A DNA stretch of 64,000 nucleotides from Tritonibacter horizontis (lineage in GTDB: Bacteria; Pseudomonadota; Alphaproteobacteria; Rhodobacterales; Rhodobacteraceae). Below, piece after piece: positions 1 through 64,000 of this stretch. The notes below the pieces were generated by a model that saw only the letters and a list, made by a program, of their open reading frames with translations, was not told where the DNA came from and ran no database searches. The translations under genes and the position numbers were made by a program. Each line of letters starts with the position of its first letter. The stretch's first letter is position 1. The stretch covers positions 1 to 64,000 of the forward strand of contig NZ_LPUY01000128.1 of NCBI RefSeq assembly GCF_001518015.1, in the 5' to 3' direction.

Positions 1-171
1 GACCAATTGGGTTCGCGTTGTAAGGCCCACATCGACCAAGCGACAAGAACGGCCCTCTGCGGACATTCAGCGCCCCACAATTAGGCCCCCGGAAGCTGAC
101 ATTGGTGCAACTCGCAGCAATACTCTCTATCGAACGATTGGGATGAACCAACTTAGCCTACTGACGCAACA

Positions 172-2874
172 TCAAAGGAACTCTGGCACTGGACCTTTCT
201 CATACTGATGCCCTTTCTCAAGAATGGCTTTTCGCTCTGAGACCTTCTCGTAAAAATTTCTCAAAGCATGAAAGTCTGCATCGATGTCGACTTTAGTTGG
301 CAGGTCTTGCGGCAAGTCTGCAGCCCTATCGTGCCCGGAGTAATGCGAGCATCGCTTCATTCCCTCGAATATCGCCGGGTAATCATCTGAAGGATGATAG
401 CAGGCATGTTTAAGACTTTGGGTCATTACACCTGGCTGGAAACGCTGGATGGTACCGTTGAATAGGATTTCTTCAACAATCCGCTCCCAAGTCTCGCGCA
501 TCAGAGTATAGACGGCTACGAGTGAATCGCGAAATTCCTGAACCACCGGATCATAACCGTCCTTGTACAATTTGGTTTTAGCTTCGTTGAGTTCGCCGAT
601 ACGCTGCTTTGCCTTCTTGGTATGGTTCGGCTTACCCGAGTCATCAATAATCCCGAACTTGGTTCCACCTAGACTCGACATCCATTCGGTATGGCAGGGA
701 ATATTGGCACGTCGCGCCTCATTCTCGATCATGTAATGAAACATGATATTGTGCGTAAAGATGATGACCTGGCGCCCAGCCATGGCCTCAGCCACAAGCC
801 GCTTTGCCACAGCTTCCATTCGGGAGTGATCCAGAGAGGAAACCGGATCATCGACTATAATGCCGTGTTCGGCACCAACCTCGATCAGTTCGGCTAGGAA
901 ACATGACAACGCGAGCGCTCTCTGCTCACCCTCGCTGAGCACATCGCTGTTGTTCGCCACACGCTGATGAGCAGTCAGGCCAACTTCAATAACACTGTCT
1001 GGGCCCGCACTGCGGTCTGAAAGATCGATGGGAATATGCGAGAGCTTGAGAGTATCCAGTTCTTTTGTGAGCTGCGTTTTCAGGCTCTTGGTCAAAATGA
1101 CACGGCGACGGGCCGTGAGCTGGCGCGCAATGGGGCCTGACAAACACAGCTTGCGCGCCTCCTTGATCTTGAGTCGCTCCACGAGCTGCTTGAGCCGGGC
1201 GACCATAGTTTCGATGTCCTCACTCAACTTCTTTTCATCTTTGAGCTCCGCCTCTTGGGATGCGAGCGTTTTCATACGCTCTTCATCGGCATCTGCATTT
1301 TTCAGAGCATCGATCTCCGTCTGCAGTTCTTCCAGCGCTGCATCGATCTTTTGGGTGAGATCGGCTTGGACAGCTTCTAGAGTATCCGCCCCATCAAAAG
1401 TGCCCGCTTCGATCATCGCCTTCACCGCCTCAAGACGCTTAGCAAGAACACTGTAGCCAAGCGCAATCTCATCGACAAAAGCCTGATGGTCATCGCTCAA
1501 CCCGCCATAAACGCCCAGAAGCGCTTTGGTTTGTTCCGCTGTGCCAAGGCGGAGGGCATTGATGGAAGCAACAAGCACCTCGTAGTCGTTTGTGGCTTTC
1601 TGACTGTCGTTGGCAGTGCGCCCAGAAATATACTCATCGAACTTGGCCATCCGTGATGCCGCGTCATCCTCCAAGGGTTGCTGGCAGAGGACGCAGGCTT
1701 CGCCAGTGGCCAGCTTGGGGTCATCGCGCACAGGGAAAGCTTCACCGGCAAAGTCGCGGGCATAGATCAGCATCTTTCGCCAGGATTCCGAACCGATTTC
1801 CGGGATCGGCATCCCTTCTCCCAGACCTTGGGCTGCTGCCTTGGCCGCCTCGGCCTTTGTCGTCATATCGGTGTGGGCATCTTTGATCTTAGCGATGCCA
1901 TCATCGGCAAGAAGTCCAAGGTGACCGGAAAGCTCGGTCTTTATATTCTCTAGCTCCTGCTTCGCCGATCTGTGAGACCGCAGCCGCACCTTAGGATCAT
2001 CGCGAATTTCATCGCTGACGCTCTGGAGAGCGGCCTCCTTTTCATCATTCCATACGGTGAGCGCGCGCAGGTCCGCTTCATCGGGAAGATAGGCTAGCTC
2101 TGTTTCAGGGACGAGTTTTGCAAGAGCCTGCGAGACAGCGGTGCCATCCGTATAACCAGCAGGCAGTGGCGCACGGATCGCCACATCTATCCCGTTTTCT
2201 CGAACCTCAAAATCACCGTCCAGCGCCTTTGCTGCCAGAGCGAGCTTGTTCAAAAGATCGAGCTCATATGGTAAGAATTCAACCTTGCGGTCCTTGTCTA
2301 CGTAAACGCGCGCTGTCGCCGTATCGAATACGGATATCCTTGCTAATTCTGCCGGAGGCGGATCGCCGTGTCGCCAGGTTGTCTCTTGGCGCGCGGGTTC
2401 GTCGCCTTCCATGCCGAACGCAAGGTCAACTTCTGGAGGGTCGGCTGCGGCGGCCTCATAAACATTTCCTTTGAGGTCCTGAGGACTGAGAGACCTGCAA
2501 AGCTGTTTGGCTATTCGACAGTAGCCGCTCTTACCTGATGCATTGGCACCGTAAACAAGTGTCATCCCATTTTTCGCGAATTTGATCGGAGGCTGGTCGC
2601 TTGCTAATCGGTCTACCCGACGGACAGGTCCAATCGCACCAAGAATTGTGCGTGGGGCGTCGGCTGCCGGATCAGATAGGTGCTCTGCAGCTAGGGGAGT
2701 AACCGCAGCGACTTCGTCGTCGATCAGTTCGGTTGCCTTCTCAATAAGCCTCCGTAGGTCCGACAAGTCTTCCTTGCTCAACTCGCCTGTTGTCGCCAGT
2801 CGCCGAAGCGCATCCTTTTGCCAATCGGGCCGTACTTCTTGATTTGACCAAGTAATGAGCTCCTCAAACGCCAT
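172..2874 (-). CDS. AAA_13-type ATPase with zinc hook, RloC/PrrC-like (putative anticodon nuclease)
   Basis: A 900-residue SMC/Rad50-like ATPase. Walker A (GANASGKS) lies near residues 109-116, an ABC signature (LSEGEQRA) near 643 and Walker B (IIVDDPVSSLD) near 670. The middle is long and charged, probably coiled coil, and carries a CVLC motif near 395, the CxxC form of a zinc hook. Zinc hook plus AAA_13 ATPase is the layout of RloC, a phage-responsive anticodon nuclease. The C-terminal 170 residues contain an R-x3-E pair (RETWE, near 794-798) followed by several histidines (SGHD), which could correspond to the Arg-Glu-His triad known from PrrC; that match is inference. It lies 109 bp downstream of an Mrr-STAND gene on the same strand. 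A possible RBS (AAGGA) precedes the ATG. It could instead be a DNA-repair-type AAA protein with no nuclease activity. Confidence 0.6.
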   Translation of the reverse strand: MAFEELITWSNQEVRPDWQKDALRRLATTGELSKEDLSDLRRLIEKATELIDDEVAAVTPLAAEHLSDPAADAPRTILGAIGPVRRVDRLASDQPPIKFAKNGMTLVYGANASGKSGYCRIAKQLCRSLSPQDLKGNVYEAAAADPPEVDLAFGMEGDEPARQETTWRHGDPPPAELARISVFDTATARVYVDKDRKVEFLPYELDLLNKLALAAKALDGDFEVRENGIDVAIRAPLPAGYTDGTAVSQALAKLVPETELAYLPDEADLRALTVWNDEKEAALQSVSDEIRDDPKVRLRSHRSAKQELENIKTELSGHLGLLADDGIAKIKDAHTDMTTKAEAAKAAAQGLGEGMPIPEIGSESWRKMLIYARDFAGEAFPVRDDPKLATGEACVLCQQPLEDDAASRMAKFDEYISGRTANDSQKATNDYEVLVASINALRLGTAEQTKALLGVYGGLSDDHQAFVDEIALGYSVLAKRLEAVKAMIEAGTFDGADTLEAVQADLTQKIDAALEELQTEIDALKNADADEERMKTLASQEAELKDEKKLSEDIETMVARLKQLVERLKIKEARKLCLSGPIARQLTARRRVILTKSLKTQLTKELDTLKLSHIPIDLSDRSAGPDSVIEVGLTAHQRVANNSDVLSEGEQRALALSCFLAELIEVGAEHGIIVDDPVSSLDHSRMEAVAKRLVAEAMAGRQVIIFTHNIMFHYMIENEARRANIPCHTEWMSSLGGTKFGIIDDSGKPNHTKKAKQRIGELNEAKTKLYKDGYDPVVQEFRDSLVAVYTLMRETWERIVEEILFNGTIQRFQPGVMTQSLKHACYHPSDDYPAIFEGMKRCSHYSGHDRAADLPQDLPTKVDIDADFHALRNFYEKVSERKAILEKGHQYEKGPVPEFL

Positions 2875-2983
2875 TTAACTATTGTCCTTATGAATGCCGA
2901 ACAGCGATGCGCCGCTGTAGGTTCGCCACAAGCTAAGCCAAGTGGCCGTTACAAGAAAACGCAGAATCGTCGGAGCAAGAGAA

Positions 2984-5260
2984 TTATTTAGAAAAAGTCG
3001 AAAACAAGCTTACGAGGTCTTTGTCGGAAAACTCTGCGTCGGGGTTACTATTTTGCCCGCGAGAACTCGGTTGGTATTCATCATAATCAGGCACCTCAAT
3101 TTCACTGATTTTTTCTTGCACCACCCTTTTCGCAGTTTCAGCACTGCGACCAGTGTGCTGCGCAATGAACTCCAGCATCTCTAGGTGCTCATTCAGCTCA
3201 CTTTCGGAAGAAAGGTCAGAGATTCTTTCTGAAATCTCATCAAACTCATAGTCAATCGCGGAGTTGATCGCGTCCTCGATGGGTCTGAGATCAATAGCGT
3301 CACCAAAGTACTCGGCTATGGCGTCATTCACGGCGACCAACTCGTCCATCGGAACGCCGGTTTCGATTGCCGTCATCAGAACGGCTTTAACTGCTGTTAG
3401 CAGTTCTTCTTTGCCGTCAACATCATCATCGACAAAGCTTGAAATCCTCCAATGAAGCTCTGGCAATTCTCTGGAATCTCGTGACGCATCTACCTCAAGG
3501 ATATCGCTCTTCAAAACTGAGATTGCGGCATCGAGAAAATCACGGTGGCCAGAGTGCTCAAACAGATCGAGCAGAAGAGATCCGCGATCTGCTATAGCGA
3601 GGTCATCGAGTTCGCGGTACCAATAATTGTACTGCTCCGACTTCACCTTTGCGAAGTTGGGAATTTGGTCCAGTTTGTTCGCGAACTCGCAGAATTTTTG
3701 CGCCAGTGTTTTCAGTTTATCGGGTTCGGTCTGGAACGCATGCTTCATGTGGCTCCACAGATTCTGAGCCCATTCAGCTCGAACACAAAGAGTTGGGAGC
3801 AGGCCCAGAAAGTCTCCATCAGTTAAATGCTCTTTTAGAAAGTCGCGGACTGATGGGTTCACAAACCGTACCCGGTTCCCGGATATAGCAACAAAACCAG
3901 ACTCGAGTGATTTAAGAGCTTCTTCGAAGTCCTCTGGCTTTGACGGCTGTGAATAGTGTTCGCAAATCTTATTATGTATCGCGTTGAAGTTTTCCCGCAG
4001 AACCTTGATGGATTGGCGATACTGATTGCCAAAGTAGAGAGCCACAAGCAGATTCTGGCAGCGCATACTGAGACTGCGGTATGCCTTGGCCCAGAGCAGC
4101 GATGGATTCTCTAGGATCTTAAAGGCAAACTTTGGATAGGCGGATGGTTCCAAGTCCTCAGGACACTCCGCAGCAACATGCGCAATAAGGCGCGGATTGT
4201 AGTTTGGGTGGTCGACGATCTTCTTGAGCCAATCATCCTGAAGCAGAGCTTTTATATGGTCACCATTCAAATCTGACGCTGCAAGATGGTTGAATAAGAT
4301 ACGCGCCTTGATTGAGCGATTATATTGGCCAACATCCAGCAAAAATTTTGAAAGCTGGAAGCGGCCCTCATCCATATGATCTGAAAGCCGTCGTGCTTCC
4401 TCAAAAATGTGGGCCCGCGTCGTAAGAATGAAACGAGAGTTTTTCGAAGCTCTAACCCGTTTCACAAATCTCGCCAGTTGCCCATCCCGTTGAACAAGCG
4501 CTTGGCGATCGAGCTCAATCTGACCGAGAAAATCGTCAAAGAAGAAGATGGTTCGCTTTTCCTCATCGAGTTTGGCAAAGCCATCGTCGAGAGATCTTAT
4601 CGCGCAAAATTGCCAATCGTCATTGAGATAGTGATAGGTGAGCATTTTGGCCAGCGTGGTCTTCCCCACCCCTGGCGGGCCAGACACAACGAGGACGCGA
4701 TGTCGTTCGAGCTTTTCAAACGCGGCGTCAAAACTTGGGTTACGAACATAGACTCGCAACTCGCCCAAAATTTCAGCTTTGGTCGCTGCCGTGTGGGCCT
4801 CAAGACCTGACTGCAGCACTTTCTCCAAAACTGCCGTACTGGTCATCCAGAGTTTCAGATGTGCCTTTTCAATGTCGGGGTGACGCTTCAGCGCGGCCTC
4901 AATGTCTTCCGCTCCCCAAATGTCTTCCGGACTTTTTAGGCGATCACCTAACACATCTGCCAGTTCGTCGCTAAGTGCAGGTGTCAAAGATTGAGACGTC
5001 AAGAAAATGTAACGACTTGGTTTCAGAAGATCGATCTTCGGCACTTCCTTTTTCAAAGCCGACTTCAACTGAGAAAACGTTGAATTCAGATAATGCTTGC
5101 ACTGAAGAATGGTCGACTTAGGACCCTTGGAATGCCTGCCATCGACACCGCCATCAGCGCCCGCGCCAAACGCAGAAAAGCGCTGACCGGTTTCAGCTTG
5201 CAGGATATCACGACACAGATCCTCAAAATCCGGAGGTGACAGATTTCCAAGCCTTTTCAT
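2984..5260 (-). CDS. Mrr-type restriction endonuclease fused to a STAND NTPase (nSTAND3-like)
   Basis: A 758-residue protein with two recognisable modules. Residues 1-60 hold an Mrr-type PD-(D/E)xK core: E13, GADGGVDG with D40, then ILQCK with Q53 and K55. Residues 190-400 hold a P-loop NTPase: Walker A GPPGVGKT at 194-201, Walker B FFFDDF near 240 and an arginine-rich sensor region (FILTTRAH). The rest is helical and acidic, without motifs I can name. Nuclease-STAND fusions are typical anti-phage sensors, in which target recognition drives oligomerisation and nuclease activation. It is shorter than Avs4 and lacks an obvious TPR sensor, so I do not call it Avs. It is the first gene of a pair with the RloC-like ATPase. 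Base composition is more A/T-rich than the plasmid backbone, consistent with transfer. Confidence 0.75.
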   Translation of the reverse strand: MKRLGNLSPPDFEDLCRDILQAETGQRFSAFGAGADGGVDGRHSKGPKSTILQCKHYLNSTFSQLKSALKKEVPKIDLLKPSRYIFLTSQSLTPALSDELADVLGDRLKSPEDIWGAEDIEAALKRHPDIEKAHLKLWMTSTAVLEKVLQSGLEAHTAATKAEILGELRVYVRNPSFDAAFEKLERHRVLVVSGPPGVGKTTLAKMLTYHYLNDDWQFCAIRSLDDGFAKLDEEKRTIFFFDDFLGQIELDRQALVQRDGQLARFVKRVRASKNSRFILTTRAHIFEEARRLSDHMDEGRFQLSKFLLDVGQYNRSIKARILFNHLAASDLNGDHIKALLQDDWLKKIVDHPNYNPRLIAHVAAECPEDLEPSAYPKFAFKILENPSLLWAKAYRSLSMRCQNLLVALYFGNQYRQSIKVLRENFNAIHNKICEHYSQPSKPEDFEEALKSLESGFVAISGNRVRFVNPSVRDFLKEHLTDGDFLGLLPTLCVRAEWAQNLWSHMKHAFQTEPDKLKTLAQKFCEFANKLDQIPNFAKVKSEQYNYWYRELDDLAIADRGSLLLDLFEHSGHRDFLDAAISVLKSDILEVDASRDSRELPELHWRISSFVDDDVDGKEELLTAVKAVLMTAIETGVPMDELVAVNDAIAEYFGDAIDLRPIEDAINSAIDYEFDEISERISDLSSESELNEHLEMLEFIAQHTGRSAETAKRVVQEKISEIEVPDYDEYQPSSRGQNSNPDAEFSDKDLVSLFSTFSK

Positions 5261-5286
5261 GTCACAACCCCACCAACTATTTTGTT

Positions 5287-5310
5287 AATAAGTCTACACT
5301 ACCAGACCTG
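5287..5310 (+). repeat. Imperfect 24-nt direct repeat, copy 1
   Basis: Starts AATAAGTCTACACTAC and matches 7209-7232 (AATAAGTTTACATTAT) at 19 of 24 positions in the same orientation. The two copies bracket scpB and the DUF1403 gene, and copy 2 lies 8 bp before the tyrosine recombinase start codon. A recombinase-binding or regulatory site is a possible role. Confidence 0.4.
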
Positions 5311-5409
5311 CAATTGGATGAGAAAGTCAGCCTAGTCCACAATAAGGAGGGGCCACTGCCGATGCACATCCTATCCTCCTGAGAATGTCTGCTTAACTAA
5401 CAAATCAAG

Positions 5410-5584
5410 TGAAACGATACCAGTGCAGCGAATGGCTTCTTCCCGCCCACGACGACGAGGAGGGAATACCCTGTCGCCAATAGATGCATGAGGCTTCGTT
5501 TGGAAATCCTGAAACGATTATCACATTGTAATCGTGCGGCTTTCTTGGCGCGCAGATGAATCGTTACATGGCAAATGAAACGAT
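5410..5584 (+). repeat. Three TGAAACGAT direct repeats
   Basis: The 9-mer TGAAACGAT begins at 5410, 5510 and 5576, always in the same orientation, within a 364-bp non-coding gap. Spacing is irregular (100 and 66 bp), so these are not classic iterons. They may be regulator sites for the flanking genes, or chance. Confidence 0.35.
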
Positions 5585-5624
5585 AGGCCGAACGGTGGAC
5601 TTCACGCTCAGCATCGGCATCTCG

Positions 5625-6239
5625 TTACCCGTAATCGATTTGTGGCGCTTCGCCCACGACACCCGCATCCGCCAACTGCTCACGATCTGGAAGATCGCGC
5701 AGACTTTCCATCCCGAAGACGACCAAGAACTGCTCGGTGGTCACGAAGGTATAGGGCGCCCCTCGCCGAGGGGACCGCGGTCCCGTCCCGATCAACTCGC
5801 GCGCATGCAGCCGACCGATCAGGTCGCGGCTGATCTCCTTGCCGAAGATATCCTTGAGCCCGTCGCGGGTGATCGGCTGGTGGTAAGCGATGGCCGCGAG
5901 GACCGCGACGTCGAATTCATTCAAGTCCAGCAATTTGTCACCGACATCTGCCGCAGCGCGGATCGCGGACGCATAGACGGGCCGCGTCCGGAACATCCAG
6001 CCGCCGGCGACCTCGGCGATCTCGAAGGCCCGCCCCTCCAGATCGGCGGCGAGGTCCTCGACGAGCAGATCAACCGACGCCCCCTGCCCCACCACGCGGG
6101 CGAGATCTTCGCGCGGCACAGGGGATGCAGAGGCGAAGAGAACTGCCTCGATCCGGCGCATCCATTCCCGCCAGCGCAGATCGGGCGGCAGGTCGGTCAA
6201 CTCGCGATCAAGCTCCGTCTCAGGGCGATCCTTTGCCAT
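5625..6239 (-). CDS. scpB: SMC-Scp complex subunit ScpB homologue, plasmid-borne
   Basis: A 204-residue ScpB-family kleisin-associated protein. The start (WREWMRRIEAVLFAS) and the block ISRDLIGRLHARELIGTG are typical of ScpB, built of two winged-helix domains. Chromosomal ScpB joins ScpA and SMC in condensing and segregating DNA. Plasmid copies beside a DUF1403 gene and an integrase recur on alphaproteobacterial plasmids, where partners are unproven. Only 2 bp separate it from the upstream DUF1403 stop codon, so the two genes are probably co-transcribed. No scpA or smc is visible in the window, so it would have to work with chromosomal partners or alone. Confidence 0.85.
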   Translation of the reverse strand: MAKDRPETELDRELTDLPPDLRWREWMRRIEAVLFASASPVPREDLARVVGQGASVDLLVEDLAADLEGRAFEIAEVAGGWMFRTRPVYASAIRAAADVGDKLLDLNEFDVAVLAAIAYHQPITRDGLKDIFGKEISRDLIGRLHARELIGTGPRSPRRGAPYTFVTTEQFLVVFGMESLRDLPDREQLADAGVVGEAPQIDYG

Positions 6240-6241
6240 TG

Positions 6242-7126
6242 CTACACCCCGTATAGCCGGAACGTGTCGCGCCCGGTCAATTCGCGCACCACGCCGAGAT
6301 CGACCAGCCGGTCACACAGCCGCCGCGCGGCGCGATCCGGCAAAGGCAAGGCCGATGGCGCAACCGCATCGTGGGTCAGGAACATTTCGACCGCGTCGCC
6401 CGCCCCCTTGGCCCGCAGCTTGGGTGCGACCGCGTTCAGATGCGCCGCCCGACGCGCGAGATCTATTGCGAGGCGCACCGCTTCGACCACCGACGAGACG
6501 AGCGCGCGATGACTGGCCAGGCGCAAGTCGTCCCCATGCTTGCGCAAGTCCGCGCGTTTCAGTCCCGTGGCCAGCAGCGGCACAAGATGATCCCAACCGA
6601 GCGTCTGCGCGAGCACGGCATCCGCGAAGACCAGCGCGGGCACCTCGGCACGGGGCGCCTCCGTCAGGACCGTCTCCAGAACCATCGCGGCACGGCTCAC
6701 CGGCGCCCCTTTCCCCGCATCAAGCCATGCAGCAATCTGGCGCGGGTCGAGGCTCGGCAAAGCACGACCGAGAGCCTTGATCGACACCGGCCGCTCTGCA
6801 GCACGCCGCCAAGCCAGGTAGGTTTCTCCGGCTGGTCCGGGAAGATCGCCCGGGCGCATCAGGAGCACCGCATCACGCAACTCCCCTGCCCGCTCCGACC
6901 GTCCGGAAAACGCGACACAAGCCTCTGCGGCACGCAGCGCGAGCCGATCCCGCAACAAGGCTTGGGGCACTTCCTCGCGTCCCAACACAAGATGCAGGTG
7001 GTTCAGCGCCGCGCCCGACAAAAACGCAACATCTTCAAGGGCTTCAGCGCGTGCAGAGGTGACCCAGGCAGACATCCGGGGTAACGTATCAAAGTCGCTA
7101 ATGTGATCCGGACGGGCAAATGTCAT
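6242..7126 (-). CDS. DUF1403 family protein
   Basis: A 294-residue, alanine- and arginine-rich helical protein recognisable as DUF1403 from the N-terminal part (FLSGAALNHLHLVLGREEVP) and the middle (GDLPGPAGETYLAWRRA). The function of the family is unknown. I chose the ATG at 7126 rather than the in-frame TTG at 7132. It precedes scpB with a 2-bp gap and is divergent from the tyrosine recombinase. This trio is a recurring plasmid arrangement, which suggests a role in plasmid maintenance. No catalytic motif is visible. Confidence 0.8.
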   Translation of the reverse strand: MTFARPDHISDFDTLPRMSAWVTSARAEALEDVAFLSGAALNHLHLVLGREEVPQALLRDRLALRAAEACVAFSGRSERAGELRDAVLLMRPGDLPGPAGETYLAWRRAAERPVSIKALGRALPSLDPRQIAAWLDAGKGAPVSRAAMVLETVLTEAPRAEVPALVFADAVLAQTLGWDHLVPLLATGLKRADLRKHGDDLRLASHRALVSSVVEAVRLAIDLARRAAHLNAVAPKLRAKGAGDAVEMFLTHDAVAPSALPLPDRAARRLCDRLVDLGVVRELTGRDTFRLYGV

Positions 7127-7208
7127 GACCAAAGCCTACACTTGCGCGGCGCTTTATACCAGAAAATAGCGCTTTAACCGCCTCACCTTGCCATTCTCAT
7201 TTACGTCC

Positions 7209-7232
7209 AATAAGTTTACATTATCGGACATG
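7209..7232 (+). repeat. Imperfect 24-nt direct repeat, copy 2, next to the integrase start
   Basis: AATAAGTTTACATTAT followed by CGGACATG, the partner of 5287-5310. Its core ATAAG-TTTACA-TTAT is partly palindromic. It lies in the divergent promoter region between the DUF1403 gene and the recombinase, so it may be an operator or a recombination core. Confidence 0.4.
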
Positions 7233-7239
7233 AATAGAT

Positions 7240-8349
7240 ATGCTCAGCGACATGTCGGAAAACAACGAGAAATCGATCTCAAAGCCGCCAAATGGGCCTT
7301 CGGTCAGCGAGGACAACGAGAGAGATCATCCCAGCAGCGAGGCTTTGAGCCTTCCTTCCTTTGTGGCTGGTTCAGGCACGCTCGATTGGCTGGTGGACAC
7401 CGCACGCGACTATGCCCGCGCCGCGGCCTCGGACAATACATTGAAGGCATATGCAAAGGACTGGGCACATTTTGCACGCTGGTGCCGGATGAAGGGCGCG
7501 GAGCCGCTGCCGCCATCACCCGAGATGATTGGGCTCTACCTTGCGGACCTGGCGTCCGGAGCGGGCCCCGCCCCTGCCCTATCGGTCAGTACCATCGACC
7601 GCCGCCTGTCGGGCCTTGCCTGGAACTATGCGCAGCGCGGGTTCACACTTGATCGCAAGAACCGTCACATCGCCACCGTGCTGGCAGGGATCAAACGCAA
7701 ACACGCCCGTCCACCGGTACAAAAGGCAGCGATCCTGGCCGAGGACATCCTCGCGATGGTGGCCACCCTTCCTTTCGACCTGCGCGGGCTGCGGGATCGG
7801 GCCATCTTGCTCCTCGGCTATGCGGGTGGGCTACGTCGGTCGGAAATCGTCAGCCTCGACGTGCACAAAGACGACACACCGGATTCCGGCGGTTGGATCG
7901 ATATCTTCGACAAGGGCGCCCTGCTCACCCTCAATGCCAAGACTGGCTGGCGTGAGGTCGAGATCGGCCGCGGGTACAAGGATCAAACCTGCCCCGTACA
8001 TGCGCTTGAGCAATGGTTGCACTTCGCAAAGATCGACTTCGGTCCAGTCTTCGTCGGCACCTCGCGGGATGGCATGAAGGCAATGAATACCCGGCTGAAC
8101 GACAAACACGTTGCACGCCTGATCAAGCGCACCGTGCTCGACGCCGGTATCCGGTCAGACCTGCCCGAGAAAGAACGGCTCACGCTCTTTTCCGGTCACT
8201 CACTGCGCGCCGGTCTGGCCAGTTCCGCAGAGGTCGATGAGCGCTATGTCCAGAAACAACTCGGCCACGCCTCGGCCGAGATGACCCGCCGCTATCAGCG
8301 GCGCCGCGACAGGTTCCGGGTAAACCTGACCAAAGCCGCCGGTCTCTGA
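7240..8349 (+). CDS. Tyrosine recombinase / site-specific integrase
   Basis: A 369-residue phage-integrase-family recombinase. The N-terminal half holds a SAM-like core-binding domain (DNTLKAYAKDWAHFARWC). The catalytic domain shows the first arginine in GGLRRSEIVSL near residue 197, the HxxR box in SGHSLRAGL, the second histidine in LGHAS and the nucleophile tyrosine in TRRYQRR. All expected catalytic residues are present, so it should be active. Its place beside repABC and scpB suggests a plasmid dimer resolvase or an element integrase. Start choice is uncertain (ATG 7240 or 7252; no strong RBS). It converges on repC with a 12-bp gap. Confidence 0.9.
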   Translation: MLSDMSENNEKSISKPPNGPSVSEDNERDHPSSEALSLPSFVAGSGTLDWLVDTARDYARAAASDNTLKAYAKDWAHFARWCRMKGAEPLPPSPEMIGLYLADLASGAGPAPALSVSTIDRRLSGLAWNYAQRGFTLDRKNRHIATVLAGIKRKHARPPVQKAAILAEDILAMVATLPFDLRGLRDRAILLLGYAGGLRRSEIVSLDVHKDDTPDSGGWIDIFDKGALLTLNAKTGWREVEIGRGYKDQTCPVHALEQWLHFAKIDFGPVFVGTSRDGMKAMNTRLNDKHVARLIKRTVLDAGIRSDLPEKERLTLFSGHSLRAGLASSAEVDERYVQKQLGHASAEMTRRYQRRRDRFRVNLTKAAGL

Positions 8350-8361
8350 GCCTCTGCCCTA

Positions 8362-9642
8362 TCACGCCGCCTGCCCACTGAGCCTACCATAGAAGCTGCG
8401 CTCGAGATGCAGCTCCCCTGCCCCGGCTTTCTCTACCATGCCCCGCAGATAGCCGCCCGGCGAGGCAACCTCGCCCGCACTGTGCTTCTCAAAGACGAGG
8501 GCAAACGCGGCCGTGGCCACCTGGGTGCCCATTCGGTCCTGCGCCACGTTCCAGGCATGCTCAGAGATCCCGATCATCGGCCTGAGTTGACCGGCAACCC
8601 GGTGCAGATCGCCCCAATCCTTGAGGAATCCACCCAAATTCCGCGCCCAGGACGCGAATTCCGGACAGGCCTGCATGATTGTCGGCAGGTCGAGCGCTGT
8701 GCGCTTCTTGCGCACCTCGGCAACCCAGTCTTCCAGCTCCCTATCAACCCGCTCTTCCGGTGGCGCATTGGGCACCACACCCGCCGCTTCCTCTTTTTCA
8801 GAGGAATTACTAGTTACAGGATCAAGTTGATTTGTAATTAGTATATGAGGTTCGGAAATGACCTCCCTGGGGTTCATTTCTTGAGTCTTCTTCGTGACTT
8901 GGGTATCGTTATTACCGGTGTTTTCCACAGGTTTCGCCGCGCCCGTCGCTTTGAGATAGGCCGCCTCAACCCGTTCCTGGAGTTCCTTGAACCATGTGAG
9001 CAAGCGCACCAGCTGTTCGGACGCTTCGTGTCGGCGCGGTAGCCGGTCGAGAAGCTCCTCGAAAAGCCCCGTGAATTGCCTCCAGGGCCCACGCAGCGCG
9101 CTGCTGAGAGCTGCCTCGATCCGGGCTCGGATCATCCGGCGCGCCACAGTGATCTGGCGCTTCAGGCGCTGGCAGAGTTCGCGCTCGGCCTGCAACTCGG
9201 TATGAAGTCCCTCGAACTCCTCGACACGGGCGGAAAGCGGTGACAGATCGAAGCCATAGGCCTCGACGATACGCCCCTCAGCGTCCCTGCGGCCCCACCG
9301 CTTGCCATTGGGGCTATCCTGGAAGGAGATCACGCCGATCTCAGCAAGACGCCGCGCGTGGCGCTTGAGGGCCGATAGCGAAAAGCCCGTCTGCTCCATT
9401 AGATAAGCGTTCGACGCCCAGACGATCGGACGCTGCCCCTCCTCCCAATCCTGGGCCTGCGTGAAGGCCCCGAGCGTGTCGAGGAGCATCATGTCGCCGG
9501 CTTTCAGGCCGATATGTGCCCCCACGCGCTTGAGTGCCACGAAGGCCCGTGTTTTGGGTATTGCTACCCGTTCACCGGCTTGGGCAAGTTGCTCAGCAAC
9601 CCCAAGACCCGGTGTCGGCTTGCGCCAACCTGTATGTTTCAT
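8362..9642 (-). CDS. repC: Plasmid replication initiator RepC
   Basis: A 426-residue RepC, the initiator of repABC replicons, which binds the origin inside its own gene. The N-terminal half (GLKAGDMMLLDTLGAFTQ, QTGFSLSALKRHARRLAEIG) is the winged-helix DNA-binding region. A linker follows, then the conserved C-terminal domain (QLRPMIGISEHAWNVAQDRMG). The linker DNA at 8807-8846 is strikingly A/T-rich and is the origin candidate. Translation is probably controlled by the repB-repC spacer: the Shine-Dalgarno GGAGG (9655-9659 on this strand) is locked in a hairpin and an antisense RNA is encoded opposite. It is the last gene of the repABC operon. Confidence 0.97.
   Translation of the reverse strand: MKHTGWRKPTPGLGVAEQLAQAGERVAIPKTRAFVALKRVGAHIGLKAGDMMLLDTLGAFTQAQDWEEGQRPIVWASNAYLMEQTGFSLSALKRHARRLAEIGVISFQDSPNGKRWGRRDAEGRIVEAYGFDLSPLSARVEEFEGLHTELQAERELCQRLKRQITVARRMIRARIEAALSSALRGPWRQFTGLFEELLDRLPRRHEASEQLVRLLTWFKELQERVEAAYLKATGAAKPVENTGNNDTQVTKKTQEMNPREVISEPHILITNQLDPVTSNSSEKEEAAGVVPNAPPEERVDRELEDWVAEVRKKRTALDLPTIMQACPEFASWARNLGGFLKDWGDLHRVAGQLRPMIGISEHAWNVAQDRMGTQVATAAFALVFEKHSAGEVASPGGYLRGMVEKAGAGELHLERSFYGRLSGQAA
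8807..8846. other. Candidate replication origin (AT-rich segment within repC)
   Basis: A 40-bp A/T-dominated island in an otherwise G/C-rich gene, with an inverted repeat CTAGTTACA (8810-8818) against TGTAATTAG (8833-8841), 8 of 9 positions complementary. In studied repABC plasmids oriV lies in an AT-rich part of repC with imperfect dyad symmetry, which this matches in position and character. Confidence 0.55.
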
Positions 9643-9654
9643 GCCTGTTTCTCA

Positions 9655-9672
9655 CCTCCGGTTAGTTGGAGG
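9655..9672 (-). promoter_or_regulatory. Hairpin masking the repC Shine-Dalgarno
   Basis: On the repABC mRNA (minus strand) CCUCC (9672-9668) can pair with the repC Shine-Dalgarno GGAGG (9659-9655) across an 8-nt loop (AACTAACC). The ATG follows 12 nt after the GGAGG. This is the known inhibitory fold of repABC leaders. The long inverted repeat 9671-9684/9784-9798 overlaps the left arm by 2 nt and would compete with it. Confidence 0.75.
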
Positions 9673-9684
9673 CAAAAGAAAGCC
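9671..9684 (-). repeat. Long-range inverted repeat, repC-proximal arm
   Basis: GGCAAAAGAAAGCC, complementary to GGCTTTTCTTTTGCC at 9784-9798 apart from one extra base. The 99-nt segment between the arms contains the antisense RNA gene. Pairing of the arms in the mRNA would break the hairpin that hides the repC Shine-Dalgarno; antisense RNA binding would prevent that pairing. Confidence 0.7.
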
Positions 9685-9706
9685 GTTCGCTCAAAAGCGT
9701 TCGTCG

Positions 9707-9735
9707 TTGACAGTGATTCGTGGGAGAGGTATCTT
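9707..9735 (+). promoter_or_regulatory. Promoter of the repABC antisense RNA
   Basis: TTGACA at 9707-9712 and TATCTT at 9730-9735 with exactly 17 bp between them, reading opposite to repABC. It is followed 25 bp later by a strong terminator, so it should drive a transcript of about 55 nt starting near 9741. Confidence 0.8.
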
Positions 9736-9740
9736 CTAAG

Positions 9741-9795
9741 CGACCAAACTTTTCAGATTAGCTCTCAGGCCACACTGCTTGGGGGCTTTTCTTTT
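9741..9795 (+). ncRNA. repABC countertranscript RNA (ctRNA)
   Basis: A short antisense RNA in the repB-repC spacer, defined by a near-consensus promoter (9707-9735) and a rho-independent terminator (9761-9795). Such ctRNAs repress repC translation and set copy number and incompatibility in repABC plasmids. Here the 5' part is nearly all single-stranded, with one hairpin that doubles as terminator, which is the usual form. The exact start is estimated. Confidence 0.8.
9761..9795 (+). terminator. Rho-independent terminator of the ctRNA
   Basis: GCTCTCAGGC (9761-9770), loop CACACT, GCTTGGGGGC (9777-9786): ten consecutive pairs counting G-U, followed by TTTTCTTTT. The same hairpin can form the target loop in the mRNA. 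Confidence 0.8.
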
Positions 9796-9798
9796 GCC
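9784..9798 (-). repeat. Long-range inverted repeat, repB-proximal arm
   Basis: GGCTTTTCTTTTGCC on the plus strand; it pairs with 9671-9684 in the repABC mRNA. It overlaps the ctRNA terminator T-tract, so ctRNA binding and arm pairing are mutually exclusive. Confidence 0.7.
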
Positions 9799-9802
9799 TA
9801 GA

Positions 9803-10798
9803 TCATTGTTCCGATTGCTCCTCTTTTGTCGCGAGGAAATCGCTGTAGAGCTGATCCAGTCGACCGGAGAGAAAGTCCCCGAACTCGGTTGAATCTTGCG
9901 CCGTTAGCGAAATACTGAATGCCTTACCGGACCGCCCGATGACGCCTTTGATGCGGCCTTTGCCGGCGGTCCAGGTGCGTTTTTTGGGCGCAGCGCGTGC
10001 TTTACGGCGCTTCGGCGCCCTGCCGGCTTCTGCCAGTTTGCTGTGCAAGAACTCGAAGCGAGCATCACTATCGAGATGCTGAAACCCGTCAAACTCCAAG
10101 GCTTCTTTCAGGATCTTGTCATTCGCGGGCTCCAACGCCAGCTTTTTGAAATCCTCCCAACGATCCCGTCCGATCTGCTTGGCTGGGCCAATCTGCTCGA
10201 TAACGTCCCGCGGAACGTTCTGAGCCACTGAGAGCATGCGCGAAAGCAGTGTCCCATCAATGGTCAACGCAGCTTGGATCACATCCTTTGCCTGCCCCAT
10301 ATCCAAGAGATTCTTCGCGAACAGCGCCTTCTCGATGAACGAGAGATCTGCGCGCGCCGTATTTTCCTGCCCTTGAGCAAGAATGTGCGCCACATCGTCC
10401 ATTGGTTTGACAACAGCGCGAACCTTACGGTTGAGCGCCGATGCAACTCGCACGCGGCGATGCCCGAAGACAATCATATAGCGGCCGTCTAATTCCGGAT
10501 GCGGGCGAAGCAATACTGGTGTGTCCTGGCGGCCGGCAGCGATCGATGCCTTCAGTTCATCGAACGCCTGGTCGTCATCGCTGAGGCGATCCGAGACAAA
10601 GGACACGTCGATCAATTGTGGATCGATCTCCACAATCGTTTCCCCTTCGAGGAGACGCTTCGAGTTCTCCGCGAGGCTGTCGATTGAAACTTTCATCGAC
10701 TTCGAAGCACCGCGCATTGCGTATCCAGAGCGGCCAGAATCCTTGGGTTGCTCCGGGGAACCGCTCATGACGCTTTTCAGGAGGTCTTTCCGAGCCAT
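9803..10798 (-). CDS. repB: Plasmid partitioning protein RepB (ParB family)
   Basis: A 331-residue RepB, the centromere-binding partner of RepA. The ParB/Srx N-terminal domain shows VFGHRRVRVA near residue 114 and the box QGQENTARADLSFIEKALFA; a helix-turn-helix region follows (TIDGTLLSRMLSVAQ). The C-terminal part (RTWTAGKGRIKGVIGRSGKA) is the RepB dimerisation and tail region. The start is the ATG at 10798, with GGAG 8 nt upstream. Two copies of a 16-bp repeat that may be its binding site lie just upstream in the repA-repB gap. Confidence 0.96.
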   Translation of the reverse strand: MARKDLLKSVMSGSPEQPKDSGRSGYAMRGASKSMKVSIDSLAENSKRLLEGETIVEIDPQLIDVSFVSDRLSDDDQAFDELKASIAAGRQDTPVLLRPHPELDGRYMIVFGHRRVRVASALNRKVRAVVKPMDDVAHILAQGQENTARADLSFIEKALFAKNLLDMGQAKDVIQAALTIDGTLLSRMLSVAQNVPRDVIEQIGPAKQIGRDRWEDFKKLALEPANDKILKEALEFDGFQHLDSDARFEFLHSKLAEAGRAPKRRKARAAPKKRTWTAGKGRIKGVIGRSGKAFSISLTAQDSTEFGDFLSGRLDQLYSDFLATKEEQSEQ

Positions 10799-10855
10799 CA
10801 AGCAATCTCCTTTTCGTCAGAATCCAACCGACGCGCACCAAACATTTCGACAGTT

Positions 10856-10871
10856 GCACGGCTGTCAAAAC
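10856..10871 (+). repeat. Partition-site candidate repeat 1
   Basis: GCACGGCTGTCAAAAC between repA and repB. Identical 16-mers occur at 10881-10896 and 12384-12399. Its outer parts (TTG...CAA on the reverse strand) are symmetric, but the centre is not a perfect palindrome. repABC centromeres are often located in the repA-repB gap. Confidence 0.65.
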
Positions 10872-10880
10872 TGGCGCTCT

Positions 10881-10896
10881 GCACGGCTGTCAAAAC
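10881..10896 (+). repeat. Partition-site candidate repeat 2
   Basis: Second exact copy of GCACGGCTGTCAAAAC, 25 bp (about 2.4 helical turns) from copy 1 and in the same orientation, in the repA-repB spacer. Confidence 0.65.
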
Positions 10897-10901
10897 CACA
10901 G

Positions 10902-12113
10902 TCATTCTCGCCCCCAAGCCTTGTGGATCAGCTCTGCGATCTCGTCGTTCACGTCGTTCAAAGAAGTGACAGCGCGATCATAGGTGGTCCGGACGAACTG
11001 CGACCGCTCGACTTCATAGAGCGTCTGCTTCGTGATCCCTGCGTCGGATATCGCGGTTGATTTCAACACCGGAGCCGAAAGCATCTGATTTGGAAACATT
11101 GCCTGGAGGAACCCGACCATCTGCTTTTGGGGGCCGTCCGTCGGTTCAAATCGCGTTACCAGGTAACGGAACCACTTCAGGCGCATGTTTGCTCCAGCGT
11201 CTCGGATCGTCTTCATGATCCCGCCCAACATCAGAAGAAACTGGCTCATCGACATGACGTCCAGCATCTGAGGATGGACGGTCACAATCACCGAAGATGA
11301 GGCCGTCAGAGCGGTGAGCGTCAGGTAGCCCAACTGAGGGGGGCAGTCGATTACGACCACATCATAGCGCTCATCGACCTCGCCGAGCGCTTTGGATATC
11401 CGAGTGAAGAAGGTTCGGCCCTCATGGGGGTCCCTGCTCGTCAGTGCAACCGGGGTATCATATTCGTACTCTTGCAGTTCGAGGCTTGCCGGAACGATAT
11501 CCAGATTTGGAAAGTTTGTCGGTCGGATTACTTCGGAGATGGGCTTGCGCTCGTCATCATACCGGAGTGTCTCATAGAGCGATGGCACGTTGTCGAGTTC
11601 AGGCTGAATACCGTGCAAAGCTGTCAGCGAAGCTTGAGGATCCAAGTCGATCGCAAGAACGCGATGCCCCTTCAGCGCCAAATGCTGAGCGAGATGAGCT
11701 GCGGTGGTGGTCTTTCCGCTGCCCCCTTTGAAGTTCACGACAGACACAACGTGCAACTCTTCGCCAGGCTGTCGGTAGGGCACATATCGACGCTTGCCGG
11801 GCCGACCATGTTTGTCCAGATAAGCTCTCAGCTCGAGCATCTGCTCCGCAGAGTAGCTACGCCTTCCGGATGACGACGTTTCAGGCTCGGGGCCTTTGCC
11901 CTCGAGGTGAAGCTTCTTGATGGTCGACTGGGTTACGCCAAGATAGTAGGCAACCTCCGCCAGCGAAAACTGACGTAGACCTTTCTGGGCATCTGGAGGA
12001 TACTGTTCCTGCCGCAACATATTGAGACGGTCAGAAATCAACTCTCCCTGCTGAAGGATGATCTCGTCGAAGGGTTGATCCTTCGTATCAGCCGTAAATG
12101 ACCTATCTCGCAT
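10902..12113 (-). CDS. repA: Plasmid partitioning ATPase RepA (ParA family)
   Basis: A 403-residue Walker-type partition ATPase. The N-terminal helix-turn-helix (FSLAEVAYYLGVTQSTIKKL, near 50-70) binds the repABC operator for autorepression. The deviant Walker A (FKGGSGKTTTAAHLA) lies near residue 127 with its signature lysine, and the Walker B-like strand is DVVVIDCPPQLG. Length is normal for the family. It is the first gene of the operon, 103 bp ahead of repB. The 5' leader contains a small hairpin (12131-12147) and, farther upstream, a third copy of the partition repeat. Confidence 0.97.
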   Translation of the reverse strand: MRDRSFTADTKDQPFDEIILQQGELISDRLNMLRQEQYPPDAQKGLRQFSLAEVAYYLGVTQSTIKKLHLEGKGPEPETSSSGRRSYSAEQMLELRAYLDKHGRPGKRRYVPYRQPGEELHVVSVVNFKGGSGKTTTAAHLAQHLALKGHRVLAIDLDPQASLTALHGIQPELDNVPSLYETLRYDDERKPISEVIRPTNFPNLDIVPASLELQEYEYDTPVALTSRDPHEGRTFFTRISKALGEVDERYDVVVIDCPPQLGYLTLTALTASSSVIVTVHPQMLDVMSMSQFLLMLGGIMKTIRDAGANMRLKWFRYLVTRFEPTDGPQKQMVGFLQAMFPNQMLSAPVLKSTAISDAGITKQTLYEVERSQFVRTTYDRAVTSLNDVNDEIAELIHKAWGRE

Positions 12114-12130
12114 CCGCCTGCCCTCTAAAT

Positions 12131-12147
12131 ATCGCTTTTTCAGCGAT
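12131..12147 (-). promoter_or_regulatory. Inverted repeat in the repA leader
   Basis: ATCGCT (12131-12136), 5-nt spacer, AGCGAT (12142-12147), ending 17 bp before the repA start codon (12113). It could be a RepA operator half or an mRNA hairpin near the ribosome-binding site. Confidence 0.4.
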
Positions 12148-12383
12148 TTCGCTCTTTAAAGTGTCATCTACACGGAAAAATGAGTCTTAACAACGATTTT
12201 CACCCAGAGGTTCGAACCCACTCGATGCACTAGGCGGTTTAGATGCGGCGACAACCTGTAGCGATCACGGAACACCGCGACTCAATATATAGGGACAATA
12301 GCGACATCTTCGACGCAGATATTGGGTCATGTCTCGCGGCGATGCCTCTGTAACCATCTGTTTTATATTGAATTTATGCGACT

Positions 12384-12399
12384 GCACGGCTGTCAAAAC
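12384..12399 (+). repeat. Partition-site candidate repeat 3, upstream of repA
   Basis: Exact third copy of GCACGGCTGTCAAAAC, 270 bp upstream of the repA start and in the same orientation as the pair at 10856 and 10881. Copies 2 and 3 also share the two preceding bases (CT). Confidence 0.6.
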
Positions 12400-12607
12400 A
12401 CATGCAGATCTAGGACTCGAAACGCCCGACAGTACCTCGAAGCCTAGGGTGCCAAAACGAACAGTATCGGCCGGGCCTTACAAACGGACTATGATCATTT
12501 GCTGCCGTTCCACTCTTCAATCACGGCAGACCAACATATAACCAAGTCGCTTCAGGGGCATAGAAGGCAGCGGAAATCGGCTGGGTTGCCCCAGCCGATT
12601 CTTTGCG

Positions 12608-12946
12608 TCACGCGGCGTCTTTGGGACCCCAGGGGATGACGGCCTGCAGGGACAGATCGTCCTGGTTCGCGGCCTTGCCGAGGTTGGCGTTGAAACCGTG
12701 GTCGCGGATGGTCAGCGTGTAGTAGTCGGCGCCGGTCTCCTTGTTCTGCTTCTTCCAGATGCCGCCGCACTCGACCAGCTTGCCGCGCGGGGAGCGACCG
12801 AGGACGCGGTGCGTGGGGGCCATCGGGTTCGTGCTCGCGACGGGTTCGACCGTGATGTCGAGGTCGAAGGTCAGGGTCGAGATGGAGCCGACGCCCTTGG
12901 CGGTTTCGATGTCGGCGCTGGTGAATTTGATGCAGTTCGTGGTCAT
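12608..12946 (-). CDS. DUF736 family protein
   Basis: A 112-residue DUF736 protein starting MTTNCIKFTSADIETAKGVG and ending IPWGPKDAA. DUF736 genes are common on alphaproteobacterial plasmids and integrative elements, usually near transfer or ParB genes; the biochemical function is unknown. I place the start at the ATG at 12946 because GGAG lies just upstream, rather than at an upstream in-frame codon. A structured leader element (13016-13096) lies about 70 nt before the start. It is monocistronic on the minus strand. Confidence 0.85.
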   Translation of the reverse strand: MTTNCIKFTSADIETAKGVGSISTLTFDLDITVEPVASTNPMAPTHRVLGRSPRGKLVECGGIWKKQNKETGADYYTLTIRDHGFNANLGKAANQDDLSLQAVIPWGPKDAA

Positions 12947-12997
12947 TGCTCTTCTCCTTGTTTGCGTTGCAATGATGGTCACCTTGCAGCTGGCCAA

Positions 12998-13501
12998 GGC
13001 CCGGCCACACCGAAGGCGAAGCGCAGCGGAGAGGGGCAGGCGCCGGTCTTTTTGCCTCGCGAGGAATGACCCGCAGGGTCAGGGGAAAAAGATCGGCGAC
13101 AACCTTTGTGGACGGGACGACAGCTGCGACCAGCATGTCATGCAACTCAGACATCGGGAGAAGCGCGGTGGCCGCGAAGGAATGTGGGTGAACAGACGAG
13201 AGAGATGCCGCAAGAAGTAGGGATTGTCTTCTCGCCCATCCAAACTTCAAGACTCTTCGAAGACCAAAGCCGTCAGATCACAAATCGATGGCAACGGCAG
13301 AGCATTCGCCCATCCTTCCGTGGCATCACAGGGGCGTTTGCGTTCGCATTCGGAGATGCAGGCGTCTAGATACCATCGAGTTGCTAGACACTCATCCGCT
13401 CTGGTGCCCGACACATGGCCAGGCCTGGCTCTGAAATGCTTCGCGTGTCGCTGTTATCCTCAGACCAATGGACGTGTCCTGAGCCAGAGATCAAAACGAG
13501 G
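12998..13501. other. Intergenic region containing one structured leader element
   Basis: Apart from the hairpin element at 13016-13096 I see no gene or repeat here. Short frames in this stretch lack ribosome-binding sites and family features. Confidence 0.6.
13016..13096 (-). promoter_or_regulatory. Structured RNA element, copy 1 (DUF736 leader)
   Basis: Nested stems: outer CCGGTCTTTTT (13043-13053) with AAAAAGATCGG (13086-13096), then a G.G mismatch and three pairs, an internal conserved CGCGAGGAAT, and an inner hairpin GACCC-GCA-GGGTC (13068-13080). The flank AGCGCAGCGGAGA is shared with the copy at 16088-16172. Both stems differ in sequence between the copies yet stay paired, which is covariation evidence for an RNA or DNA structure. 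It sits in the leader of the DUF736 gene. Confidence 0.7.
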
Positions 13502-14674
13502 TCATAGCGCGCTCAGTAACTCGATTGCATGTGCCAGTGGTAACGCTCGAATGTCCTTCGCGACGGGGACCTCATGCTCACCCGCATAGACCAGGAGCTT
13601 TCGGTTGGCTCCAATGTCCTCGGCCCCTGTGTGAAATCCTCTCGAAACCTTTGGTGCAGTCGTTCGTTTGATCTCAACAGCCCAGATGTCACCGCTTGGC
13701 AAACGCAAAACCAAGTCGAGTTCAGCACCGGCCGAAGTGCGATAGAAGAAAGGTTCGGTGCCTAAAGGGGCGGCAGCAAGAAGCGCCTCGATACAGAACC
13801 CCTCCCAACTGCCACCGACGACCGGATGCCCGAGCAAGCCCTCTGTCGTGCCGATGCCCAACAGCGCATGCACGATCCCGCTGTCTCTCACATAGACCTT
13901 TGGCGATTTCACCAGACGCTTGCCGACATTCTCGTGCCAGGGCTGCAGGCGTCTCACCAACATGAGATCGACGAGCAGATCGAGGTAGCGCCCAACGGTC
14001 TGGCCGGACACGCCCAATCCCTCGGCAAGGGCAGCGGCGTTCAGAAGGCCGCCCTGGACATGCGCAAGCATCGTCCAGAACCGCCGCAAGGTCGCTGCCG
14101 GAATCCGAGGTCCGAGGGCAGGGATGTCTCGCTCCAGATAGGTGCGCAGGAAGTCCAGACGCCAGTCCATACTTGCCCGATCGCTCGCGGCCTGAAAGCT
14201 GTCGGGAAAGCCGCCGCGCAGCCAGAGCAAGTTTAACTGATCGGCCCCCACCTCGTCAGGCTGCAAGGGGGGCATTTCAACATATCGAACACGACCGGCG
14301 AGGGATTCCGCCGTTTGGTGCAAGAGGATATTGGAAGCCGATCCCAATAGCAGGAACTGTCCCGTCCGAAACCCGGCCCGCCGACGCTGATCGATCTGGC
14401 CGCGCAAAGTTTTGAAGAGGTCAGGCATCTGCTGCACCTCGTCGAGGATGACGAGTTTGCCCGCCTGTTCGTCCAGATAGAGATCTGGTTCAGTCAGGAT
14501 TTGCCTGTCCGCCTCACGCTCAAGGTCGAGATAGACAGATGGGCGCTCTGATGCGATGTCGAGTGCAAGTGTTGTCTTTCCGACCTGTCGGGGGCCGAGA
14601 AGGACCACAGCCGCTTGGCTCTCCAAGGAAGACTGAACGAATTGTTGGGTCTTGCGTTTGTACATACCTTGCAA
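13502..14674 (-). CDS. AAA_14 / DUF4143 ATP-binding protein
   Basis: A 390-residue AAA_14-DUF4143 protein. Walker A is LLGPRQVGKTTLA near residues 25-37, Walker B LVILDEVQQMPDLF near 73, and sensor LLLGSAS. The C-terminal DUF4143 domain ends in a PD-(D/E)xK-like strand (AELDLVLRLPSGDIWAVEIK), where the E and K fit a nuclease-fold core. These proteins are frequent and often mobile in bacteria, sometimes discussed as stand-alone addiction or defence factors; function is unproven. It is divergent from the neighbouring HTH gene and unrelated in strand context to the backbone operon. Confidence 0.85.
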   Translation of the reverse strand: MQGMYKRKTQQFVQSSLESQAAVVLLGPRQVGKTTLALDIASERPSVYLDLEREADRQILTEPDLYLDEQAGKLVILDEVQQMPDLFKTLRGQIDQRRRAGFRTGQFLLLGSASNILLHQTAESLAGRVRYVEMPPLQPDEVGADQLNLLWLRGGFPDSFQAASDRASMDWRLDFLRTYLERDIPALGPRIPAATLRRFWTMLAHVQGGLLNAAALAEGLGVSGQTVGRYLDLLVDLMLVRRLQPWHENVGKRLVKSPKVYVRDSGIVHALLGIGTTEGLLGHPVVGGSWEGFCIEALLAAAPLGTEPFFYRTSAGAELDLVLRLPSGDIWAVEIKRTTAPKVSRGFHTGAEDIGANRKLLVYAGEHEVPVAKDIRALPLAHAIELLSAL

Positions 14675-14794
14675 TTACTCCACGATACGGAAGATTTGCA
14701 AGGTTAATCTTACCTACGGCCATAGCTAGTTGCTCAAGCCGAAGTATCTTACTACCCCAGCAAAACAGCCGTGGCCAAGGAGCATCGACGCAAA

Positions 14795-15088
14795 ATGAGG
14801 GCATTCAAATCCGTATCCAAGGGCCTGAAAGAGGCGCTGGCCTTCGCAGATGGCGATGTGGAAGGCGCGAAGGTGCATGAAGTTTCCGTGGCGGAGGTCG
14901 ATGTCGCCGAAGTCCGGCAACGAACAGGCCTGTCCCAGGCGGAATTTGCCAAGAGCATTGGCGTCGCGAAAGGTACGCTCCTGAACTGGGAACACGGGCG
15001 CCGGCACCCGACGGGCCCTGCACAGGTTCTACTCGCCCTGATCGCCAAGAATCCTTCTGTCGTGCAGGACCTTTTGCGCGGGGCGTGA
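14795..15088 (+). CDS. XRE-family HTH regulator, antitoxin-like (NadS/HigA type)
   Basis: A 97-residue protein with a C-terminal helix-turn-helix (VRQRTGLSQAEFAKSIGVAK, then NWEHGRRHPTGPAQVLLALI) as in HigA/NadS antitoxins, whose N-terminal region normally neutralises a RelE-type toxin. I chose the ATG at 14795, preceded by AAGGAG, although an in-frame GTG at 14771 exists. No toxin gene lies upstream (96 bp to the divergent AAA_14 gene) or downstream (convergent DUF2493 gene), so it is an orphan. Confidence 0.75.
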   Translation: MRAFKSVSKGLKEALAFADGDVEGAKVHEVSVAEVDVAEVRQRTGLSQAEFAKSIGVAKGTLLNWEHGRRHPTGPAQVLLALIAKNPSVVQDLLRGA

Positions 15089-15096
15089 ACCGGGGC

Positions 15097-16008
15097 CTAA
15101 GCCCCGATCCTCTTGATGCGGATCCCGAGCTTGCGGGCCTTGTCGACGATGTTCTCGGTGATGCCCGAACCGGGGGTGGCGATCAGGCCCTGCGGCATGG
15201 TCTCGAGCATCTTGTCGTTGCGCTTGAAGGGGGCGGCCTTGCCGTGGCTTTTCCAGTCGGGTTTGAAGACCACCTGGGTGATCCCACGGGTATCTGCCCA
15301 GCGGGCCGCGATCATCTCGGCTCCCTTGGGCGTACCGCCGTGCAAGAGCACCATGTCGGGGTATTTGGCGTGGGTTGCATCGAGGACGGACCATATCAGA
15401 TCGTAAGCCTGATAGTCCCCGCCCGAGAAAGCGATCCGCGTGCCTTCGGGGCAGTGCACCTCGGTCTCCTTGCGGCGCTTGGCCGAGAGATAGGCCCGGC
15501 TGTCCACCACGGCGGAGGTCAGGCCGCGATGCGAGACGCGTGAACCGGTGCGGGGCAGCCAAGGCGAACCGGTGGCGGCCGAGAAGTGGTCCACGGCCAG
15601 ATCGCGCATCTGTTCGAAGGCGTCACGATGGTCCCAGAGCTTGAGCCCGATCATCTGGAGGCGCTCGAGCTCGATCGAGGCGACCTCGGAGCCGTCCTGG
15701 ATGGCGAGACTTTCCCGGACCTCGAATTCATTGTCGTCGAGGAGCTTCTGGATGTGGGCAAGCCGGCGATGGAAGATCGAGGTCAGGGACCAGAGCATCT
15801 CTTCGAGATTGTCTTCCAACTGGCTACCGTTGAGAAGGCCGATGGTGGTGTCGAAGAGGGTCGCCATGGCGAGATCGACCTCATCAGGTTGGGGCAGGGG
15901 GCGGTGATCGGTCTCGCCGGGTCCCGGTGTTGCGCCGTGAAGTGCCAGGTGGTCGAGGATGCCAGAGGTCACGCCGGTCTCCTCTTGGATGTCTGTCTGA
16001 TGGGGCAT
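15097..16008 (-). CDS. DUF2493 / SLOG-family nucleotide-sensor protein
   Basis: A 303-residue protein. Residues 1-185 are helical and plasmid-specific (HRRLAHIQKLLDDNEFEVRE). The C-terminal 110 residues are a DUF2493 SLOG domain with IAFSGGDYQAYDLIW, the phosphate-binding LLHGGTPKGAEMIAARW and GLIATPGSGITENIV. SLOG folds bind nucleotides or NAD-derived ligands. It stands downstream of the Toprim gene on the same strand across a 298-bp gap that contains the second structured leader element. An AGAGGAA ribosome-binding site precedes the ATG. Confidence 0.85.
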   Translation of the reverse strand: MPHQTDIQEETGVTSGILDHLALHGATPGPGETDHRPLPQPDEVDLAMATLFDTTIGLLNGSQLEDNLEEMLWSLTSIFHRRLAHIQKLLDDNEFEVRESLAIQDGSEVASIELERLQMIGLKLWDHRDAFEQMRDLAVDHFSAATGSPWLPRTGSRVSHRGLTSAVVDSRAYLSAKRRKETEVHCPEGTRIAFSGGDYQAYDLIWSVLDATHAKYPDMVLLHGGTPKGAEMIAARWADTRGITQVVFKPDWKSHGKAAPFKRNDKMLETMPQGLIATPGSGITENIVDKARKLGIRIKRIGA

Positions 16009-16087
16009 TGTCTGGTTCCTCTGTTTGATCTGACCCGATTTGGATGGGGCGATATCAGGACCGGCGGCGACCGGGCCGCATCCGTCA

Positions 16088-16172
16088 GGATCGGAGCGCA
16101 GCGGAGAATGCGCCCAGGGCCGGAAAATTGCTCCCGCGAGGAATGAGCCGAAGGCTCAGGGGAATTTTCTGG
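16088..16172 (-). promoter_or_regulatory. Structured RNA element, copy 2 (DUF2493 leader)
   Basis: Same architecture as 13016-13096: outer CCGGAAAATT (16120-16129) with AATTTTCTGG (16163-16172), a G.G mismatch and three pairs, internal CGCGAGGAAT, inner hairpin GAGCC-GAA-GGCTC (16145-16157), and the flank GAGCGCAGCGGAGA. It lies about 80 nt upstream of the DUF2493 start, the same distance class as copy 1 from DUF736. Confidence 0.7.
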
Positions 16173-16306
16173 TGCGGGGCGCATTGCTGCCCGGGCGAGG
16201 GGCGCTCTGCCCCGACCCGCCGGTCCATCGCTCCCCTTATCCAAACGGGATCAGAGCAAGCCCGCGGAACCTTTGTCCTGTCGGACATCCCCAGGGAGGT
16301 TGGCGG

Positions 16307-17353
16307 TCAGTCGTCCTCGATCTCCAGACCTTGTACTTTCATGGCCTTTAGCAGGGAACGGCGCAGCGCGTCTCTGCCAAATGCCCGCAGATCGTCGTTG
16401 AAATCGCCCATGTTCGGCACGAGATCACCACAGGCAATTCCAATAGATTCCAATTGGTTACGCAATCTCGTTGATGCGTTACGTCCAGCCTCGTCATTGT
16501 CTCGCACGATCCAGATGCGCGTGATCCCCGGCGGCGGGATGAAGAAGCCGAGATGGGTGGCGGTGAGACAGGAGGCGAGATCGAATTCTGGCAGGGCGGT
16601 TCCGACCGAGAGGGTGTTCTCGAGACCTTCCGCGACGATGAGATCAGTACGCCCGGTGCCGGACCAGAAGCGGATGGCATGGCCGTGCAGCTGTCCGAGG
16701 ATCCGCTTCGGGCTCTCGATCTCGGCCAAACCGCCGGTGGAGGGGTCGAGATAGACCCTTGCGCATCCGGTGATCTGGCCGCGATTGTCGGTGATCTTCG
16801 CGAGCAGGGCAGGGGCCCTTTGCGGCAGATCAGGGTCGTCCTCGCCCGGCCGCAGGAAGACCCGCGGATGATAGCGCAGGGCCGGGCCGAGCCGTGTGAT
16901 CCCGCGCCCCTGCAGATAGGTGGCAGCCAAGGTGCCGAGAACCGGCTTGCCAGCGGCAAAGAGCTTCCGCGCCCGCGCAATGCGTTTGCTGGAGGCTGCC
17001 TCCGGGCGCTCAGCCTTTCGAGTAGAACGAGACTCGGCAGGGCAGGGGGCTTCGCCGAGGAAGGATCGAGCCTCCCTCAGCGTTTCCTTGAGCGTCACCG
17101 ATCCAAGCCGTTCCTGCAGCAGGTCGATCAGGTCGCCATATTCACCCGTCGCGAAATCTTGCCAGGACCCGGCTTTACGACCACCCTGCGCCTGCAGACG
17201 GATGGCGAGGCTCTGGCCCTTTGCACCGGACGTGTCGCCGACCTGCCAATAATTGCCCTGCTTGCGCCCCTCGGGAAAATACTGGCGGCAGAAACTCTCG
17301 GCACGGTCTGCCAGATCGGCCGAGAGGTCTGCGATGCTGCGCCGCGCACTCAT
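16307..17353 (-). CDS. Toprim-domain (primase-like) protein
   Basis: A 348-residue protein with an N-terminal primase-associated region (YWQVGDTSGAKGQSLAIRL, GSWQDFATGEYGDLIDLL) and a C-terminal Toprim domain: acidic strand LIVAEGLENTLSVGTAL and the DxD strand IWIVRDNDEAGRN. This is the layout of plasmid/ICE DnaG-like primases. The true start is the ATG at 17353, which overlaps the stop codon of the helicase gene in an ATGA junction, so the two are translationally coupled. Role: probably priming of plasmid or transferred-strand synthesis. Confidence 0.88.
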   Translation of the reverse strand: MSARRSIADLSADLADRAESFCRQYFPEGRKQGNYWQVGDTSGAKGQSLAIRLQAQGGRKAGSWQDFATGEYGDLIDLLQERLGSVTLKETLREARSFLGEAPCPAESRSTRKAERPEAASSKRIARARKLFAAGKPVLGTLAATYLQGRGITRLGPALRYHPRVFLRPGEDDPDLPQRAPALLAKITDNRGQITGCARVYLDPSTGGLAEIESPKRILGQLHGHAIRFWSGTGRTDLIVAEGLENTLSVGTALPEFDLASCLTATHLGFFIPPPGITRIWIVRDNDEAGRNASTRLRNQLESIGIACGDLVPNMGDFNDDLRAFGRDALRRSLLKAMKVQGLEIEDD

Positions 17354-20300
17354 GCGGCGACATCTGCGGCGCTGGCGCCAACCGGATGCTCGGCGAGCAC
17401 CCGCGCCAGCACGTCGGTGCCATCCACCGGGATGAACATCCGCGTCTTCCACTGGATCACCTCGGTGAAACAGCCCATAACCTTCAACCTCGGCATTGCT
17501 GCGCCCGACGCACCGATGAGTTCGAGCCTCGGCTGTCCCATGACGAGCGAGCGGCGCAGCTGATAACCGCCGCGAAGGCTGAGGGTCGTTCTTGCTTCCA
17601 TGACCGCGGCGAACACCTCCTGCGGTGTCATCTCGATCTGACAATCGAGGCCGAGCCGCGCGTAGACATTGAGAAGCTGCTCCTGGCTGACCAGACGGCC
17701 GATGGCGCGTTCCCCATCCTCGGTCTGCAGGCGGTAGATGCGCATGTTGTCAGCGGGAAGCCGATCCCAGATCGGCAGGAGCAACCCGCAGATCAGCGTG
17801 ATCTTCGAGGTGGTGAACTCCGGCACCGCGTCAACCTCGGCCTGCCAGAACCGTTCGAACATCGCATCGTCGATCTCTTCCCAGTGCGACTTCGAGAACT
17901 CGGTCCGCGCGAGGATTTCGGACGCCATGGGCCGCAAGAGCTTCACCCGAAGGATTGGTACACCATCCTCGTCCATGAAGGCCGGCACGGTCACCATCAG
18001 CGCCGCGCGTTTGGAAGTCTTGTTCCAGCAGAGCGTCGCGCCTTTTGTATCCGCGCAAATGGATTTGACACGGGACAGGGTGAGCGGATCGTTTCGATCG
18101 GTACGCTCGACGGTCAGCGCGGTGGCCGCTGCGCCCATCGCCTCGTGCTCGAAAATCACCTTGCGATCGACGATCTCGAACTTTTCCGCGCGCAAGGTTT
18201 CGAGACCGTTATCGAGCGTGCCTGCCTGGCGCGCGTCTTCGATGATGGCCGATAGAAACCCGCCGAAAGCCTCGAAGATCGCGTCCTGCATGTCGATGCG
18301 GAGCGCGAGGCAGCGATTCAGGAACTGTTGGATCGGCGGCAGGTTTTCTTTCATGGTGCCATCCGCCTCATCAAGCGTCAGACCAGTCATCTCCTGAAAT
18401 TTCGCATAAGAGCAGGCCTCGATCTTGCCTGCGCGCAGCTTGTAGAAGAACTGCCGCAGCGCCGCCCGTGCGTAGGGGCTCTCAAGATTGTCCTCGGCGC
18501 GAAACATGTTCTGACCACCTGTCTCGCGTTGCCCCTTGGTGATCGCCCCGAGCGTGTCGAGGCGGCGGGCGATGGTGGAGAGGAACCGCTTCTCACCCTT
18601 CACGTCTGTGGCAACGGGGCGGAAGAGCGGCGGCTGCGCCTGGTTGGTGCGGTTGGTGCGCCCCAGCCCCTGGATCGCATTGTCTGCCTTCCAGCCGGGC
18701 TCAAGGAGGTAATGCACCCGCAGGCGCTGGTTCTTGGCCCCAAGATCGGCATGGTAGCTGCGCCCAGTGCCACCGGCATCGGAGAAGATCAGGATGCGCT
18801 TGGCGTCGTCCATGAAGGCCTGCGTTTCTCCCAGATTGGAGGAGGCGGGGCGGTTTTCGACCTTAAGCCGCCCCTCACGCGTTTTTACGATGCGCCGCTT
18901 ACGTCCGGTGACCTCGGCGACCGCGGCGCCCCCGAAATGCCACAGGATCTGGTCGAGCGCGCCCTGTACCGGGGCGAGAGCACCCAGATGCTCAACAAGA
19001 TCATCCCGCCGCCGCTCTGCCTCGCGACAGATGATCGGGTTGCCATCACCATCGAGTGCCGGGCGCGAGCGCAGATCGCCATTCTCGTCCGTGTAGGGCT
19101 CAAAGAGCTGCGTCGGGAAGGAATGCATCAGGTAATCCATGATGTTCTCGCGGGGCGTAAAATCGACCTGCAAATCGTCCCACTCCGAGGGCGGGATCTC
19201 TTCGAGGCGGCGTTCCATCACCGCCTCGCTGGTCGACACCACCTGGATCACCGCCGAATGTCCCGCCGCCAAGTCCGCCTCGATCGCGCGGATCAGCGAG
19301 GGGCATTTCATGGCGGTGATGAGGTGGTTGAAGAAGCGCTGCTTGTTGCTCTCGAAGGCCGAGCGCGCGGCGGATTTCGCCTGAGCGTTCAGCGTGCCGG
19401 TCTCGGAGGAAATGCCCGAGGCCTGCAGCGCTGCCTCAAGGTTGGTATGGATGATCTGATACGCATCGGCGTAGCTGTCATAGATCGCGACCTGGGCGGG
19501 TGTCAGCTCATGCACCAGCATCTCGTATTCGACGCCGGCATAGGAGAGCGAGCGTGCCAGATAAAGCCCGAGCGCCTTCAGGTCGCGCGAGATCATCTCC
19601 ATCGCGGCGATGCCCCCGGCCTCCATCGCGGCAACGAACTCGGCCCGCGTCACGAAGGGGAAATCACCCGTGCCCCAGAGACCGAGGCGGGAGGCATAAG
19701 CGAGATTGCCGACGACCGTCGCACCGGTGGCCGAGACGTAGAGCACCCGCGCATCCGGAACCGCGTTTTGCAACGCGAGGCCCGCAAGACCCTGCTGGGA
19801 GGCCTTTTTGTCGCCGCGGTCGGACTTTTCGCCGGCGGCATTCGCCATGGCGTGGCTTTCGTCGAAGGCGATGACCCCATCGAACCCCTCGCCGAGCCAA
19901 GACGTCACCTGATCGAGGCGGGAGGCTTTGCTCTCACGCTCGGCTGAGCGCAGAGTGGCGTAGGTGACGAAGAGGATACCCTCGGGCAGACGAATGTCGC
20001 TGCCCTGGCGGAACTTCGAGAGCGGTACGATATCGCTTTCGCGGCCGCCGAGCGCCATCCAGTCGCGACGCGCATCTTCGATGAGCTTGTCGCTCTTTGA
20101 GACCCAGACCGCTCGTCGGCGTCCCTGCAGCCAGTTGTCGAGGATGATGCCCGCGACCTGCCGCCCCTTGCCGCAGCCGGTGCCATCACCCAGGAACCAG
20201 CCCTTGCGCAGACGGAAGGCACCGTTGTCGTCCTCAGACGCGGCCATCAACTGGCCCTCGTTCTCGCCGCGCTTGAACCAGCCCTTGAGATGCGTCTCGT

Positions 20301-21747
20301 GCGCATTGCCCGCATAGATGACGCTTTCGAGCTGCGGCGCGGAAATTAGGCCGTCGGCGATGAGGGACTTCGGCAGGACGGGGCGGTAGCTCGGCACGGG
20401 CGGCGGCACCGAGGCCATGGCGGCGGATTGCACAAGCGGTGTCGGATGCTCCGCTGCTCCGTCGATCCGGATCGCCTGCAGGTCATAGGCCTCGTAGACC
20501 GTGTCCTGCAGCGCGCCGTCCGGTTCGCTCCAGGCTTTCGGCAGGTAGTCGAGCGGGGTAGTCTCGATGTCGTTGAACGGGTGCTTCGCGCGTTCTTCGG
20601 CGAGGGAACGGGTTTCCTGGCGGGCGGCGTTGCGCAGGGCGTGGAGGTTGGAGCGGGTCGGGCGGCTCGGCTCAGCCAACGCTGAACTGGTGGGGCAGGG
20701 CGGGGGGCTGCGGCGCTCAGGGCAATGGGTGAGCACCGCAGCGAGAAGTTCACCCGTGGTCGCGCAAATCGGATGATAGGCAGCCTCGATATGACTCGGC
20801 GCGGTCTCTTCTGTGCCGACGTTGCCCTTGTCGATCACTGTCAGCCGGGTATCGATGGTGGTGCCATGCCGCGCGAACACCTTGCCGTCGATCGCGGCGG
20901 AAAACACGACATAGGCGCTTTGTCCAATCCGCTGAAATGTCGATCGGAAGCTTTTCGTGGTGGGGCAAAAACTCTCACCGGTGATGACGACCAGTCGCCC
21001 GCCCGGCGCGAGGCGTGCCAGGGCGGAAAGCACATGCTGACTGGTCGCCTGCCTAAACCGGCCCTCGACATGGTTGGCGGCGGAGAACGGCGGGTTCATC
21101 ACGATGACCGAGGGCGTGATCGACCGGTCAAGCCGGTCGTCGATCGAGGCGGCGTCGTGATCCGACACCGTAGCTTCTGGGAACAATTCCCTCAGCAGGG
21201 CGCGGCGGGTTTCGGCAAGTTCATTCAGCGTCAAGCGAACACCCGCAATCTGGGCGAAGATCGCCAGCATGCCAGTGCCGGCCGAGGGCTCGAGCACCAG
21301 GTCGTCGTTCCGAAACCCGGCTGCCCGCGCGACGATTGCCGCGAGGGGCAAAGGCGTGGAAAACTGTTGCAAGCGCACGCTGTCTTCGGATCGCCGCGTG
21401 TGGGACGGGGCCAGACTGGCGAGACGGTCGATCATGGTGAGTAAGGCGTGCGGCGAGGGCGACCGCCGCTGCATTAGCGAGCCGTAGCGCAAAAGCATCA
21501 GGATCTGGGCGACCTCGGCGGCCTCGTAGGCGTCCTTCCAGACCCAGGCGCCGTTGCTGTCGCTCGTGCCGAAAGCGTCTTCCATCGCGGAACGAAGAAT
21601 GGCGGCGTCGATGGGTTTCCCAGCCACGAATTGGGGAAGCAGTACGGTTGCAGCCCGCATCAAGTTTTGGGCAAAATCGCGGGCCGCGGGCAGGTCAGGG
21701 GCCTCGGCAGGGCTCGGAAGCGGGACGGAATGGGGGTGAGCGTTCAT
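17350..21747 (-). CDS. Strawberry-notch helicase fused to an N6-adenine methyltransferase-like domain
   Basis: A 1465-residue fusion. Residues about 120-260 hold a class I SAM-methyltransferase core with motif I LVLEPSAGTGMLAIFAQ and the catalytic NPPF (VIVMNPPFSAANH). Residues about 500-1000 hold a strawberry-notch SF2 helicase with GDGTGCGKGRQ, DESH box (VIAFDESHAM), LYVSATGATV and QGLGRTNRTNQ, followed by the strawberry-notch C-terminal domain. This fusion is a plasmid and ICE backbone protein linked to DUF2493, Toprim and ParB genes; it may protect or remodel element DNA, but its activity is unproven. GGAG precedes the ATG. The gene overlaps the Toprim start by 4 bp. Two hairpins (21802-21820, 21889-21920) lie in the leader side. 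Confidence 0.88.
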   Translation of the reverse strand: MNAHPHSVPLPSPAEAPDLPAARDFAQNLMRAATVLLPQFVAGKPIDAAILRSAMEDAFGTSDSNGAWVWKDAYEAAEVAQILMLLRYGSLMQRRSPSPHALLTMIDRLASLAPSHTRRSEDSVRLQQFSTPLPLAAIVARAAGFRNDDLVLEPSAGTGMLAIFAQIAGVRLTLNELAETRRALLRELFPEATVSDHDAASIDDRLDRSITPSVIVMNPPFSAANHVEGRFRQATSQHVLSALARLAPGGRLVVITGESFCPTTKSFRSTFQRIGQSAYVVFSAAIDGKVFARHGTTIDTRLTVIDKGNVGTEETAPSHIEAAYHPICATTGELLAAVLTHCPERRSPPPCPTSSALAEPSRPTRSNLHALRNAARQETRSLAEERAKHPFNDIETTPLDYLPKAWSEPDGALQDTVYEAYDLQAIRIDGAAEHPTPLVQSAAMASVPPPVPSYRPVLPKSLIADGLISAPQLESVIYAGNAHETHLKGWFKRGENEGQLMAASEDDNGAFRLRKGWFLGDGTGCGKGRQVAGIILDNWLQGRRRAVWVSKSDKLIEDARRDWMALGGRESDIVPLSKFRQGSDIRLPEGILFVTYATLRSAERESKASRLDQVTSWLGEGFDGVIAFDESHAMANAAGEKSDRGDKKASQQGLAGLALQNAVPDARVLYVSATGATVVGNLAYASRLGLWGTGDFPFVTRAEFVAAMEAGGIAAMEMISRDLKALGLYLARSLSYAGVEYEMLVHELTPAQVAIYDSYADAYQIIHTNLEAALQASGISSETGTLNAQAKSAARSAFESNKQRFFNHLITAMKCPSLIRAIEADLAAGHSAVIQVVSTSEAVMERRLEEIPPSEWDDLQVDFTPRENIMDYLMHSFPTQLFEPYTDENGDLRSRPALDGDGNPIICREAERRRDDLVEHLGALAPVQGALDQILWHFGGAAVAEVTGRKRRIVKTREGRLKVENRPASSNLGETQAFMDDAKRILIFSDAGGTGRSYHADLGAKNQRLRVHYLLEPGWKADNAIQGLGRTNRTNQAQPPLFRPVATDVKGEKRFLSTIARRLDTLGAITKGQRETGGQNMFRAEDNLESPYARAALRQFFYKLRAGKIEACSYAKFQEMTGLTLDEADGTMKENLPPIQQFLNRCLALRIDMQDAIFEAFGGFLSAIIEDARQAGTLDNGLETLRAEKFEIVDRKVIFEHEAMGAAATALTVERTDRNDPLTLSRVKSICADTKGATLCWNKTSKRAALMVTVPAFMDEDGVPILRVKLLRPMASEILARTEFSKSHWEEIDDAMFERFWQAEVDAVPEFTTSKITLICGLLLPIWDRLPADNMRIYRLQTEDGERAIGRLVSQEQLLNVYARLGLDCQIEMTPQEVFAAVMEARTTLSLRGGYQLRRSLVMGQPRLELIGASGAAMPRLKVMGCFTEVIQWKTRMFIPVDGTDVLARVLAEHPVGASAADVAA

Positions 21748-21801
21748 CGGCAGTCTCCGGGTTTGAGGGTTTTCCCCAAGCCCGCGCGCACTCTCTCACC
21801 C

Positions 21802-21820
21802 GGGAGGGGTCAACCCTCCC
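21802..21820 (-). promoter_or_regulatory. Leader hairpin of the strawberry-notch gene
   Basis: Perfect 7-bp stem GGGAGGG/CCCTCCC with a 5-nt loop, 55 bp upstream of the helicase start. On the minus strand no T-run follows, so an attenuator, processing site or stability hairpin is more likely than a terminator. Confidence 0.45.
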
Positions 21821-21888
21821 GCCCTGTCTCTCCCTCTTTTCGGCTGGTTTTTTGCATCGGCACTAGCACCGCTTATCGGTAGACCGGA

Positions 21889-21920
21889 CATAGCCAACGT
21901 AATGTTGAACGGTGGCTATG
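21889..21920. repeat. 8-bp inverted repeat in the cargo boundary
   Basis: CATAGCCA (21889-21896) and TGGCTATG (21913-21920) are perfect inverted copies 16 nt apart. This could be an operator, or the scar of a lost element at the junction between backbone and cargo. Confidence 0.35.
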
Positions 21921-22140
21921 CGGGACTTTCCCGACATTGATGCTTGGGCATGTTGCTGACGCAGCATCGCTTCGCGGGTGCGGTACGCACGTCGCTGCGT
22001 TGCAGCCAAAGTCGCAAAATCGGTCATTTAAAGCCCCGCCGAGCCACAAATTTCAAACCGTGCTTTCGCCGCAGACGGTTCCAACGCTTCAGTCGCGGGA
22101 CGAGGCAGTTTCTGAGTCTGTCTACCTTTCGGATCACGCA

Positions 22141-23358
22141 TCACCCCCTCGCTTCAGCCCGCGCAAGTGGACCCGGCTCTTCGCGAATGGGGAGGTGGAT
22201 CAAAGCGGCCAACAGGCCCAGCACCACAGCAGCCCACCACATCAGCGTGTAGTCTTGTGCAACGTCATAGATGCGACCACCAAGCCAAGCACCGATGAAA
22301 CTGCCAGTTTGGTGACTGAAGAAAACAAGACCCGCCAAGGTTGAGAAGAACTTCAATCCTTGGGTCTGCGCCACCAGTCCCATCGTCAACGGCACGGTTG
22401 AAAGCCAAAGCAGGCCCATTACGGCCGAGAACACCAGAACACTGACCTCTGTGACCGGCACAAGAACAAACAGCGAGATCACCACGGCGCGCGCAAAGTA
22501 GATGCCGCTAAGAACGGCTTTCTTTGACAAATGCTGGCCCGACCATCCCGCGAAGAACGACCCGGCGATGTTAAACAGGCCGATCAATGCCAGCGACCAG
22601 GCCCCAATAGATGCGGCAAGGCCAAGATCCATGACATAGGCGGGCAAATGGGTTTGGATGAACGCCACGTGAAACCCGCAAACGAAAAAGCCGAAGAACA
22701 GGCAAAGATAACTCCGGTCGGTGAAGGCAACCGACAAGGCGTGGCCGAAATCGCTCGCGCTTGACCCAGATGCGGTTGGCTTTGCCACGCGCGCGATGAA
22801 GATCAGGAAAGGCAGGATGAGTGCAAAACTGCATCCGATCACGATCAGAGCGGTTTGCCATCCGATTGTGCCAATCATCGTTGTTGCCGTGGGTGCCGCG
22901 ACAAACATCCCAAGCGAGGCCGCTGCGGTCCCCAGACCCAAGATGAAACTTCTACGTTCCGCACTGACAATCTTGCCCAGGGCGCCGATCACGATTGGAA
23001 ACGAGGCCGCGCCGGTGCCAGCGCCGACCAGAATGCCTGTCAGAACAAATAATGTCGGGTCGGTCGTCATGCCACGCAGGGCAAAGCCAATCCCTGCGCA
23101 TATCGCGCCAAAGGCAAGAACCCGTGCCGTTCCAAACCTGTCTGCAACTGCCCCGGCAATGGGCTGAGCAAACCCCCAAGTGAGAAGTTGGATTGCAACG
23201 GAAAGAGAAAATACTTCGCGGCCCCAGCCAAGGTCCTGCGACATGGGCGTCAGAAAAACACCAAAGGTGGCGGCAAATCCAAAACCCAGAAAGGCCACCA
23301 TGCAGCCCGCAAAAATGGCCGCACGAAGGCCTGGTGTCTGCACGTCATCTGTCGTCAT
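22141..23358 (-). CDS. MFS transporter, substrate unknown
   Basis: A 405-residue major facilitator protein with about 12 hydrophobic segments (for example GCMVAFLGFGFAATFGVFL and IYFARAVVISLFVLVPV) and an MFS loop motif near residue 70 (AVADRFGTARVLAFG). It is the last of the minus-strand cargo genes, 42 bp downstream of an enoyl-CoA hydratase-like gene. Its substrate cannot be read from sequence; its neighbours suggest an organic acid. Confidence 0.85.
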   Translation of the reverse strand: MTTDDVQTPGLRAAIFAGCMVAFLGFGFAATFGVFLTPMSQDLGWGREVFSLSVAIQLLTWGFAQPIAGAVADRFGTARVLAFGAICAGIGFALRGMTTDPTLFVLTGILVGAGTGAASFPIVIGALGKIVSAERRSFILGLGTAAASLGMFVAAPTATTMIGTIGWQTALIVIGCSFALILPFLIFIARVAKPTASGSSASDFGHALSVAFTDRSYLCLFFGFFVCGFHVAFIQTHLPAYVMDLGLAASIGAWSLALIGLFNIAGSFFAGWSGQHLSKKAVLSGIYFARAVVISLFVLVPVTEVSVLVFSAVMGLLWLSTVPLTMGLVAQTQGLKFFSTLAGLVFFSHQTGSFIGAWLGGRIYDVAQDYTLMWWAAVVLGLLAALIHLPIREEPGPLARAEARG

Positions 23359-23400
23359 ATCCGCCCCTGTCTATGGTGGAAACGCTGTTGCAGCACTTGT

Positions 23401-24186
23401 TCACTTTCCCTCAAACCGGGGTGTTTCCTTGGCCAGAAAGGCCGCGATCCCGGCGGGGCCATCGCGCGTGCGCATCATGTCGGAGATAGACCGTGTTTCC
23501 CGATCCAACTGGGTTTCCAACCCATCTGAAAAGGCCGTGTCCAGTAGCCGTTTCACACCGCCAAACGCTTGCGTCGGCCCGGATGCGACGTTTCGCGCGA
23601 GCGCACGCGCCTCATCCACTACGGTCTCGGGTGGCACCACCTTGTTGACCAAACCCCAATCCTGCGCCTCTGTCGCCGTCAGGACCCGATTGGTCAGCAT
23701 CAGTTCTTTTGCCCGCAGCAACCCGACGTGTTTCGCAAGGTAGTAGGTCGACGATCCGTCCGGTGTCAGACCCGAGGACGTATAGGCCGAGACAAACTTG
23801 GCCTTTTCAGACGCGATCACGTAGTCGCCAGACAAAACCATCGAGAACCCACCGCCACCAGCGGTGCCGTTCACGGCCATAATGACGGGCGCGTCAATCC
23901 AGGCAAGTCGGATCAACCCTGCGTGCAGCAGCGTGGCCATGCGAGTCAGGTGCGCGGGTTTGTCTGGGGCGGCGTCCATTTCGGCAAGATCCCCACCGCC
24001 GCAGAACATCTTACCGCTGGCAGTCACGATCACGGCGCGCACGTCTGGCGCACCGCAACGCACACCGACGTCAAACAACTCTTCGGCCATACGCGCGTTC
24101 AATGCGTTGGCAGGGCTATCCTCTCGATCCAAGGTAATTGTCGCGATACTTTCGGCAATTTCAAAGCGGAGTGTTTTATAGTCCAT
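23401..24186 (-). CDS. Enoyl-CoA hydratase/isomerase family protein
   Basis: A 261-residue crotonase-fold protein. The oxyanion-hole segments are FCGGGDLAEMD and NGTAGGGGFSMVLSGD, and the acid position lies in SGLTPDGSSTYYL. The hydratase glutamate of the first catalytic position is replaced by glycine in the GGGGF loop, while the aspartate after GLTP is kept; this fits isomerase-type members such as PaaG better than classic hydratases. It acts on an acyl-CoA thioester of unknown identity. Probably co-transcribed with the MFS gene. Confidence 0.85.
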   Translation of the reverse strand: MDYKTLRFEIAESIATITLDREDSPANALNARMAEELFDVGVRCGAPDVRAVIVTASGKMFCGGGDLAEMDAAPDKPAHLTRMATLLHAGLIRLAWIDAPVIMAVNGTAGGGGFSMVLSGDYVIASEKAKFVSAYTSSGLTPDGSSTYYLAKHVGLLRAKELMLTNRVLTATEAQDWGLVNKVVPPETVVDEARALARNVASGPTQAFGGVKRLLDTAFSDGLETQLDRETRSISDMMRTRDGPAGIAAFLAKETPRFEGK

Positions 24187-24207
24187 AGTTTCTGCCTCAG
24201 ATAGATG

Positions 24208-24690
24208 TCACGGCGCACGCCTTGCGGCCTGTCGTTCCAATTCAAAAGTGTGCGAAAGCTGAGCTTCGGCGTCGTGGGCCTCTATGCGCTCGCCGCAATC
24301 TGGGCAGGTCATGTGGGGCCTGACAACCTTGCCGCAAGCCTTGTGCGTGATCTGCACAGGGGTGTCATCCGTGCCCAACCAGCGATCGCCCCATTGCTTT
24401 AACGCGATGATCACCGCCCACAGGTCGCGCCCCTTTTCCGTCAGGCGGTATTCGTGCCGTGGCGGGCGTTCTGAATATGGCGCGCGGCGGATCACCCCTT
24501 CCGCTTCCAGCTTCTTTAGACGTTGCGCCAAAAGGTGAGACGACATGCCTGTGAGGCGCAGGAAATCGTCAAAGCGTCGGGTCCCAAGGAACATTTCCCG
24601 CACAATCAGAAGCGTCCATTCATCGCCGACTTGTGCAACGGCGCGCGCGATGGTGCAGGTGTGCGACGGAAGGTCAGAGCGGCTCATCAA
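24208..24690 (-). CDS. HxlR-family winged-helix regulator with zinc ribbon
   Basis: A 160-residue HxlR-type regulator: an N-terminal winged helix (VGDEWTLLIVREMFLGTRRF, MSSHLLAQRLKKLEAEGVI, wing PPRHEYRLTEKG) and a C-terminal extension with four cysteines (KACGKV, TCPDCGE) that look like a zinc ribbon. HxlR proteins are usually redox- or ligand-responsive local regulators. It is divergent from a GST gene across an 89-bp gap that contains a palindrome (24717-24729), and it probably controls both arms of this cargo cluster. Confidence 0.88.
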   Translation of the reverse strand: MMSRSDLPSHTCTIARAVAQVGDEWTLLIVREMFLGTRRFDDFLRLTGMSSHLLAQRLKKLEAEGVIRRAPYSERPPRHEYRLTEKGRDLWAVIIALKQWGDRWLGTDDTPVQITHKACGKVVRPHMTCPDCGERIEAHDAEAQLSHTFELERQAARRAP

Positions 24691-24716
24691 CAGTCACTTC
24701 TTTTTTTAAATTGACT

Positions 24717-24729
24717 AACTTCTAAAGTT
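24717..24729. promoter_or_regulatory. Candidate HxlR operator
   Basis: AACTT-CTA-AAGTT, a perfect 5-bp palindrome in the divergent hxlR/gst promoter gap, flanked by TTGACT-like and GAAGTC sequences that extend the symmetry weakly. Confidence 0.5.
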
Positions 24730-24779
24730 GAAGTCTCCTGCTTGTCAACAAGTCCCGTCGCATATTCGAGAGGCCTCAA

Positions 24780-25382
24780 ATGAAAGTCTACTTTGCCCCC
24801 CAGTCACGCGCCGTGCGCACGGTTTGGCTGCTCGAAGAAATGGGTCAGCCTTATGAGCTGGTGAAATTCACATTGGGCCAGAAAGAAATGCGCGGTCCGG
24901 ACTACACGGCGATCAATCCTAATGGCCGGGTGCCCACACTGGTTGATGGCGATATCACGATCAGCGAAAGCACCGCAATTGCACAGTATCTGGCGGCCAA
25001 ATATGCACCCAACTTGGCTGCTGCACCTGACGCCCAGAACTTTGCCGAATACCTGCAATGGCTGCACTATGCCGAGGGCATGATCATGCCACCGATCAAC
25101 AACTATGTGGTCGAAACCATCCTGCTTCCCCCCGAACGGCGCAATGATGAGATCGCCGCGCGCGCGCTCAAGCTTTTGAACCGCACGCTCGCGGCGGTCG
25201 AGCATCATATGGAAGGGCGTGACTTTCTCGCCGGGGATTTCACGATTGCGGATACCATCACCGGACACGCAGTCGTCATGTCGCGTCGCCTTGGTGCGGC
25301 GTTCGAAAACCTGCCGAACCTCTTAGCCTACGCGGATCGACTAGAGGCCCGCTCCGCCTTCCAGACGGCAGAAGCAGCATAG
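24780..25382 (+). CDS. Glutathione S-transferase family protein
   Basis: A 200-residue soluble GST. The N-terminal thioredoxin-like domain (residues 1-77) has the glutathione-binding SESTAIAQYLAAKY box and the cis-proline in GRVPTLVDGD. The all-helical C-terminal domain has the N-capping box FTIADTITGHAV. There is no obvious catalytic Ser or Cys at the first helix (APQSRAVRTVWLL), so activity type is open. First gene of a plus-strand run GST-SDR-AEC-GFA. Confidence 0.88.
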   Translation: MKVYFAPQSRAVRTVWLLEEMGQPYELVKFTLGQKEMRGPDYTAINPNGRVPTLVDGDITISESTAIAQYLAAKYAPNLAAAPDAQNFAEYLQWLHYAEGMIMPPINNYVVETILLPPERRNDEIAARALKLLNRTLAAVEHHMEGRDFLAGDFTIADTITGHAVVMSRRLGAAFENLPNLLAYADRLEARSAFQTAEAA

Positions 25383-25391
25383 AGTAACGAT

Positions 25392-26129
25392 ATGACCGCA
25401 AAGCCCATCTGTCTGATCATCGGTGCCGGAGACTACATCGGTGCTGCCATTGCCAGGCGTTTTGCCAAAGGTGGGTTTCATGTTGTGATGGGTCGCCGAC
25501 GGGGGGAAATGTTTGCCCCCCTGGTCGCCGAAATTGAGGCCGCGGGCGGCAGCGCCCAAGGGTTCAGCTGGGATGCCCGCAAGGAAGAAACCACGACCGA
25601 GATGTTCGCGCATGTCGAGGCTGAGATCGGGCCGATAGAGATCTGCATTTTCAATGTCGGCGGCAATGTGCGGTTTCCCATTCTAGACACAACCGAACGT
25701 GTCTTTCGCAAAGTTTGGGAAATGTGTGCCTACGCTGCGTTTCTTTCGGGGCGTGAAGCTGCAAAATACATGGTGGAACGGCAGAAAGGCTCGATCTTTT
25801 TCACCGGGGCAACGGCCTCCGTGCGCGGCAGTGCGGGATATGCCGCGTTCGCCTCAGGCAAATTCGCGCTGCGGGGACTTGCCCAATCCATGGCGCGCGA
25901 GTTGGGCCCCAAAAACATCCATGTCGCGCACTTGGTCATTGATGCGGGCGTCGACACCGCATTTGTGCGCGACCGGGTCCGACAATCGGGCAAAGATCCC
26001 GATACCCTGCCCCCGGACACGCTAATGAACCCAGACAGCATTGCCGAAGCCTATTGGACCCTGCACCACCAAACGCGCGACGGCTGGACCCACGAGATGG
26101 ATATCCGCCCCTTCGCCGAAACATGGTGA
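25392..26129 (+). CDS. SDR-family oxidoreductase lacking the catalytic tyrosine
   Basis: A 245-residue Rossmann-fold SDR with cofactor loop IIGAGDYIGAAIARRF and NAG-equivalent FNVGGN. The active-site serine region is FFTGATASVRGSAG, but the canonical YxxxK reads FASGK, so the catalytic tyrosine is phenylalanine while lysine is kept. Other related SDRs with FxxxK exist, so this may be a subfamily trait with altered chemistry or a non-catalytic role. It lies 9 bp after the GST gene and is probably co-translated. Confidence 0.85.
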   Translation: MTAKPICLIIGAGDYIGAAIARRFAKGGFHVVMGRRRGEMFAPLVAEIEAAGGSAQGFSWDARKEETTTEMFAHVEAEIGPIEICIFNVGGNVRFPILDTTERVFRKVWEMCAYAAFLSGREAAKYMVERQKGSIFFTGATASVRGSAGYAAFASGKFALRGLAQSMARELGPKNIHVAHLVIDAGVDTAFVRDRVRQSGKDPDTLPPDTLMNPDSIAEAYWTLHHQTRDGWTHEMDIRPFAETW

Positions 26130-26193
26130 CAGCCGACAGCCTGCACGGTTCCAGACAGGCCGGTCCTCCAACAGACAAGCAGAAAGAGACGCC

Positions 26194-27108
26194 ATGCTCG
26201 ACCAATTGCTGAACGGCGTGCTGCCGGTGTTTGGGATTGGCGCGCTTGGCTACGTGTTTGGCCTACGCGGCACTTTCGATTTCAACATGGCGATGGCCCT
26301 GAACAAATTTGTGATGTTTGTCGCAATGCCCGCACTGGGGTTTCAATTGCTGGCCAATGCCCCATTGGCAGAGTTCGACTTTGCCATGCTGGGTGGGTAT
26401 TTCGTCACCGAAATGGTGATGTATGCGGTCGGATTTCTGATCGCTCGGCTGGTCTTCAAGACCGATGTTATGGAGGCCGCCCTTCTAGGTCTGGCCATCG
26501 CCCTGACCAACCACATCCTCTTCGTTCTACCGATTGCGGTCACCCTATTCGGAGAGACCGCCGCAACGCCGATTGTCGCGATCATTTCCATGGACGGAAT
26601 CCTGATTTTCAGCTGTTCTTTGATCCTGATGGACGTTCTGTCCACCAAGGGGGCCTCTCTTGGGCACACGTTGGGAAAGATCGCGCGAAATCCACCGCTG
26701 GTTGCCATGGTACTTGGCCTAGTGATCGGACTGTTGGGCGTCTCGGTACCCACAGGCTTTGATATCTTCGCGGATTTCTTGGGCGCAACAGCCTCGCCTG
26801 TGCTGTTGTTCGCGCTTGGCGTTATTCTGAGCCAGAAGGCCAGCGGCGCGCGCGCCATGTTGCCAGTGGCCATTGCGGGTGTGAAGCTGGTGGTTCACCC
26901 ATTGCTGGCCTGGGCCATCTTTGCCGGGGTGTTGCAACTGACGCCCGAGGTACGCAACCCAGCCATGATGGTGGCCGCCGCCCCCTGCGGGGCCATGTGC
27001 TTCATGCTCGCGCTAAACTATGGTGTGCGGGTTGACGCCATCGCACGCGCTATTCTCTATTCGTCGATAGGGTCTTTGATCACAATCACGGTGGCAGCGT
27101 CACTCTGA
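26194..27108 (+). CDS. AEC (auxin efflux carrier) family transporter
   Basis: A 304-residue membrane protein starting MLDQLLNGVLPVFGIGALGY with ten hydrophobic segments typical of the AEC family (malate/malonate-type permeases). I reject an upstream start that overlaps the SDR gene, since the SDR frame ends at 26129 and the ATG at 26194 follows GAAAGAG. Its place after SDR and GST suggests export or uptake of an organic acid intermediate. Confidence 0.85.
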   Translation: MLDQLLNGVLPVFGIGALGYVFGLRGTFDFNMAMALNKFVMFVAMPALGFQLLANAPLAEFDFAMLGGYFVTEMVMYAVGFLIARLVFKTDVMEAALLGLAIALTNHILFVLPIAVTLFGETAATPIVAIISMDGILIFSCSLILMDVLSTKGASLGHTLGKIARNPPLVAMVLGLVIGLLGVSVPTGFDIFADFLGATASPVLLFALGVILSQKASGARAMLPVAIAGVKLVVHPLLAWAIFAGVLQLTPEVRNPAMMVAAAPCGAMCFMLALNYGVRVDAIARAILYSSIGSLITITVAASL

Positions 27109-27144
27109 TGCGAGAAACAATGGCCAGCGCAGCAAGGAGTAACG

Positions 27145-27558
27145 ATGACAGATAGCTTTACAGGCGGCTGTGCCTGCGGTGCAATCCGCTACCGCTCAAC
27201 AGGTCCTGCGCGATACATGGGCAACTGCCATTGCCGCCATTGCCAGCAAGCAACAGGGGGCGCTTATTTCCCGGCGGTTCTGGTCAAACAATCCGACTTT
27301 ACGATTGAAACGGGCGAGCCAAGCTGGTTCGACCGCCCCGCTGATCGCGGACATGCCATGCGCCGAGGGTTCTGTGCGACATGCGGCTCGCCCTTGTTTC
27401 TGATCAATGGCGCTGGCGAGGGTGCGATCGTGATCTATGCCGGCAGTCTGGACGATCCGAGTTGGTACACCCCAAGTCGCGATATCTTTGTCAAAAGTGC
27501 ACAGCCTTGGGACGTTATGGATCCGACCCTGCCTAAGTCCCAGGCGATGCCCGGATAG
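27145..27558 (+). CDS. GFA-family glutathione-dependent formaldehyde-activating-like protein
   Basis: A 137-residue GFA-domain protein with the zinc cysteines of the family: GGCACGAIRY, NCHCRHCQQATG and GFCATCGSPLF. GFA proteins carry a structural zinc site and bind zinc near a glutathione pocket; most are not proven formaldehyde enzymes. AAGGAG lies 7 nt before the ATG. Last gene of the GST-SDR-AEC-GFA run. Confidence 0.88.
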   Translation: MTDSFTGGCACGAIRYRSTGPARYMGNCHCRHCQQATGGAYFPAVLVKQSDFTIETGEPSWFDRPADRGHAMRRGFCATCGSPLFLINGAGEGAIVIYAGSLDDPSWYTPSRDIFVKSAQPWDVMDPTLPKSQAMPG

Positions 27559-28010
27559 GAAGCTATGCCGCGAAGGCTTTCTGAAGCAGATAGCTCCGAA
27601 CAAGCCCCGGGAGCATTCGGATTTCCTTGTTGCGGACCCGCGCCATTTGCGAATTGCGCATTTGATATCATTGATATTGGGTCGCAGGTTGAGAGTAGAC
27701 AACCGTTTCAGAGTCCCGAAGTTGGACTGACCCAATGCATAAAGGCTGGACATGTCCGGAACTGGCTCTTTTGACACCTTCGCTGCGCAGATCGCCAACG
27801 GCTGGTTCAGGATGGACCGACCTTCGCTGCGCCGTGCGTGAACTTACATAGTGCGGGACGAAGTACCAATTCGCGGCGTTGGCAGAAGGTGCTGGTCAGA
27901 GGCCATTCCTTGGCATCTATGTACCACGAACAGTTTCGGTGTCGCAAAAGGAAGGCTAATGCGACAGCCATATCGCTAGCAATGAGACAGAAATGTGTTT
28001 CGGAGACCAA
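27559..28010. other. Intergenic region, no gene seen
   Basis: No supported gene. A 13-nt palindrome ATATC-ATT-GATAT lies at 27665-27677. The right end must contain the promoter of the EamA gene. Confidence 0.5.
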
Positions 28011-28928
28011 ATGACTGTCATGAGTCAACCGTCAAACAGCACGGACGGGCATCGGTTTGGTGTCCTGTTTGTCTTTGCCGCTGGCGTGCTTTGGTCGACC
28101 GTCGGGCTTGGAATACGGCTGATCGAAGACGCGGTTGTGTGGCAGATATTGCTTTACCGTTCGGCCAGCCTGTCAGTTCTGCTCTACGTTTTTATTCGCA
28201 TGCGGTCCGGAGAAAGCCCCTTTGCCCAGATTCGCCGCACTGGCTTTCCAGCGGCGATTGCGGGGCTGTCGCTGGTGGCTGCCTATTCCGGCGGGATATA
28301 TGCGATTCAGGCGACATCCGTGGCAAATGCCATGCTGCTTTTTGCTACGGCGCCTTTCATGGCGGCAGTTCTGGGGTGGATCGTCTTGCGTGAACGTGTA
28401 CGCCCTGCCACCTGGGTGGCCATAGCCGTTGCCATTGCCGGTATCGCGATCATGGTCGCAGATAAATCTGGAGGCGTTGCCTTGAAGGGCAGTCTGGCGG
28501 CCTTGGGGTCCGCCTTTGGATTTGCGGTCTTCACTGTGTCGCTGCGGTGGGGGAAATCGGGTGAAATGCTGCCGTCGGTGTTTCTGTCCGGATTGTTCGG
28601 CATCATCGTGACGTCAGGCATATGCCTGTTTTTGGATTTGTCCCTGGTGTTGTCGGTCCGGGATGGCGGCATTGCCATGGGCATGGGGGTGTTTCAGGTC
28701 GGCGCAGGGTTGATCCTGTATACACTGGGGTCTCGCAGCCTTCCTGCAGCGGAGCTTGCGCTGTTGTCACTGGCTGAGGTTCTGCTTGGCCCGTTATGGG
28801 TCTGGTTGTTCATCGGCGAAACCGCCACGCTAAACACACTGACAGGCGGCGCAGTTTTGCTTGCGGCGATCGCCGGAAACGCTCTGTCAGGCAAGCGACG
28901 TAGGCCGCCGCCGATCACGTTACCTTAG
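28011..28928 (+). CDS. EamA/DMT-family transporter
   Basis: A 305-residue DMT permease with two EamA repeats and about ten membrane helices (LLFATAPFMAAVLGWIVLRE marks the end of repeat 1, LLSLAEVLLGPLWVWLFIGE of repeat 2). The ATG at 28011 is preferred because GGAG lies 5 nt upstream; an earlier ATG at 27993 lacks a site. It probably exports a small metabolite or amino acid. Confidence 0.85.
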   Translation: MTVMSQPSNSTDGHRFGVLFVFAAGVLWSTVGLGIRLIEDAVVWQILLYRSASLSVLLYVFIRMRSGESPFAQIRRTGFPAAIAGLSLVAAYSGGIYAIQATSVANAMLLFATAPFMAAVLGWIVLRERVRPATWVAIAVAIAGIAIMVADKSGGVALKGSLAALGSAFGFAVFTVSLRWGKSGEMLPSVFLSGLFGIIVTSGICLFLDLSLVLSVRDGGIAMGMGVFQVGAGLILYTLGSRSLPAAELALLSLAEVLLGPLWVWLFIGETATLNTLTGGAVLLAAIAGNALSGKRRRPPPITLP

Positions 28929-29076
28929 GGGATTGGGAACAACCTATTCCTGATGGATCTGCCGTGGGTCGGTGCGTTGCATCAGTGATCAGATCCACTT
29001 GCGCGTGATGATTGTTGCACTTGGGGTTCCGCTGTATGTGTTGCTATTGCGTGATTTTAGCCAAAGGGACGTGTAG

Positions 29077-29277
29077 CTACCCTTCGCGTTCCAGTTTTTT
29101 TCGCGCAAGTTTTCGGGCGCGGCGGATTGCTTCGCCTTTTTCCCGCAGCCTTTTCTCGGAAGGTTTTTCGAAGTGTTCCTTCAGCTTCATTTCGCGGAAT
29201 ACACCTTCGCGTTGTAGTTTTTTCTTCAACACTCGAAGAGCTTGGTCAATATTGTTGTCGCGAACACTTACTTGCAT
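29077..29277 (-). CDS. rpsU: 30S ribosomal protein bS21
   Basis: A 66-residue bS21, full length, with the family start [20 protein letters not shown], core [15 protein letters not shown] and basic tail. bS21 sits near the anti-Shine-Dalgarno end of 16S rRNA and affects initiation. It stands alone in the cargo block, with TTGACA (minus strand, 29340-29335) and a TAATTC about 15 bp later as a weak promoter. A ribosomal gene on a plasmid is unusual; the organism should also have a chromosomal copy, and I cannot tell which is used. Confidence 0.92.
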
Positions 29278-29467
29278 GTGATTTTCATAACCTTCTTAGA
29301 CAGAACTTTCTGAGAATTACACGAGCCCGTCAGTTGTCAAGATAACTTTTGCGTATGCAACTGCACGTCGCAAAAACGGTGTTCTTCCTAATTCTAGTTT
29401 TCGAGCGTTGAGCCGCGTTTTCGGCAGTATCCTCGTTCAACCAGTATCAGCCGAGGCTGCTGGCAGA

Positions 29468-30529
29468 TTAAGGTAACTTCTTGTCAAACTCATCCAGTTC
29501 CATGGCCTCAGCATCTAACGCGTCCGCCAATACCACAGAAGGCGCGCCTGGGGTGAAAACCGTCTGAGCCGTGGGTGGGTTGTCGTCTGCGGAGCGATTG
29601 ACCCGAAGTTCACGATAGGCTGTGTACATGCCGCTCACTATGATCAGTACCATGCCAATGAAGGTCGTATGGGGTGGGATTTCCCCCCACAGCAGGTATG
29701 CGAGGATGGCTGCCAACGGCAGGTAACTATAGTCGAATGGTGCGATCACACTCGCGCTGGCGATCTGATATGCACGCGAGACCAATGTATAGGCCACCGT
29801 TCCGATTGCCCCCAGTAAAGCCAGCATAGCGATGCCCTTGACATTTGGCACCGGCCAACTCATGCGCAAATGGTTTAGTTCTGGCGAGACCACAATCATT
29901 TGCGTAACCACAAATCCCATCGGAACGATTACAAAACCCGAGAACGAGATCGTGTATAGCCCGATGACGAGCGATGTGTCCTGCTCTCCGATCTTTCGCA
30001 CAATGATTTGGCTGATTGCATAGGTAAGTGCGCAAAAAAGCGGAAGAACCGAAATCCAGCCAAAATTTCCGCCTGTGGGGTTCATCGCGATGACAACGCC
30101 TGCAAACCCTACCAGCAGCGCGGCAATGCGGTGCGCTCCAACCTTCTCCTGCAGAAACAGCGCTGCCAAAGTCGCAGTCATCAGGGGTGCGGCGAAGAAC
30201 AGTGTCGTGACCTCGGCAAGGCCCATAAAAGGGAAGGCGGTATAGAACATCGCGAAGCCTGAAGCAAAGAGCATGGCACGTGCTAGATACCAAGGCCAAA
30301 GAGGGGTTAAAATACGATGCGGCGCACCTAGCCACAGGACCAGCGGCAGCAAGGTCATCAAAGCGACGATGGAGCGGCTGAAGATCAGCATCCACACCGG
30401 GTAATGTGTCAACATACCCTTCATTAGAACGTCCTGCCCGACAAACAGCACCATGCCCGCAAGCACACAGGTGATCCCTTGGAGAGTGCGGGACAGCGAC
30501 GGTGCGTCTGTATATGTTGAGGCGGTCAT
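29468..30529 (-). CDS. DMT-family transporter (EamA repeats)
   Basis: A 353-residue DMT permease: two EamA units, about ten helices, repeat 1 ending TTLFFAAPLMTATLAALFL and repeat 2 with ASVIAPFDYSYLPLAAILAY. A C-terminal tail of about 50 polar residues (ending LDEFDKKLP) is longer than usual. I take the ATG at 30529 instead of a GTG at 30568, which has no better ribosome site. It is not closely similar to the EamA protein at 28011. Confidence 0.82.
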   Translation of the reverse strand: MTASTYTDAPSLSRTLQGITCVLAGMVLFVGQDVLMKGMLTHYPVWMLIFSRSIVALMTLLPLVLWLGAPHRILTPLWPWYLARAMLFASGFAMFYTAFPFMGLAEVTTLFFAAPLMTATLAALFLQEKVGAHRIAALLVGFAGVVIAMNPTGGNFGWISVLPLFCALTYAISQIIVRKIGEQDTSLVIGLYTISFSGFVIVPMGFVVTQMIVVSPELNHLRMSWPVPNVKGIAMLALLGAIGTVAYTLVSRAYQIASASVIAPFDYSYLPLAAILAYLLWGEIPPHTTFIGMVLIIVSGMYTAYRELRVNRSADDNPPTAQTVFTPGAPSVVLADALDAEAMELDEFDKKLP

Positions 30530-30764
30530 GACAGTAGACTGCTTTTCCCAGGATGAGCATCCCGCCACGCAGCGACCGGAATGTCGGTTTCAATCAATAA
30601 TCCAGATCAAAGGTCAGTTTGTCCCACAACTCGGTCGTAGCCCATCGTGATTTCGCTGCACCTACAACGAATGGCTGCTTTTCTCTCTGCGGCGCAGCTA
30701 ACAATTTTGGCGTCCGAATTGCTGCACTTGCGAGCGTTTGCGCAGGAGCACTTCCGGTATGGGC

Positions 30765-31391
30765 TCACAGTGTGAGTTCGCTGCGGTTTTCTTGAACGTC
30801 AGCTCTTTCGGATGTTACAATCGCATCCCGCGCCTCCGGTAAGCAATGCGATTCATAGTCGTCAATAAACCCCCAACAGGCGTCGATCTCCTCGCCGTCC
30901 TGCTCGATGACATAGCCATAGACCCGGCCGCCGAGATAGGCGTCGTAACTGACGATTTCGCCGCGTAGGATGTCGGCTGCCTTTTCGCGCAGCGCCTTGG
31001 TGACGCGCTTCACGCCGAACTCTTCCCGGACTGCCTCAAGCGTCACATAGACATAGCCGACCTGGCCGGAATCCCACGGACAATGGAAGCCGATGGTGTT
31101 AATCGCGAGGCCGGAATGGTCATAGAGAAACACGGGCAAGATGATTGCCTTGCGCTCGGCGCGCTCGCGCAACTGTTCCATCGAGAGATCGCTCTGATCC
31201 GAAACGCCCGCAAGATCGCGCAGGAACGCCTCGGGACTGTCGAACTGATGGCTGTCACCGAGCCGATAGCGCCGGTGCCAGCAGATCAGCGTGCCGAGAT
31301 TGGACCACTCCCGTGGGCTTTCGGGATCGAGGTCTTGGAAAATCTTGATTGCGTGGCCGTGATAGGCCTCCTCAAAGACGGGGTCATGCAT
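30765..31391 (-). CDS. Conserved plasmid-backbone hypothetical protein
   Basis: A 208-residue soluble acidic protein (AYHGHAIKIFQDLDPESPREW, LYDHSGLAINTIGFHCPWDSG, VSYDAYLGGRVYGYVIEQ). I recognise the style of proteins found beside DUF6915, DUF6878 and ParB genes on alphaproteobacterial plasmids and ICEs, but cannot name a function. AAGGAC precedes the ATG. A GC-rich hairpin (31418-31452) separates it from the DUF6915 gene. It is the last backbone gene before the cargo block. Confidence 0.7.
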   Translation of the reverse strand: MHDPVFEEAYHGHAIKIFQDLDPESPREWSNLGTLICWHRRYRLGDSHQFDSPEAFLRDLAGVSDQSDLSMEQLRERAERKAIILPVFLYDHSGLAINTIGFHCPWDSGQVGYVYVTLEAVREEFGVKRVTKALREKAADILRGEIVSYDAYLGGRVYGYVIEQDGEEIDACWGFIDDYESHCLPEARDAIVTSERADVQENRSELTL

Positions 31392-31417
31392 GTCGATGTC
31401 CTTTCTTGAAACGAAGA

Positions 31418-31452
31418 CGACCCGCCAGGCCGATAGGGGCGCAGGCGGGTCG
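31418..31452 (-). promoter_or_regulatory. Intercistronic hairpin upstream of the 208-residue gene
   Basis: CGACCCGCC (31418-31426) pairs fully with GGCGGGTCG (31444-31452) across 17 nt, 27 nt before the next start codon. One of four similar CCGCCC-type hairpins in the gaps of this operon. Confidence 0.5.
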
Positions 31453-31848
31453 ATCTGGATGAGATGAGTTTGTTGGTGAGGCCGCCGCCCGGCGGATCAG
31501 GCGGCGGCGCGGTTCTGGCGGTGCTGAACGTGTTCGACCGAAACCTTCAGCAGCCATTCCTCGAAGCCGAGAATGGTCTGGTGACCCGTAACCGCTTCGA
31601 CCCAGGCCGCACGCGGATCGCCGACGATCTGCGTCGGATCGTTGTCGATCCGGCCATTGGCCATCCACGGCTCTGGCTGAATGCGCCCGAGCCAGTCTGC
31701 CAGCGACGGGATGCGTCCCTGGCAATCCTCGCGCACATGCTGTTCACCGATCCAGCGGATCGGGACGACCCGGCCCGCGCTGTTGGTCAGGCTGCGACCG
31801 AAGTGGCGTTCAGCATCATAGATCCCAACGGTATGATGTTTTTGGGCT

Positions 31849-32119
31849 TCTGTGGTTGCCGCCCGTGATGCAAGAAGTTTCTGGCTGTCTGGGAGGGTGA
31901 TCGAGTGCGGTCTTCTGTCAGGCCTCATTGTGCGGCATTTTCAGAAGCCGCGGGCCGGTATGGTGATCAGCGGGTTGGGTCCAAATCTCTCAGGCGAGCT
32001 CGCGGCTCGGAGCCCAAAACTGGTTTTCCCAATCCAGATCTATTCGATCATTTTGCCCATTCAGGTCATCGTCTTCTTGCCCCCAGTTTCCGATTTCAGA
32101 TTAGGTCGCCTGTTACTTC
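31849..32119 (-). ncRNA. Likely bridge-RNA region of the IS110/IS1111 element
   Basis: 271 bp of non-coding DNA between the transposase stop and the element end. In IS110-family elements the long non-coding end encodes a structured bridge RNA that pairs with target and donor DNA. I have not resolved its loops; this assignment rests on position only. Confidence 0.4.
31853..31864 (+). repeat. Subterminal inverted repeat, left
   Basis: TGGTTGCCGCCC, the exact reverse complement of 33218-33229. Confidence 0.85.
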
Positions 32120-33148
32120 TTAGGCAGCCGCAGTCTTCACCGGATCTCGATAGTCTTCTTGCTTCGTCAGCACGGCCCAAATGGTGCGGGCCATTTTGTT
32201 GGCCAGCGCGATTGCGACAAGCATCTTAGGTTTGCGTTTCAACATGCGGTCCAGCCAAGAACCGGCCTGGATAGGTTTTCGCCCGACCCATGCAATGCGT
32301 GTCATTGCGCCAATGATAAGCAGGCGGCGAATGTCGACCTGACCTTCCTTGGAGATCTTACCCAGCCGCGCCTTGCCTCCCGATGAATGTTGCTTGGGCA
32401 CAAGCCCAATCCAAGCGGCAAAGTCTCGGCCGCATCGAAAAATTTCCATGGGCGGTGCGAAGGCTTCAATTGCCATGGCGGTGAGTGGGCCAACGCCGGG
32501 TATCGTCTGGAGCCTTCGGGACATCTCAGACTGCTGCGACAGCTTTTTGAGCTTTAACGTCTTCGCGTCAATCCGGGTTGTGAGATCGTAAATGGAAGCG
32601 AGCAGTTCCTCGCATTCCTCCAGAACCAAAGCAATCAAGCCGTTATCGGCCCGTTCCAGGAATTCCGCGATCTTCTTCATCTGACGGACGCCGGTCGGGA
32701 ATACCTGGCCCTGCTCATAAAGAATTGACCGCAGCGCATTGATCTGTTCCGTGCGCTGGCGCACCAGGCGATCGCGTGAACGGAACACAACACCTCGCGC
32801 GATTTGCGCGTTGCTTTTGGGTTCGACGAACCTCATCTCCGGGCGCTGTGCCGCAATGACAATCGCCTCAGCATCAGCCACGTCATTCTTCTGCCGTTTG
32901 ACGAACGGCTTCACATATTGTGGGGCGATCAGCTTTGCCTGATGTCCAAGTTGCTGCATCTCTCGTGTCCAGAAATGAGCGCCGCCACAAGCTTCAAAAA
33001 CCACGATGCTTGCAGGTTGGTCTTCCATGAACTTCCGAAACTGAGGCCGGGAAAGCTTCTTTCGAAATTTGACCTCCCCTGTCAGCGAAGCCCCATGCAG
33101 CTGAAAGACATTCTTTGCCAAGTCCACACCGATCATTGTATCAATCAT
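32120..33148 (-). CDS. IS110-family transposase (IS1111 type)
   Basis: A 342-residue DEDD recombinase. The RuvC-like N-terminal domain shows the first acidic residue in MIGVDLAKNVFQLHG, the glutamate in IVVFEACGGAHFW and the aspartates in KNDVADAEAIV. The C-terminal transposase_20 domain has LQTIPGVGPLTAMAIEAF and the serine region PKQHSSGGKARLGKI. All key residues are present, so it may be active. The ATG at 33148 has GAGAGGACGG upstream; earlier in-frame codons read into the subterminal repeat. Confidence 0.93.
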   Translation of the reverse strand: MIDTMIGVDLAKNVFQLHGASLTGEVKFRKKLSRPQFRKFMEDQPASIVVFEACGGAHFWTREMQQLGHQAKLIAPQYVKPFVKRQKNDVADAEAIVIAAQRPEMRFVEPKSNAQIARGVVFRSRDRLVRQRTEQINALRSILYEQGQVFPTGVRQMKKIAEFLERADNGLIALVLEECEELLASIYDLTTRIDAKTLKLKKLSQQSEMSRRLQTIPGVGPLTAMAIEAFAPPMEIFRCGRDFAAWIGLVPKQHSSGGKARLGKISKEGQVDIRRLLIIGAMTRIAWVGRKPIQAGSWLDRMLKRKPKMLVAIALANKMARTIWAVLTKQEDYRDPVKTAAA

Positions 33149-33217
33149 ATTGCCGTCCTCTCTCAATAGTGGCCGTGTACGACCACATCTTTGGCACATT
33201 GCGATGCCGTCTGGGGA

Positions 33218-33229
33218 GGGCGGCAACCA
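33218..33229 (-). repeat. Subterminal inverted repeat, right
   Basis: GGGCGGCAACCA on the plus strand, the complement of 31853-31864; it lies 6 bp inside the right boundary (33235). Confidence 0.85.
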
Positions 33230-33363
33230 TCCCATCTCTGTGAACAAAGAGACCTAGGTGCTCTTTGGATGAGTCGAACCAGTCATGCACGAACTGATAG
33301 TCATCTGGCACACCGCCGAACTTTCGGGCTGAGCTTTCGGCGTGATGGAGGGGATGTGCCATA

Positions 33364-33747
33364 TCAAAGCCCCTCGTGTTCGGTGGTGTTGGTTTCGATG
33401 TATCGGTTCGAGTGGCTGACATCGATTTTGTCAGTCGCGAGTGCCCAAGTGAGTTCGCCATAGCCGCCTTCGTTGTTCTCGAACCCGGGGCTGAGCGCAT
33501 AGGCGAAGTCCCAGCCGAAATCTTCGACCCGGCGGCGCATTTCTTCTGTCAATGTGATCGTGTCGGGCGTCACGACGACCTCCTCGACATTGCCGGAATC
33601 GCCATAGCCTTCGTATTTCAGCTCGATGTTCGTCAAACCAAGGGCGCGCAATTCGATGAGAAGGGCCGCGCGGGTCTCGACCCGCTGTTCGGCAACGCGT
33701 CTCTGGGATTCGAGCATTTGCGCGTAGAAATCATTTACTTCTGTCAT
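33364..33747 (-). CDS. DUF6878 family protein
   Basis: A 127-residue acidic protein (QRRVAEQRVETRAALLIELR, GYGDSGNVEEVVVTPD, NNEGGYGELTWALATDKIDV) that I recognise as the DUF6878 type found in ParB-linked plasmid blocks. Function unknown. AAGGAC lies upstream of the ATG. Its stop codon is next to the DUF6915 start, so the two genes were probably translationally coupled before the IS110 insertion. Confidence 0.75.
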   Translation of the reverse strand: MTEVNDFYAQMLESQRRVAEQRVETRAALLIELRALGLTNIELKYEGYGDSGNVEEVVVTPDTITLTEEMRRRVEDFGWDFAYALSPGFENNEGGYGELTWALATDKIDVSHSNRYIETNTTEHEGL

Positions 33748-33777
33748 CTCTTTCGTCCTTTTGAATGGGGAAGGGGA

Positions 33778-33801
33778 GGGCGACCGCCAATCTGGCCGCC
33801 C
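33778..33801 (-). promoter_or_regulatory. Intercistronic hairpin upstream of the DUF6878 gene
   Basis: GGGCGACC (33778-33785) against GGCCGCCC (33794-33801), seven of eight pairs, 31 nt before the DUF6878 start. Member of the CCGCCC hairpin set. Confidence 0.4.
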
Positions 33802-33824
33802 AGAACGTTTCCTGTGACCGGTCG

Positions 33825-34121
33825 TCAGGCAGCAGCCGCGCCGCTTTTCTCCGCCGTCCGGTCAACCAGGTTGAAATAGAGGTTCTCGGTCGCGCGCTTG
33901 AATCCCGGCGGTTTGCGCGGGGCAAGGCAGCGCACCGAGGCGCTGCAGCTCTTGCCATGCTCCATCGCGAACTGCGTCACTTGGTTGATCAGGTCATCCA
34001 TGCCCGCGGCCTGGATACGCTTTTCGGGGTAGCTCCCCATCATCTGGAACTGGGTTACCACGAAGGCGCCTTCGCGATGCGCCGGGTAGAGGGTGATCTG
34101 ATACTCGAGTGTCTTGGCCAT
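33825..34121 (-). CDS. Hypothetical protein of the ParB-linked block
   Basis: A 98-residue protein, MAKTLEYQITLYPAHREGAF with a basic C-terminal half (CLAPRKPPGFKRATENLYFN). I see no known domain. It has a good ribosome site (AGGAG) and the backbone codon style, and it sits between the DUF3768 and DUF6878 genes on the same strand, so I regard it as real. A perfect 11-bp hairpin precedes it. Confidence 0.7.
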   Translation of the reverse strand: MAKTLEYQITLYPAHREGAFVVTQFQMMGSYPEKRIQAAGMDDLINQVTQFAMEHGKSCSASVRCLAPRKPPGFKRATENLYFNLVDRTAEKSGAAAA

Positions 34122-34184
34122 GTCTGGTCTCCTGCGGCAGGCAAGGCGCGATCATCGCGCCCCTTGGAACCCGCCAGCGCGAAA

Positions 34185-34211
34185 GGACCGCCCTTTGTGC
34201 AAGGGCGGTCC
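34185..34211 (-). promoter_or_regulatory. Perfect 11-bp intercistronic hairpin
   Basis: GGACCGCCCTT (34185-34195), loop TGTGC, AAGGGCGGTCC (34201-34211). It lies 64 nt upstream of the 98-residue gene, between it and the DUF3768 gene. No T-run follows on the minus strand. An RNA-processing or attenuation role is likely. Confidence 0.55.
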
Positions 34212-34236
34212 CGGGCCATGGTTGGGGAAGGGGGCG

Positions 34237-34617
34237 TCAGTATTCCGACGGGAGAAGCAGGGTCAGCACGCGACGCGTCTGCGCGGGATCGGAGGGCTCG
34301 GGCGAGCCATAGGTGTAATCGACGTCATACAAGTCGAGCTTGAACCAGACCGTCGTGCCATCGAGATCGATGACGCCCATCTCGTGCCATCCCTGCGGAT
34401 CACTGTCGGCATTGAACCCGTCGAACGTGGCGACGCGGCGGGTCAATTCCAGTTGGGCGTCGGGCCCAAGCGCCGCGACGCCGCGTGTCATCACGAACTG
34501 GCCCTGCGGGGCATCGGCGACCGGGGTAGTACCAAGGATGGAACGTCGAAACGCGTCATTCTGGGCGGCGATCAGTGCAGCTTCACGCACAGGCTCAAGG
34601 TCAAGGGTGGTGGTCAT
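34237..34617 (-). CDS. DUF3768 domain-containing protein
   Basis: A 126-residue DUF3768 protein (FVMTRGVAALGPDAQLELTR, FKLDLYDVDYTYGSPEPSDP, VLTLLLPSEY). Function unknown; the family is confined largely to alphaproteobacterial plasmids and mobile elements near ParB. The start MTTTLDLEPVREAAL at 34617 is preferred to an upstream codon that would read through the hairpin 34681-34707. Confidence 0.82.
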   Translation of the reverse strand: MTTTLDLEPVREAALIAAQNDAFRRSILGTTPVADAPQGQFVMTRGVAALGPDAQLELTRRVATFDGFNADSDPQGWHEMGVIDLDGTTVWFKLDLYDVDYTYGSPEPSDPAQTRRVLTLLLPSEY

Positions 34618-34680
34618 GGGATGTCTCCGGGACGGGCCAGCCGATCCGATATCGGCTGTAGGCAACCCGTCAGCCGGAAA

Positions 34681-34707
34681 GGGCCGCCCTCGATGTGAGG
34701 ACGGCCC
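34681..34707 (-). promoter_or_regulatory. Intercistronic hairpin upstream of the DUF3768 gene
   Basis: GGGCCGCCCTC (34681-34691), loop GATGT, GAGGACGGCCC (34697-34707): ten of eleven pairs, 64 nt before the DUF3768 start, the same spacing as the hairpin at 34185-34211. Confidence 0.5.
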
Positions 34708-34743
34708 AAGGCTCATGTCGTGATCAAGTTAGTGTGCGGCTCG

Positions 34744-36915
34744 TCAGGCCGCATCCTGGCTGAGGAAGGCAGGCAAGGACGACGGTTCATCATTCTCGGC
34801 GTCGGTCAGAGAATCTTCGGCGGACAAATCCCCCTCCTCGGTCTCCGGCGCTTCGCCTGCCATGTCGGCACCGGCCTCCGTCGCACCGGCAAACACCATT
34901 CCGTCAGGCAGCCAGCGCGTCGTCTTTGCAGCCGTCGCCGCGTCGAACCCTTCCGTCTCGCCCGCCGTTTCCGCGAACGCCCGCTCCATCGCTGCCGCGA
35001 TATCGCCCTTACGCTCGCGATTGCGATCCTCGGCGTAGTCGTTGCCGATCAGCTTGCGCGCGGTGGCGACCGCATGGCCCTTGTTGACCCGACCCCAGTA
35101 GTTCTGAGCTGTCGGGCGCCAGCAGGCCGCGACATCGACGTCAAGCCGTGCACCGATCTCCTCGATGAGCGGGGAAGGGCGATTGTCGGAGGAGAGCTGC
35201 GGCTTGACCGCGAGACCCGCCGCCCATGCGAAAAGCGCCTGCTTATCCGCAATCGGCAGTGCCGACATCGCCCGGAAGTCCTCGGGTTTCTCCAGCTTCA
35301 TCCAGTTTGTGGCGAGATCCTGTTCCAGCGCCTCGAGCATCTTCTGGGCAACAGTATCCGAATGCAGTACCTCGCGGTTTTGCGCCTGAAAGGGCCGGAT
35401 CGAGATGTCGAGCGCCTCGTTGTTGTAGGACCGCCCCAGAGCCTGCTCACAGAGCGCGTAGAGCATCGCGTCGAACGCCACGTCGAAATCTGCTGCCAGA
35501 TGCGCCCGCAGGATGTGCTGGCGCGTGGCGCGCAGGTCGTCGGCGAGGCTCGCCGAAATGCCGTCAGCTTTGCGCAGGGTGGCGGCCGGATCGGAGGTCG
35601 GCACCGGTGTCGAGGAGGTCGGCGGCGACACATTCGGGCGGGCAGGGGAAGCGGCCCCTCCCGCATCTGCAGTGGTCTCGTCGGGCTTAGGTGCAGCAGG
35701 AATATCCTCGGGTCGCACCAGGCCCTTCTCGACACGAAGCGCCCCGTCATGGCCGATGGTCAGAACAACGCCTGCGATGGCACGATCTTCGTCCGCATAC
35801 GGCTGCCGTTCGCGCTGCAGAGCCTCGATCTCGCGCAGGCGCGGCTCGATGGCGTAGTATTCTTCCGTCTCTGCGTCGGACCAATCCTCACCGTCATTCT
35901 GCGCCGCCAGTTCTTCCTCGCGCGCAATGAGATGTTCCTCCTCGGCCAGCAGATCCGGATCCGGCTCGACATGCTGCGGAAAGACCCGCCCGAAACTGCG
36001 AAACGCGCCGTAATCCACCGAAAGATGGACTTCGACCCATTTCCACGTCCCCTCGAAGGGCTTGGCCGCAGCCTGCAGTTTCTCGATGGCGAGGCGCTCC
36101 AGGAGCTCGGGGTTTTCCATATGGGCGCTGGCGCGATCATCAAAGAGATCGCGCAGCAGAACGCCGCCTGCCGCCTCATACGCCTCGATGCCGACAAAGC
36201 GCCCGAGGGCCGAGTTCGCAGAATGCGCGGTCTCGGTCAGCTGGCGTTTGATGCTCTGCGGGTGGATGTGGTAGCCGCCCTTAACTGCATTCCAGACCGC
36301 CAACTGGCGATCATGGTCGTCGGTCAGCGTGAAAGCCATCACACATTCGAGGGTCAGATCGCCAGCACGAAACTGTTCGATGATCTCGGGTGCGACGCGA
36401 GCGAGTTTCAACCGGCGGCGAACGAGGTCAACCGAGACGCCAAACTTCAGCGCGATCTCGTCTTCACGGCGGCCCTCGGCGATCATCGCCTCAAAAGCCT
36501 CGAACTGATCGGCCGGGTGCATCGCCGCGCGCTGAAGGTTTTCTGTGGCGGAGGTGAGGATGGCGTTGTGTTCATCCTCAACGAGGCAGGGCACAGGATG
36601 ATCGGCGGGAATGACGCCGTCTTCGGCAAGCTGCTTCAGAGCCTTGAGGCGCCGGCCACCGGCATCGACAGCAAAACGTGTTTCAGACAGCGCATGAACC
36701 ACCAGGTTCTGCTTGATGCCTGTCTCGCGGATGCTGGCGAGGAGCTCGGCGTCGTCGCTGGCGCTCGCGGCCACCTTACGGACGTTGAGCGGGCTGGGCT
36801 CCAGTTGGTCGAGCGGGATCAGGCGGATGTCGGCGGCGCCGTCGGGCGTGGTCGGTCCGGTCGCTTCGGTCTCCTTTGAGGTGGTGGGTTTCGGGCGGGG
36901 CGTGGTCTTGGCCAT
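34744..36915 (-). CDS. Large ParB/RepB/Spo0J-like protein
   Basis: A 723-residue protein. The ParB N-terminal nuclease/CTPase-like fold lies near residues 30-130 (DQLEPSPLNVRK, FAVDAGGRRLKALKQLAEDG, ATENLQRAAMHPADQFEAF), where GGRR replaces the GHRR of partition ParBs. A helix-turn-helix (EDEIALKFGVSVDLVRRRLK) follows near 160. The remaining 500 residues are plasmid-specific, with an acidic coiled segment and a proline-rich linker near 410-440. Such large ParB-like proteins head the DUF3768/DUF6878/strawberry-notch block and may regulate it or modify its DNA instead of partitioning. A leader hairpin lies at 36968-36986. Confidence 0.85.
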   Translation of the reverse strand: MAKTTPRPKPTTSKETEATGPTTPDGAADIRLIPLDQLEPSPLNVRKVAASASDDAELLASIRETGIKQNLVVHALSETRFAVDAGGRRLKALKQLAEDGVIPADHPVPCLVEDEHNAILTSATENLQRAAMHPADQFEAFEAMIAEGRREDEIALKFGVSVDLVRRRLKLARVAPEIIEQFRAGDLTLECVMAFTLTDDHDRQLAVWNAVKGGYHIHPQSIKRQLTETAHSANSALGRFVGIEAYEAAGGVLLRDLFDDRASAHMENPELLERLAIEKLQAAAKPFEGTWKWVEVHLSVDYGAFRSFGRVFPQHVEPDPDLLAEEEHLIAREEELAAQNDGEDWSDAETEEYYAIEPRLREIEALQRERQPYADEDRAIAGVVLTIGHDGALRVEKGLVRPEDIPAAPKPDETTADAGGAASPARPNVSPPTSSTPVPTSDPAATLRKADGISASLADDLRATRQHILRAHLAADFDVAFDAMLYALCEQALGRSYNNEALDISIRPFQAQNREVLHSDTVAQKMLEALEQDLATNWMKLEKPEDFRAMSALPIADKQALFAWAAGLAVKPQLSSDNRPSPLIEEIGARLDVDVAACWRPTAQNYWGRVNKGHAVATARKLIGNDYAEDRNRERKGDIAAAMERAFAETAGETEGFDAATAAKTTRWLPDGMVFAGATEAGADMAGEAPETEEGDLSAEDSLTDAENDEPSSLPAFLSQDAA

Positions 36916-37253
36916 GGGTCAGAGTCCTTGTTACGCCGAACCCGGATGAGACTCTCTCTATCCTTTCAAGCCCGGCACCCGGGCTTCCCTTTCTTGAGCT
37001 CTTGCCGGTCGAGAATAGTCGCGTTAGTTCAAATCCGAAGTGACAATTGTTCATGAATACTCAATGCTGCACGAAGGACCGCCATTGGGACGCCGCTACC
37101 CTCGCTTGAATTTCCAGGCACAGAAAGCGGTTGCCAAGTAGCGTGAAACCAAGACGCATGTACGCGAATTTGTGGGTCGGTCGAGTCCCGCGCCTTCAAA
37201 AATCAATCGCAATATCAAGAGTTATTACTGATTCGACCATGCTTCGATCAGTA
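36916..37253. other. Leader of the ParB block and boundary with the catabolic island
   Basis: No gene seen. It contains the hairpin 36968-36986 in the ParB leader. To the right the base composition becomes A/T-richer, marking the junction with the imported-looking MFS gene. Confidence 0.5.
36968..36986 (-). promoter_or_regulatory. Leader hairpin of the ParB-like gene
   Basis: AAGCCCGG-CAC-CCGGGCTT, a perfect 8-bp stem with a triloop, 53 bp upstream of the ATG. Confidence 0.5.
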
Positions 37254-38444
37254 CTAGCGCTTCATCATGAGCGCAAAGCTAAAGTAGATAGAAGCGATTA
37301 AACCCACGAAAGCCAATACTATGGTGACCGCAAGCGGTACCGAATAGGAACCTGTTTTGGTATATAGAAGCCCTCCTACCCAAGGAGCTATCAGCCCAGC
37401 GAGGCCATATGAGAAGATCATTTTACCATAGACCCTCCCAATCTGCGAGATGCCGTATTCACGCCCGATCAATACAGGTATCAGCGACGCCGAGCCACCA
37501 AAGCACAGTCCAACAAATACGGTCGCTACGCAAACGACCAAGAAGCTGTCCGAACGCATCATCAATAACGCAGCGACCGTAAGCAAGCAGACAAAAAACA
37601 ACGCAATTCTGCCTTGAACCCAATCGACAAACCTGCCACCAAAAATGGATCCTACTATATATCCTAAATTCAACAAGCCCGCGCCCAGTCCGAGAAGCCT
37701 ACTTGGAACGCCAATTTCTTCCAAAATACCGGATATATGCGAGATAGTTAACAGCCCGGCAAAGCAAATCGCGAAGAAACAGTAGGACATAATCGCAAAG
37801 CGAAGCGTAAAGACTTCAGAGCTAGTAGGCTCTTGAATTTCTTCCGTAGGCGTCAGAGAAGAACCATCAACTTTAGAAACAACAAAAACGCCGAGTAGAA
37901 GTATTCCGAAACCGATGACAAGAAATGATGTAGCTGGAGAACTGTGCAGAATCGCCTGTGCAAAAACGCTAGAAATAAGGATCCCAGACAAGGCAAAACA
38001 CGACACTATGACACCAATCGCTAGGGAACGATTTCGCTCTTTTACGAATTGAGCCATTTCAAGCGCGAACCCGTACCCCAAGCCTGAGCCGGTCCCAAAA
38101 GCCATGCCATAGCCAAGAATAAGCGACGTCAATGTTGGCCAAAAGCCAAACAGAACGTGCCCGCCACCAGCCAGTGAAAAACAAAGCAAAGCAGTGCCGC
38201 GTAAGGTCAATCTCGTTGATACTGCCATTTGTAGCATCATTCCCAGCATGAAACACGCCAGTGCCAATGACGGAGCCAAGCTTAACTCAGCCCGGCTCAG
38301 CCCGAGATCCCTTTCCATCGGTAACAGGAACAAGCTCCACGCATACATTACACCCATGCAGCTGTTAGTAAGACAGCCAATCAGCACTGGGGGAGAAAGC
38401 AGACCTACTCCCAGCGCGTCATTTCCGTCATCTCTGCCAATCAT
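37254..38444 (-). CDS. MFS transporter, oxalate/formate-antiporter-like
   Basis: A 396-residue MFS protein with about 12 helices (LIGCLTNSCMGVMYAWSLF at the start; FGTGSGLGYGFALEMAQFV in the middle; IGREYGISQIGRVYGKMIFS near the end). Its layout resembles OFA-type carboxylate carriers. It lies 3 bp behind the FAD-dehydrogenase gene and is thus the last gene of the hyuA-to-MFS operon. It may export formate or another product, or import the substrate. Its codons are clearly more A/T-rich than those of the ABC transporter genes beside it, so it may have joined the operon separately. Confidence 0.82.
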   Translation of the reverse strand: MIGRDDGNDALGVGLLSPPVLIGCLTNSCMGVMYAWSLFLLPMERDLGLSRAELSLAPSLALACFMLGMMLQMAVSTRLTLRGTALLCFSLAGGGHVLFGFWPTLTSLILGYGMAFGTGSGLGYGFALEMAQFVKERNRSLAIGVIVSCFALSGILISSVFAQAILHSSPATSFLVIGFGILLLGVFVVSKVDGSSLTPTEEIQEPTSSEVFTLRFAIMSYCFFAICFAGLLTISHISGILEEIGVPSRLLGLGAGLLNLGYIVGSIFGGRFVDWVQGRIALFFVCLLTVAALLMMRSDSFLVVCVATVFVGLCFGGSASLIPVLIGREYGISQIGRVYGKMIFSYGLAGLIAPWVGGLLYTKTGSYSVPLAVTIVLAFVGLIASIYFSFALMMKR

Positions 38445-38447
38445 TAT

Positions 38448-40892
38448 CTACACCTTGATCCTCTCGTTCTTGGGGTCCAAGAAAGGTGAGAGTGACGCAG
38501 TTGCTTTGTAACGTTCACAGGCGATCTCAATCTCGAATCCATCGGCATTGATGAAGTCGCGAGTGACACCGTCGGCGTTATAGATGTATCCCATGCCCAT
38601 CGATCGATCGAGCCTGTGCCCATATCCGCCAGAGGTAATAGATCCGATTATCCTACCTTCCTTGTAGATCGGCTCTTCGTGATAGAGCATCTTTCGACAT
38701 CCCTCGGGCAGTTGGAATTGTACAAGCCGCTTTGTAGGCACACCGGCGTCTCGCGCACGCAAGAGAGCATCGCGGCCGACAAATTCAGCTTTATTATAGT
38801 CCACGGCAAACGAGAGCCCCGCCTGGATCGGAGTGTCTTCTTCGCCAATGTCATGCCCCCAGTGCCGATAACCTTTTTCTACCCGAAGGCTGTTGAGCGC
38901 AAAGAACCCCGCATGGCTAAGGCCAAATTCCTGACCGGCCTCGACGATCTTGTCGAAGACATGCATCGCGAAATCCGCAGGGATATAGAGTTCCCACCCA
39001 AGTTCGCCAACAAAGGTCAGCCGACTCGCCCTGACGGTCGCATATCCGACGGCAATCTCCTGGCTTGTCCCGAACGGGAAGGCGGCATTCGACAGGTCGG
39101 CACCGGAAACCTTCTCAAGCAGCGCGCGGGATTTGGGCCCCATAATCGCTAGCATCGGTAGGCCGGGCGTGACATCGGTGACAACGACAGCCGCATCGCC
39201 GGGAATGTGGCGGCTCAACCACGACAGATCGCGTGTCTGGCTGGCGGCTATGGTGACGACTAGATAGGCTGTTTCTGAAAGCCGGGTGATCGTGACATCC
39301 GCCTCGATACCCCCGCGCGGGTTGAGCCACTGGGTGTAGACGACCTTGCCCATGGCAACATCAACATTTCCTGCTGACACGTTGTTGAGAATGCTGCAAG
39401 CGTCTCGGCCCTCGACCCGGAATTTGACATAGCAACTCTGGTCGAAAACGGTCACGGCTGATTGCGTGTCCAAACATTCAGCGCGCGCATCTTCGAACCA
39501 GCTTTGCGGGCCGAAGGAATAGCCGATCTCAGTCGAGCGGCCATCGCGCGCGAAAAAGCCCGGCCGCTCATAACCGGCAGCTTCGGTCATCGAGGCCCCG
39601 AGAGCGACAAGGCGGTCGTGAAACGGGCTTTGGCGCACATTGCGCGCGGTTTCATATTGCTGGTAAGGCCAATGCATCTTGTAGAGCAAGCCCAACGTTT
39701 CCTTGGTCCGGTCGAAGAGATAGCTCTTGTTCGACTGCCAGGAATGCATGCGGCGCACGTCGACATCGGCCAGTTCCATCGGCGGGTGACCGTCGTTGAT
39801 CCAATCCGCCAGCGCCTTGCCGACGCCACCAGACGACAGGATACCGACCGAGTTGAACCCGCAGGCGCAGAACAACCCCTCAACCTCGGGCGTCTCCCCC
39901 AGAAGGTAGCGGTCATCGGGCGTGAAGCTTTCGGGGCCGTTGAAGAACAGCTGGATACCCGCGTTGGCCAGCGCTGGCACGCGTTTGACGGCCATGTCGA
40001 GGATCGGTTCGAAATGATCGAAATCCTCGGGCAGGCTGTCGAAGCAGAAGTCCTCGGGGATGCCGTTATGCCCCCAGGGTTTCGCTTCGGGCTCGAAGCA
40101 TCCCAGCAGCAGCTTGCCAGCGTCTTCCTTGTAATAGGAACACTCGTCGGCGACGAACAGCACTGGTAGTTCGCGGGGCAGATCGGGCATCTGCTCGGTC
40201 ACGATGTAGAAATGCTCTGCCGCGTGGAGCGGCAGGGAGACGCCGCTTTGCGCCGCGAATTCCCGCGACCACATGCCGCCCGCGATGACGACGCGGTCGG
40301 CACGGATCTCGCCATCGGCGAGTTTCACGCCCCGCACCTTTCCGTTCTCGACGATCAGGCGCTCGACCAGAGTATTCTCGAAAATCTTGGCTCCGCGCAT
40401 ACGCGCGCCCTTGGCCATCGCCATGGTGACGTCAGCCGGGTTGACCTGCCCGTCGTTGGGCATCCAGATACCGCCGACAACATCTTCAACCTCGACAAGT
40501 GGCCAGCGCTCGCGGATCTCGCCCGCGGATATGACATCCGCTTCAAGACCGAAATTTCTGGCCATCGAAACGCCGCGTTTCAATTCTTCGAAACGTGCAT
40601 CATGCGTGGCAAGGCGCAAAGCGCCGTTTTGTTTGAAACCCGTCGCCTGCCCCGTTTCCGTTTCCAATTCGCGAAACAACTCACCCGTATACTTTGCAAG
40701 CTCTGTCATGTTACGCGTCGCACGGAGCTGCGTCACCAATCCGGCTGCATGCCAGGTGGTTCCGCTCGTCAGTTGCTTTCGCTCACACAAGACGACATCG
40801 GTAATCCCCAGCTTGGTAAGGTGATATGCGATGGAACAGCCCGCTACGCCGCCACCAACGATAACCACATCTGCTGTATTTGGAATGCTCAT
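38448..40892 (-). CDS. FAD-dependent N-methyl amino acid dehydrogenase (sarcosine/dimethylglycine dehydrogenase or MABO type)
   Basis: An 814-residue flavoprotein. The DAO/FAD domain has dinucleotide motif VVIVGGGVAGCSIAYHL at residues 9-25 and SGTTWHAAGL with H48, the position used for covalent FAD attachment in this family. After a linker domain (FAO_M) come the folate-binding GCV_T and GCV_T C-terminal domains (GFFALNSLRVEKGYRHWGHD, YNKAEFVGRDALLRA). Members remove N-methyl groups, passing electrons to ETF or oxygen and the methylene to tetrahydrofolate. ETF, FolD and PurU genes in the same island support dehydrogenase activity and C1 transfer. The exact substrate (sarcosine, dimethylglycine, N-methyl-4-aminobutyrate) is not readable; context favours the last. 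Confidence 0.88.
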   Translation of the reverse strand: MSIPNTADVVIVGGGVAGCSIAYHLTKLGITDVVLCERKQLTSGTTWHAAGLVTQLRATRNMTELAKYTGELFRELETETGQATGFKQNGALRLATHDARFEELKRGVSMARNFGLEADVISAGEIRERWPLVEVEDVVGGIWMPNDGQVNPADVTMAMAKGARMRGAKIFENTLVERLIVENGKVRGVKLADGEIRADRVVIAGGMWSREFAAQSGVSLPLHAAEHFYIVTEQMPDLPRELPVLFVADECSYYKEDAGKLLLGCFEPEAKPWGHNGIPEDFCFDSLPEDFDHFEPILDMAVKRVPALANAGIQLFFNGPESFTPDDRYLLGETPEVEGLFCACGFNSVGILSSGGVGKALADWINDGHPPMELADVDVRRMHSWQSNKSYLFDRTKETLGLLYKMHWPYQQYETARNVRQSPFHDRLVALGASMTEAAGYERPGFFARDGRSTEIGYSFGPQSWFEDARAECLDTQSAVTVFDQSCYVKFRVEGRDACSILNNVSAGNVDVAMGKVVYTQWLNPRGGIEADVTITRLSETAYLVVTIAASQTRDLSWLSRHIPGDAAVVVTDVTPGLPMLAIMGPKSRALLEKVSGADLSNAAFPFGTSQEIAVGYATVRASRLTFVGELGWELYIPADFAMHVFDKIVEAGQEFGLSHAGFFALNSLRVEKGYRHWGHDIGEEDTPIQAGLSFAVDYNKAEFVGRDALLRARDAGVPTKRLVQFQLPEGCRKMLYHEEPIYKEGRIIGSITSGGYGHRLDRSMGMGYIYNADGVTRDFINADGFEIEIACERYKATASLSPFLDPKNERIKV

Positions 40893-40910
40893 GACTGTAG
40901 CTCCTGTTCT

Positions 40911-41624
40911 TCAAGCACCTAGGTAGGTGTCAATTATTTTTTGATTTTCATGCATTTCCGCGGGTGCACCCGACCAGACGAAATGACCGCCATCCATCAG
41001 GTACAATCGATCCGCATGGCCAGCCACCCGTGCGATGTTCTCTTCGACCACGACAATCGTCATGCCTGTCGCACGCAGTTCATCGATTGCCTCGTAGATC
41101 TGGTCAATCACCACCGGCGCCAACCCAAGCGAGGGCTCATCCAGAACCAGAAGGCGGCAATCCGCCATCATCAGACCACGACCAATACCCAACATGCGGC
41201 GTTCACCTCCCGACAGGGAACTGGCGATCTGCTCCGCGCGCTGTTCGAGCTTGGGAAAGAGCGCGAAGACCTTGTCCAGTTGCGCCTGGGACCTTGCATC
41301 CGACCGGTTGGCATAGCCGCCGACCAGCAGGTTTTCGAGAATGGTCATGTTCTTGTAGACCAGATCGCCCTGCGGCACATGAGCCAGCCCCATCTGCGCG
41401 ATTTTCTCCGGCGCCAGCCCGAGGATGGATCGACCGTTCAGGGCGATGCTGCCCTGGGTCCTGGGCAACAGGCCCGATATCGCGCGCAGCAGCGTCGTCT
41501 TGCCATGACCGTTCGGGCCGACAATGCCGATCAGTTCGCCTTGCGCGACCGTCAGGTCGATCCCGTTCAGGATCGACCCCGTGCCGTAACCGGCGTGACA
41601 ATCCTTGACTTCAAGAAGTGGCAT
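40911..41624 (-). CDS. livF: Branched-chain-amino-acid-type ABC transporter ATPase LivF
   Basis: A 237-residue ABC ATPase starting MPLLEVKDCHAGYGTGSILN. Walker A is GPNGHGKTTLLRAISGL, signature SLSGGERRMLGIGRGLM, Walker B CRLLVLDEPSLGLAP. The real start is the ATG at 41624 with GGAGGAGG upstream, giving a 14-bp overlap with the end of livG. It pairs with LivG to drive uptake through LivH and LivM. The operon substrate is probably the amide or N-methyl compound degraded by the island, not a branched-chain amino acid. Confidence 0.93.
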   Translation of the reverse strand: MPLLEVKDCHAGYGTGSILNGIDLTVAQGELIGIVGPNGHGKTTLLRAISGLLPRTQGSIALNGRSILGLAPEKIAQMGLAHVPQGDLVYKNMTILENLLVGGYANRSDARSQAQLDKVFALFPKLEQRAEQIASSLSGGERRMLGIGRGLMMADCRLLVLDEPSLGLAPVVIDQIYEAIDELRATGMTIVVVEENIARVAGHADRLYLMDGGHFVWSGAPAEMHENQKIIDTYLGA

Positions 41625-42423
41625 TTCCGACCTCCTCCGCCTGTGCTCCCTTGCGGCTGTCGGCAGCGCCGGACACACCGAGGAAGACATCCACGACCTC
41701 AGGATTGTCGGCGAGACTGCCCGCCGCCCCTTCGTGCAGTTTCGCACCGTGGTGCAGGATCATGATCCGGTCCGCAAAGGCTGTCATGAAGCTCATCACG
41801 TGTTCGATCACGACAATGGTGGTCCCGTGAAAATCCCGAAGCTGTCTGAAGACCGCCGCGCAGGTTTCGATCTCGGCCGGGTTGAGCCCGCCGACCGGTT
41901 CGTCCAGCAGCAGAAGTTTGGGATGGCTCACGATGGCGCATCCGATCATCAACAGCTTCAGCTGCAAGACCGGCAAGGCACCCGCCATCACATCCGCATA
42001 GTCCGTCAAACCGGTCAGATCGAGCACCTCGGCCGCGCGGATCTCGGACCTGCGGTCATAGCTCAACCCGGGCACGAGCCGCTTTTCGCTGCCGAAATAG
42101 GCGCAGGTCTTCAGATTGTCGGCGACCGTTTGCGAGTTGAAGACGGCGTTTAGCTGGAAGGTGCGGCTAATGCCGAGATGGCAGATCGCCGAGGCGCCGA
42201 GCCCGGTGATATCGGCGCCCTCGAACAGGATCCTCCCGGCGGTCGGGGGGGTCACCCCGGACAAGAGATCAAACAGCGTGGTCTTCCCGGCGCCGTTCGG
42301 ACCGCCGATGCCGAGCACCTCGCCGCGGTCGACATGAAAGCTGAGATCGTTCGTCGCCTTCATGGCCCCGTAGGCCTTGGTCAGGCCGCGCACCTCAAGC
42401 AGATGTTGCGGTGAATGGGTCAC
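41611..42423 (-). CDS. livG: Branched-chain-amino-acid-type ABC transporter ATPase LivG
   Basis: A 270-residue ABC ATPase. Walker A GPNGAGKTTLFDLLSGV, Walker B PKLLLLDEPVGGLNP, and the LivG-type C-terminal ending (HEGAAGSLADNPEVVDVFLG). The usual LSGGQ signature is degenerate: the segment before Walker B reads ALPVLQLKLLMIGCAIVSHP, where most LivG proteins have LPYGxQR. That may mean weakened activity or a specialised subfamily. It is 3 bp behind livM and overlaps livF. Confidence 0.9.
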   Translation of the reverse strand: MTHSPQHLLEVRGLTKAYGAMKATNDLSFHVDRGEVLGIGGPNGAGKTTLFDLLSGVTPPTAGRILFEGADITGLGASAICHLGISRTFQLNAVFNSQTVADNLKTCAYFGSEKRLVPGLSYDRRSEIRAAEVLDLTGLTDYADVMAGALPVLQLKLLMIGCAIVSHPKLLLLDEPVGGLNPAEIETCAAVFRQLRDFHGTTIVVIEHVMSFMTAFADRIMILHHGAKLHEGAAGSLADNPEVVDVFLGVSGAADSRKGAQAEEVGNATS

Positions 42424-42426
42424 GTT

Positions 42427-43428
42427 TCAGCCCTCCTTCCTGGGGCTCAAGGCCCACTTCCTGAGTGACGCGAAACCGCCCATCAGGCCCTCTGGCAATG
42501 TGAGCAGTATGATCGAAAGAACGGCCGCATAGGCGGTGTTGCGCCATGCCGCGAGGTCGCGAAAGCCCTCGTCGATGAGCGCCAGCACGATCGTGCCGAC
42601 CACTGGGCCCCAAATGGTGCCGCGGCCGCCGACGACCATCATCGACAGCAGGAACAGCAGCGTGGGCAATTCGAGAACCTGCGGGCCAAACGTGCCGATC
42701 ACCCCGGCATAGACGCCTCCGCTCAAACCGGTGAACACTCCGGAGACGGCAAAGACGATGGCCTGATATTTCCGGATCTCGATACCGCGCGACGCGGCGC
42801 AGACCTCGTTGTCGCGCATCGCCTTAAAGGCCTGCCCATAGGGGCTGTAGACGACCATGATCGCGACCAGTATCGACAGCGCGAGCATGATGAGCGACAG
42901 GTAGAAATTGCCAAGCGGCGCACTGCTGTATCCAAGTAGCTCGCGAAACCCGAAATCGCCGAAACGCGACAGGCCGCGGGCGCCGCCGGAGAAGGAATAG
43001 CAAACCGATTGGGTCTGCCGGAAGCAGGCCACATCGGTCACCAGAAGCTGATAGACCGTCATGGCGATGGCGAGCGTGACCACGACGACATAGGCGCCGC
43101 GCAGCCGGAACGTGGCAAAGGCCATGACGAGGCTCATCAGCAGCCCCGCCAGAGCCGCCACCGGCAGGGTCCACCATAGGGACATGCCGAAATAGAGGCC
43201 CATGAGCGCGGTGGCATAGCCGCCCACCGCGAACAGAGCCATATGGCCGATCGACAGGATGCCGGCGACGCCGAAGACCAGGTTCCACTGCGACACGACG
43301 GCCGCCCACAGGATGAACAGGGTGATCTGCCCCAGAACGTAGCGGCTCAGCCCCAGCGCGGGCAAAAGGCTCAGGACGCCGACAAAGAGAAGAAGGATCA
43401 GAAGATCGCGGGATTTCATAGAACGCAT
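42427..43428 (-). CDS. livM: Branched-chain-amino-acid-type ABC permease LivM
   Basis: A 333-residue inner-membrane permease with about 9-10 helices and the LivM motif AAVVSQWNLVFGVAGILSIG, later AFKAMRDNEVCAASRGIEIR, which is the coupling loop to the ATPases. It starts 3 bp after livH ends. Together with LivH it forms the translocation pore. Confidence 0.93.
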   Translation of the reverse strand: MRSMKSRDLLILLLFVGVLSLLPALGLSRYVLGQITLFILWAAVVSQWNLVFGVAGILSIGHMALFAVGGYATALMGLYFGMSLWWTLPVAALAGLLMSLVMAFATFRLRGAYVVVVTLAIAMTVYQLLVTDVACFRQTQSVCYSFSGGARGLSRFGDFGFRELLGYSSAPLGNFYLSLIMLALSILVAIMVVYSPYGQAFKAMRDNEVCAASRGIEIRKYQAIVFAVSGVFTGLSGGVYAGVIGTFGPQVLELPTLLFLLSMMVVGGRGTIWGPVVGTIVLALIDEGFRDLAAWRNTAYAAVLSIILLTLPEGLMGGFASLRKWALSPRKEG

Positions 43429-43431
43429 GGG

Positions 43432-44310
43432 TCAGTTCCTCTCCAGTTCCTGGCGCCCGAAGAGACCGGTCGGTCGGTAGACCAGCACCAGCACCACGAC
43501 GAGAAGCGACACGGGAAACCCCCATTTCACACCGAGCGTGTACTGCACGGTGGTTTCCAGACCAGCGAGCGCGAATGACGCGGCCAGCGCGCCGGGAATG
43601 CTGCCGAGCCCGCCCAGGACGCAAACGATCAGCGCCTTGAGCAGCGGATCGAACCCGGCACCGGGATAGACGGTCGTCGAGCTTGTCAGCAGCACGCCGG
43701 AGGCGCCCGAGATGATCCCGGCGAGAACCATCACCTGAAAAATCACCGCCTGCACCGGCACGCCGTTCAGCCGAGCGGCGGTGATGTCCTGCGAGACGGC
43801 CCGGATAAGTCGGCCGAGATTGGTCTTGTGCACGACGAGTTGCAGCAGCAGCACCATGAGCGCACTGCAACAGACGACCAGCAGGGTCTGGTGCCCGATG
43901 GACAGCGCGCCGAGGACGAACCGCCCCTCGACCTGAAACGGTTGCCGCAGGATCTTTGCGCCGATCAGGTTGTTGATGAGATCGACCACGATGGTGCTGA
44001 ACGCCATGGTGAGGATGATGATCCGCAGATCGAAATTCGCCTTGCCGAAGATCCACCGGACCTGCGAGACGTAGAGCAGCAGTCCGCCCGCGGCGCCCGC
44101 GATCATGCCGCCCAGAAGCCCCGTCCACCAAGGCAGGCCCAGCCCGGTCACGACGGCCACCGAGCCATAGGCCCCGATGACGATCAGGGCGCCATGCGCG
44201 AGGTTCAGCATCGAAATGCTCCCCCATAGCAGCGCCAGCGACACCGAGCTCGCGGCATAGATCGCGCCCAACGCAATTGTGCTGGTTAAAATTCCAGTCA
44301 GTAGCTCCAT
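43432..44310 (-). CDS. livH: Branched-chain-amino-acid-type ABC permease LivH
   Basis: A 292-residue permease starting MELLTGILTSTIALGAIYAA, with the LivH box GSISMLNLAHGALIVIGAYG and loop GRLIRAVSQDITAARLNGVP. The start is the ATG at 44310 with GGAG upstream; the longer upstream frame is rejected because it overlaps the binding-protein gene. It follows the binding-protein gene by 80 bp. Confidence 0.92.
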   Translation of the reverse strand: MELLTGILTSTIALGAIYAASSVSLALLWGSISMLNLAHGALIVIGAYGSVAVVTGLGLPWWTGLLGGMIAGAAGGLLLYVSQVRWIFGKANFDLRIIILTMAFSTIVVDLINNLIGAKILRQPFQVEGRFVLGALSIGHQTLLVVCCSALMVLLLQLVVHKTNLGRLIRAVSQDITAARLNGVPVQAVIFQVMVLAGIISGASGVLLTSSTTVYPGAGFDPLLKALIVCVLGGLGSIPGALAASFALAGLETTVQYTLGVKWGFPVSLLVVVLVLVYRPTGLFGRQELERN

Positions 44311-44390
44311 CGCCTGGCTCCAGTTTTTCCTTTGTAGATTTGCACTCGGGGCTCCGGCAGAGCTCCGAGGCGCGACGTCATGCGTGTTGC

Positions 44391-45719
44391 TCAGGTGAAC
44401 CAGGGCGGGGTTTCGAACGCGACCTCGTTGTAGGGTTTGGGGAAGATCAGTTTCTTCGGCACGGCCGCGGCCGGGTCCTTGATCTGGTAGAGCAGATGCG
44501 GCATGGCCAGAGATGCATCCGGTGAGATGGTCGGATATGGCAGGGCTGCGTTGAACTCCTTGGCATAGCGCAAGGTGCCGAACGGTGCGCGGAACGAGAA
44601 GCGGCGCAGGTTGTCGGCGATCTTGCGGTTCTGCTCGTAGTCGCCCGGCTCCCCGGTTCCGCCGGCCAGAGCGGCCGAAATCGCGTAGTGATACATCTCG
44701 GAATAGGTCGATGCACCCGGGTCGGCTTCGGCGGTCTCCCCGAACCTGGCCCAATAGGCGTCGCGGAACGCATTGCCGATCTCGTCGGGCAGAATGCCGA
44801 TGACCGATGAAGACATGACACCCCGGGCGGCCTCGCCCGCGATCTCCGAGAAGGCTTTGAGCAGCGGCCCATACTGCATGTAGACAAGGCTGTTGGTGGG
44901 GTTCTCGGCAAACTGGATCTGGAATTGCGCCAGGTCCGCAGGGAAGAAATGGGTGTTCGCGATCACGGCAGGCTGTTCGGCGCGCACCTTGTTGAGGACG
45001 GCGCCCCATTCGGTGGTCGGAACGGGAACGATCTCTTCAAACGAGACTTCGAAACCGTATTGCGGCGCGGTTTCCCGGATCGCGTTGGAGATCACCGTGG
45101 AATAGGGAAGCGAGCCCGTGACGAGCGCGATCTTGTTGTTGTCGGGCTTCCAGAGCCCCTGGTCGCGTAGCGATGCCAGCATGACCGGAAGGCCGACGCC
45201 GTAGTAATATTCCGCGGGATCCGCCATGAAAATACCGGTGTAGCGCTCGGGATCGCTTTGGAAGGCTTCATGGTGTCCGATGGACGTGTTGTAGTGAATA
45301 TAGATGATCCCTGCATCGGCGATCGGATCATACTCGGCCTGATTGGCGCCCACATTGTAGCCATTGATGATTGCGTGAGACGCGTAGCGATCAATCAAAA
45401 GCCGCGCAGCCGCGCTGACTTCTTCTGCGGTCTGGTTCTTACTGTCGAGCGTTGTCGGCTCCAGCATCTTGCCGAGGATCCCGCCGGCGGCGTTGATCTC
45501 CTCACACGCCATTTCCAAACCGTTCTTGTGTTCGATGCCATCAACCGCCAGCGGGCCGGTAAGCGATGCCATCTGTCCGATCGGAATGGTTCCCGATTGC
45601 TGTGCTTTGGCCTCGTTGACTGAGGCCAGAAGCCCGGCCCCGAATGCGGTTCCCGCACCCGTTGTCAGGAATCTGCGCCGTGTGCTGACAACAGTCGGTG
45701 AAGTGAGTTTCTTTTCCAT
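44391..45719 (-). CDS. Periplasmic substrate-binding protein of the Liv/urea-amide type
   Basis: A 442-residue binding protein with a Tat signal (STRRRFLTTGAGTAFGAG, twin arginines near residue 14) and a likely cleavage after AKA near 39. The mature part has the Peripla_BP_5 fold (IPIGQMASLTGPLAVDGIEH, LLIDRYASHAIINGYNVGAN, YIHYNTSIGHHEAFQSDPER) as in urea and short-amide binders. It should deliver the substrate of this island to LivHMGF. Tat export suggests folding before secretion. An inverted repeat (45801-45827) separates it from hyuB. Confidence 0.9.
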   Translation of the reverse strand: MEKKLTSPTVVSTRRRFLTTGAGTAFGAGLLASVNEAKAQQSGTIPIGQMASLTGPLAVDGIEHKNGLEMACEEINAAGGILGKMLEPTTLDSKNQTAEEVSAAARLLIDRYASHAIINGYNVGANQAEYDPIADAGIIYIHYNTSIGHHEAFQSDPERYTGIFMADPAEYYYGVGLPVMLASLRDQGLWKPDNNKIALVTGSLPYSTVISNAIRETAPQYGFEVSFEEIVPVPTTEWGAVLNKVRAEQPAVIANTHFFPADLAQFQIQFAENPTNSLVYMQYGPLLKAFSEIAGEAARGVMSSSVIGILPDEIGNAFRDAYWARFGETAEADPGASTYSEMYHYAISAALAGGTGEPGDYEQNRKIADNLRRFSFRAPFGTLRYAKEFNAALPYPTISPDASLAMPHLLYQIKDPAAAVPKKLIFPKPYNEVAFETPPWFT

Positions 45720-45800
45720 GACATAGTCTCCCTGTTGTTAATTCTTCTTCGTTCACGAACGCAGCTGCGTCGTGTCGTTTTCGTAAAGTTCTTGAAGGAG

Positions 45801-45827
45801 CCGACACCCCAAAGCATGGGGTGCCGG
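45801..45827 (-). terminator. Hairpin between hyuB and the binding-protein gene
   Basis: CCGACACCCC (45801-45810), loop AAAGCAT, GGGGTGCCGG (45818-45827): nine of ten pairs. No T-run follows in the minus direction, so it may be an internal processing or attenuation site that sets the ratio of hydantoinase to transporter mRNA, not a full stop. Confidence 0.5.
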
Positions 45828-45834
45828 GTATTCG

Positions 45835-47607
45835 CTAGGCGGTGCGCAGTCGCGCCGTTTCTGCTTCGTTCAGCGTCATCGTTTCGGAGTCGATCACGAC
45901 ACCGTATGCGCCCCTTGCCTTTTCGATGGACACATACCCGTCCAAGACGTCGTCCAGGACCTTCTGGGCAGGCCGTTCGTGCGGGTCTCCCCAACCACCG
46001 CCGCCGGTGCTCTCGAACTGAAACACCTCGTCATATTCGAACGGATGGCTGGACAGAAGCGGACTGCGCCAATCGCCATTTTCGGTCAGGCCGCCGATCA
46101 CGATCTCGCGCCCATCCGGATAGAGATGCTTGGATCGCTGCACATCGCTGCGCAGCCCACCATTCACGCCGGGGCTACCTTCGCGGGTGCGCGAAGTTTC
46201 CATGTTCATCTCGCCCTCGCAGAGGAAACGGACCTTGAAATTTGCTCCCAGACCACCGCGGAACTTGCCGGCGCCGGCACTGTCGGGCCTCAATTCGAAG
46301 GCCTCGTATTCGATCGGGAACAAAAGCTCCGCCGTTTCGGCCATCATGTTCATGCAGTTGCCGAGCGGGTCCATCGTGACACTCATCCCGTCGTTATAGG
46401 GCGTGCCACCCCAACCACCGGCCGGCAGATCCGAGAATACGTTCGCGTTGCCGTGCTCGTCCTTCGTAGAGGAAACGAACCAGTTACATTCCGAACAGGT
46501 TGAGCCGGTGACTCGGTCGGGGATCGCCTGGGCCAGCGCCTGCCAGATCGCACTGGTGATCTTGGACGAAGTCAGCGTGGTACATCCAATCGTCGGCGCT
46601 GGCCATTGCGGGTTCAGCCAGGTTCCTTCGGGAATATCGAGAGTGATCGGAAAAAACATCCCGGCATTCGACGGCGCGTGCGGTGCGAGGAAGAACTGAA
46701 GCGAGTAATAGGCCGCCGAGGCCGTATTGGCGTAGGGCGAGTTGATCGAGCCCTTGCAGGTTGGGTCCGACCCGTTGAAGTCAACATGGATGTTCGAGCC
46801 CTTGACAGTCAGCTGCACCGCAACCTTGACTGGATCGGGTGAAAACCCGTCGGTATCGGCGAAATCCTCGGCATAGTAGACACCGTCGGGGATCTCTTCG
46901 ATCGACTTGCGGATGATGCGTTCGGTATAACCGATCAGTTCCTTCATCGCGGCTTTCACGGTCTGCAGCCCATAACGCCGGGCAGCACGCTGCAACTCCT
47001 GCTCCGCAGCCCGCAAAGCCCCCAGATGCGCCTGAAGATCGCCTTCGATGAAGAAAGGGGTCCGCGTATTGTTCATGATGATGGCCAGGAAATCGGGATT
47101 GATTTCATAGTTCTCATAGAGCTTGATCGGCGGGATTCGCAGCCCTTCGGCGGCCACATGGGTCGAGAACGACATCCCCCCAGCTGCACCACCGCCCAGG
47201 TCCATCCAGTGACCACGGCTCACTGCAAAGCCAAGCACTTCCTCTTCATAGAAGACCGGCATGATGAAGGTGATATCGTTGATGTGCGTGCCGCCCTGAT
47301 AGGGATCGTTCAACGCATAGATATCGCCTGGCTTCATGGTCTCGATAGGGTACTTTCGGGCCGCCGCGTCGGCGCTATATTGCATCGCCGCCAAGTGAAC
47401 AGGGCAGTTTGCAGCCTGCGCCAGAAGGCGAAGCTCGGGATCGTAAACCGCGTTCGAGAAGTCAAGAATATCGGCCAGGATCGGCGAAAAGGATGTGCGT
47501 TGCATGATCGTGGACATGCGGTTGCACGCATATTCAAACGTATTGCGCAGAACTTCGAAAGTAACGGCGTCAACATCGCCGAAGCGTCCTTTGGTTTCGG
47601 TAGACAT
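45835..47607 (-). CDS. hyuB: Hydantoinase/oxoprolinase subunit B (HyuB-type)
   Basis: A 590-residue hydantoinase_B protein (VDAVTFEVLRNTFEYACNRM at the start, HINDITFIMPVFYEEEVLGF, GGGGWGDPHERPAQKVLDDV at the end). With HyuA it forms ATP-dependent enzymes that open cyclic amides such as N-methylhydantoin, 5-oxoproline or lactams. The start is the ATG at 47607 with GAGGAG upstream. It is 11 bp behind hyuA. By context I propose a lactam or N-methyl-lactam as substrate, comparable to NmpB of N-methylpyrrolidone degraders. Confidence 0.9.
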   Translation of the reverse strand: MSTETKGRFGDVDAVTFEVLRNTFEYACNRMSTIMQRTSFSPILADILDFSNAVYDPELRLLAQAANCPVHLAAMQYSADAAARKYPIETMKPGDIYALNDPYQGGTHINDITFIMPVFYEEEVLGFAVSRGHWMDLGGGAAGGMSFSTHVAAEGLRIPPIKLYENYEINPDFLAIIMNNTRTPFFIEGDLQAHLGALRAAEQELQRAARRYGLQTVKAAMKELIGYTERIIRKSIEEIPDGVYYAEDFADTDGFSPDPVKVAVQLTVKGSNIHVDFNGSDPTCKGSINSPYANTASAAYYSLQFFLAPHAPSNAGMFFPITLDIPEGTWLNPQWPAPTIGCTTLTSSKITSAIWQALAQAIPDRVTGSTCSECNWFVSSTKDEHGNANVFSDLPAGGWGGTPYNDGMSVTMDPLGNCMNMMAETAELLFPIEYEAFELRPDSAGAGKFRGGLGANFKVRFLCEGEMNMETSRTREGSPGVNGGLRSDVQRSKHLYPDGREIVIGGLTENGDWRSPLLSSHPFEYDEVFQFESTGGGGWGDPHERPAQKVLDDVLDGYVSIEKARGAYGVVIDSETMTLNEAETARLRTA

Positions 47608-47618
47608 GGTTGTTCTCC

Positions 47619-49640
47619 TCAATTCCCGATGGTGACAACAAGGTTGCCGCTTTTGTCGACTTCGCCGGAGCAATTCGGCGGAATGACCGCAATCGAGTCG
47701 AGATACTCGACTACAGCGGGGCCCTGCATTTTGGCGCCCGGGGCAATATTCTTGCCGTCATAAAGTTTGGCGTCGTGCCAGGTTCCATCAAAATAGACAG
47801 GCCGCGTCGCATGGCTTTCGACCGACTTCTGGCCGCTGAAATCATAGACCGGCGGCTCTTTCATTTTGCCGACCGCAGTGACGCTTAGAGACACGAAGGC
47901 AATTTCGAAAGCTTCGTTCGATACGCCGTATTCCTTTTCATGCGCGGCATGGAACGCTGTGGCAATCTGTGGAATGTGCGAGTCAGTCAGTTCGCCAGAG
48001 GGAATATCGTTCTCCACCTCGTATGTCTGGCCCACATAACGCATCTGTGCTGTGCGGCGCAGCTCCATACTGTCGTCGGATATGCCGTCCGCGGCAAGAC
48101 GCTTGCGCGCATCCGCTTCAATCTGATCGTAGAGTCGGTTCAGATCGGCCACCTTGACTTCGCCAAGCGCCGCATAGTGGAAGGTTTCGATATCGTGACG
48201 CATGTCCATGGCAGTGGCACCGAATGCCGAAGCCACGCCCGCCGCTCCCGGGATCACCACCTGCGGAATGCTCATCGCCTGGGCCACGAAGCAAGCATGC
48301 ATCGGCCCCGCACCGCCAAAGCTGGCGAGGACAAAGTCGCGCGGGTCGCGCGCCCTGGCAACCACGACGCCCTTCACGGCCTGCGCCATGGTTTCGCAGG
48401 AAATCTTGATCATGCCGTCGGCCGTTTCCAGTCGCGACAACCCGATTTTCTCTGCTAGGCGATCGATAGCAGCCTCGGCTGCCGTCTTGTCCAGTTCGAA
48501 CTTGTCGCTGAGCGACGGGTTTAGGCGGCCAAGAACGAGGTTTGCGTCTGTAATGGTCGGCTCCGTTCCGCCGCGACCATAGCAGGCTGGACCAGGCGTC
48601 GATCCCGCCGATTGTGGCCCCATCCGCAACGATCCACCCTCGTCGACCCAACCGATGGAGCCGCCACCGGCGCCGACGGAATGGATATCGAGCATCGGCA
48701 CAGCGACTGGGACTTCCCATTCCAACTCATGATCGCGGGTGATAAGGCCCTCACCCTTCTCGACGATGGACACATCGAAGCTCGTGCCGCCGACATCGGT
48801 ATGGATGATGTTTTCAAAGCCTGCATGTCTGGAAAGATAAGAGGCGTAAGCAACGCCGCCTGCCGGTCCGGATTCGATCAACTCCTCTGGTCGAAGCTTG
48901 GCGTTTTGCGCCCCCATGACGCCGCCGTTGCTTTTGAGAATAAGCAGCTTCCCAGCGAAGCCTCGTTCCTCGAGAACCTCCGACAGACGGTCGAAGTAAT
49001 GCGTCATAATCGGCATAAGACAGGCACGAATCGCCGTTGTCGTGAACCGGCCATGCTCTCGGAAAACCGGGCGAGTGTCGGACGACATGACGACATGCAC
49101 TCCGGGCGCCTCTTCGAGAATGATGTCCCGCATCTTTTTTTCATGCGCGTCGTTGGCATAGGAGTTTATGAACCCGATGCCGACCGAACCATAGCCCCGT
49201 GCCTTGATCTCCCGAGCGATCTCCCGCGCGGCCTCGTCCTGAAGCTCCCGGCGCACTTCGCCTTTGGCGGACATACGCTCATCGATTGTGAACCGATGGC
49301 GACGGCGGATCAGAGGCTGCGGTTTGGTCTGGTACGGGTCATACAGCGCCTTGCGGTGCTGACGTCCGATTTCGATCGTGTCCCGAAACCCTTCGGTCGT
49401 GACGAAGGCTGCATCTGGGTAGTCACGCTCAATGAGTGAATTGGTGGCCGTGGTCGTTCCGTGCATCAGGAACGAGATGTGGTCAAACGGAAGACCTGCT
49501 GTTTCGATGGATTCGAGAACACCGCGCGAGCGATCATCCTTCGTTGTAAGGACCTTCGCGGTCTTGTACGACCCATCTTCTTCGTTCCATGCAAATAAGT
49601 CAGTGAAAGTTCCACCAACATCAATCCCTACGCGCCACAT
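47619..49640 (-). CDS. hyuA: Hydantoinase/oxoprolinase subunit A (HyuA-type)
   Basis: A 673-residue hydantoinase_A protein with the actin-like ATPase motifs VGIDVGGTFTDLFAW at the N-terminus, the phosphate loop HGTTTATNSLIERD, and TDVGGTSFDVSIV near residue 300, plus PGPACYGRGGTEPTITDANL. It couples ATP hydrolysis to ring opening together with HyuB. The ATG at 49640 follows a GGGAG site. First gene of the minus-strand operon; 200 bp upstream lies an IS256 copy, and a TTGACA at 49704-49699 with a weak TGAACT 17 bp later is the best promoter candidate. Confidence 0.9.
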   Translation of the reverse strand: MWRVGIDVGGTFTDLFAWNEEDGSYKTAKVLTTKDDRSRGVLESIETAGLPFDHISFLMHGTTTATNSLIERDYPDAAFVTTEGFRDTIEIGRQHRKALYDPYQTKPQPLIRRRHRFTIDERMSAKGEVRRELQDEAAREIAREIKARGYGSVGIGFINSYANDAHEKKMRDIILEEAPGVHVVMSSDTRPVFREHGRFTTTAIRACLMPIMTHYFDRLSEVLEERGFAGKLLILKSNGGVMGAQNAKLRPEELIESGPAGGVAYASYLSRHAGFENIIHTDVGGTSFDVSIVEKGEGLITRDHELEWEVPVAVPMLDIHSVGAGGGSIGWVDEGGSLRMGPQSAGSTPGPACYGRGGTEPTITDANLVLGRLNPSLSDKFELDKTAAEAAIDRLAEKIGLSRLETADGMIKISCETMAQAVKGVVVARARDPRDFVLASFGGAGPMHACFVAQAMSIPQVVIPGAAGVASAFGATAMDMRHDIETFHYAALGEVKVADLNRLYDQIEADARKRLAADGISDDSMELRRTAQMRYVGQTYEVENDIPSGELTDSHIPQIATAFHAAHEKEYGVSNEAFEIAFVSLSVTAVGKMKEPPVYDFSGQKSVESHATRPVYFDGTWHDAKLYDGKNIAPGAKMQGPAVVEYLDSIAVIPPNCSGEVDKSGNLVVTIGN

Positions 49641-49830
49641 GCGTTTCTCCCTGCTTGTGAATTTTGATGTCGTTAAGTTCACTAGACTGATCTAATTATG
49701 TCAAGTTTTTTTATTTGTGTACTGCTTTGGGCTATTTTACAGCGGTATTGACCGGGTAAGACCATGCAAGAACGTATCTTTCGCGTTCTTGGGCCCAGCG
49801 AGGGCAGAGCATCAGGTTCCGCTGTTGCAA

Positions 49831-49839
49831 CTTGAGCGG
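49831..49839 (+). repeat. IS256 target-site duplication, left
   Basis: CTTGAGCGG, repeated exactly at 51239-51247; 9 bp, within the 8-9 bp expected for IS256. Confidence 0.85.
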
Positions 49840-51238
49840 GCAGTGTCCCGGGTGGTGGTGTAGGAGGCCGCGCGCGGAGCCTCTGGCGTAGCGCAGCGCG
49901 CGGCCGTGGGTGACGCTGGCGGTCATCGCCGATCTTCTGAGAAGGTTTGGGGTGCGAGACCTTGAACCTGAAACGGAGACGACGATGACCGAAGAGAGAA
50001 TGGCGCTGATCGAGCTGGTTGAGAAGCAGGCTGACGGCGATCTTATCCGCGATATGCTGGCCTTTGCGGCTGAGCGGATCATGGAAGCCGAGGTGGAGGC
50101 ACGGACCGGCGCGGCCAAGGGTGCGCGTTCACCGATGCGGGAAGCGCAGCGCAACGGATACCGCGACCGCGATTGGGACACCCGGGCGGGGCGGATCGCG
50201 CTTGAGATCCCGAAGTTGCGCAAGGGCAGCTATTTCCCGAGCTTCCTGGAGCCGCGCCGGACGGCCGCGAAAGCGCTCGTTGCGGTAATCCAGGAGGCCT
50301 ACGTCCACAGCATCTCGACCCGGTCGGTCGATGACCTGGTCAAGGCGATGGGCGCGGGCGGCATGTCCAAGAGCCAGGTGAGCCGCCTCTGTGCCGAGAT
50401 CGACGAGCGCGTGAACGCCTTCCTCTCCCGGCCTCTGGAAGGGGCGTGGCCCTATCTCTGGCTGGATGCGACATACCTCAAGGTTCGGGAAGGCGGGCGC
50501 ATCATCAGCAAGGCCGTGATAATCGCGGTGGCTGTGAATGAGGACGGCAAGCGTGAGGTGCTGGGCATCGCCACCGGCCCCTCCGAGGCCGAGACGTTCT
50601 GGACCGAGTTCCTGCGATCGCTGGCCGATCGCGGCCTGAGGGGCGTGAAGCTCGTGATCGCCGACGACCACAAGGGCCTGCGCGCCGCCGCGCGCCGGGT
50701 GTTCAACGCCAGCCATCAGAGATGCCGGATCCACTGGAGGAGGAACGCCCTCGCCCATGCTCCGGCTAAGCAGCGCACCGCGGTGGCCGCGATGCTGAAG
50801 ACGATCTTCGCGCAAGAGACCAAGGTCGAGGCCGAAGATCAGTGGGCCATGGTGACCGACGCGCTCCGCGACAAGCAGCCAAAGCTCGGCGCCCTGATGG
50901 ACAACTCGCGCGACGATGTCCTGGCTTACATGTCCTTCCCACGTGAGCATTGGGCCCAGATCGCCAGCACGAACCCCCTGGAACGTGTGAACCGCGAGGT
51001 GAAGCGGCGCGCCGACGTTATCGGCATCTTTCCGAACGACGAGGCCATCATCCGCTTGGTCGGCGCGCTGATGCTGGAGACCAACGACGAGTGGGCCGTG
51101 GCGCGGCGATACATGAGCCTTGAAACGCTCGCCCGCGTCATCGACAATCCCAACGTCAGGCTGCCCGCAGTGGCCACCTGATCAAGCCCTGACCTTTCCG
51201 AAGGGCGGCGCTCCTACACCACGCCCTGGGACACTATC
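49840..51238. mobile_element. IS256-family insertion sequence, complete
   Basis: A 1,399-bp element. Inverted repeats start GTGTCCCGGGTGGTGG on the left (49843 onward) and, read from the right end, GTGTCCCAGGGCGTGG (51234 backward); both continue to a shared GTGTAGGAG. Exact 9-bp direct repeats flank it. It contains one intact transposase gene. The element lies between hyuA and the XRE-cupin regulator, so it separates them and may supply or remove regulatory signals. Confidence 0.92.
49985..51181 (+). CDS. IS256-family transposase
   Basis: A 398-residue DDE transposase (transposase_mut). The first D is in [15 protein letters not shown], the second in [15 protein letters not shown], and the E in [20 protein letters not shown]; the characteristic CRIHWRRN box is present. 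I start at the ATG at 49985 ([15 protein letters not shown]). No frameshift, so it may be active. Confidence 0.95.
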
Positions 51239-51247
51239 CTTGAGCGG
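51239..51247 (+). repeat. IS256 target-site duplication, right
   Basis: CTTGAGCGG, second copy of 49831-49839. Confidence 0.85.
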
Positions 51248-51632
51248 CGGTGAATCCCAAGAGGATCGCCGCCAATGTCGTGGTGTCAAACCGCGAAGAA
51301 GGAAGCCTTGTGGCAAGTTTCTGAGGGTAGAGTGAGAACCGCGATAACCGGTTCAATCAGCAACCCGATCCTCGCCATGGCCATCGGGCCCCGGCGAACT
51401 CGCAATCGCGCAACTCGACCGCCCCTTCCGGTTGATCAAGTGGCGCGATCAACCAAATTCAGCCCACGCAAGCAGCTCAATTTTGGGGCCTTCACCGGTT
51501 CAAGTTCGATCCTGGTAGACATCGACTGGGCCGCTTAAAGTCATGGATCGTTACAAATCCACCTTGGCACATAGGTCCCCTGAATCATCGAGGTCAAACC
51601 ACGGCCGCCAAGGTTCTGCAATCGATTCGTAC
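51248..51632. other. Gap between IS256 and the regulator, no clear gene
   Basis: If the IS256 copy is removed, a minus-strand open frame runs from here into 49733 without a stop, but I cannot match it to a family and it lacks a visible start. It may be debris of an older element. Confidence 0.4.
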
Positions 51633-52283
51633 TCAGTAGGACGGTGGTGAAATAGCCCAGATAATCACCGTTTCATCGTCACTCTCATTGGCATAGCGGT
51701 GCGGAAGCGAACTCTCGAAGGCAAAGCTGTCACCAGACTCAAGAGCGATCTCCTTACCGTCAAGCCAAAGAGTCAGTTTGCCAGAAACAACAAATCCAGC
51801 CTCTTCACCCTTGTGACTGTAGTCTTCTTTTCCGCTGACTGAATGGGGGCGAAAAGTGCACCGCAACAGCTCAATTCCCCGCGCCAGATTCGGAGAAAGA
51901 AGCTCGTCCCGTATGCCGCTCTCGAAATCCAGCTTGCGGCGCCGATCCCTGCGCACGACGAACTCGCGGAACTCATCATCGTCTTCGGATGGTGATGGGA
52001 AGAACCAAGATATGTTCACACCAAGTGCGCGGCTGATCGAATGTAGTGCTTTGATCGAAGGTGAAGAAATCGATCTCTCAATCTGACTAAGATACCCTTT
52101 CGAAAGACCAGTCGCGTTCGAAAGTTCACTCAACGTCACATTGCTTGCGCGCCTCAGATCCTTGATCTCCTGACCGACCAGCGCCCCGGCTTCCAGAACA
52201 TCATCCAGATCTTGAATGGGCTCGGACTGGATTGGCCCTCGTAGAGCTGTGGACCGTGCTAGTGATGGTGTCTTCTTTTTCAT
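51633..52283 (-). CDS. XRE-family regulator with C-terminal cupin sensor domain
   Basis: A 216-residue regulator: a helix-turn-helix near residues 38-95 (LRRASNVTLSELSNATGLSK, SISRALGVNISWFF) and a cupin_2 domain near 140-214 (HSVSGKEDYSHKGEEAGFVV, GDSFAFESSLPHRYANESDD). Such PuuR-like regulators sense a metabolite in the cupin pocket and control nearby amine or amino acid catabolism genes. It sits between the hyuA and etfB arms and is divergent from etfB. The palindrome 52476-52489 and related half-sites near both operons are plausible targets. Confidence 0.9.
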   Translation of the reverse strand: MKKKTPSLARSTALRGPIQSEPIQDLDDVLEAGALVGQEIKDLRRASNVTLSELSNATGLSKGYLSQIERSISSPSIKALHSISRALGVNISWFFPSPSEDDDEFREFVVRRDRRRKLDFESGIRDELLSPNLARGIELLRCTFRPHSVSGKEDYSHKGEEAGFVVSGKLTLWLDGKEIALESGDSFAFESSLPHRYANESDDETVIIWAISPPSY

Positions 52284-52564
52284 GCAGTAGGTACTTCCGA
52301 TAGGTCAGGGACGGCATTATGGCCCAGCTCTGGAACTGCCGGCAACATATTATGAACTTTTTCCAACAAATTTTTATTTTTGTGATCATGGCCCTGCGTC
52401 CTCTTTCGCCCTCTGAAACAAGCTTTGATCACCAGATTTTCCCTATTTGCACGTGCTCCGCCCCAATTCATGATGAAGTTTGTGAACTTTTATAGTTGAT
52501 TTTTCACTTTATAGAAACCATGTTGGTTGAAGTTTAACGTCTGAGTCCAATGGAGGGAACAAGG
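52284..52564. other. Divergent promoter region of the regulator and etfB
   Basis: A/T-rich gap with no gene. It contains TATGAACTTTTT near 52345-52360, the palindrome AAGTTTGTGAACTT (52476-52489) and the GGAGGG ribosome site of etfB (52551-52556). Confidence 0.6.
52476..52489. promoter_or_regulatory. Candidate operator AAGTT-TGTG-AACTT
   Basis: Perfect 5-bp inverted arms with a 4-nt spacer, upstream of etfB. The half-site GTGAACTT also occurs 35-45 bp upstream of the hyuA start (minus strand, 49682-49675), and ATGAACTT recurs in this gap. This is consistent with one regulator acting on both arms. Confidence 0.5.
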
Positions 52565-53323
52565 GTGAAAGTACTTGTGCCTGTGAAACGCGTGATCGAC
52601 TATAACGTGAAAGTGCGCGTCAAAGCGGACGGAAGCGGCGTCGATCTCGCCAACGTCAAGATGTCGATGAACCCGTTCGACGAAATCGCCGTCGAAGAGG
52701 CGATCCGCCTGAAAGAGGCTGGCAAGGCTGATGAGGTCGTCGCCGTGTCGATCGGCGTCAAGCAGGCGCAGGAAACCCTGCGGACCGCGCTGGCCATGGG
52801 TGCAGACCGCGCCATTCTGGTGGTCGCGGCCGACGATGTGCATGACGACATCGAACCGCTGGCCGTGGCCAAGATCCTGGCCGCTGTGGTCAAGGAAGAA
52901 GACCCCAGTCTGGTCCTCTGCGGCAAGCAGTCGATCGACAATGACATGAACGCCACCGGCCAGATGCTGTCGGCCCTGCTGGGCTGGTCCCAGGCGACCT
53001 TTGCCAGCGAACTGGCGGTCGAAGGCGACAGCGCCGTTGTCACCCGCGAAGTCGATGGCGGCCTTCAGACCATTAAGGTCAAGATGCCGACCGTCGTCAC
53101 CGTCGACCTGCGTCTGAACGAGCCGCGCTATGCGTCGCTGCCCAACATCATGAAGGCCAAGAAAAAGCCGCTGGATGAGAAAACCGCCGCCGATTACGGC
53201 GTCGATGTCACCCCGCGCCTGAAGGTCGTGAAAACCTCGGAACCGGCTGCACGCGCAGCAGGGATCAAGGTCGGCTCGGTGGACGAGCTGGTGTCGAAAC
53301 TCAAGGAAGCGGGGCTCGTATAA
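52565..53323 (+). CDS. etfB: Electron transfer flavoprotein subunit beta
   Basis: A 252-residue EtfB with the family start [20 protein letters not shown], the AMP-binding region [20 protein letters not shown] and signature [21 protein letters not shown] set the start at the GTG at 52565, because GGAGGG lies 8 nt upstream; the ATG at 52550 overlaps that site. EtfAB takes electrons from flavin dehydrogenases and hands them to ETF-quinone oxidoreductase. A plasmid copy dedicated to the FAD dehydrogenase of this island is a sensible reading. Followed by etfA after 2 bp. Confidence 0.95.
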
Positions 53324-53325
53324 TC

Positions 53326-54252
53326 ATGGCTGTTCTTCTTCTTGCCGAAGTAAACAATGGCGAACTGTCGATGGACGCCACCGCCAAGGCGGTCAGCGCC
53401 GCCAAGTCGCTGGGTGATGTGACCGTGCTGTGTGCCGGGGCATCCGCTGCCGCCGCAGGCGCGCAGGCCGCCACGATCGATGGCGTGTCCAAGGTGCTGG
53501 TCGCCGAAGACGCAGGTCTGGGCCACCGTCTGGCCGAAGCCACCACCGATCTGATCGTCGGTCTGGCCGGCGATTACGAGCACATCGTTGCCCCCGCCAC
53601 CACCGACGCCAAGAACGTGCTGCCGCGCGTCGCGGCGCTGCTGGATGTGATGGTGCTGACCGATGTCACCGCCGTTGTGGACGGGTCGACCTTTGAACGC
53701 CCGATCTATGCCGGCAACGCCATCCAGACCGTGCAATCGTCGGATGCGAAAAAGGTGATCTCGTTCCGCACCTCTACCTTTGATGCGGCGGGCACCGGCA
53801 ACTCTGCCCCGGTGGAAACCATCGGCGGCGCGTCGTCCGACCTGTCGACTTGGGTCGAAGACAAGGTGGCCGCATCGGACCGTCCCGAACTGACCTCGGC
53901 CGGTGTCGTGGTGTCGGGTGGTCGTGGTGTCGGGTCCGAGGCGGACTTTGCCCTGATCGAAAAACTGGCCGACAAGCTGGGCGCCGCCGTTGGCGCATCG
54001 CGCGCGGCGGTCGACTCGGGCTATGCCCCGAACGACTGGCAGGTGGGTCAGACCGGCAAGGTCGTGGCACCGAACCTTTATGTCGCGGTCGGCATCTCGG
54101 GTGCGATCCAGCACCTTGCGGGCATGAAGGATTCGAAAGTCATCGTCGCCATCAACAAGGACGAAGAAGCGCCGATCTTCCAGGTCGCCGACTTCGGCCT
54201 TGTCGCCGATCTTTTCGACACTGTGCCCGAACTTACGGAGAAGCTAGGATGA
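53326..54252 (+). CDS. etfA: Electron transfer flavoprotein subunit alpha
   Basis: A 308-residue EtfA. The C-terminal FAD domain has [59 protein letters not shown] and [20 protein letters not shown], the usual FAD-contact segments. Complete length. Its stop overlaps the folD start codon in an ATGA junction, so electron transfer and C1 genes are translationally coupled, linking both to the same demethylation step. Confidence 0.95.
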
Positions 54253-55145
54253 ACGCCAAAGTCATCGACGGCAAGGCATTTGCCGCGACTGTCCGCGCCC
54301 GCGTGGCCGAACACGTGGCGGCAAATGCAGCCCACGGCCAGCCCGGACTGGCCGTCGTTCTGGTCGGCGACGATCCTGCCAGCGATGTATATGTCCGCTC
54401 GAAGGGTCGGATGACGCGCGAGGTCGGCATGGCCTCGGTTAAGCACCGGCTTTCAGCCGAGACATCGGAAGCGGACTTGCTGAAGCTGATCGACGACCTG
54501 AACAATGATGACAGCATCCACGGTATTCTGGTGCAGTTGCCGCTGCCGGGGCACCTGAACGAGGACCTGGTGATCAACTCGATCGACCCGGCCAAGGATG
54601 TTGACGGGTTCCACACTTCGAACGTCGGACTGCTGGGGACAGGACAGAAAAGCATGGTGCCCTGCACCCCACTCGGGTGTCTGCTGATGTTGAAGGATCA
54701 TCACGGCAGCCTGTCTGGCCTAAACGCCGTCGTGATCGGACGATCCAACATCGTCGGCAAACCGATGGCCCAAATGCTGCTGAAAGAGAGCTGCACGGTC
54801 ACGGTGGCACATTCCCGCACCCGGAACATCGCGGAGGTTGTAAAGCGAGCAGAAATCGTGGTGGCCGCCGTCGGTCGCCCCGAGATGGTGACAGGCGACT
54901 GGATCAAGCCGGGGGCGACGGTGATTGATGTGGGCATCAATCGCATCAATGAAACTGTAAAGGGCGGCGGCAAGACCAGCCTGGTCGGCGATTGCCATTA
55001 TGACAGCTGCGCCGAGGTCGCAGGCGCCATCACACCCGTTCCTGGTGGGGTGGGGCCGATGACGATCGCATGCCTGCTTCTGAACACGCTGAATGCCTTC
55101 TGTGACCAGAAGGGGTTGCCCAGACCAAGCAAGCTCGCGGTCTGA
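54249..55145 (+). CDS. folD: Bifunctional methylene-THF dehydrogenase / methenyl-THF cyclohydrolase
   Basis: A 298-residue FolD that converts 5,10-methylene-THF to 10-formyl-THF with NADP. Catalytic region [14 protein letters not shown] (Tyr and Lys), active-site [26 protein letters not shown], cofactor loop [15 protein letters not shown] and [18 protein letters not shown]. The position between etfA and purU suggests it handles methylene-THF released by the N-demethylating flavoenzyme, a second copy to the housekeeping folD. Confidence 0.95.
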
Positions 55146-55176
55146 GCGCTTTGACAGACAGGAAAGAACCAAACTC

Positions 55177-56058
55177 ATGACTTATGTTCTCACCGTTCAC
55201 TGCACCTCGAAGCGGGGGATCGTGGCCGCCGTGTCCGGTTTCCTCGCCGAGCAGGGATGCAATATCACTGACGCGTCACAATTCGACGATGCCGAAACCG
55301 GAAGCTTCTTTGCCCGGATCAGTTTTGTCCCGGAAACCGGCACCAGCCTAGAAACACTGCGCGAAGGGTTTGGCCCGATCGCGCAGAACTTCGGCATGGA
55401 ATGGGGAATTCACGATACGGCAGATCGAATGAAGGTCGTGATCATGGTCTCGAACTTCGGACATTGCCTGAACGACCTGCTCTATCGCTGGCGGATCGGG
55501 GCGCTGCCCATCGATATCGTCGGGGTGATCTCAAACCACATGACCTATCAGAAGCTGGTAGTGAACCACGATCTGCCGTTTCACCACATCAAAGTCACAA
55601 AAGAAAACAAGCCCGAGGCAGAGGCGCGGCTCTTGCAAGTCGTCGAAGACTCCGGTGCCGAATTAGTTGTTCTGGCAAGGTATATGCAGATCCTGTCCGA
55701 CAGCGTGTGTCAGAAAATGTCCGGTCGGATTATCAATATCCACCATTCGTTCCTTCCTAGCTTCAAGGGGGCCAATCCCTACAAGCAGGCTTTTGAGCGC
55801 GGTGTTAAACTCATCGGGGCGACATCGCACTATGTGACTGCCGACCTCGACGAAGGACCGATCATCGAGCAAGACACGACGCGAGTAACACATGCTCAAT
55901 CGCCCGAGGACTACGTCTCGTTGGGACGAGATGTCGAAAGCCAGGTGCTTGCTCGCGCAATCCACGCACACATTCACCGCCGCGTATTTCTGAACGGCGA
56001 AAAAACAGTGGTTTTTCCCGCCTCGCCTGGAACTTATGCCAGCGAAAGAATGGGTTAA
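55177..56058 (+). CDS. purU: Formyltetrahydrofolate deformylase
   Basis: A 293-residue PurU: an N-terminal ACT domain (VLTVHCTSKRGIVAAVSGFL, residues 4-90) and a C-terminal formyl-transferase fold with the catalytic segments RIINIHHSFLPSFKGANPYK and HYVTADLDEGPIIEQD (His and Asp). It hydrolyses 10-formyl-THF to formate and free THF. With FolD it regenerates THF for the demethylase, the same trio of enzymes as the nicotine plasmid pAO1. The ATG at 55177 follows GGAAAG. Confidence 0.95.
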   Translation: MTYVLTVHCTSKRGIVAAVSGFLAEQGCNITDASQFDDAETGSFFARISFVPETGTSLETLREGFGPIAQNFGMEWGIHDTADRMKVVIMVSNFGHCLNDLLYRWRIGALPIDIVGVISNHMTYQKLVVNHDLPFHHIKVTKENKPEAEARLLQVVEDSGAELVVLARYMQILSDSVCQKMSGRIINIHHSFLPSFKGANPYKQAFERGVKLIGATSHYVTADLDEGPIIEQDTTRVTHAQSPEDYVSLGRDVESQVLARAIHAHIHRRVFLNGEKTVVFPASPGTYASERMG

Positions 56059-56168
56059 AGGCCGATTGAGCACATCTACTTTTCTTCTACAACCTCCGAA
56101 GCTTCCGAATCGCAAACGCTTAATAGCGCAGAAAAACGGTAGCTCTTTGTCTGAAAAGGTCATCAAGA

Positions 56169-57446
56169 ATGCGTAATTCTGAAATCTCCACCCGTCGCGA
56201 TGCCGCCATCTCTCGGGGTGTTGGCATGCAGACGCAGGTCTATGTCGAACGCGCCTCCGGGGCCGAGGTCTGGGACGTCGAGGGCAAGCGCTATATCGAC
56301 TTTGCCGCCGGGATCGCCGTGGTGAACACCGGCCATTGCCACCCCAAGGTGATGGAGGCCGTGCGCCGTCAAACCGAAGCCTTCACCCACACCTGCCATC
56401 AGGTGCTGCCCTATGAGAATTACATCCGTCTGGCCGAACGGCTGAACGACAAGGTGCCGGGCGACTTTGACAAGAAGACCGTCTTTGTCACCACCGGGGC
56501 CGAGGCCGTTGAAAACGCCATCAAGGTTGCGCGTGCTGCCACGGGTCGCAACGCCATCATCGCCTTTGGCGGCGGCTTCCACGGCCGGACCTTCATGGGG
56601 ATGAGCCTGACCGGCAAGGTCGCACCCTACAAGAAGGGGTTTGGCGCGATGATGCCCGACGTCTTCCACGTGCCCTTCCCGGTAGACCTGCATGGCATCT
56701 CGACCAAGGATGCGCTGGCGGGGATCGAAAAGCTGTTCAAGGCCGATCTGGATCCCGACCGCGTGGCGGCGATCATTCTGGAACCCGTGCAGGGCGAAGG
56801 CGGCTTCTATCCTGCCCCCGCCGATCTGATGCGCGGGCTGCGCAAGTTGTGTGACGCGCACGGCATCCTGCTGATTGCGGATGAGGTTCAGACCGGCTTC
56901 GCCCGGACCGGCACGCTCTTTGCGATGGAGGGTTATGACGTCCCCGCCGATATCACCACCTTGGCCAAGGGTCTGGCCGGGGGTCTGCCGCTGGCCGCGC
57001 TGACCGGCCGGGCCGAGGTGATGGACGCCGCCGCGCCCGGCGGTCTGGGCGGCACCTATGGCGGCAACCCTCTCGGGATCGCCGCGGCCCATGCGGTGCT
57101 GGATGTGATCGAGGAAGAAGACCTGTGCAACCGCGCCAACGAGCTGGGATCGCGCCTGAAACAGCGGCTGAATGCGATCCGGTCGCGGGTGCCGGAAATG
57201 GTCGACGTGCGCGGTCCCGGCTTCATGATCGCGGCCGAGTTCAACACCGCCGATGGCAAGGCCCCGAACCCCGAGATGACCAATGCCATCCGGGCCGAGG
57301 CCCTGTCCCGCGGGCTCGTCCTGCTGACCTGCGGCGTCTATGGCAACGTGATCCGTTTCCTCGCCCCGCTGACCATCCCCGACGATATCTTCGCCGAAGC
57401 TATGGACATCCTCGAGGCGTCGATCGACGCCGTGAAAGGCGCTTGA
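56169..57446 (+). CDS. gabT: 4-aminobutyrate aminotransferase
   Basis: A 425-residue class III PLP aminotransferase of the GabT type. The glycine-rich PLP region is TGAEAVENAIKVARAATGR, the aspartate segment LLIADEVQTGFARTG, and the Schiff-base lysine lies in TTLAKGLAGGLPLAAL near residue 267. It converts GABA and 2-oxoglutarate to succinate semialdehyde and glutamate. One base separates it from gabD. Codon style and G/C content match gabD closely, so the pair probably travelled together. Confidence 0.93.
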   Translation: MRNSEISTRRDAAISRGVGMQTQVYVERASGAEVWDVEGKRYIDFAAGIAVVNTGHCHPKVMEAVRRQTEAFTHTCHQVLPYENYIRLAERLNDKVPGDFDKKTVFVTTGAEAVENAIKVARAATGRNAIIAFGGGFHGRTFMGMSLTGKVAPYKKGFGAMMPDVFHVPFPVDLHGISTKDALAGIEKLFKADLDPDRVAAIILEPVQGEGGFYPAPADLMRGLRKLCDAHGILLIADEVQTGFARTGTLFAMEGYDVPADITTLAKGLAGGLPLAALTGRAEVMDAAAPGGLGGTYGGNPLGIAAAHAVLDVIEEEDLCNRANELGSRLKQRLNAIRSRVPEMVDVRGPGFMIAAEFNTADGKAPNPEMTNAIRAEALSRGLVLLTCGVYGNVIRFLAPLTIPDDIFAEAMDILEASIDAVKGA

Positions 57447-57447
57447 C

Positions 57448-58917
57448 ATGAAAGACCTGATGACCTTGTCCCTGAAGGACCCGAGCCTTCTGGAAACCCG
57501 CGCCTATGTGAACGGCACCTGGGTCGAAGACGAGGCGCGCTTTGATGTCTTCGACCCCGCCACCGGTCAGCTTGTTGCTTCGGTCGCGGATCTGGACGTG
57601 GCCGCAACGGCGCGGGCGGTGGATGCCGCCCATGCCGCAGGCCACAACTGGGCGGCGATGACCGGCAAGGAACGCGCCGCGATCCTGCGCCGCTGGCACG
57701 ATCTGATGATCGAAAACGCCGATGATCTGGCCACGATCCTGACCGCCGAGATGGGCAAGCCCTGGGCCGAGGCGCGGGGCGAGATCCTTTATGGGGCGTC
57801 TTTCATCGAATGGTTCGCGGAAGAGGCCAAGCGCATCTATGGCGATGTCATTCCCGGCCATCAGCGCGACAAGCGGATCATGGTGCTGAAACAGCCCGTG
57901 GGCGTCGTCGGCTCGATCACGCCCTGGAACTTCCCCAATGCGATGATTGCGCGCAAGGTCGGTCCGGCCCTGGCGGCTGGCTGTACCTTTGTCGCCCGTC
58001 CGGCCGAACTGACGCCTTTGTCGGCGCTGGCCATGGCGGTGCTGGGCGAACGCGCGGGCATTCCGGCGGGGGTGTTCAACGTAATCCCGTCGACCGATAC
58101 CTCGGGCGTGGGGAAGGAACTCTGCTCCAACCCCAAGGTGCGGAAGATCACCTTCACCGGGTCGACCCGCGTTGGCAAGATCCTGATGGAACAGGCCGCG
58201 GGCACCATCAAGAAGATGTCGCTTGAACTGGGCGGCAATGCGCCCTTCATCGTCTTTGACGACGCCGATCTGGACGCCGCCGTCGAAGGTGCGATGATCG
58301 CCAAGTTCCGCAACAACGGCCAGACCTGCGTCTGCGCCAATCGGATCTATGTGCAATCCGGTATCTACGACACCTTTGCCGAAAAGCTGAAAGAGGCCGT
58401 GCGCCAATTACATGTCGGCAACGGCTTTGACGAGGGTGTGACCACCGGTCCGCTGATCAGTGAAGCCGCGGTGACCAAGGTTGAGGCGCATATCGCTGAC
58501 GCTTTGGACAAAGGGGCCGAGGTGACGACCGGCGGCAATCGGACCAACACCGGCGGCACTTTCTTTGCGCCGACGGTCCTTAAGGGTGTGACCCGCGACA
58601 TGCTGGTCTGCAACGAGGAAACCTTTGGCCCGCTTGCGGCGCTGGTGCGCTTCGACACCGAAGCGGAAGTCATCGATATGGCCAATGACAGCGAATTCGG
58701 CCTGGCATCCTACTTCTACGCCAACGATCTGTCCCGCGTCTGGCGCGTGGCCGAGGCGCTGGAGTCGGGCATGGTCGGCGTGAACACCGGGCTGATCTCG
58801 ACCGAGGTGGCCCCCTTTGGCGGCATCAAGCAGTCCGGCCTGGGCCGCGAAGGGTCCAAATACGGGATCGAGGACTTCCTTGAACTGAAAAACGTCTGTT
58901 TGGGCGGCATCTCCTAA
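57448..58917 (+). CDS. gabD: Succinate-semialdehyde dehydrogenase (NADP-type)
   Basis: A 489-residue aldehyde dehydrogenase. The cofactor region is GVVGSITPWNFPNAMIARKV and ITFTGSTRVGKILMEQ, the general base glutamate lies in SLELGGNAPFIVFDDADLD and the nucleophile cysteine in NNGQTCVCANRIYVQSG; the C-terminus (APFGGIKQSGLGREGSKYG) is typical for GabD. It oxidises succinate semialdehyde to succinate. Paired with gabT it forms a complete GABA shunt. Confidence 0.94.
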   Translation: MKDLMTLSLKDPSLLETRAYVNGTWVEDEARFDVFDPATGQLVASVADLDVAATARAVDAAHAAGHNWAAMTGKERAAILRRWHDLMIENADDLATILTAEMGKPWAEARGEILYGASFIEWFAEEAKRIYGDVIPGHQRDKRIMVLKQPVGVVGSITPWNFPNAMIARKVGPALAAGCTFVARPAELTPLSALAMAVLGERAGIPAGVFNVIPSTDTSGVGKELCSNPKVRKITFTGSTRVGKILMEQAAGTIKKMSLELGGNAPFIVFDDADLDAAVEGAMIAKFRNNGQTCVCANRIYVQSGIYDTFAEKLKEAVRQLHVGNGFDEGVTTGPLISEAAVTKVEAHIADALDKGAEVTTGGNRTNTGGTFFAPTVLKGVTRDMLVCNEETFGPLAALVRFDTEAEVIDMANDSEFGLASYFYANDLSRVWRVAEALESGMVGVNTGLISTEVAPFGGIKQSGLGREGSKYGIEDFLELKNVCLGGIS

Positions 58918-58930
58918 TCCGCCCAATCTC

Positions 58931-58960
58931 TGGGACGGTGGTCCTCCTGCCATCGTCCCA
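58931..58960. terminator. Hairpin after gabD
   Basis: TGGGACGGTGG (58931-58941) and CCATCGTCCCA (58950-58960) form 11 pairs including one G-U, with an 8-nt loop. No T-run follows, so it may be a stability or partial terminator hairpin between gabD and the dehydrogenase gene. Confidence 0.5.
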
Positions 58961-58991
58961 AACCCCTTCCCCATTCCCGGAAACTCAAGAC

Positions 58992-60401
58992 ATGTCCTCC
59001 GACCATTCTTTTTTAAATGACGTGAACCAAATGTTCTCGGACGCCGCACAGCTGATGTCCATGGAGGAGGGTCTGGCGAATAAAATCAACGTCTGCAACG
59101 CCTCTTATATTACCCGGCTCGGCGTGCGGCTGCGCGGGAAGATGTACACATTCGAGGGGTGGCGTTCGGTGCATTCGAACCACCCGAGTCCCGCCAAAGG
59201 CGGCATTCGCTATGCGCCCTATGCCGATCTCGATGAGGTCGAAGCGCTGGCCGCTTTGATGACCTACAAATGCGCGCTGATGGACATCCCCTTTGGCGGC
59301 TCAAAGGGTGCGCTGAAAATCGACCCCTCGGAATGGGAACCCCATGAGCTTGAGCGGATCACCCGCCGCTTTGCGCAAGAGCTCGCACGCCACGACTTTC
59401 TTAGTCCCAGCCAAAACGTCCCCGCGCCCGATGTCGGCACCAATGAGACAACGATGATCTGGATCGCCGACGAATACCGCCGGATGAAGTCCGGCGATAT
59501 CAACGCGCTCGCCTGCGTCACCGGAAAGCCGCTGGCCATGGGTGGGATTGAGGGGCGGATCGAAGCAACGGGACGTGGGGTGCAATATGGCATTCAGGAA
59601 TTTTTCCGCCATCCCCAGGACCTGGCCCGCACGGGGCTTCCCGACGGGCTTTCAGGTCGCACAGTCGTGATCCAAGGCCTTGGCAACGTGGGGTATCACG
59701 CGGCCAAATTCCTCAGTCTTGAGGATGGCTGCCGCATCATCGCGGTGATCGAACGCGATGGCGTCGTCCGCAATCCCGACGGCCTCGATATCGACGCTCT
59801 CAAGGCGCATGTCACGGCCACGGGGGGCGTCGCGGGCTTTGCGGGCGGGACACATGACGCAGACGGCAAAGCTGCACTGACAGACGCCTGCGATATCCTG
59901 ATCCCCGCCGCGCTCGAAAGCGTCATTACCAAAGACAATGCGCCTCATGTAAAGGCGCGCCTGATTGTCGAGGCGGCCAATGGCCCGATCACTTATGACG
60001 CCAACACAATCCTGCGCGATCGAGGCATCGTGGTTATCCCCGATCTCTTCGCCAACGCAGGCGGTGTCACGGTAAGCTATTTCGAGTGGGTCAAGAACCT
60101 GACCCACATCCCCTTTGGCCTTATGGAACGGCGTCGTGACGAACGCGGTCACAGGGTGCTGACCCAATCGATCGAACATATGACAGGCCGCAGCTTCCCT
60201 ACTGAAACGGCCCAAGAACTTATGAGCGGCACGCGCGAAATTGACCTTGTTCGGTCTGGGCTCGACGACAAGATCCGGTCTGCCTACGCCGAGATGTCGA
60301 TGCTTTGGAACAGCAATCCTGAAATCCCCGACCTGCGCACTGCGGCCTACGTCATTGCCGTAAGGCGGCTTGCAGAGATCTACAAGGCACTTGGAATATG
60401 A
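58992..60401 (+). CDS. Glu/Leu/Phe/Val-type dehydrogenase (probable glutamate dehydrogenase)
   Basis: A 469-residue ELFV dehydrogenase. The catalytic block contains HPSPAKGGIRY, FGGSKGALKIDPSEWEPHEL with the lysine, and PAPDVGTNETTMIWIADEYR; the NAD domain starts VVIQGLGNVGYHAAKFL. The usual GGxKGG reads GGSKGA. It probably converts glutamate made by GabT back to 2-oxoglutarate and ammonium, closing the amino cycle. Its G/C content is lower than that of gabTD. The start ATG at 58992 has only a weak ribosome site. Leucine/valine dehydrogenase activity is possible. Confidence 0.88.
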   Translation: MSSDHSFLNDVNQMFSDAAQLMSMEEGLANKINVCNASYITRLGVRLRGKMYTFEGWRSVHSNHPSPAKGGIRYAPYADLDEVEALAALMTYKCALMDIPFGGSKGALKIDPSEWEPHELERITRRFAQELARHDFLSPSQNVPAPDVGTNETTMIWIADEYRRMKSGDINALACVTGKPLAMGGIEGRIEATGRGVQYGIQEFFRHPQDLARTGLPDGLSGRTVVIQGLGNVGYHAAKFLSLEDGCRIIAVIERDGVVRNPDGLDIDALKAHVTATGGVAGFAGGTHDADGKAALTDACDILIPAALESVITKDNAPHVKARLIVEAANGPITYDANTILRDRGIVVIPDLFANAGGVTVSYFEWVKNLTHIPFGLMERRRDERGHRVLTQSIEHMTGRSFPTETAQELMSGTREIDLVRSGLDDKIRSAYAEMSMLWNSNPEIPDLRTAAYVIAVRRLAEIYKALGI

Positions 60402-61717
60402 CACTTAGAAAGACGAACCCGCCACGGATCGTCATCGTCGGTGCAGGGGCTGCGGGACTAAACCTGGCCACCAGGCTAAGCCGATCGCTCGGCAGGAAAA
60501 AGGCCGCCGAAATCACGCTTGTCGACGAAAACCTGACCCACATGTGGAAACCCTCGCTGCATGAATATTCTGTCGGAACAAAGGGAAGCGACGAGGAAAT
60601 CAGCCTGCTCGAGCATTCGCATCGAAATCGCTACAATTTCCGCCTTGGTCGGTTCGCGGGCATCGATCGGGACCGGTGCATGGTACAGCTTGATCCTGTC
60701 AACGATCTGCACAACCGACCTCTCGCGCCGCTCAGATCCCTGCCCTACGATATCTTGGTGCTGGCCATCGGCAGCCGCTCGAACGACTTCGGGACACCAG
60801 GGATCAAAGAACATTGCCTGATGCTCGACACGCCAACTCAGGCAAAACGGTTACAATCTGAGCTACTGAACCTGTTCCTGCGGCTCGAAACAGGTGCCCT
60901 GGGCAAAGACCACAGTACGATCAATATAAATATCGTCGGCGGCGGGGCAACCGGTGTGGAGCTGGCCGCCGAGCTGCGCGAAGCAACCGAGCAGCTTGCG
61001 CATAACGGTATAGACCGCCTGAGAGATCCCGGAATTGTTCACATTCGCATCATCGAAGCGGCCCCAAGAGTTCTTGCTGCCCTTCCGGAAAAGGTTTCGA
61101 AGAAAGTCACACGACATCTTGGTGAACTTTCGGTTGCGGTTTCGGTCAATGCGCGCGTCCAACATGTGACCTCGCAAGAAGTTCACCTGGCTGACGGAAC
61201 GATTCTTCCATCAACCCTGACAATCTGGGCAGCCGGCATCAAGGCACCCGAGGTCGTCGGCACGCTTTCGACGCTTGAAACCGGTAGCCTTGGCCGGCTG
61301 AAGGTACGCCCTACCCTGCAATCGACACATGACGAAAAGATTTATGTGATTGGCGATTGTGCCGAATGCTTCTGGCCCGAGAAGGACGGATTTCTGCCCC
61401 CCCGTGCACAGGTCGCAACCCAGCAAGCCGAGTTTCTTGAGGCGCAACTCACCGCGCATCTTGCCGGTAAGCCCCTGCGGAATTTCCACTATATTGATCG
61501 CGGCTCATTGGTGGCGATCAGTCAGGAAGGGGCGGTAGCGGCTCTGATGGGAAAGGCAATCGGAACCGTTACCTTCGAAGGATGGCTCGCACGGCGCGCC
61601 TATAATTACCTGCACTTTCAGCACTTGAGTTCTGTGCAGGGCTGGCTTCGCGCGGTCGTTCTTACTGCCTTGGGCAAGGCGATGAGACGCGTCAGACCTC
61701 GGCTCAAATTGCACTGA
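60398..61717 (+). CDS. Type II NADH dehydrogenase-like FAD oxidoreductase
   Basis: A 439-residue two-dinucleotide-fold oxidoreductase. FAD motif IVIVGAGAAGLNLATRL at residues 9-25, NADH motif NIVGGGATGVELAAELREAT near 187-205, and the FAD-contact YVIGDCAECFWPEKDGFLPP followed by RAQVATQQAEF. A basic amphipathic C-terminus (GKAMRRVRPRLKLH) may attach it to the membrane. NDH-2 passes electrons from NADH to quinone without proton pumping, so it could reoxidise NADH from the glutamate dehydrogenase. Its start overlaps the previous stop in ATGA, so the two are coupled. Confidence 0.88.
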   Translation: MTLRKTNPPRIVIVGAGAAGLNLATRLSRSLGRKKAAEITLVDENLTHMWKPSLHEYSVGTKGSDEEISLLEHSHRNRYNFRLGRFAGIDRDRCMVQLDPVNDLHNRPLAPLRSLPYDILVLAIGSRSNDFGTPGIKEHCLMLDTPTQAKRLQSELLNLFLRLETGALGKDHSTININIVGGGATGVELAAELREATEQLAHNGIDRLRDPGIVHIRIIEAAPRVLAALPEKVSKKVTRHLGELSVAVSVNARVQHVTSQEVHLADGTILPSTLTIWAAGIKAPEVVGTLSTLETGSLGRLKVRPTLQSTHDEKIYVIGDCAECFWPEKDGFLPPRAQVATQQAEFLEAQLTAHLAGKPLRNFHYIDRGSLVAISQEGAVAALMGKAIGTVTFEGWLARRAYNYLHFQHLSSVQGWLRAVVLTALGKAMRRVRPRLKLH

Positions 61718-61870
61718 CCAGTGCACTTCATCATAGCACATATCGGAATAAGGGTGCTTACAAACGAAATAAATTTTTGGCTTCAAGTGTGTCACAACTG
61801 CTTTTCTTACCAACCCCAAACTTCCCTGTAAAATTCGTCCTCTACTACCTCCCTGTGGACGACCGACTGG

Positions 61871-61893
61871 CGGCACCGGTATTGCCGGTGCCG
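61871..61893 (+). terminator. Likely terminator of the etfB-to-NDH operon
   Basis: CGGCACCGG (61871-61879), loop TATTG, CCGGTGCCG (61885-61893): a perfect 9-bp stem followed by CCCTTTT, 154 bp after the last stop codon. Confidence 0.6.
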
Positions 61894-62032
61894 CCCTTTT
61901 CCGAAAGAACGATTGAACGGCCCAGAATGTTTGCGAGACGGATCATCCCGTGACCTGCGTATCGGCAGGCATCCCATTCCGGCGATCTCGCGCCGTTCCA
62001 AAAATTCTTCTCTGTCGCTCCGAATGTAACAT

Positions 62033-62049
62033 ATATCGCGTGGCGATAT
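62033..62049. promoter_or_regulatory. Palindromic operator candidate of the small HTH gene
   Basis: ATATCGC-GTG-GCGATAT, perfect 7-bp arms with a 3-nt centre, 27 bp before the HTH start codon. Typical of autoregulation by small XRE proteins. Confidence 0.6.
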
Positions 62050-62076
62050 TTCGCGCACCATGTCCGTTTCGCGGGC

Positions 62077-62286
62077 ATGAACTTGCGGGACCGTGTAGCA
62101 CTGAACATCCAAGACTTGAGACGCGCCCGCGGCCTCAGCCAAGAGGAGCTTGCTCATCGGGCCGACGTGAGCCGCGGCCATATGGGCAAGGTCGAGAACG
62201 CCAAATTCGCAGCTTCCCTGGACCTGCTCGAACGCATCGCGAAGGCCCTGCAGGTCGACGCATCCGAACTCTTTACAAAACGCTAG
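62077..62286 (+). CDS. Small XRE-family HTH regulator
   Basis: A 69-residue helix-turn-helix protein (NIQDLRRARGLSQEELAHRA, SRGHMGKVENAKFAASLDLL) with no extra domain. Such short XRE proteins act as local repressors, for example controller proteins of restriction systems or plasmid transfer regulators. The perfect palindrome just upstream supports autoregulation. No methylase or endonuclease gene is visible next to it, so a plasmid role is more likely. Confidence 0.85.
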   Translation: MNLRDRVALNIQDLRRARGLSQEELAHRADVSRGHMGKVENAKFAASLDLLERIAKALQVDASELFTKR

Positions 62287-62362
62287 CTACTTCCCGCCAG
62301 CCATCGCTCGGTTCGGTTCTGATGCACCGCAATCGATAGTCTAACGATATGGCAGGAGTTCA

Positions 62363-62563
62363 ATGGTTAAGAAGAAGACAGGCTGGCCCTTTCAAGAAGG
62401 CTTTATCAACGACGGAACGCAGGAAACCCATGTGTTTACCGACTATCGCTGGGATGATGGAAGCGTGAGCCGCCGCCAATTTGTGGATCCTGATGGTTAC
62501 GACCATACGCTTGTCATAGTGCGGCCATTATCACTCAAGCTGTCCGACAGCGAGGATCAGTAA
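62363..62563 (+). CDS. Small hypothetical protein
   Basis: A 66-residue protein starting MVKKKTGWPFQEGFINDGTQ. There is a GGAG site 8 nt upstream of the ATG. I see no known domain. It overlaps the last codons of the convergent secreted-protein gene by 7 bp. Composition and ribosome site make it plausible, not certain. Confidence 0.5.
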   Translation: MVKKKTGWPFQEGFINDGTQETHVFTDYRWDDGSVSRRQFVDPDGYDHTLVIVRPLSLKLSDSEDQ

Positions 62564-63135
62564 GAGAACCACTCCGAATGGCCCATGTTGCCCTCGTAGT
62601 CGCCGTACTCGACCATGATGCTGCGGGAATAGAAATGCCACAGGCCACCGCCGCTTGGGTAGGCGATCTCCTGGCCGCTTTCCGAGATGAATGTCGCGGG
62701 CCAGGGGGTGTGGGACCCGTAGACCCGCTGGATGTAGCGGCAAGTTCGGTTCTCGCGATCACAGGAGCGGATCGACCAATCCCACTGCCGCGGCTCGTCG
62801 CGCGGCTTATAGGACCGCCCCGTGAACCAGATCACATGGGTGCGGTTCAGCCATTCGTATTCCGGCAGGTTGGTGTCGAGCTCGTCCTCCCCGCCGGGCC
62901 CGCCGAGTTCGACCGGCACATGGGCGAAAGTGCAGACCCCGAAGGGTGGCAGGCTTGGCCAGGGCGTGATCCGACGAATCATGGTGCGATAGGCCCGTGC
63001 GCAGACCGCGCTCGGGGGAAACCCTCCCGCCATGCAGAGCATAATGGCGCAGTCGATATCATAGGCCTGCGCCTTCTGCGGGGCTCCGAACACCGCCATC
63101 ACTCCCATTGCAGCTGCCATCGCCTGTCGCTTCAT
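62557..63135 (-). CDS. Secreted hypothetical protein of a conjugation-type locus
   Basis: A 192-residue protein with a signal peptide (MKRQAMAAAMGVMAVFGAPQ, cleavage near AQA) and several cysteines (DCAIMLCMAGGFPPSAVCAR, then CTFAH, CDREN, TCRYI) that could form disulfides. I recall similar proteins next to VirB1-type transglycosylases on alphaproteobacterial plasmids, which the downstream context supports, but no function is known. GGGAGAG precedes the ATG at 63135. Confidence 0.7.
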   Translation of the reverse strand: MKRQAMAAAMGVMAVFGAPQKAQAYDIDCAIMLCMAGGFPPSAVCARAYRTMIRRITPWPSLPPFGVCTFAHVPVELGGPGGEDELDTNLPEYEWLNRTHVIWFTGRSYKPRDEPRQWDWSIRSCDRENRTCRYIQRVYGSHTPWPATFISESGQEIAYPSGGGLWHFYSRSIMVEYGDYEGNMGHSEWFSY

Positions 63136-63168
63136 GTCGCTCTCCCGCAAAAGTTGCGGCAACTATCG

Positions 63169-63202
63169 TGCAATATGTATTTATCTGCAATATGTCGTAT
63201 TG
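63169..63202. promoter_or_regulatory. Repeats in the divergent promoter of the transfer-type genes
   Basis: TGCAATATGT occurs at 63169-63178 and 63186-63195, 17 bp apart, and the second copy is part of an inverted repeat CAATA-TGTCG-TATTG (63188-63202). Possible operator for the genes on both sides. Confidence 0.45.
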
Positions 63203-63267
63203 ACTCCATATGACTTTATGGCCTTAGTGTCGTGAAGTAGAAGGGCTCTCGTGGGGAGAGTCCGAAC

Positions 63268-63582
63268 ATGCCGATAGCGCGCAACCAGATCCTGATCACC
63301 ATCGATGGTGTCAAAGACTTGTCCGAAAAGGGCATCGCGTTCCGCTGCCGGTATGAACTCGTGGGGTTCACGGACGATGGCAAACCGCGCTACCAGTGCA
63401 TCTACCTGCGCGAGGGTGAGCCGGAAGCCATTCTGGTCTCGACCCGGATCACCCCGCACGGGCCAGAGCCGCGGTATTTCAACATATGGCCGGGGCTCTT
63501 CAAACATCATCTCGAGTTCGGTGACGGGCGCGATCTGCGCTTTGGTCCTGACTACAGCATCACCCTCGAGGAGCGCGGCTGA
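63268..63582 (+). CDS. Hypothetical protein upstream of the transglycosylase
   Basis: A 104-residue acidic protein ([40 protein letters not shown]). GGGGAGAG precedes the ATG. No known domain recognised. Its end overlaps the proposed start of the transglycosylase gene by 62 bp in another frame, which suggests coupling if that start is right. Confidence 0.65.
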
Positions 63583-64000
63583 CGTCATTGCCTTCGGCCG
63601 CGATGGGACGGCCCGGACCTCAGGCTGGACCTTCCATGGCGAGCGCCCCGTATGGGCGGGTCTGAGTGATAGCGCGGATGACGATGTTGTTCTGACCTCG
63701 TTGGACGCCACGCCGCCTTCCGGTCGCGGCGACATCCTTTCCCTAATCCGCGCCACCGCCGATCGTCATGCAGGCAATCGCGCCCTACGGCAGCTCGGTC
63801 TGGATTCGGTCGACTGGCGGGTTCTCTTCCGCGCCCTGGTCGAGGCCGAGAGCAGCTACAACCCGACCGCCGTCAGCCCCAAGGGCGCCTATGGCTTGGG
63901 GCAGCTTATGCCGGACACGGCCCGTGCGCTCGGGGTCGATCCGCGCGACCCGTCCCAGAACCTCGACGGCGCGGCGCGCTACCTGCTCGCGCAGCTCGCC
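63521..64000 (+). CDS. Lytic transglycosylase (VirB1-type), 3' end beyond the window
   Basis: At least 160 residues. From a GTG at 63521 the frame starts with a signal-peptide-like [20 protein letters not shown], then about 80 residues of linker, then an SLT domain with the catalytic glutamate in [20 protein letters not shown] and the motif [15 protein letters not shown]. Such enzymes cut peptidoglycan to let a type IV secretion channel pass. No in-frame ATG exists before the domain, so the GTG start is a proposal; TTG at 63542 is an alternative. The protein is cut off by the window edge. Confidence 0.8.

Follow-up and report, generated by a model that had tools for sequence, protein, structure and literature searches.

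A plasmid-borne gene cluster of Tritonibacter horizontis with a predicted pathway for an N-methylated five-membered lactam

The nmpABCDEF cluster for degradation of N-methylpyrrolidone (NMP) is reportedly carried by Alicycliphilus BQ1, and NmpC is a deaminating oxidase. An nmp-type cluster is also described from Paracoccus ZQW-1, in which deletion of nmpB abolished NMP degradation (PMC12866759, in excerpt). In nicotine catabolism, encoded on plasmids of the pAO1 type, N-methyl-4-aminobutyrate (N-methyl-GABA) is converted to 4-aminobutyrate (GABA) by MABO with FolD and PurU (PMC6214936 and PMC6122326, in excerpt). Few enzymes are known to open unactivated gamma-lactams, and OplAB has only trace activity on gamma-butyrolactam (PMC11033972, in excerpt).

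The window analysed here comprises the first 64,000 nucleotides of T. horizontis contig NZ_LPUY01000128.1 and contains, at 37254–61717, a gene cluster that probably serves to degrade a five-membered lactam carrying an N-methyl group. The likeliest substrate is N-methyl-2-pyrrolidone or a related natural compound, with NMP as our best guess. All of the genes listed in an earlier note on this DNA are intact reading frames, and its gene list is correct. The minus-strand arm encodes an MFS carrier distantly resembling L-lactate/oxalate-formate transporters but scoring below curated cut-offs (37254–38444), a two-domain FAD/GcvT protein (38448–40892; DAO, FAO_M, GCV_T and GCV_T_C domains) that is predicted to be a demethylating dehydrogenase and is named MabD here, the Liv-type ABC ATPases LivF (40911–41624) and LivG (41611–42423), the permeases LivM (42427–43428) and LivH (43432–44310), a Liv-type substrate-binding protein (Peripla_BP_6, 44391–45719), and the NmpB-like HyuB (Hydantoinase_B, 45835–47607) and NmpA-like HyuA (Hydantoinase_A, 47619–49640). 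The plus-strand arm encodes the ETF subunits EtfB (beta, 52565–53323) and EtfA (alpha, 53326–54252), FolD (54249–55145) and the formyl-tetrahydrofolate deformylase PurU (55177–56058), both over their curated cut-offs, the 4-aminobutyrate transaminase GabT (56169–57446; 824 bits against a cut-off of 724), the succinate-semialdehyde dehydrogenase (SSADH) GabD (57448–58917), a glutamate dehydrogenase (GDH, 59031–60401) whose best-scoring solved chains are mitochondrial GDH, and an NDH-2-like NADH:quinone oxidoreductase (60398–61717). Between the two arms, and absent from the earlier note, lie a PuuR-like regulator with HTH and cupin domains (51633–52283, minus strand) and an IS256-family insertion (49840–51238, plus strand; transposase at 49985–51181), flanked by a 9 bp target duplication, CTTGAGCGG, at 49831–49839 and 51239–51247. 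The insertion is absent from two related loci, L013 and the Roseovarius locus L020.

The claim that the cluster is plasmid-borne is supported by its contig (98,043 nt), which is of the repABC type, with domain searches locating RepC at 8362–9642 and a RepA/ParA-type ATPase at 10902–12113. Over the 24.8 kb cluster the DNA is 100.0% identical to plasmid pP24_b of Phaeobacter inhibens P24, the hosts of this plasmid being marine bacteria. Pseudosulfitobacter plasmid pSMR1-6 has the same gene order, with 82–100% protein identity and without the insertion sequence, and this conservation of order is more than chance.

In the pathway we propose, HyuAB would use ATP to open the lactam ring to N-methyl-GABA, perhaps with bicarbonate by analogy with caprolactamase CapAB. 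As family and gene context suggest, the FAD domain of MabD would then oxidise the N-methyl group and its GcvT domain would move it to tetrahydrofolate (THF), leaving GABA. The electrons would pass via EtfBA to an ETF-quinone oxidoreductase, the gene for which was found elsewhere in the T. horizontis genome. FolD and PurU, which match their families well, would convert methylene-THF to formate and free THF, and the equally well-matched GabT and GabD would take GABA to succinate. GDH would convert glutamate to 2-oxoglutarate and ammonia, and NDH-2 would reoxidise NADH.

Phylogenetic trees place HyuA and HyuB in one clade with NmpA and NmpB of NMP-type clusters, far from other hydantoinase-family proteins (support 100/100 for HyuA). 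Compared with CapAB, HyuB retains all four CapB metal ligands (D41, H99, D102 and H124) and HyuA retains the equivalents of CapA D11 and D295, which belong to the ATP site, and of D302 (residues from PMC8453981, in excerpt), although HyuAB, at 499.9 and 313.2 bits, score too low for the CapAB NCBIfam equivalogs (cut-off 1000). Among 18 loci of the HyuAB/NmpAB clade, NmpC is present in 11, an FAD/GcvT gene in six (broken in one of them), neither in one and both in none. In Roseovarius L020 the order is HyuA-HyuB-FAD/GcvT with the genes directly adjoining, and in a Rhodospirillales metagenome-assembled genome (MAG) HyuA is divergent from an FAD/GcvT enzyme that is 72% identical to MabD. The alphaproteobacterium G447 has HyuA-HyuB-FAD/GcvT consecutively on a single strand, its FAD/GcvT protein coming from another branch of the family, which implies either two origins of the pairing or an exchange of the FAD/GcvT gene. 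As a control, 11 loci encoding distant HyuA homologues of the same family (38–42% identity; 9–20 kb per locus) were examined and a two-domain FAD/GcvT homologue was found in none; at one of them, L149, the FAD part alone is matched, at 25%. No close NmpC was found in the T. horizontis genome, where the best match is 32%. That one HyuAB clade has two unrelated amine-oxidising partners suggests an N-methyl amine as the HyuAB product and, hence, that the lactam is opened directly rather than as an oxidised imide.

MabD belongs to a 10-row clade within its family. We take His48 to be the covalent-FAD position and Asp532 the folate-site position, and presume that the active-site His and Tyr likewise have the roles of their counterparts in alignments of the dimethylglycine dehydrogenase (DMGDH) and dimethylglycine oxidase (DMGO) type. 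His48 is present in 80 of 80 aligned rows and position 532 is Asp in 68, including the window protein and MABO, and Glu in 12 (MABO is counted twice in this alignment and in the 83-row alignment below). The conserved catalytic residues of CapAB, the FAD site and the folate site count in favour of the pathway above. Position 246 precedes the active-site Tyr by seven residues and is Arg in DMGDH, DMGO and 69 of the 73 rows outside the clade (83 rows in all); within the clade it is Phe in nine rows, MabD among them, and Ile in one. This distinction was noticed in the present analysis and is not an established criterion, and the change is not required in an N-methyl-GABA enzyme, since MABO and the G447 enzyme keep the Arg. 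MABO, which is encoded on a pAO1-type Arthrobacter plasmid, is 42% identical to MabD and lies on a long branch outside the 10-row clade; the tree did not recover a specific clade of the two, which weighs against the proposed pathway.

Members of the 10-row clade often lie with etfBA, purU and folD and sometimes with GABA genes. Close relatives are accompanied by etfBA, purU, folD, gabT and gabD in Sphingobium and by etfBA, purU, folD and an SSADH gene in Sinorhizobium meliloti MABNR56. None of etfBA, purU, folD, gabT and gabD was found at 45% identity or more in 20 loci of more distant FAD/GcvT proteins (56–66%), some of these stretches being ended by contig ends. The reaction order set out in the earlier note fits this recurrence, the NmpAB clade and the alternation of FAD/GcvT with NmpC, as far as sequence comparison can indicate. 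Several loci count against it. Three of the 10-row clade (L017, L122 and L123) have etfBA, purU and folD with no GABA genes in view, none of these genes was seen at a fourth (L019), and MAG L021 has gabT and gabD with a broken FAD/GcvT gene and no etfBA, folD or purU found in 22 kb. The plus-strand arm was not seen in 13.6 kb of Roseovarius L020, the contig of which begins 358 bases before the regulator. The ETF genes suggest an acceptor other than oxygen for MabD, although a dedicated EtfBA–MabD pairing is weakened because plasmid EtfA is 87% and 79% identical to two further copies in the same genome. Matches to the FAD/GcvT protein, or to a single domain of it, occur at 14 sites in that genome, which leaves room for other enzymes acting on N-methyl amines.

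The substrate could instead be another N-methylated cyclic amide such as N-methyl-5-oxoproline, which HyuAB would open to N-methylglutamate, MabD demethylate to glutamate and GDH convert to 2-oxoglutarate, with GabT and GabD as a side route. The HyuAB superfamily takes in 5-oxoprolinases and N-methylhydantoinases, judging by database names, and GDH belongs to the cluster, but HyuAB groups with NmpAB, SSADH genes lie in or beside several nmp-type loci, and GabT and GabD adjoin the FAD/GcvT module in Sphingobium too, making this unlikely. We regard as more improbable still that the HyuAB substrate is unmethylated 2-pyrrolidone or a comparable lactam, opened straight to GABA, while the FAD/GcvT, ETF, FolD and PurU proteins serve a separate methylated amine (for instance dimethylglycine, or N-methyl-GABA from elsewhere). 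In the regions covered of Sphingobium, Agrobacterium LN-1 and Paracoccus seriniphilus, the FAD/GcvT gene does occur with etfBA, folD and purU but no HyuAB; however, members of the HyuAB clade adjoin an FAD/GcvT gene in another three lineages, in one of which the FAD/GcvT protein is of a different branch, and this partner alternates with NmpC.

There is very little likelihood that the cluster represents ordinary dimethylglycine or sarcosine catabolism beside an unrelated lactamase, even though the FAD/GcvT family is that of dimethylglycine dehydrogenase and in P. seriniphilus a very similar ETF/FolD/PurU set accompanies a pair of FAD/GcvT genes that adjoin an ABC importer. The present cluster has a single FAD/GcvT gene (others lie elsewhere in the genome), Arg246 is replaced in all ten clade rows, GABA genes are present, and the HyuAB linkage recurs in other lineages. 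Similarly remote is prior oxidation of NMP to N-methylsuccinimide, as proposed for Paracoccus ZQW-1 (PMC12866759, section 2.2), in which case the HyuAB product would differ from N-methyl-GABA. From the chemistry of the families, opening an imide would give an N-methyl amide, not a secondary amine, so that neither NmpC nor FAD/GcvT would be the expected partner and GabT would be left without a substrate.

Direct lactam opening followed by demethylation, if correct, is a second route for breaking down a major industrial solvent, one that recovers the methyl group and yields formate and THF-bound one-carbon units, not methylamine. An N-methyl lactamase may also bear on mechanism, as a lactim tautomer is drawn in one proposal for CapAB (PMC8453981, in excerpt); an N-methyl lactam, having no N–H, cannot form one, so an active enzyme would discriminate between the proposed mechanisms. 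It is conceivable, if somewhat doubtful, that HyuAB with FAD/GcvT is the older form, serving a natural N-methyl-gamma-lactam of aquatic life, and that the NmpC clusters for the industrial solvent branched off later, exchanging demethylation for oxidative deamination. The HyuA tree has a nested 12-row crown (11 with NmpC, one with neither), and the lineages seen outside it are four Rhodobacteraceae rows, the Rhodospirillales MAG and G447, each with an FAD/GcvT gene; this tree does not settle the basal forks, nor is the crown resolved in the HyuB tree.

The likeness to nmpABCDEF lies in HyuAB of the NmpAB clade and in SSADH: HyuA, HyuB and GabD are 62%, 66% and 60% identical to their homologues (for GabD, the SSADH at the NmpF position) in the like-ordered nmp cluster of Paracoccus pantotrophus L014, used in place of the BQ1 sequences. 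Unlike nmpABCDEF, the window cluster lacks the NmpC oxidase and has FAD/GcvT, ETF, FolD, PurU, GabT, GDH, NDH-2, a Liv importer and a PuuR-type regulator; no match to or annotation of the small cupin NmpD or the PucR regulator NmpE was found in the corresponding clusters on pP24_b and pSMR1-6. MabD shares the two-domain FAD and folate architecture of DMGDH (PDB 5l46, 4p9s) and DMGO (1pj5) and keeps their FAD-site His, active-site His and Tyr and folate-site Asp, but differs in the Phe that replaces Arg and in its gene neighbourhood. The P. seriniphilus p449297 operon also combines FAD/GcvT, EtfBA, FolD and PurU, but has a pair of FAD/GcvT genes and a different type of ABC importer; neither GABA nor lactam genes were found in the 22 kb covered, and the operon is probably for dimethylglycine or sarcosine. 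With the MABO operon the cluster has FAD/GcvT, FolD and PurU in common, whereas MABO acts as an oxidase that forms H2O2, its gene has no ETF neighbour in the stretch covered, and its N-methyl-GABA comes from nicotine instead of, as proposed here, a lactam. The earlier note had anticipated a distinct demethylation route. As chemistry the branch is not new, because MABO with FolD and PurU performs it (PMC6122326 and PMC6214936, in excerpt), but the literature searched yielded no report of this branch joined to lactam opening, of the ETF link or of the alternation of NmpC with FAD/GcvT. The upper end of the predicted pathway thus resembles that of the nmpABCDEF clusters and the lower end the MABO branch of nicotine catabolism, and the cluster, to judge from its genes, looks able to join these two partly known routes in a new combination.

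The proposal that the cluster at 37254–61717 encodes a plasmid-borne route from an N-methyl lactam through N-methyl-GABA and GABA to succinate and formate has good support as a type of pathway, with the substrate putative. The cluster lies on a 98,043-bp contig (C128) of a 4.86 Mb draft genome, in the same contig stretch as genes for RepC (8362–9642) and a RepA/ParA-type ATPase (10902–12113), and Roseobacteraceae repABC plasmids match the first 25 kb of the window over up to 57% of that length. Every gene listed in the earlier note was found as an open frame at its assigned position. Gaps between adjacent genes within the arms (n=15) are at most 31 bases in 11 cases and 80–115 bases in four, which is consistent with operon organization of both arms. 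Two features missing from the earlier note are a PuuR-like HTH/cupin regulator (51633–52283) and an IS256 element (49840–51238) that sits between the regulator and hyuA and is flanked by a 9-bp duplication. The insertion (49831–51247) interrupts this intergenic region in the window and in Phaeobacter inhibens P24 plasmid pP24_b, but not in Pseudosulfitobacter pSMR1-6 or Roseovarius, and could alter hyuA expression. Near repAC the window also carries defence-like genes (172–5260 and 13502–14674), namely an AAA ATPase (PADLOC PDC-S06, 553 bits), an Mrr-nuclease/nSTAND3 protein (PDC-S73, 446 bits) and an AAA_14/DUF4143 protein (PDC-S01, 311 bits), and at 17350–21747 a strawberry-notch-type helicase of 1465 residues, a kind that several Roseobacter plasmids also have.

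HyuA (47619–49640, minus strand) and HyuB (45835–47607, minus strand) are 62% and 66% identical, respectively, to a pair from Paracoccus pantotrophus (locus L014), whose neighbours encode an FAD oxidase, a small cupin, a PucR regulator and a succinate-semialdehyde dehydrogenase (SSADH). The cupin and the PucR regulator are of the kinds that we take NmpD and NmpE to be, and on gene order and annotation L014 matches, by order and kind, the nmpABCDEF cluster for N-methylpyrrolidone (NMP) of Paracoccus ZQW-1. For that strain, nmpABCDEF and the loss of NMP degradation upon nmpB deletion are reported (PMC12866759). The nmp-type cluster of L014 (1–11862) adjoins genes annotated as hpbA (N-methyl-L-proline demethylase) and hpbD (hydroxyproline betaine epimerase), which may hint at a natural N-methylated substrate. 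In the HyuA tree, the window protein and NmpA-type proteins form a single clade on a long branch (100/100), apart from the other hydantoinase-family members included. The first HyuA tree was built after dropping matches with fewer than 560 aligned residues and rows identical to or contained in others, the later one after dropping four long rows. Residues reported to be important in caprolactamase (PMC8453981) are D11 and D295 of CapA and D41, H99, D102 and H124 of CapB, and alignments show their equivalents to be conserved in HyuAB. Membership of the caprolactamase family itself was ruled out, since the curated cut-offs were missed. The HyuA clade is rare: counting the window genome in both surveys, matches at E≤1e-200 occur in 2 of 385 genomes of the class and 1 of 398 of the phylum. 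In the family, 11 of 394 genomes have matches at E≤1e-150, all of which, the window genome aside, are at most 42% identical.

The FAD/GcvT enzyme (38448–40892, minus strand) has the dimethylglycine dehydrogenase architecture. Of the residues taken here as DMGO/DMGDH functional sites, His48 is invariant (80/80 rows), as are His227 and Tyr253 (83/83), while position 532, at the folate site, varies between Asp (68 of 80 rows) and Glu (12); MABO, the N-methyl-GABA demethylating enzyme of nicotine catabolism, stands twice in these sets. The window enzyme belongs to a ten-row clade (SH-aLRT 100) with enzymes from Sphingobium, Sinorhizobium, Agrobacterium, Shinella, Mesorhizobium and a Rhodospirillales MAG. 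The first tree left out matches under 560 aligned residues as well as identical or contained rows; from the second, one MABO duplicate and nine rows that were distant or on long branches were taken out. Position 246 is Phe in nine and Ile in one of the ten clade members, whereas outside the clade it is Arg in 69 of 73 rows, including MABO, DMGDH, DMGO and the enzyme of the alphaproteobacterium G447; the four non-Arg rows there are 30–44% identical to the window enzyme. This replacement, judged from the alignments, hints at an altered substrate, but MABO retains the Arg. The trees ruled out the window enzyme as a MABO orthologue. MABO is 42% identical to it and lies on a long branch, and thus supports the chemistry by analogy only.

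Six of 16 records with FAD/GcvT matches at 60–80% were opened (H4–H12 and H17 left out). Genes for etfBA, folD and purU accompany the enzyme in seven of the ten clade loci (L012, L013, L016, L017, L121, L122 and L123), and GABA genes at 45% identity or more in four (L012, L013, L016 and, as SSADH only, L121); since L012 and L013 are close kin, the GABA-gene loci represent three lineages. In the Mesorhizobium locus L019 both sets are missing. About 11 kb from its FAD/GcvT gene, this locus (Mesorhizobium sp. B2-1-8, 28423–32321) carries a distant HyuAB pair (38% and 32%) and an NCS1 transporter. Sphingobium plasmid pTomTYG64a (L016, 14986–25857) has gabT and gabD alongside the demethylation module, and HyuAB is absent from the 32 kb covered. 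Among distant FAD/GcvT loci (56–66%; 20 of 28 non-window matches fetched), none of the 20 has etfBA, folD, purU, gabT or gabD at 45% or more, some stretches ending at contig ends.

EtfBA, FolD and PurU genes are adjacent to FAD/GcvT genes in several alphaproteobacterial plasmids, and a P. seriniphilus operon holds them with two FAD/GcvT genes; L017 and L123 have an additional ETF-quinone oxidoreductase gene. The window genome encodes one ETF-quinone oxidoreductase and two more EtfA copies (87% and 79%). ETF is therefore a likely but putative electron acceptor of the enzyme.

The cluster recurs in other replicons. Over its 24.8 kb it is 100.0% identical in DNA to pP24_b, and in pSMR1-6 it is conserved gene for gene (82–100% protein identity) without the IS. 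Roseovarius sp. MMSF_3281 has the order regulator–HyuA–HyuB–FAD/GcvT plus an MFS gene remnant, on a contig that starts 358 bases before the regulator. A Rhodobacteraceae MAG (L021) retains gabD, gabT, the regulator, HyuAB and Liv genes; etfBA, folD and purU were not found in the 22 kb seen, and the FAD/GcvT and LivG frames are both broken. Its genome, G427, holds the cluster twice (L021/L064 and L032/L063) with both frames broken in each copy, reflecting decay or assembly error.

All but one of the HyuA-clade loci examined carry either NmpC, a deaminating oxidase, or an FAD/GcvT enzyme. The loci came from plasmid records with HyuA matches of at least 60% (five of nine opened, H45–H48 left out), from 14 further loci, including a chance match (L033) and the second copy in the L021 genome (L032), and from the class-genome survey (E≤1e-200). 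Counting the window and pP24_b once, 11 of 18 loci are of NmpC type (L014, L015, L018, L022–L027, L030 and L031), six of FAD/GcvT type (window/L012, L013, L020, L021 with its broken gene, L029 with L060, and L157) and one of neither (L028, NmpA alone found); none of the 18 has both. The contigs L029 and L060 belong to the same Rhodospirillales MAG, and their HyuA pieces are 98.7% identical over 445 bp; in L060, HyuA is oriented divergently from an FAD/GcvT gene (72% to the window's, truncated at the contig end), and a MarR gene separates the two. Distant HyuA loci of the same family served as a control: of 11 (38–42%, 9–20 kb fetched each), none has a two-domain FAD/GcvT homologue, and L149 matches the FAD part alone, at 25%. 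The nmp-type cluster of Agrobacterium tumefaciens 14-818c (L018, 4698–10009) adjoins glutamate-synthase-like and type III glutamine-synthetase-like genes and purU, hinting that methylamine may be assimilated once deamination has released it. As a general feature of nmp loci this was rejected, the two former kinds being in none of the other 18 of 19 loci searched.

In G447 (L157), HyuA, HyuB and FAD/GcvT genes lie on one strand, and the FAD/GcvT enzyme, 50% identical to the window's, falls outside its clade in a tree made by a quick method, so that the pairing with HyuAB either has two origins or reflects an exchange of the FAD/GcvT gene. In the HyuA tree, 12 rows (the 11 NmpC-type loci and L028) form a crown (support 100/99) that excludes all six FAD/GcvT-type rows; forks at the base are open. 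This crown is missing from the HyuB tree, in which the NmpC-type rows are not one clade and G447 joins the window type (85/98). Any order of events read from the two trees is thus tentative.

Among the matches listed from open PMC full texts, with few subscription papers, we did not find the combination of lactam opening with demethylation, its ETF version or the alternation of NmpC with FAD/GcvT, and found little gene-level work on NMP beyond PMC12866759. The parts of the pathway are already known. The nicotine plasmid pAO1 carries genes annotated as a Pycsar-type effector and as two nucleotide cyclases (L069, 20372–22372). For pAO1, FolD, PurU and MABO are reported to be present in nicotine-grown cells (PMC6214936), and a parallel deaminating enzyme, Mao, is reported as well (PMC6122326). 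With MABO and Mao, nicotine catabolism thus offers the choice between demethylation and deamination within one organism, while here it falls between gene clusters.
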